Assembly (NCBI GenBank): GCA_943355085.1
Contig: CALREC010000001.1
Span: 1-15,097, forward strand
Length of the DNA stretch: 15,097 nt
DNA from: Candidatus Altimarinota bacterium
GTDB taxonomy: Bacteria; Patescibacteriota; Gracilibacteria; BD1-5; UBA2023
Direction: 5' to 3'
Position 1 is the first letter of the stretch. Each line of letters starts with the position of its first letter. The position numbers and the translations under genes were made by a program. This document shows positions 1 through 15,097 of this stretch, piece by piece. Under the pieces are notes generated by a model. The model did not search any database, had not been told where the DNA came from, and saw only the letters and a list, made by a program, of their open reading frames with translations.

Positions 1-64
1 TGAGGTTGAAAAGATGACGATTATTTAGAAATCAACAGCCCTGGCCTGAGGGGTGAAGGGGCAT
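1..64 (-). CDS. Start of an unidentified gene, truncated by the window edge
   Basis: An ATG at 62-64 lies one base after the TAG stop of the upstream gene. It opens a frame that stays free of UAA and UAG to the window edge when UGA is read as glycine; the peptide begins MPLHPSGQGCGFLNNRHL. Only 21 codons are visible and I recognise no motif, so no function is offered. The one-base spacing would fit translational coupling in the pilin-like operon, but a chance open frame this short is quite possible. Confidence 0.3.
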
Positions 65-65
65 G

Positions 66-1367
66 CTATTGAAAGAAACAGCTCGTTCCAGTTCCTGTTG
101 TGCTTCCGCTTCCAAAGAGCGTTCCACTTCCAAACGTACATCCATTGATGATAAAAGGACGAATCGTATTATTTTGTAATACTTCAAATTGCTTATAGCG
201 ATAATCACCATCGCTGTCTATGATAATATCATTCCCAAAATACTTCATAGTTCCACGTTCCCAGTCATTTATCGGTACTATATATATATCCGTACCTTGC
301 TCATCTTGCATGGATATTTTGTATTTGAGGAAGTCTACTCCTTTGTTCGAATCATTCCCGGAAAATGAGAGAAAAATAGCATAATCTTTATTTTTGAGAT
401 CAAATACTTTTCTCGATCCTATGTCCGTTGTTCCTGATATGCTCATGTCTTGCATAACCCATCAGATAGCTCCATTGGGTCAGGTGCTTATGGTGTTTTC
501 ACGAGGCTCGAGTTCGAGTACGCCGATACTATCAAACTGCTTTTTGTTAAACTCCATGATTTTGAGGGTGTACGACTGGTCAATATCAACATAGAGATAG
601 CCGGACTGGGTATTTCCAGGAAGTGCTCATCCAGGAAGTACTCATCCAGATCATGTGTTATATGCATTGCTCGCAATGTACTTGACGAGAGGGGTATTCA
701 TGGAGAATACACTATACCATCCGGTATCTTTTTTCACATATCCGTATATGTTTTTTCGTCCCATATCATCGTTATCTCTGTATCCATCATTTGGATATTT
801 TGTGTTCGTATCGGAATATGGCTGAAAATCATCACTATCTCCATTGAGATCGATCTGAGACCAGGTATCGGTCGTGGTAAATGAGATATCGGTTTGAAAA
901 GAATCTGTGAATCTCCCACTTCGTGCCCCTGTACTATTGAGCGGGAGGAGTGAAATCTCAGAAGAGAGGTATGATCCAGTGGTAAAGGTATTGCCCGAGG
1001 CAGAGTAGGAGAGTATAAGGTTGCCCTGTGGGACTGCGGTCGATCCAGAGCAGACAAAAACACCCCCCTGAAAATAATGACTGGTAGGGATGGTGTTTTT
1101 ACCCCCACCGGTGGTTCCGCTCAATGTCACAGAGGGACATGCTATGGTATTGGTAAATCCGCTCCCATCAGTATTGACGAGTGTGTTATAGGCTATCGCA
1201 AGAGTTGCTTTCTCGGTGATGTTCGAGTGGAGCTTGCTGTCGTGGACCTGTATATCAACATTTTCTGTGAGCACATCCATCTTGAGTACTACGATGTACC
1301 CTGCTATGACAGCAAAAAAACTCAGCATCATGGCATACAAAAATACACTTCCGTTTTTATTGACCAT
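66..1367 (-). CDS. Membrane-anchored surface protein, PilX-like minor pilin or adhesin (433 aa)
   Basis: The N-terminus (MVNKNGSVFLYAMMLSFF) runs into a single hydrophobic helix at about residues 7-28. Its layout resembles PilX-type minor pilins, but it has no canonical GFTLIE cleavage motif. The rest is a Thr/Ser/Gly/Asp-rich exported-type domain. Two acidic loops, DLNGDSDDF near residue 175 and DSDGDY near residue 390, resemble Ca2+-binding EF-hand or dockerin loops. A Gly/Pro linker near residue 245 carries a GGALP/GGVLP pentapeptide repeat. Five UGA codons (651, 642, 627, 480, 462) must be glycine for the frame to run from ATG to TAG; read as stops they break the gene in two. It starts 3 bases after the stop of the upstream pilin gene, so the two are probably co-transcribed and coupled. 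A type IV pilus tip or minor subunit is an inference from context and the N-terminal helix; the exact family is not recognised. Confidence 0.75.
616..647 (-). repeat. 15-bp tandem repeat encoding a Gly/Pro linker
   Basis: CCAGGAAGTGCTCAT (616-630) is followed by CCAGGAAGTACTCAT (631-645), one mismatch apart, and the start of a third unit. On the minus strand they encode GGALP and GGVLP, with UGA supplying one glycine of each pair. The repeat lies between the two halves of the surface protein and probably forms a flexible hinge. Confidence 0.8.
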
Positions 1368-1370
1368 ATA

Positions 1371-1991
1371 CTAAAAATCAAGAGTAAATGAAAATGTTGC
1401 TACATCGAGGTCGAGCGAGTCCCGTGCGCGTCAAGAAAGTGCTTCATGATAAGGGGCCTCGATATCCATGGTATATTCAAAGATAGCACCAGTATTGTAT
1501 TTGCTGATTGTAAAATTGGTAGCTAGGAGCTCTGGAAAGAGTCCAGCATCTTGAAAGAGTATATCATATGTATTTGCCGGTGTCAATGCTCAAATCTGTG
1601 TAGCATTTAGTTTCTGGTATGCGATAACTTTTTTTCCATAGGTACTTTTGTCGGCAGTGAGTTTTGATACATTTCCCTCTTTTTGATCTACAACTCAGAG
1701 TAATATGCCTGAGGTTTTTTTTGGATTTGTTAAGAGTCCTACATTATATGTACCACTTGCTGTAGAGATGATGGTTGTTTCTGGATAGATCTTCTTAAAA
1801 TTGTTCATGGTGCCGATGAAGTCAGTCATACTCGTGCGTACTCTTGTTGACTGCTTGGAGGTGGTGATGTCTTTTTGTATCTGGATCAGAAATACTAAAA
1901 CTCCTCCCATGATAATCGTAGAGATAGTAACCGCTATGATTATTTCGATAAGGGTAAAACCACGATTATGGTCTTGAGATATATTTTTCAT
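1371..1991 (-). CDS. Type IV pilin-like protein with prepilin signal (206 aa)
   Basis: A short basic leader, MKNISQDHNRG, precedes FTLIEIIIAVTISTIIMGG. This is a textbook class III (prepilin) signal: cleavage after the Gly by PilD, N-methylation of Phe+1, and the conserved Glu+5, followed by the hydrophobic alpha-helix that packs in the filament core. The remaining ~160 residues are a polar, Thr-rich globular part with no cysteine pair that I can see, ending TFSFTLDF. Length and layout resemble PulJ/ComGF-like or minor pilins. The frame stays open upstream of 1991, but that extension lacks pilin character, so the ATG that gives the short leader was chosen. UGA codons at 1695, 1590 and 1431 read as Gly. 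It is first in a minus-strand run with the 433-aa surface protein 3 bases downstream. It is presumably assembled by the GspE/PilB ATPase encoded at 6136-7443. Confidence 0.88.
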
Positions 1992-2049
1992 TTTATTTTT
2001 TAGTAATTTTCTATATACTGGATACCAGCTTTCATAAAGTATATATATT
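1992..2049. promoter_or_regulatory. Compact divergent promoter region between two pilin-like genes
   Basis: Only 58 bases separate the two divergent pilin-like starts, so both promoters should lie here or overlap the genes. Several overlapping AT-rich TATA elements are present around 2013-2019 and 2040-2049. No single -35/-10 pair is convincing and no clear Shine-Dalgarno sequence precedes either ATG. Confidence 0.35.
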
Positions 2050-2493
2050 ATGTATAATTTTTCAAACACAAAAAATGGAGAGACTCTTGTTTCCATAATC
2101 GTCGGGGTAGTGATACTCGGTATAGCGATAAGCGGTATTACTATGATCCTTATACAAAGCCGTGCAATAGAAGCTGACTATGATAGTAATAATTTCATGA
2201 CCATACTCCAATCGAACGCAGAAAATATTGTGAGAAATATTGATACGACTGCTTTTTGAGACAAAGATATATTTTATATCCAAAAAGATGTTGAAACAAA
2301 AATGTTCCGTGCCTTGAGTGGTAGTACCAATGAGCCCTATAGATATATCAATAAACATGGTGACGTCGTTGATCCTGTTACATATATAGGTCCTGTATAC
2401 TCTCGCCTCTTTATCGTAGAAAAGAGCGATGTAAGCATGGGCAAGCCACGACAGATTATAAAATGAGGTATCAAGGAATTTATAAAAAAATAG
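2050..2493 (+). CDS. Type IV pilin-like (PilV/PulI-like) protein (147 aa)
   Basis: The N-terminus MYNFSNTKNG-ETLVSIIVGVVILGIAISG matches a class III prepilin leader followed by the pilin helix, but position +5 after the putative cleavage Gly is Ser instead of the usual Glu. Such substitutions occur in some minor pilins. The ~100-residue C-terminal part is polar, with two UGA-encoded glycines (2257, 2464), and ends KGGIKEFIKK before TAG. Read with UGA as a stop it would be only 69 residues. It is transcribed divergently from the other pilin genes and converges on a small membrane protein gene; its TAG lies inside the left arm of the shared terminator. The role is probably a minor pilin or pseudopilin. 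Confidence 0.8.
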
Positions 2494-2520
2494 TCCCAAG
2501 TAACTTGGGACTATTTTTTT
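2485..2520. terminator. Bidirectional intrinsic terminator between convergent genes
   Basis: A perfect inverted repeat, AAAAAATAGTCCCAAG (2485-2500) and its complement (2504-2519), surrounds a 3-base TAA loop. It gives a GC-rich stem core flanked by A- and T-runs, so it works on both strands. It contains the TAG of the plus-strand pilin gene (2491-2493) and touches the TAA of the minus-strand gene (2519-2521). Confidence 0.92.
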
Positions 2521-2809
2521 ACTTCTGTGGAGCTGTAGGAACTGGTGTTTCTTTTTGTGGTTGTTGGAGACATGCCACATTGATGAGATCAACTTTTTTA
2601 TCTCAGGCATATACATTGAATGGCTTACATTCTTTATTGGAGGCCTGTTCTATGAGACTTGCAACCGTATTGTTTTGTCCTGCAACATATGCATTTTGGA
2701 GGACTCCATTTCGGAAGTTATCAAATATATTATAAGAGATATAGGCAAATGAGAAGATAACCCAGAAAGTAAGGGCAACGCTTTTCCAGTTTGGAGCAGG
2801 GAAATTCAT
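2519..2809 (-). CDS. Small single-pass membrane protein, function unknown (96 aa)
   Basis: From the chosen ATG the protein begins MNFPAPNWKSVALTFWVIF. One membrane helix spans about residues 9-27, then a soluble part contains two cysteines (KECKP and VACLQ) and the tail is Pro/Gln-rich (QKETPVPTAPQK). One UGA (2603) is read as Gly; without it the C-terminal third is lost. In-frame ATGs also occur at 2815 and 2860. The short form puts the helix close to the N-terminus and was preferred, but the sequence does not settle this. The two cysteines could form an extracytoplasmic disulfide. It lies among pilin and surface genes, so an envelope role is plausible; I do not recognise a family. Confidence 0.65.
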
Positions 2810-2896
2810 GATCATTAAAAAGTTATAAATAAAGTTCAAAGAGTATAGATTTTTTCTCATAAAAGACAAGTCTTATATGCTTGCCAAATAGAGATA

Positions 2897-3667
2897 TTAT
2901 TTTATGATGGAAAAAAATATCTCTTGTCATTCCTTTTTTGCCAATCATTTTCATTGAATCGTGCTATCTTCTGGCAGAGAACTCGATGTCGATGTCGATG
3001 TTGTCGGAGTGAGTATGAGGCTCGTATCATTGGTAAAAATGGTACTTGTCACTCCTGTGCTTGGGCTCTGAGGTGTGCTTGGGCTCTGAGGTGTGCCTGT
3101 AGTTTGAGGAGCACTCGTGCTCAGGGAGAGCGCATCTATCTCGAAACCAATTCATTCAAAGTTCTGAAATCCTATGTGTTCACTGTAGGCATAGCCATGC
3201 AGTTTTTTATCTGATTGACAGTAGTATACATATAGGGAATCACTGAAGTCAAAGCGGACAAAGCCAGCTTGATCATTATATGCGAATCACCCGAGCTTAT
3301 ATCCATAGCCTGAGCTACATTTGCCAGTCGTCCCTATGATTCGAACATTTTTTGTAGTATCCGTACTCCAATTGAGCTGGAAGAATTCAAATTGGCTGTC
3401 ATAATAAGCTCCAGTAAAGTAATTTTCTATGATATCACTATCATTATTTTTATTGATATACGAAGCTGCCCCAGTCAAGAACGAAATCTCGCTATTATAT
3501 GATCCGGGAGATGTTGCAGATTGGTTCTTTATGGAACTACTTATAACATCGAGTGCATACGAGAGTGTAAATCCCAGACTTAAAAAGACAAGACATCCCA
3601 TCAAAAAATTCCTATAGAAGGCTCATTTTTTGAGGATGTGTAATGTATATGAAACAAGTGTGGTCAT
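2897..3667 (-). CDS. Anchored surface protein with GxAxxxxxGxxxF repeats (256 aa)
   Basis: The ATG at 3665-3667 gives a basic N-terminus (MTTLVSYTLHILKKGAFYR) and then a hydrophobic helix at about residues 22-42, so it is exported and probably anchored. Two copies of an aromatic motif follow: GGFAYNDQAGFVRF and HGYAYSEHIGFQNF. They resemble the GWAWSxxIGWIxF-type repeats common in surface proteins of CPR bacteria. A Ser/Thr/Pro linker with a perfect 18-bp tandem repeat follows, then a short hydrophobic C-terminal end (EIFFSIIK). Six UGA codons are Gly (3623, 3287, 3152, 2951, 2945, 2927). The start was chosen because the next in-frame ATG (3601) would cut the basic segment before the helix. 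The function is probably cell-surface display; this rests on motif resemblance only. Confidence 0.7.
3056..3091 (-). repeat. Two perfect 18-bp tandem repeats in a Ser/Thr/Pro linker
   Basis: TGTGCTTGGGCTCTGAGG occurs at 3056-3073 and again, identical, at 3074-3091. On the coding strand it encodes PQSPST-type hexapeptides. A slippage-prone linker of this kind can vary in length between strains. Confidence 0.9.
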
Positions 3668-3763
3668 AAAAAAAGAAAGTTATGTGAACTTGTGCATAGT
3701 GTATCGCATATATTCGTCTGTGTCAAAAAAATATGAGCTCTTTACGAAAAGAGCCAATTAAAT

Positions 3764-3791
3764 TTGACTAAACTAGCGTTTCCCATACAAT
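3764..3791 (+). promoter_or_regulatory. Sigma70-type promoter for fusA
   Basis: TTGACT (3764-3769) and TACAAT (3786-3791) are separated by 16 bases. Transcription would start about 7 bases on, leaving a leader of roughly 55 bases before the fusA ATG. An upstream 7-bp hairpin (GCTCTTT at 3737, matched by AAAGAGC) is present but no T-run follows it on the plus strand. Confidence 0.6.
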
Positions 3792-3799
3792 TCCCGGAA

Positions 3800-3824
3800 A
3801 TTCTTTGAAAAAAGAATATTTTTT
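3800..3824 (+). other. AT-rich hairpin plus T-run in the fusA leader
   Basis: ATTCTTT (3800-3806), loop GAAA, AAAGAAT (3811-3817), then ATTTTTTC. It has the layout of a weak intrinsic terminator between the promoter and the fusA start, so attenuation is possible. The stem holds only one G-C pair, so it may equally be chance in AT-rich DNA. Confidence 0.35.
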
Positions 3825-3851
3825 CTAATTTTCTTAACTATATGTATATCT

Positions 3852-5987
3852 ATGGCAATTGCAACCGACCTTAAAAATATTCGTAATATTGGTATTATCG
3901 CGCATATCGATGCGGGAAAAACTACCACTTCTGAGCGTGTTCTTTTCTATACTGGAAAGACTCACAAGATCTGAGAGGTTCATGAAGGAGCTGCGACAAT
4001 GGACTGGATGGCACAAGAACAAGAACGAGGTATTACTATTACTTCCGCTGCCACAACCTGTGAATGGAAAGGAACTCAGTTCAATCTTATCGATACTCCA
4101 GGTCACGTGGATTTCACGATCGAAGTAGAACGCTCTATGCGCGTACTTGACGGAGGAGTTGCTGTATTTGATGCATCTCAGGGGGTTGAGCCTCAGTCTG
4201 AAACTGTTTGGAAACAGGCTGATAAGTATGGAGTTCCTCGAATCGCATTTGCGAACAAGATGGATAAGACTGGTGCATCTTTTCAGATGACATATGATTC
4301 TATCAAGAAACGTCTTTCTGGAAATAAAGTTATCGCTATCCAGATGCCTATGGGCGAGGAGGCTGAGTTCGTTGGTATTATAGACCTTGTGGCTATGAAA
4401 TCTTATACTTTCGAAGGAAAGATGGGAGAAAAGGTTGTAGAAGCAGAGATACCAGCACAGTATCTCGAAAAGGCACAGACTATGCGTCTCGATGTTATCG
4501 AGAAAGCTGCTGAACAATCAGATGAGCTTATGGAGGTATATATGGAATCTGAAACACTTACGACAGAACAGATCAAAAAAGGGCTCCGACTTGGAACTAT
4601 TACGAGTTCTATCTATCCACTCATGTGTGGATCTTCCCTTATGAATAAAGGGGTTCAATTGGTGCTTGATGCCGTTGTAGACTATCTTCCATCTCCATTG
4701 GATGTAAACGCAGGAACTATTACTGGTTCTGACGAGGATGATATCGAAAAGAAAATTACCTATAAGCAAAATAAAGATGAGCCTCTTACGGCTCTTGCGT
4801 TCAAGATCGCAACTGATCCATTTGTCGGTCGAATCACATTCGTGCGCGTATACTCTGGAACTCTGAAATCTGGTTCGTATGTATACAATCCGATTTCTGG
4901 ACAAAAAGAGCGTATCGGTCGTTTATTGCAGATGCACGCAAATAATCGTCAAGAAATTGAAGAGATTCCTGCTGGAAATATCGGAGCTGTTATCGGACTT
5001 AAGGATACTAAAACAGGAGACACTCTTTGTGAGGTAGATAAGCCAGTAGTTCTTGAGCGAATGACTTTCCCAGAACCGGTTATCTCTATCTCAGTAGAGC
5101 CAAAGACCAAGGCTGATCAGGAGCGAATGGGTATGGCCCTCTCAAAACTTGCCGAGGAAGATCCTTCTTTCCGAGTAACGTCCAATCCTGAAACCAATCA
5201 GACTATCATATCCGGAATGGGAGAACTGCATCTTGAGATTATCGTTGATCGTATGAAGCGTGAGTTTAAAGTTGAGTCCAATGTCGGAGCTCCTCAGGTA
5301 GCGTACCGAGAAACTATTACTCAAAAAGTAGTAGACGCTGAGTTCAAGCACCAGAAACAAACGGGAGGTCGTGGACAATATGGACATGTTATTATCACTT
5401 TTGATCCAATTACATCAGACGAACGAAAGGCCGATCCAGAGTTCAAGGAAGAAAATGTATTTATCAACAAGGTAGTCGGAGGAACGATTCCAAAGGAATA
5501 TATCCCAGGAGTTGAGAAAGGTCTTCGGGATGCTTGGTCTCGAGGTATGATCGCTGGTTATCCTGTGGTTGATGTACGAGCGACTCTTACCTTTGGTTCG
5601 TATCATGATGTCGATTCGAATGAGCTTTCATTTAAGATGGCAGCATCAAAATGTTTCCGTGAGGCAGCAAAGAAGGCTCGTCCAACACTCCTTGAGCCAG
5701 TTATGCTTGTAGAAGTAAACACCCCGGAAGAATATATGGGAGATGTACTTGGAGGTATCAACTCAAAACGAGGACAAATCATAGAGATGACCGAGCGAGG
5801 AATGGCAAAGATTATCAAGGCATATGTTCCACTTGGAGAAATGTTTGGATACTCAACAGATCTCCGGTCTATGTCACAAGGACGTGCGACATACGTTATG
5901 GAGTTCTCTCATTATTCTGCTGTTCCAACAGCACTTACTGAGAAGATTCGCGCAGAACGTGGAGTCAAGTTTGATGACGAAGAATAA
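3852..5987 (+). CDS. fusA: Elongation factor G (711 aa)
   Basis: EF-G is the GTPase that drives translocation on the ribosome and, with RRF, ribosome recycling. Visible motifs in order: G1 AHIDAGKT (residues 17-24), switch I with [26 protein letters not shown], then domain II, III and V signatures such as [10 protein letters not shown] and GQYGHV. Length is normal for bacterial EF-G. The ATG at 3852 gives the usual short lead into the P-loop. Codon 41 is UGA (3972-3974), in [15 protein letters not shown], where nearly all EF-Gs have glycine; with the standard code the gene would lose its P-loop. It is the only UGA in 711 codons, in contrast to neighbouring genes. The gene is monocistronic: no rpsL, rpsG or tuf adjoins it, unlike the classical str operon. 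Confidence 0.98.
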
Positions 5988-6010
5988 AACACTACTCTGT
6001 AGTACAGAAT

Positions 6011-6040
6011 ATAAATCCCCCGAGAATTCGGGGGATTTAT
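6011..6040. terminator. Terminator hairpin between convergent fusA and the assembly ATPase gene
   Basis: A perfect 13-bp stem (6011-6023 with 6028-6040) closes a GAAT loop. A run of five G-C pairs sits in the core and the ATAAAT/ATTTAT flanks act as short T-rich tails on both strands. It lies 24 bases after the fusA stop and about 95 bases beyond the stop of the minus-strand ATPase gene, so it can serve both. Confidence 0.8.
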
Positions 6041-6135
6041 ATGTATGTGGATTTCTCTGTTGCAGTTTTTTCTCGATTTTTGAGATGCTGGTATGAACGA
6101 GCCATGCAGCTTATTATTTTGGATCAAGGATCAAT

Positions 6136-7443
6136 CTAGTCAATGACACTGAACAATTCCTCAAGTGTTGTTTTTCCTCTCATAGCTTTCAGTACACCAT
6201 CCTCTCTCATGAGCATGAGATCTTGTTCTTTTCATTTTGCTAGTATCTCTGCTGGACTTGCCCCAGTTCGAATGAGCCCCCTTATCTCGTCCGAGAAGTT
6301 AAGTACTTCGTAGATACCAAGTCGACCTTTAAAACCTGAGTATCCACACTGCTCACACCCTTTTCCTCGATGGAGAGTAAAGCTATTTTTCTTGGCCTTG
6401 GATACAGCCTCTATACCGATATCTTGCATCATCCATTTGATGATTTCGGTTTCTTCTGTTGTCGCTTCATATGATTCAGAACAGTGCGAACATATTTTCC
6501 TTACCAATCTCTGTGCTATGATTATATCTATCGCCGAAGCTAATATGTAGGAGGGGAGTCACATATTGGTCAGGCGTTCTATCGTTTCTGAAGCACTTTT
6601 AGTATGAAGGGTGGAGAGTACTAAGTGTCCAGTCAGGGAAGCTTGAGCGGCAATATCTGCTGTTTCGAGATCACGTATCTCTCCAATCATAATCACGTCT
6701 GGATCTTGGCGCAAGAGTGCCTTGAGGCCACTCGCGTAGGTATAGTTATTTTTTTCATTTACTTCCGATTGGACAACCCCCTCAAGTTCATATTCGATTG
6801 GGTCCTCGAGTGTAATCACTTTTTTTTCAGAGGTATTGAGTGTTGAAAGAACCGAATAGAGTGTAGTCGTTTTACCACTTCCCGTTGGACCCGTAACAAG
6901 AATCATCCCATTCTTTTTCCCGGTACTTTTTTCGATTTGACGTTTCGATGTCCACATAAATCAGAGGTCACTCAGTGGTGGTATCGAGTTGGTAGAGTCG
7001 AGTATACGACATACAGTATTTTCACCAAGTTTTACCGGTAGAGTCGAGACACGCACATCTATACGCTCTCACTTATCGTCTATGCGATATTTTCCATCCT
7101 GTGGAATTTGTGTCAGATTAAGTTTCATATTTGACTTATATTTGAGACGCTCAAGTACAAGTTTATATTCTGCAGTGGTCAGTTCAAATATCGTTACAAG
7201 ATTGCCATCGATTCTTAGTCGAATGGCTATGGACGAAGGCTTTATATCATAGTGTATATCAGAACCCCCAAGCGAAAGGGCTCCTTTGGTGATAAGGGTG
7301 AGTGCCGTATCAGAATCCTGCTTTAGAAGAGCTTCACGAACGAAGCGCTCGAGCTCTTGAAATTTTGTAGAATGAAATCAAGTATTTTCTTTTAAAAGCA
7401 CTTCTTTCATTTTCTTAAAATCTTCTTCTGTTTGTATAGGCAT
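6136..7443 (-). CDS. pilB: GspE/PilB-family pilus or secretion assembly ATPase (435 aa)
   Basis: This hexameric cytoplasmic ATPase powers extension of type IV pili or type II pseudopili. Motifs seen: Walker A GPTGSGKT (residues 185-192), Asp box ITLEDPIEY, Walker [10 protein letters not shown] (247-255), His box STLHTKSA (about 277), and the tetracysteine zinc motif CSHC (318-321) with CEQC (363-366), typical of GspE/PilB rather than PilT. The C-terminus ([10 protein letters not shown]) also fits. At 435 aa it is shorter than the usual 550-570; it begins almost directly at the N2 domain and lacks most of the MshEN-type N-terminal region that binds platform-associated partners. Five UGA codons (7378, 7069, 6961, 6559, 6232) are Gly; one starts [11 protein letters not shown], a conserved segment. 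An upstream in-frame ATG at 7482 would add 13 residues. It is the likely motor for the pilins at 1371-2493; no retraction ATPase, platform protein or prepilin peptidase is in the window. Confidence 0.95.
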
Positions 7444-7503
7444 AAGTCAGATATGAGAGCGAGTAAAACAATTACAGGGCATTCTATCATATATTAATAT
7501 GTA

Positions 7504-7530
7504 TTGCAAAAATATTAATATCACTATAAT
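7504..7530 (+). promoter_or_regulatory. Promoter of the tilS operon
   Basis: A perfect -10 TATAAT (7525-7530) has TTGCAA (7504-7509) 15 bases upstream as the best -35. It lies in the divergent spacer and starts a 45-base leader before the ATG at 7575. The spacing is slightly short, which lowers confidence in the -35 assignment. Confidence 0.5.
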
Positions 7531-7574
7531 ATAGACAAGCTGACATTTTATCTCCTTCTTTATCTCGAGAAATT

Positions 7575-7811
7575 ATGCCATTGAATGAATCACAATTACT
7601 TATTCTTGCTATCTATAGTATAGTATTTTTCTGTGTTGTTATATTTTTTGAGATACGACTCAACTATATACATGCTCGTCATATAGAAAAACTTTGGCCA
7701 GTAGGTGAGGATGGCCTGAGGATGATAGATCGTAAATTAAAGATAATTGTGCGTATTCTTTTTGTGATTTTATTTCTCTTATCTGTTGCGACTATTCTTA
7801 CTCTTTTATAG
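7575..7811 (+). CDS. Small two-helix membrane protein, function unknown (78 aa)
   Basis: Two strongly hydrophobic segments (about residues 7-27 and 56-77) flank a basic, soluble loop containing HARHIEKLWPVGEDGLRMIDRKLK. This is a hairpin-type membrane protein. No UGA codons; it ends with TAG, 9 bases before the next start, so it should be co-transcribed with the PH-domain protein that follows. No family is recognised. The pairing of a small membrane protein with a PH-like membrane protein suggests that they act together. Confidence 0.7.
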   Translation: MPLNESQLLILAIYSIVFFCVVIFFEIRLNYIHARHIEKLWPVGEDGLRMIDRKLKIIVRILFVILFLLSVATILTLL

Positions 7812-7820
7812 CTACCACCT

Positions 7821-8360
7821 ATGAATATCTGGGCAGAAGAGAACTATACCATAGTTACGAAACATTTTATATATTTCCTCTATCTGGTTGCAAAATTTCT
7901 TTTTTTGCTTGTGATTGCGGGCATGCTTTTTGCCTCCTTGGTCATATATAAGGAAGATTTTGCGAAAGATACATCGGAAATAGTAAAGTATGTATTTTTC
8001 CCTGTGATATTTTTATTGGTCAATTATGGCTTTATCCAGCTCATACTTTGAATCATACGCTATTACAATAATCTCGTCATTATTGTACGAGACAAGTTTA
8101 TTATTATACATAGTTCTCTGATGCTGCGTGAAGACTTAGAGATTATGGATCTTGGCAAAGTCATGAAGATAGACGTGGTGTGTCATGGAATTCTCGCAAG
8201 TATTTTTTGATATGGACACTTGGTTATGGAACAACAAAAAGACGAAGTTCGCACGATACGATTTATTCCTCACCCCTATAAGGTGTGTCAAATCCTTCGC
8301 GAAAACACAACGTCTACAGGCCGATGATGACAAGAGGTTCGATTTTTTAAAACTCGTTAA
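7821..8360 (+). CDS. Membrane protein with a bacterial PH-like domain (179 aa)
   Basis: Two transmembrane helices (about residues 18-42 and 55-78) are followed by a soluble domain of about 95 residues. That domain has the look of bPH2/YdbS (DUF304)-type PH domains: VIIVRDKFIIIHSS, a central LEIMDLGKVMKIDV strand-turn-strand, then a Gly-Tyr-Gly turn (FGYGHLVME) and VRTIRFIPHP. Such proteins are usually small membrane proteins of uncertain role, sometimes tied to envelope stress. UGA at 8049, 8208, 8325 and 8328 reads as Gly; the first sits just after the second helix, so the standard code would remove the entire soluble domain. It is followed after three bases by the next gene, indicating tight coupling. 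The domain assignment is from the pattern, not from a search. Confidence 0.7.
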
Positions 8361-8363
8361 TCT

Positions 8364-8852
8364 ATGTTTGAATTTCTTTTTAAGAAAAAATACCCCTCTT
8401 CACCGATACAATCGTGCTCACTCATAGATTTGTCGACAGAGACAAGCAATTTTTTTCAGGAATTGACTGAAGAATTTTCTTTCTTATTATTTGATGAGAT
8501 TTTGATCCTCAGGAAGCTCCCATGATGATATGAATTAGTACACCATCAAGAGTACTCAAAGCAAGCCCAGGCAGACAAAAATTGGCGTGATCGAGTTATC
8601 GGCAATATAGACCTTTTTTTGAGTAGAATTATAAAAAAAAATGCACTTTCCGATGGGGAATGAGTTTTTACCTGGGATCAATATGGTGCACTTTTTGATG
8701 TGATGGTACGAGAAGGAGACTACTATATAGTACTTAACAACTCTGGAGAGTCTCTCTCAGATCTTATGAAAAATCATCCTTTTAATGAGTCGAAACTGAT
8801 TCGTTTTCTCGCCAAATTTGCTCGACGTTTTAGTAATAGCCCTCATGTGTAG
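8364..8852 (+). CDS. Uncharacterised cytoplasmic protein (162 aa)
   Basis: The ATG lies three bases after the preceding stop. The protein starts MFEFLFKKKYPSSPIQ and has no signal peptide, no membrane segment and only one cysteine. It is mixed alpha/beta in character, with a charged helical stretch (QEYSKQAQADKNWRDRVIGN) and a C-terminal helix (FNESKLIRFLAKFARRF). Three UGA codons (8523, 8526, 8661) are Gly, two of them adjacent. No family is recognised. It is held between the PH-like membrane protein and the RNHCP protein in a single operon ending in tilS, so a conserved neighbourhood search would be the best clue to its role. Confidence 0.7.
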
Positions 8853-8854
8853 AT

Positions 8855-9169
8855 ATGTCATTTGCTATGTATAATGAATCTTTTCAGTGTGAGTGGTGTA
8901 ACCAGTTTGTTGCATGTCACCCTGAAGGTTCGGCGAGAAATCATTGCCCATTTTGTCTCTGCTCTCAGCATGTAGATCATCTAAGCCCATGAGACAGGGC
9001 TTCCAGTTGTCATGCAAAGATGTCCCCTATAAATATAGATTATCGTAAAAATAAAGGGTATATGATTCAGCATGAATGTGTAAAATGTAAAAAAAGTATT
9101 CTCAACAAGGTAGCGCCTGACGATCATTTTCTCGAATTTATAAAAAAACTCAATAAAGAAAGAATGTAA
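8855..9169 (+). CDS. RNHCP-domain zinc-ribbon protein (104 aa)
   Basis: The signature RNHCPFCLCSQHVD (residues 28-41) is that of the RNHCP family (named for this motif), small cysteine-rich proteins of unknown function. Cysteine pairs CEWC (12-15), CPFC (31-34) and CVKC near residue 78 look like zinc-ribbon ligands. Residue 46, the Gly of the PGDRA segment downstream of the signature, is encoded by UGA (8990-8992). The ATG at 8855 lies 2 bases after the previous stop, and tilS follows after 12 bases. The cysteine pattern and its place beside tilS point to an RNA-related role, but that is inference only. Confidence 0.9.
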
Positions 9170-9181
9170 CACATAAAGTAT

Positions 9182-10117
9182 ATGCTTCAAAAAATTCTCT
9201 CTCAATACAATCTCACTTCTCAGGATCGCCTTGTTATAGCATGTTCATGATGACCTGACAGCATGTATCTCTTGACGGAGATTGTAAAGATTCATGCACA
9301 GGAACAACTGATTGTAGCCCACTTTAATCATGGACTCCGAGGAGCCGAAAGTGATGCGGATGAACTATTTTTACGAGATTATTGCCATACTCATCATTTT
9401 GTGTTTGAAACAACCAAACAAGATATCGCGAGTACCGCCAGAATGATCAAAAAATGAATCGAGGAAACCGCCAGAATCGAGCGATATGCCTTTCTTGCTT
9501 CTATCATGAAACAGTATGCTGCAAAATATATACTTACAGCACATCATCTCGATGACAATATAGAAACTCTCATACTTAACCTCATTCGAGGTACAAAAAT
9601 GCATGGACTCACAGGTATTCCTGAGCAAAATCAATCTACACTCCGGCCGCTTTTAGGTATTACCAAGACTGAAATCATCCAACAACTTACCATCAATAGC
9701 ATCCCATATACGATTGACTCGACCAATGCGGACGATACATATTTGCGCAACCATGTGCGCCTCAATATAATCCCCCTCTTTGAACGCATTAATCCAGAAT
9801 ATCGCCATAATCTTGGATCATTTATCTCATATGCAAAAGAGTTAGTGGGTTTTCTCGATGCTCAGGTATTGATGTTTCTAAAAGAACAGTCCCTTTTTCT
9901 TGTAGAGGATTTTCAAACTATATCGTACTTTCTCCAACGAGAAGTGATTCGATATCTCTACGAACAAGCAAACGCTGGAACTATTGGACTTTCTGAATGA
10001 TGAATTGCTGAGATTATTCGCTTTATCTGAGATAAGGGGAATTATACCCAGAAAGATCTCGGGAAATTACATTTAGAAAAAAAGAATGGACGAGTTTATT
10101 TTTCGAGTCGTATATAG
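9182..10117 (+). CDS. tilS: tRNA(Ile)-lysidine synthetase TilS (311 aa)
   Basis: TilS attaches lysine to C34 of tRNA-Ile(CAU), using ATP, so that it reads AUA instead of AUG; it is normally essential. The PP-loop ATP-binding motif is SGGPDS (residues 22-27), and both glycines are encoded by adjacent UGA codons (9248-9253). Other signatures: [34 protein letters not shown], and [12 protein letters not shown]. Six UGA codons in all (9248, 9251, 9455, 9998, 10001, 10028). At 311 residues it matches the short class, which lacks most of the C-terminal tRNA-binding domains of the 432-aa E. coli enzyme. It is the last gene of the plus-strand operon. Its TAG lies 22 bases inside the convergent ruvB gene. 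Confidence 0.96.
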
Positions 10118-11124
10118 CGTTCACCGCTCTCAGAAAGCTTTCGCCCTCGGGGAGTGCGTTCGAGAAAGCCGATTTTTAGAAGATACGGCTCGACTACATC
10201 TTCGATGGTTTCCTCCTCCTCTCATACAATAGAGGCGAGTGTGTGGAGTCCAACAGTACGCCCAGCAAAATTGTACGCAAGGATATGGAGGAGTTTGCGA
10301 TCGAGTTCATCGAGACCAAGAGCATCTATGCCCAGAGACGTAAATATCTTCTCTGCTTCGATAGGACTGTCTATGTTGTGTCCGACGATTTGATAATCAC
10401 GAAGTGTTTTGACAAATCTATTTACTATACGTGGGGTGCCTCGGCTTTTACGAGCAACCAGTTCCCAGATCTCACTTTTCTCGACCAAGATACCGAGTAT
10501 ACGAAAAGATCGACGTACAATCTCTGCAAGATCTGCAATCTCATAGAAATCAAGCTTGAGAACATTTCCAAACCGGTCACGAAGAGGACCAGAAATCTTC
10601 GCAAGCTTCGTAGTCGCACCGATAAGGGTAAATTTTGGAATATCCATACGAATCGATGTGGCTCCTGTCCCTGTACCAATCATGATATCGATGGCAAAAT
10701 CTTCCATGGCGCTATAGAGAATCTCCTCGATCTGAGGTCTGAGGCGATGAATCTCGTCTATAAAAAGTATATCTCCCTCTTGTAGGCTTGTGAGCAGAGA
10801 CACAATATCGGCTTGTTTCTCGATAGCCGGACCACTCGTCTGCTTGAGATGCGATTGCATCTCCGAGGCGATAATAGCCGAAAGTGTTGTTTTCCCAAGT
10901 CCTGGAGGACCATACAAGAGTATATGTTCCAATGATACTTTTCGAATTTGGGCTGATTTTATGGCGATATTCAGGTGTTTTTTGATCGATTCTTGTCCGA
11001 TGTATTCACTGAGTGTTTTGGGACGGAGGATATTCTCATTCACCATATCATTTTCTCGCTCTACTGGAGCCACAACGCGTGAAGACTCTGGAGCTTCTGA
11101 GATTTTAGTAGATTTTATGACCAT
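10096..11124 (-). CDS. ruvB: Holliday junction branch-migration ATPase RuvB (342 aa)
   Basis: RuvB hexamers drive branch migration of Holliday junctions with RuvA and RuvC. Seen here: [12 protein letters not shown] lead-in, Walker A GPPGLGKT (residues 72-79), Walker B with FIDEIHRL, sensor region [18 protein letters not shown] including the arginine finger, and the winged-helix C-terminus ([19 protein letters not shown]). One UGA (10222) is Gly, within [21 protein letters not shown]; the standard code would delete the C-terminal domain. The start at 11124 gives a normal length; a second in-frame ATG at 11046 (MVNENILRP) is also reasonable. The 3' end overlaps tilS by 22 bases in convergent orientation. 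ruvA and ruvC are not adjacent. Confidence 0.97.
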
Positions 11125-11223
11125 GAGAGAATTGTTTAATGATGATTTGGTGCTTGTTAACAACAAGAAATGTATCACTTACTTTATTCATTTATACACA
11201 TTTTCTCCAAAAAATCTATTTTT

Positions 11224-11253
11224 TTGTTGATTTTTTCTATATTTCCCTATAAT
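11224..11253 (+). promoter_or_regulatory. Promoter of rplK
   Basis: TTGTTG (11224-11229), an 18-base spacer and a perfect TATAAT (11248-11253). Transcription would start near 11260 and leave an 80-base AT-rich leader before the rplK ATG. The spacing is one base longer than optimal. Confidence 0.55.
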
Positions 11254-11340
11254 GCTCAAGCTTCTTATATTAAATATAATCTTTCTCTCCTATTTCTCCA
11301 TAGGTGAGCTACATTTCTCTATCATTAATAATCACATATC

Positions 11341-11778
11341 ATGGCACCTAAAAAGAAACCTAAAAAGATTGTTAAGCTCCAACTTAAGGCGGGTATGGCA
11401 AATCCAGCTCCTCCAGTCGGAACCGCCCTTGGACCTACAGGAATTCAGATTGCAGAATTTTGTAAACAATTTAATGAAGCTACTCGAGATAGAATGGGAA
11501 TGGTTCTTCCAACTATCATAAATATCTACGAGGATCGTTCATTTGATTTCTATACAAAACAACCACCGATGACTTATCTTATTAAGACTGAACTCAATCT
11601 CAAGAGTGGATCAAAACTCCCTCATAAGGATAAAGTAGCCCATCTTACTCTTGATCAGCTCAAGAAAATTGCTGCTCTTAAGATGGTGGATCTCAATGCA
11701 AACGACGAAGCTATGGCAATGTCGATCATTGCTGGTTCTGCTCGAAGTATGGGTATCACTACTGATCTCAAGAAATAA
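11341..11778 (+). CDS. rplK: Ribosomal protein L11 (145 aa)
   Basis: L11 binds the GTPase-associated region of 23S rRNA and supports factor-dependent GTP hydrolysis. Seen: basic N-terminal tail (MAPKKKPKK), KLQLKAGMANPAPPVG, EDRSFDFYTKQPP, LKSGSKLPHKDKVAHLT and the C-terminal SIIAGSARSMGI motif. Length is normal. There are no UGA codons, as expected for a highly expressed gene. The usual PPVGPALG loop reads PPVGTALG here (Thr28 in place of the conserved Pro, in the loop where proline changes alter thiopeptide binding). rplA, the normal partner downstream, is missing; a palindromic element and a tRNA follow instead. Confidence 0.98.
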   Translation: MAPKKKPKKIVKLQLKAGMANPAPPVGTALGPTGIQIAEFCKQFNEATRDRMGMVLPTIINIYEDRSFDFYTKQPPMTYLIKTELNLKSGSKLPHKDKVAHLTLDQLKKIAALKMVDLNANDEAMAMSIIAGSARSMGITTDLKK

Positions 11779-11780
11779 AA

Positions 11781-11816
11781 CCTCACTCCAACCCTCTCCT
11801 AGAAGGAGAGGGGGCT
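11781..11816. repeat. GC-rich palindromic element after rplK
   Basis: CCCTCTCCT (11792-11800), loop AGA, AGGAGAGGG (11804-11812), within the longer sequence CCTCACTCCAACCCTCTCCT. It resembles the widespread dispersed palindromes of the CCTCACCC...CCCTCTCC type found in many bacterial genomes and is much more GC-rich than its surroundings. No T-run follows, so it is not a classic terminator, though it may slow polymerase or protect the rplK 3' end. Confidence 0.6.
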
Positions 11817-11827
11817 GGTGGAAATAC

Positions 11828-11903
11828 GGCGTCATCGTCTAACGGTTAGGACGCGGGATTCTCATTCCCGCAATCGGAGTTCGATTCTCCGTGACGTCAC
11901 CAA
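11828..11903 (+). tRNA. tRNA-Glu (anticodon CUC)
   Basis: Complete cloverleaf of 76 bases including an encoded 3' CCA. The acceptor GGCGTCA pairs with TGACGTC (one G-U), the D arm has the TCTAACGGTTAGGA pattern typical of tRNA-Glu, the anticodon stem CGGGA/TCCCG closes the loop TTCTCAT with CTC at 11861-11863, and the T arm is CGGAG-TTCGATT-CTCCG. It reads GAG (and not GAA), so a second tRNA-Glu(UUC) must exist elsewhere. A strong terminator follows. Confidence 0.97.
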
Positions 11904-11922
11904 TGTTAAATTTGTAAACGTA

Positions 11923-11965
11923 AAAATCCCTTTGTTGAGCTCAAAAGCCGCAAGGGATTTTTTAG
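11923..11965 (+). terminator. Terminator after tRNA-Glu
   Basis: AAAAATCCCTT (11923-11933) pairs perfectly with AAGGGATTTTT (11953-11963) across a 19-base loop, ending in a T-run. It lies 19 bases after the tRNA CCA end. Confidence 0.85.
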
Positions 11966-12090
11966 AGAATAAAAGCTATCAAACATTTGTCAAATTAGAA
12001 TCGATGTATCCTTTGCATATTTCTATTCAGTCCAAATATCCCAGTTTATAAAAATGTTCTCCGTCAATATATTTTGAGACCTCTTTTAAT

Positions 12091-12128
12091 AAAGAAACTT
12101 CGCTGTATTAAAGTTTCTTTAAATTTTT
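12091..12128. terminator. Bidirectional terminator downstream of the AbrB-like gene
   Basis: AAAGAAACTT (12091-12100) and its exact complement AAGTTTCTTT (12111-12120) enclose a 10-base loop. AAATTTTT follows on the plus strand, and an A/T-rich tail follows on the minus strand. It lies about 45 bases beyond the minus-strand stop at 12164. The rest of 11966-12163 shows no gene that I can support. Confidence 0.65.
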
Positions 12129-12163
12129 ATGAAAGGATATGGTTAATATTATTTTCATAATGT

Positions 12164-12433
12164 TTATACATGAGAAAGTAGTGCATCCAATTCGACCAAT
12201 TTCCCATCACTATGTGCCTTATTAAATGCTTTTACCACAGCCTCATCAAATGCTTTTTCTTCAGAGTCTAGGGAATCTGCTTTCATATGGAGATTTGCAT
12301 TTTGAATAAAAACTCAGTTTGAGGTGAGTTTTGCTATTACAAAAGTATCTTTCGTAATTCATAAAGTCTTTCTCCATGCTCAAGGGATAGTAATCTGACC
12401 TTTTCAGATAGGCTTTATAAGCGTTTGATTCAT
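12164..12433 (-). CDS. AbrB/SpoVT (MazE-like) DNA-binding protein (89 aa)
   Basis: The N-terminal ~45 residues match the swapped-hairpin AbrB fold: LIKPIGKGQITIPGAWRKTLGI, then TFVIAKLTSNGVFIQ. The usual pattern is 'kkGqitIP..lR..LGi..gd'. Such proteins act as transcription regulators or as antitoxins that repress their own operon. The acidic, helical C-terminus (DSLDSEEKAFDEAVVKAF) could be a toxin-binding tail. Four UGA codons (12404, 12380, 12359, 12314) are Gly, which hides this gene completely from standard-code calling. No toxin gene follows; a terminator lies directly downstream, so it is an orphan regulator or a solitary antitoxin. Two AAGTTAAA direct repeats just upstream of the start (12441-12456) could be an operator. 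Confidence 0.85.
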
Positions 12434-12440
12434 ATTTTAA

Positions 12441-12456
12441 AAGTTAAAAAGTTAAA
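12441..12456. repeat. Direct repeat AAGTTAAA x2 upstream of the AbrB-like gene
   Basis: AAGTTAAA at 12441-12448 and 12449-12456, 8 bases before the start codon, between it and a TATACT -10 candidate (minus strand, 12465-12470). Placement suits autoregulation by the AbrB-like protein, but AT-rich repeats arise easily by chance. Confidence 0.35.
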
Positions 12457-12515
12457 CTTTTGAAAGTATATTCAATTTCCCCAAAAATCAAAAACAAATT
12501 TTCGGCGTTTTGTAC

Positions 12516-12536
12516 AGATGTTGCACTGCAACATCT
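12516..12536. repeat. 21-bp perfect palindrome
   Basis: AGATGTTGCA, a central C, then TGCAACATCT. It sits 8 bases after the stop of the S74 fragment (minus strand) and about 80 bases upstream of the AbrB-like start. No T-run follows on either strand, so an operator is as likely as a hairpin terminator. Confidence 0.75.
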
Positions 12537-12543
12537 CTATCAA

Positions 12544-13029
12544 TTACTGACACATACTCGCACTCGGATGATCTAGACAGATGAGAGATTTGAGATCTTG
12601 ATTTTCTTTTTTCAATTCTTTCACTGCCTCTATAAGAGGAGCAAAAAGTCCTCCATAATCAACCGACCGTATTCATTTATTATTTTTGTAGACGACCTGT
12701 GGATATTCTGATTCTACTTCCTGGGCGATAATCCCTATTTTCTGACCTTCCCCGCGCCATTTTTCGGAGTCTTTCCATTCAAATGAAACTCCGCGAATAG
12801 CGATAATCTTATCAAGTGCGCCAGTGAGAGTTGTTATATTCTTTTTCAAACTACGATCCGATGAAGAGCAAGATGTGCCATAATTAAACTCTCCATTGGC
12901 ATCTTTACAGATATAATATCCACCTCCACCAGATGGCATTCAGGGGTTACGAATACGCCCATTCCCAGGAGAGGTTCAAGCCTCAAGTGATACCTGGGGA
13001 CTCGTTGTCCCGATCCCGACGTTGCCAGA
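12544..13029 (-). pseudogene. Headless S74-chaperone fibre gene fragment (about 161 codons)
   Basis: The frame begins directly after the toxin's TAG with SGNVGIGTTSPQVSLEAG, the repeat unit of the fibre protein at 13730-15097. It then continues through PGMPSGGGGYYICKD into an apparently complete S74 intramolecular chaperone domain: SSSDRSLKKNI (self-cleavage site region), ALDKIIAIRGVSFEWK, IGIIAQEVESEYPQVV, then a coiled helix and CLDHPSASMCQ. UGA at 12976, 12940 and 12673 is Gly. No start codon precedes the repeat unit; the first internal ATG (12939) would give a 131-aa chaperone-only protein. The N-terminal shaft is missing, apparently replaced by the toxin-antitoxin pair. It is called a pseudogene, though expression of the chaperone alone cannot be excluded. 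Confidence 0.8.
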
Positions 13030-13305
13030 CTATCCAAAAATTTCACTATGGGAATTCACCCTGAGAAGATAGAGAACGAGATCTCATTTTGAGACTTCAT
13101 ATACCAGGAGAAGATCAGGTGATACATGACATTCTCTACAACCTTCCCACTCTCACTGAAGCTTGTGATCGTGATAGCTCGAATCCAAATTTTCTCACTT
13201 TTGAAGCTTGGATATGACAAAATAGAGTTCTTTCAGAACTTTAATATTCTTCTCAAGCTTCTTGAACTCCCTCCTATATTTAGTTGATAACTTTATTGTG
13301 TACAT
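13030..13305 (-). CDS. yafQ: YafQ/RelE-family mRNA interferase toxin (91 aa)
   Basis: Toxins of this family cut mRNA on the ribosome when freed from their antitoxin. MYTIKLSTKYRREFKKLEKN starts like the family, and the C-terminal half carries the signature DHKLQGEWEGCRECHVSPD followed by LLLVYEV and a final RVNSHSEIF. Likely catalytic residues by analogy with E. coli YafQ: His47, His60, Asp64, His86 and Phe90; the Trp that follows the Asp in E. coli is Leu here. UGA at 13195, 13153 and 13084 supplies three glycines. The ATG at 13303-13305 gives the normal family length and overlaps the preceding small gene by 26 bases, the usual antitoxin-toxin arrangement. The TAG stop abuts a fibre-gene fragment in the same frame. 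Confidence 0.92.
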
Positions 13306-13519
13306 CTTTTCAGAGTTCAGAGATAAATAAGTCATCCACGCTTTTATAGCTCTCTTTTGCTTTTCTTGCAGAGCTTCTCTCACTATTGAGTGAGTCTTTT
13401 TTCTGATCAAAGAGCACGATTATTTTCACATATTCATTCGAGTACTGTTTTCCAATATTCACAACACCCGACAGAGTATGTCATTTTACCCTCTTCTCTA
13501 TAGCAAAAGCTGTGTTCAT
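13280..13519 (-). CDS. Putative antitoxin of the YafQ-type toxin (79 aa)
   Basis: The position (directly upstream, 26-base overlap with the toxin) and size make this the cognate antitoxin. It begins MNTAFAIEKRVKGHTLSG, with a beta-rich N-terminal half (SGVVNIGKQYSNEYVKIIVLF) and a charged helical C-terminal half (ERSSARKAKESYKSVDD) that could bind the toxin. It does not look like the ribbon-helix-helix DinJ/RelB antitoxins normally paired with YafQ, and I do not recognise its DNA-binding fold. UGA at 13481 and 13310 is Gly. The identification rests on context, not sequence similarity. Confidence 0.72.
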
Positions 13520-13550
13520 AGATTATGAAATTTATAGATTAATTTTTATT

Positions 13551-13577
13551 ATTATACCAAAAACCCCAAAAACTCAA
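13551..13577 (-). promoter_or_regulatory. Extended -10 promoter for the toxin-antitoxin pair
   Basis: On the minus strand TTGGTATAAT gives a perfect -10 (13556 to 13551) next to a TGG element, with TTGAGT (13577 to 13572) 15 bases upstream. It would leave about a 25-base leader before the antitoxin ATG. The rest of 13580-13729 shows only a weak 6-bp inverted repeat. Confidence 0.5.
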
Positions 13578-13729
13578 AAAGGAATTTACCATACCTCACC
13601 GCTTACTAGGGAGTCTTGAGTAAGGGCTCATAAACCTCGATTTATTTATTGCAATGCAGAAAGTATGTAAATTCAAGATAGATATACGCTCTCTTTAGTC
13701 CCACAAGCATGTATTATAGATGTTTTGAC

Positions 13730-15097
13730 TTATTTTTGCATCAATTGTTCTATCTTGTCCAATCGAGCTTTGATTTCTGAATTTTCCTGCATTAACTGAG
13801 CATTCTCTTTTTTTATAACAGCTATCTCTCTGTGAATTTCTGTGCTATCTTCCATCCATTGTGCGTACAACTCTTTAATGGCGTTGATAATTGGTGAAGT
13901 TAGCTGTGAGTAGTTCATAGATTTGAACCCCTTGCTATCTGTTTTAATAAGTGCTGGGAATACTTTCTCGACTTCTTGTGCTATAAGTCCTACTTGTTTG
14001 GAAGAATCAAAGGACTGATCTTTCCAGTAGTATGAAACACCCTGAAGTTGCAGAATCTTATCGAGTGATTTTTCCAAAGGATGAATGTCTTGTTTTAATC
14101 GAATATCCGAGACATTTGTATATACGCCCGAAGTATTAACGCCACCACCTTGAACATCTAGCTTGTATCAAGGACTCGTCGTTCCAATCCCAACATTGCC
14201 AGAACCGGCGATTCGCATTCTTTCTGTATATCAACCTCAGTTACCAAAGCGAATAACGCCAGAAGTAATTGGATTGGCAATAAGAAGATCTTCGGTAGAA
14301 TCACCATATAGTGAACCTGACACACCAATCATTCCAGATGTATTTCCTCCTGTTTTTCATAAAGCAAAATAACCTCCACCACTACCCTCCGATACATTCG
14401 CTCAATAAAGTAATAATGCGCTTCGATTTTGTGACCTAATATCTAACGTTCCCACAGGACTCGCCGTCCCAATACCGACGTTACCATTTGGAAAAATAGT
14501 CATGGGTTCTGTATTTCCAAAAATAAAGCCAAGTCGATTAGTCGCTGGACCATATGAATTGTAACTAAACATTCCCCATTTTGAAGTTCAGTTTTCAGAA
14601 AAATTTATTCAAGACACGCTTCCACTCGCACTATTTACATTTATCATTCCATGTCCACTAGAATTACTTACTTCAAATTTTGATTGTATGCCTTGATAAA
14701 GACCTGGACTCACCGTCCCGATACCGACATTCCCACCAAGTGGATTCAATAAAAGATTGAACGCCGGTCCAGCAATCCCTGGTTGAGATGATTGTATCCA
14801 GTTACCAGAATTGGAATTTCCTATACCAAGCCAATTATTACCTCCATTTCGTACAAGTATTGAAGCTTCTGGATTTTCAGAATTACTCGGTAGACTATTT
14901 CCTCCTACTATCATCAATTTATTTCTTGGATCTGTCGTCCCGATCCCCACGTTACCAGAACCAGTAATACGCATTACTTCTGTATTTCCATCACTAGTTC
15001 CAATAAATTTAAATGCTCCTGCTGTTCCAAATCACATTCCATTACCATAACTGTAAAGCCCTGGGTCAAGTGATGCGCCGGCATTTAGAGACTTTGT
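13730..15097 (-). CDS. Modular fibre protein with C-terminal S74 self-cleaving chaperone (5' end beyond window)
   Basis: At least 455 residues are visible. Four spaced copies of the unit GNVGIGT(T/A/V)xP occur near 14950, 14720, 14475 and 14190, separated by Gly/Asn/Ser-rich beta-type segments, as in trimeric tail-fibre and adhesin shafts. The C-terminus is an S74 (endosialidase-type) intramolecular chaperone: TNVSDIRLKQDIHPL with the autocleavage Ser, SLDKILQLQGVSYYWKD, QVGLIAQEVEKVFPALI, MNYSQLTSPIINAIKEL, then a terminal coiled coil. These chaperones trimerise the fibre and then cut themselves off. UGA codons (8 by my count, among them 15032, 14609, 14588, 14402, 14357, 14231, 14168) are Gly. 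It could belong to a prophage-like element or be a cellular surface adhesin; no phage structural genes are nearby, which favours the latter. Confidence 0.92.

Follow-up and report, generated by a model that had tools for sequence, protein, structure and literature searches.

How UGA, which most organisms read as a stop, is decoded is the question raised by the window, i.e. the whole stretch of 15,097 nucleotides analysed here. UGA is almost certainly read as glycine by a tRNA-Gly(UCA), RF2 having probably been lost, and falls in 17 of 19 genes, on conserved glycines though not at every site. The code of the window is the published NCBI genetic code 25, already known for the group. Any translation of this DNA needs table 25, without which most genes, EF-G, PilB and TilS among them, would be truncated in error.

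Reading frames and UGA content of the window

Reading with table 25 yielded 19 genes containing 56 in-frame UGA codons, with at least one UGA in every gene except the one for L11 (rplK) and a small one at 7575-7811 (Table 1). The preliminary description had counted about 58; their location inside genes was borne out. Before any trimming, the 19 frames (4585 codons) hold 57; shortening pilB to the start that matches the length of its relatives (435 aa) lowers the total to 56, the TGA at 7449 then falling ahead of the likely pilB start. Gene ends comprised 11 TAA and 8 TAG and no TGA, in agreement with the earlier claim; this absence follows in part from the method, as calling frames with code 25 leaves no room for a TGA end. 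An independent check comes from EF-G, PilB, RuvB, L11 and YafQ, whose matches extend to the end of the respective Pfam family near their TAA or TAG stops. Under table 11, EF-G is shortened to 662 aa, starting at 3999. UGA represents a minor share of the glycine codons in the window (56 of 357, 16%) and is rare in EF-G, L11 and RuvB, a distribution that would fit slower or scarcer decoding.

Table 1. Genes of the window and selected UGA sites (positions of UGA codons in brackets).
Feature	Coordinates	Strand	UGA content or aligned residues	Stop
Pilus-assembly-like protein (named by appearance)	66..1367	-	5 (653, 644, 629, 482, 464)	UAG
Pilin-like protein, N-terminal methylation motif PF07963	1371..2096	-	3 (1697, 1592, 1433)	UAG
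Small pilin-like protein (named by appearance)	2050..2493	+	2 (2257, 2464)	UAG
Protein of no assigned family	2519..2869	-	1 (2605)	UAA
Protein of no assigned family	2897..3667	-	6 (3625, 3289, 3154, 2953, 2947, 2929)	UAA
EF-G (fusA)	3852..5987	+	1, vs 56 GGN glycine codons	
EF-G site, HKI-G-EVHEG	3972..3974	+	GTP_EFTU 216.8 bits Gly vs 214.3 Trp	
PilB/GspE-like ATPase, PF00437	6136..7443	-	5 (7380, 7071, 6963, 6561, 6234)	UAG
PilB site, SDL-G-F	6961..6963	-	Gly in 4pht and 5oiu; Gly in 118/118 relatives of G069 PilB (P0243-P0360)	
PilB site, NM-G-LPSY	6559..6561	-	Gly in 4pht and 5oiu; Gly in 114/118 of the same relatives (P0243-P0360)	
Small protein of no assigned family	7575..7811	+	0	UAG
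PH-domain-like protein (named by appearance)	7821..8360	+	4 (8049, 8208, 8325, 8328)	UAA
Protein of no assigned family	8364..8852	+	3 (8523, 8526, 8661)	UAG
RNHCP-domain protein	8855..9169	+	1 (8990)	UAA
TilS	9182..10117	+	6 (9248, 9251, 9455, 9998, 10001, 10028)	UAG
TilS PP-loop, adjacent UGA pair	9248..9253	+	Aligned to SGG in solved TilS structures 3a2k, 1wy5	
RuvB	10096..11178	-	1 (10224)	UAA
Ribosomal protein L11 (rplK)	11341..11778	+	0	UAA
MazE-like antitoxin (weak Pfam match)	12164..12433	-	4, vs 2 GGN	UAA
Endosialidase-chaperone (S74) tail-like protein (named by appearance)	12544..12939	-	1 (12675)	UAA
YafQ-like toxin, bacterial type II pair	13030..13305	-	3 (13197, 13155, 13086)	UAG
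Likely partner antitoxin of YafQ-like toxin (position only)	13280..13519	-	2 (13483, 13312)	UAA
S74 peptidase (chaperone of endosialidase) protein, open at window end	13730..15097	-	8 (15034, 14611, 14590, 14404, 14359, 14239, 14233, 14170)	UAA

Coding signal was examined around interior TGAs, a TGA being counted when in-frame codon signal was present on both sides. Across the window and 15 non-overlapping stretches of its own genome, 35 of 81 interior TGAs had such two-sided signal. The comparison sets gave 0 of 53 (11 RF2-bearing relatives of the class) and 1 of 26 (19 low-GC loci with the standard code). In-frame TGAs in this genome exceed chance.

Residue identity at UGA

Pfam domains were scored with each of six residues placed at UGA, and glycine gave the top score in all six compared domains that cover a UGA. 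Scores in bits, in the order Gly/Trp/Ala/Ser/Arg/Cys, were 378.2/367.3/374.6/374.2/371.1/370.9 for T2SSE (PilB), 165.4/152.7/156.3/157.1/153.5/155.3 for ATP_bind_3 (TilS), 95.8/86.4/91.7/92.0/91.7/88.8 for YafQ, 95.6/92.0/93.6/93.4/92.6/90.4 for RNHCP, 216.8/214.3/215.9/216.0/215.9/214.4 for GTP_EFTU (EF-G), and 84.0/81.2/82.9/83.7/83.4/81.4 for RuvB_C. The lead of glycine over serine is small in GTP_EFTU (0.8 bit) and RuvB_C (0.3 bit); in RuvB_N alanine scored 2 bits higher, yet the UGA lies outside that domain. Translations under codes 25 and 4, two of the three codes that the preliminary description had proposed to align, were thereby compared on family profiles, with glycine preferred in the six compared domains that cover a UGA. 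L11 served as an internal control, its Pfam scores being equal under both codes, and the MazE-like antitoxin gave a weak match as Gly (20.1 bits, below the cut-off), which disappeared at equal threshold when UGA was Trp.

Solved structures and alignments gave similar results. Even for translations that put Trp at UGA, glycine stands opposite 7 of 10 aligned UGA sites in the best solved structures for TilS, PilB and YafQ combined (3/3 in TilS, 3a2k; 3/4 in PilB, 4pht; 1/3 in YafQ, 4nrn). At columns conserved to at least 70% in EF-G and rpoB of the own genome, UGA corresponds to Gly in 6 of 7 cases and UGG to Trp in 6 of 6, and Cys occupies none of the UGA columns tested; this rpoB carries 7 UGA in a frame that is otherwise open. 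In the own assembly itself, UGA occurs in frame and falls on glycine columns, UGG still stands for Trp, and genes end in TAA or TAG.

All of the sites named previously are present, namely HKI-[UGA]-EVHEG of EF-G (3972), CS-[UGA][UGA]-PDS of TilS (9248, 9251), NM-[UGA]-LPSY of PilB (6561), P-[UGA]-DRA of RNHCP (8990) and LQ-[UGA]-EWEG of YafQ (13155). The broader claim that UGA falls on conserved glycines holds for sites in EF-G, TilS, PilB and others and fails at some PilB and TilS sites, where another residue prevails. At PilB residue 431, Ala is found in 98 of 120 near relatives and in 112 of 118 distant ones, and residue 152 is Asp in 105 of 118 distant relatives and Gly in 57 of 120 near ones; TilS residues 92 and 274 are Ser (75/119) and Asn (82/119), respectively. 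Gly or Trp at such sites in near relatives is not independent, because many of these proteins are code-25 or code-4 gene calls.

tRNA and release factors

The own assembly (777 kb, 133 contigs, 78% complete) yielded no tRNA-Gly at all, tRNA-Gly(UCA) included, and no release factor of either kind, RF1 missing as well as RF2, so that the tRNA and RF2 tests lean on relatives. Accordingly, the UCA tRNA, the tRNA-Trp(CCA) and the lack of RF2 above the cut-off described below all come from relatives. In the EF-G, rpoB and joined trees the own genome groups with the same order, and PilB of the window is 89-90% identical to proteins of Candidatus Gracilibacteria, its nearest named relatives. An EF-G scan of genome contigs gave no close relative (best 61%).

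A tRNA with a UCA anticodon was found in 50 of 58 order-mates, including 5 of the 6 members of the genus; the search lists 51, from which G018 was removed, its match being the end of a tRNA-Gly(UCC). The match was missing in seven order-mates (G002, G008, G020, G021, G023, G025 and G026). All 33 copies read out carry the anticodon TCA and four glycine bases (G1-C72, C2-G71, G3-C70 and U73), positions that serve to call glycine acceptors in the available text of PMC8629427. The tRNA is 79 nt long, and its variable loop is ordinary. G005 also has tRNA-Trp(CCA). A first tRNA pattern had given 8 matches, judged by eye as chance, and a slightly stricter pattern over 380 genomes of the phylum gave 1 match, not tRNA-like by eye.

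Of 193 genomes of the class, 113 have RF2 (TIGR00020) above the cut-off; all 113 are among the 122 outside the own order and family f13, and none is among the 35 order-mates in the set. No release-factor domain of any kind was found in five order-mates. Among the 58 order-mates there is one, G058 (2.7 Mb, 500 contigs), in which a second release factor carries an SPF motif of RF2 type; its motif is unlike that of class RF2, and the gene is likely contamination. The release-factor locus set comprised twelve loci, with L005, L009 and L010, read out of frame, not counted.

Under the proposed decoding, glycyl-tRNA synthetase would charge the UCA tRNA and RF1 alone would terminate at UAA and UAG, the own genome presumably holding the same decoding parts in its missing fifth.

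Alternative readings of UGA

Tryptophan at UGA (table 4), as in Mycoplasma, would open identical reading frames, and code 4 is used by certain databases to predict genes on contigs of this kind (P0062 and P0146, 'uncultured bacterium (gcode 4)'). It scores lower than glycine in the six domains and loses the weak MazE match, UGA columns are mostly Gly with UGG on Trp columns, and the UCA tRNA of the relatives bears glycine identity bases. The earlier exclusion of tryptophan is upheld; this reading is extremely unlikely and refuted as far as sequence allows. Selenocysteine draws only on the tRNA-SeC label that ARAGORN gives to the relatives' UCA anticodon; the length and ordinary variable loop of this tRNA, the lower score of Cys in 6 of 6 domains and the lack of Cys at any tested column make it vanishingly improbable.

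That UGA is a stop, with genes decayed or mis-sequenced or the window chimeric, might be entertained for a fragmented and incomplete assembly. This is exceedingly hard to credit given 56 UGA inside 19 otherwise open frames, family matches that continue across them, two-sided coding signal at 35 of 81 interior TGAs, and internal stops in the relatives' release-factor domain and own-genome rpoB that are all TGA. An incomplete change, in which UGA is ambiguous between glycine insertion and RF2 termination, would be consistent with release factors unseen in a 78% assembly, with avoidance of UGA in EF-G, L11 and RuvB, and with a relative in the class (G069, see below) that seems to have RF2 and the tRNA together. 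Against this, RF2 above the cut-off is found in 0 of 35 order-mates, and G016, a fellow member of the family, makes liberal use of UGA, EF-G (32) and rpoB (73) included; ambiguity is very unlikely.

Relationship to known codes

Code 25 was reportedly described in Candidatus Gracilibacteria / BD1-5 by Rinke in 2013. The window shares with this group UGA as Gly, UGG as Trp and the stops UAA and UAG, its relatives likewise have tRNA-Gly(UCA) and no RF2 above the cut-off, and no difference was found. UGA accounts for 16% of Gly codons in the window, a lower share than in certain relatives, e.g. G031, whose rpoB has 75 UGA vs 17 GGN.

The SR1/Absconditabacteria code, said to have been reported by Campbell in 2013, also has UGA as Gly, a tRNA-Gly(UCA) with divergent D arm, and loss of RF2. 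According to the available text of PMC4695839 and PMC8629427, that code is further predicted to have Trp at CGA and CGG. Unlike it, the own genome of the window has Arg at 16 of 20 CGA columns (with 3 Lys and 1 Asn) and at 2 of 2 CGG columns, and these Arg columns rule out CGG or CGA as Trp. Proteomics of a BD1-5 bacterium, as given in the consulted part of PMC4032931 (Hanke 2014), yielded 97 peptides unique to UGA as Gly, 3 to Trp and 0 to stop. According to an excerpt of PMC9793634, the order GCA-2401425 of the class Gracilibacteria was processed with code 25, chosen by ORF length; G070 may belong to this order.

A possible intermediate and a possible separate origin

G069, of the same class, combines an intact-looking RF2 with a glycine-type tRNA(UCA) whose D loop is canonical. 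About 9% of its ORFs have in-frame UGA, including type IV pilus and membrane proteins, and a two-gene tree places it among RF2-bearing families. In G070, which clusters with a family that bears RF2, most Gly codons are UGA. G069 may be an intermediate stage of the code change. We lean towards the view that UGA to Gly arose more than once in the class, with G069 caught mid-change (UGA read as Gly and rare as stop, the tRNA acquired first and RF2 not yet lost) and G070 separate from Gracilibacteria and Absconditabacteria. If G069 truly combines RF2, a UGA-reading tRNA-Gly and UGA glycine codons, a tRNA-first path through an ambiguous intermediate becomes testable in a living lineage. A literature search found no description of a G069-like lineage with RF2, tRNA(UCA) and in-frame UGA. 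In its available text, the review PMC4695839 connects the reassignment of UGA in bacteria with loss of RF2 and gives rival accounts of how code changes of this kind start. Independent origins within one class, if true, would conflict with the single-origin account in the accessible portion of a 2026 review (PMC13293708, citing Ivanova 2014).

Two other explanations of G069 were considered. Decay of its RF2 was suggested by the motif SPFNAKNLRQTSF, against SPFDSGGRRHTSF as the RF2 motif for comparison, and rejected, the His being missing also in all 20 other class RF2s fetched; this RF2 departs from none of 56 conserved columns. Acquisition of its UGA genes from a code-25 donor was unsupported for PilB, for which the best named matches are Peregrinibacteria (67%), with a Gracilibacteria protein at 63%, and the two nearest matches, at 81% and 88%, lie above these.

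By table-11 ORF ends in TGA, a count that includes interior TGAs, G069 looks ordinary (31/315 vs 9/79 and 17/219 in control sets). Simply counting the ORFs that contain an interior TGA fails to separate G069 (41/328) from RF2-bearing relatives (12/86); this count was taken to include spurious frames and was replaced by the two-sided codon-signal test, which does separate them.

In-frame UGA codons and their meaning in the window

Under translation table 25 (UGA as glycine), 19 genes were identified in the window (15,097 bp, 39% GC), of which 11 end in TAA and eight in TAG. The genes contain 57 in-frame TGA codons, or 56 when pilB is trimmed to a start matching the length of its relatives, in close agreement with the preliminary description, which had counted about 58 and had seen no gene end using UGA. 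Under table 11 (UGA as stop), EF-G is shortened to 662 aa from position 3999, and most UGA-containing genes break into pieces. A Pfam family scan of ten window proteins returned EF-G, a PilB/GspE-like ATPase, RNHCP, TilS, RuvB, L11, a MazE-like antitoxin, a YafQ-like toxin, an S74 protein and a pilin-like protein. The PilB protein was 89-90% identical to proteins of Candidatus Gracilibacteria. The YafQ-like toxin and its likely antitoxin, the MazE-like protein (without a visible partner), and the S74 protein with a possible second one are all adjacent.

The ten proteins were scored against Pfam with UGA as glycine and as tryptophan, and seven of them also as alanine, serine, arginine and cysteine. 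Glycine gave the top score in all six compared domains covering a UGA. Its lead over tryptophan was widest in the TilS PP-loop (12.7 bits), followed by PilB (10.9) and YafQ (9.4), and narrow in EF-G (2.5) and RuvB_C (2.8). L11, which lacks UGA, scored equally under codes 25 and 4 (UGA as tryptophan). The MazE match reached 20.1 bits with glycine, under its own cut-off, and was absent with tryptophan at the same threshold. In structure alignments with UGA forced to tryptophan, residues read by eye from the printed alignments of the best solved chains were glycine at 3/3 UGA sites of TilS, 3/4 of PilB and 1/3 of YafQ; a second PilB chain (5oiu) had glycine at 2/4, and a single search with MazE yielded no match among solved structures.

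A further comparison used alignment columns in which at least 70% of reference proteins agree, with 87 references for EF-G and 14 for rpoB. In the genome carrying the window, UGA fell on glycine in six of seven such columns and on serine in one, which together with the Pfam scores upholds the assignment to glycine; UGG fell on tryptophan in all six, so that the reading of UGG as tryptophan in the preliminary description is retained. CGA (16 of 20) and CGG (two of two) fell on arginine columns (EF-G and rpoB codons in the window and L300), which is relevant to whether some Gracilibacteria read CGG as tryptophan. The same test placed UGA on glycine columns in three other genomes (G031, 83/90; G016, 76/82; G119, 83/90). 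Among 118 relatives of the PilB of G069, a release factor 2 (RF2)-bearing genome of the class, two UGA sites of the window PilB correspond to glycine (118/118 and 114/118) and two others to aspartate (105/118) and alanine (112/118); the latter were not counted against glycine because a freely used glycine codon also arises at sites of other residues.

The finding that UGA encodes glycine in the window is correct and already known. Rinke and colleagues reportedly predicted this code for Gracilibacteria/BD1-5 in 2013. Proteomics on a BD1-5 bacterium supports it, according to PMC4032931, and PMC8629427 includes a screen for this code in the group.

Coding signal and UGA usage

In the window and 15 further, non-overlapping stretches from its genome, codon signal was required in frame on both sides of each interior TGA. 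This was observed for 35 of 81 interior TGAs, spread over 17 ORFs, compared to 0 of 53 in RF2-bearing relatives of the class (sequence sufficed in 11 of 15 genomes) and 1 of 26 in standard-code low-GC loci (19 of 21 loci). The rpoB gene of this genome contains seven in-frame TGAs. UGA represents 56 of the 357 glycine codons in the window, with low shares in EF-G, RuvB and L11 (see table) and shares of at least half in the toxin-antitoxin genes, such as mazE (4/6) and yafQ (3/5). The EF-G of relatives ranged from no UGA in G005 (same genus) to 32/59 glycine codons in G016 (same family) and 47/66 in G031.

Coordinates of features discussed in the text
Feature	Sequence	Positions	UGA among glycine codons
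EF-G	window	3852-5987	1/57
RuvB	window	10096-11178	1/23
L11	window	11341-11778	0/8
Toxin-antitoxin, MazE-like and S74 genes	window	12164-15097	
RF2-bearing genome with UCA tRNA and UGA codons	G069	L222:6984-8006, L222:10886-12130 (contig 59), L215:4485-4561	
tRNA with anticodon CCG	G070	L268:3026-3102	

tRNA and release factors in the order

The assembly carrying the window (78% complete) yielded 18 tRNA genes, none for glycine or tryptophan, and a release-factor domain was not found in it; the tRNA and RF2 evidence therefore rests on relatives. In G005, a tRNA with anticodon UCA adjoins tRNA-Arg(GCG), and tRNA-Gly(UCC) and tRNA-Trp(CCA) are also present. A DNA search identified the UCA tRNA in 50 of 58 relatives of the same order and none in the genome carrying the window; a 51st match, in G018, was rejected as the end of a tRNA-Gly(UCC). 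All 33 copies read out have anticodon TCA, G1-C72, C2-G71, G3-C70 and U73, the rule for glycine acceptors given in PMC8629427. The D region of these tRNAs (L155-L184, L217, L219, L220) is near-invariant, with the usual GG in 0 of 33; a divergent D arm is likewise on record for the UCA tRNA of SR1 (PMC4695839). The GG is kept in tRNA-Gly(UCC) of G005 and in the UCA tRNAs of G069 and G195. Only tRNA-Gly(UCC) and (UCA) were seen in the G005 set (L119-L154), while tRNA-Gly(GCC) lies beside the UCA tRNA in other order members (L167, L175, L217).

An RF-1 domain was present in 53 of 58 order-mates, as a single copy in 52 and as two in G058. Based on motifs that distinguish RF1 from RF2, eight of 12 inspected loci were RF1-type, one was RF2-type (G058) and three were not read in frame. 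Of the 193 class genomes, counting the one that carries the window, 113 had an RF2 (TIGR00020) match above the cut-off. Such a match occurred in 0/35 order-mates and in 0/35 genomes of family f13, and was missing in 9 of 122 genomes outside these two groups. The second release factor of G058 (L001, contig 153) reads RHTSF, unlike the class RF2s read, and probably stems from a contaminant in this 2.7 Mb bin. Twenty class RF2s (L369-L388) read SPF..RQTSF or RETSF; histidine, presumably the residue expected before TSF, is absent in all 20 and in G069.

An RF2-bearing relative with a UCA tRNA

A pattern for UCA tRNAs with a glycine-type acceptor matched 61 of the 193 class genomes. By eye, matches were tRNA-like in 33/35 order-mates, in 1/35 f13 genomes (G195) and in one RF2-bearing genome (G069), and not tRNA-like in the genome carrying the window and 25 others. 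As this pattern overlooks almost every f13 genome, a lack of matches in other genomes carries little weight; among genomes outside the order, ARAGORN was run on G195 and G069.

G069 is the sole genome of its order among those compared (95% complete, 1% contamination). Its UCA tRNA is located on a contig of 7.3 kb, next to putative genes for glutamine synthetase and isoleucyl-tRNA synthetase. Both the SPF and GGQ motifs are present in its RF2, which agrees with 20 class RF2s at every one of their 56 conserved columns. Across 477 kb, codon signal flanked 126 of 180 interior TGAs, these 126 lying in 30 of 328 ORFs. A single 59.6 kb contig carries prfB, without TGA, and, at a distance of 3 kb, a pilB that contains five TGAs. 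At those five sites, glycine occurs in 115, 66, 117, 118 and 14 of 118 relatives. Scores in bits favored glycine over tryptophan for T2SSE (437.6 vs 427.6; 420.3 vs 412.1), TrkH (228.2 vs 218.3), T2SSF (205.7 vs 200.2), PrsW (72.6 vs 68.8), TSP3 (31.7 vs 27.1) and DUF6702 (25.7 vs 23.3), and were equal for MshEN and NicO. Three further TGA-containing proteins matched no Pfam family under code 25 or 4, and a fourth matched none under code 25.

A second assembly agrees: its protein P0241 (81% identical to the G069 PilB, from a 2.6 kb ENA contig) has tryptophan at four of the five sites, the outcome that gene calling under code 4 would give for TGAs. TGA occurred only near the 3' end in 10 of 328 G069 ORFs, compared to 12/86 and 18/226 in control sets, and these ten may be real UGA stops. 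The co-occurrence of RF2, a glycine-type tRNA(UCA) and many in-frame UGAs, those of pilB mostly at glycine sites, makes G069 a candidate intermediate of UGA reassignment, as judged from sequence. In the open-access literature searched, no paper was listed that presents, in its title or abstract opening, a bacterium combining RF2, tRNA-Gly(UCA) and UGA glycine codons. The opposite combination, with RF2 present, the tRNA absent and UGA a stop, is given in PMC8629427 for two species filed as Gracilibacteria.

G070 and the number of origins

UGA is the dominant glycine codon in a second relative, G070 (L264-L283, L314-L368; 25% GC), which groups with an RF2-bearing family. Its frames (322 kb) contain 5621 UGA vs 944 GGN codons, and UGA columns were glycine in 93 of 106. 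Neither a UCA tRNA nor a release factor was found in about 660 kb. G070 may belong to GCA-2401425, a third order, to which PMC9793634 already applies code 25. Its tRNA with anticodon CCG has discriminator G73, one of two features by which PMC8629427 provisionally calls tryptophan acceptors; CGG may be read as tryptophan in G070, the columns tested containing no CGG.

Trees of EF-G, rpoB and both joined (25 genomes; two genes, with a root that is not firm) all recovered the order of the window and f13 in well-supported groups, and G069 and G070 were placed among RF2-bearing families, G070 beside G080 (99.6/100, joined tree). AU tests rejected trees constrained to join the order of the window and f13 with G070 (p 0.019), with G069 (p 0.003) or with the two together (p 0.0007); the SH test did not reject the joining of G070 (0.112), and rpoB alone leaves its placement unresolved. 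The neighbor of G069 differed by tree (f4, f12 or f17). These results suggest separate origins of glycine-coding UGA in the class, as far as sequence comparison indicates. In the EF-G tree, the order of the window branches closer to the RF2-bearing families than to f13.
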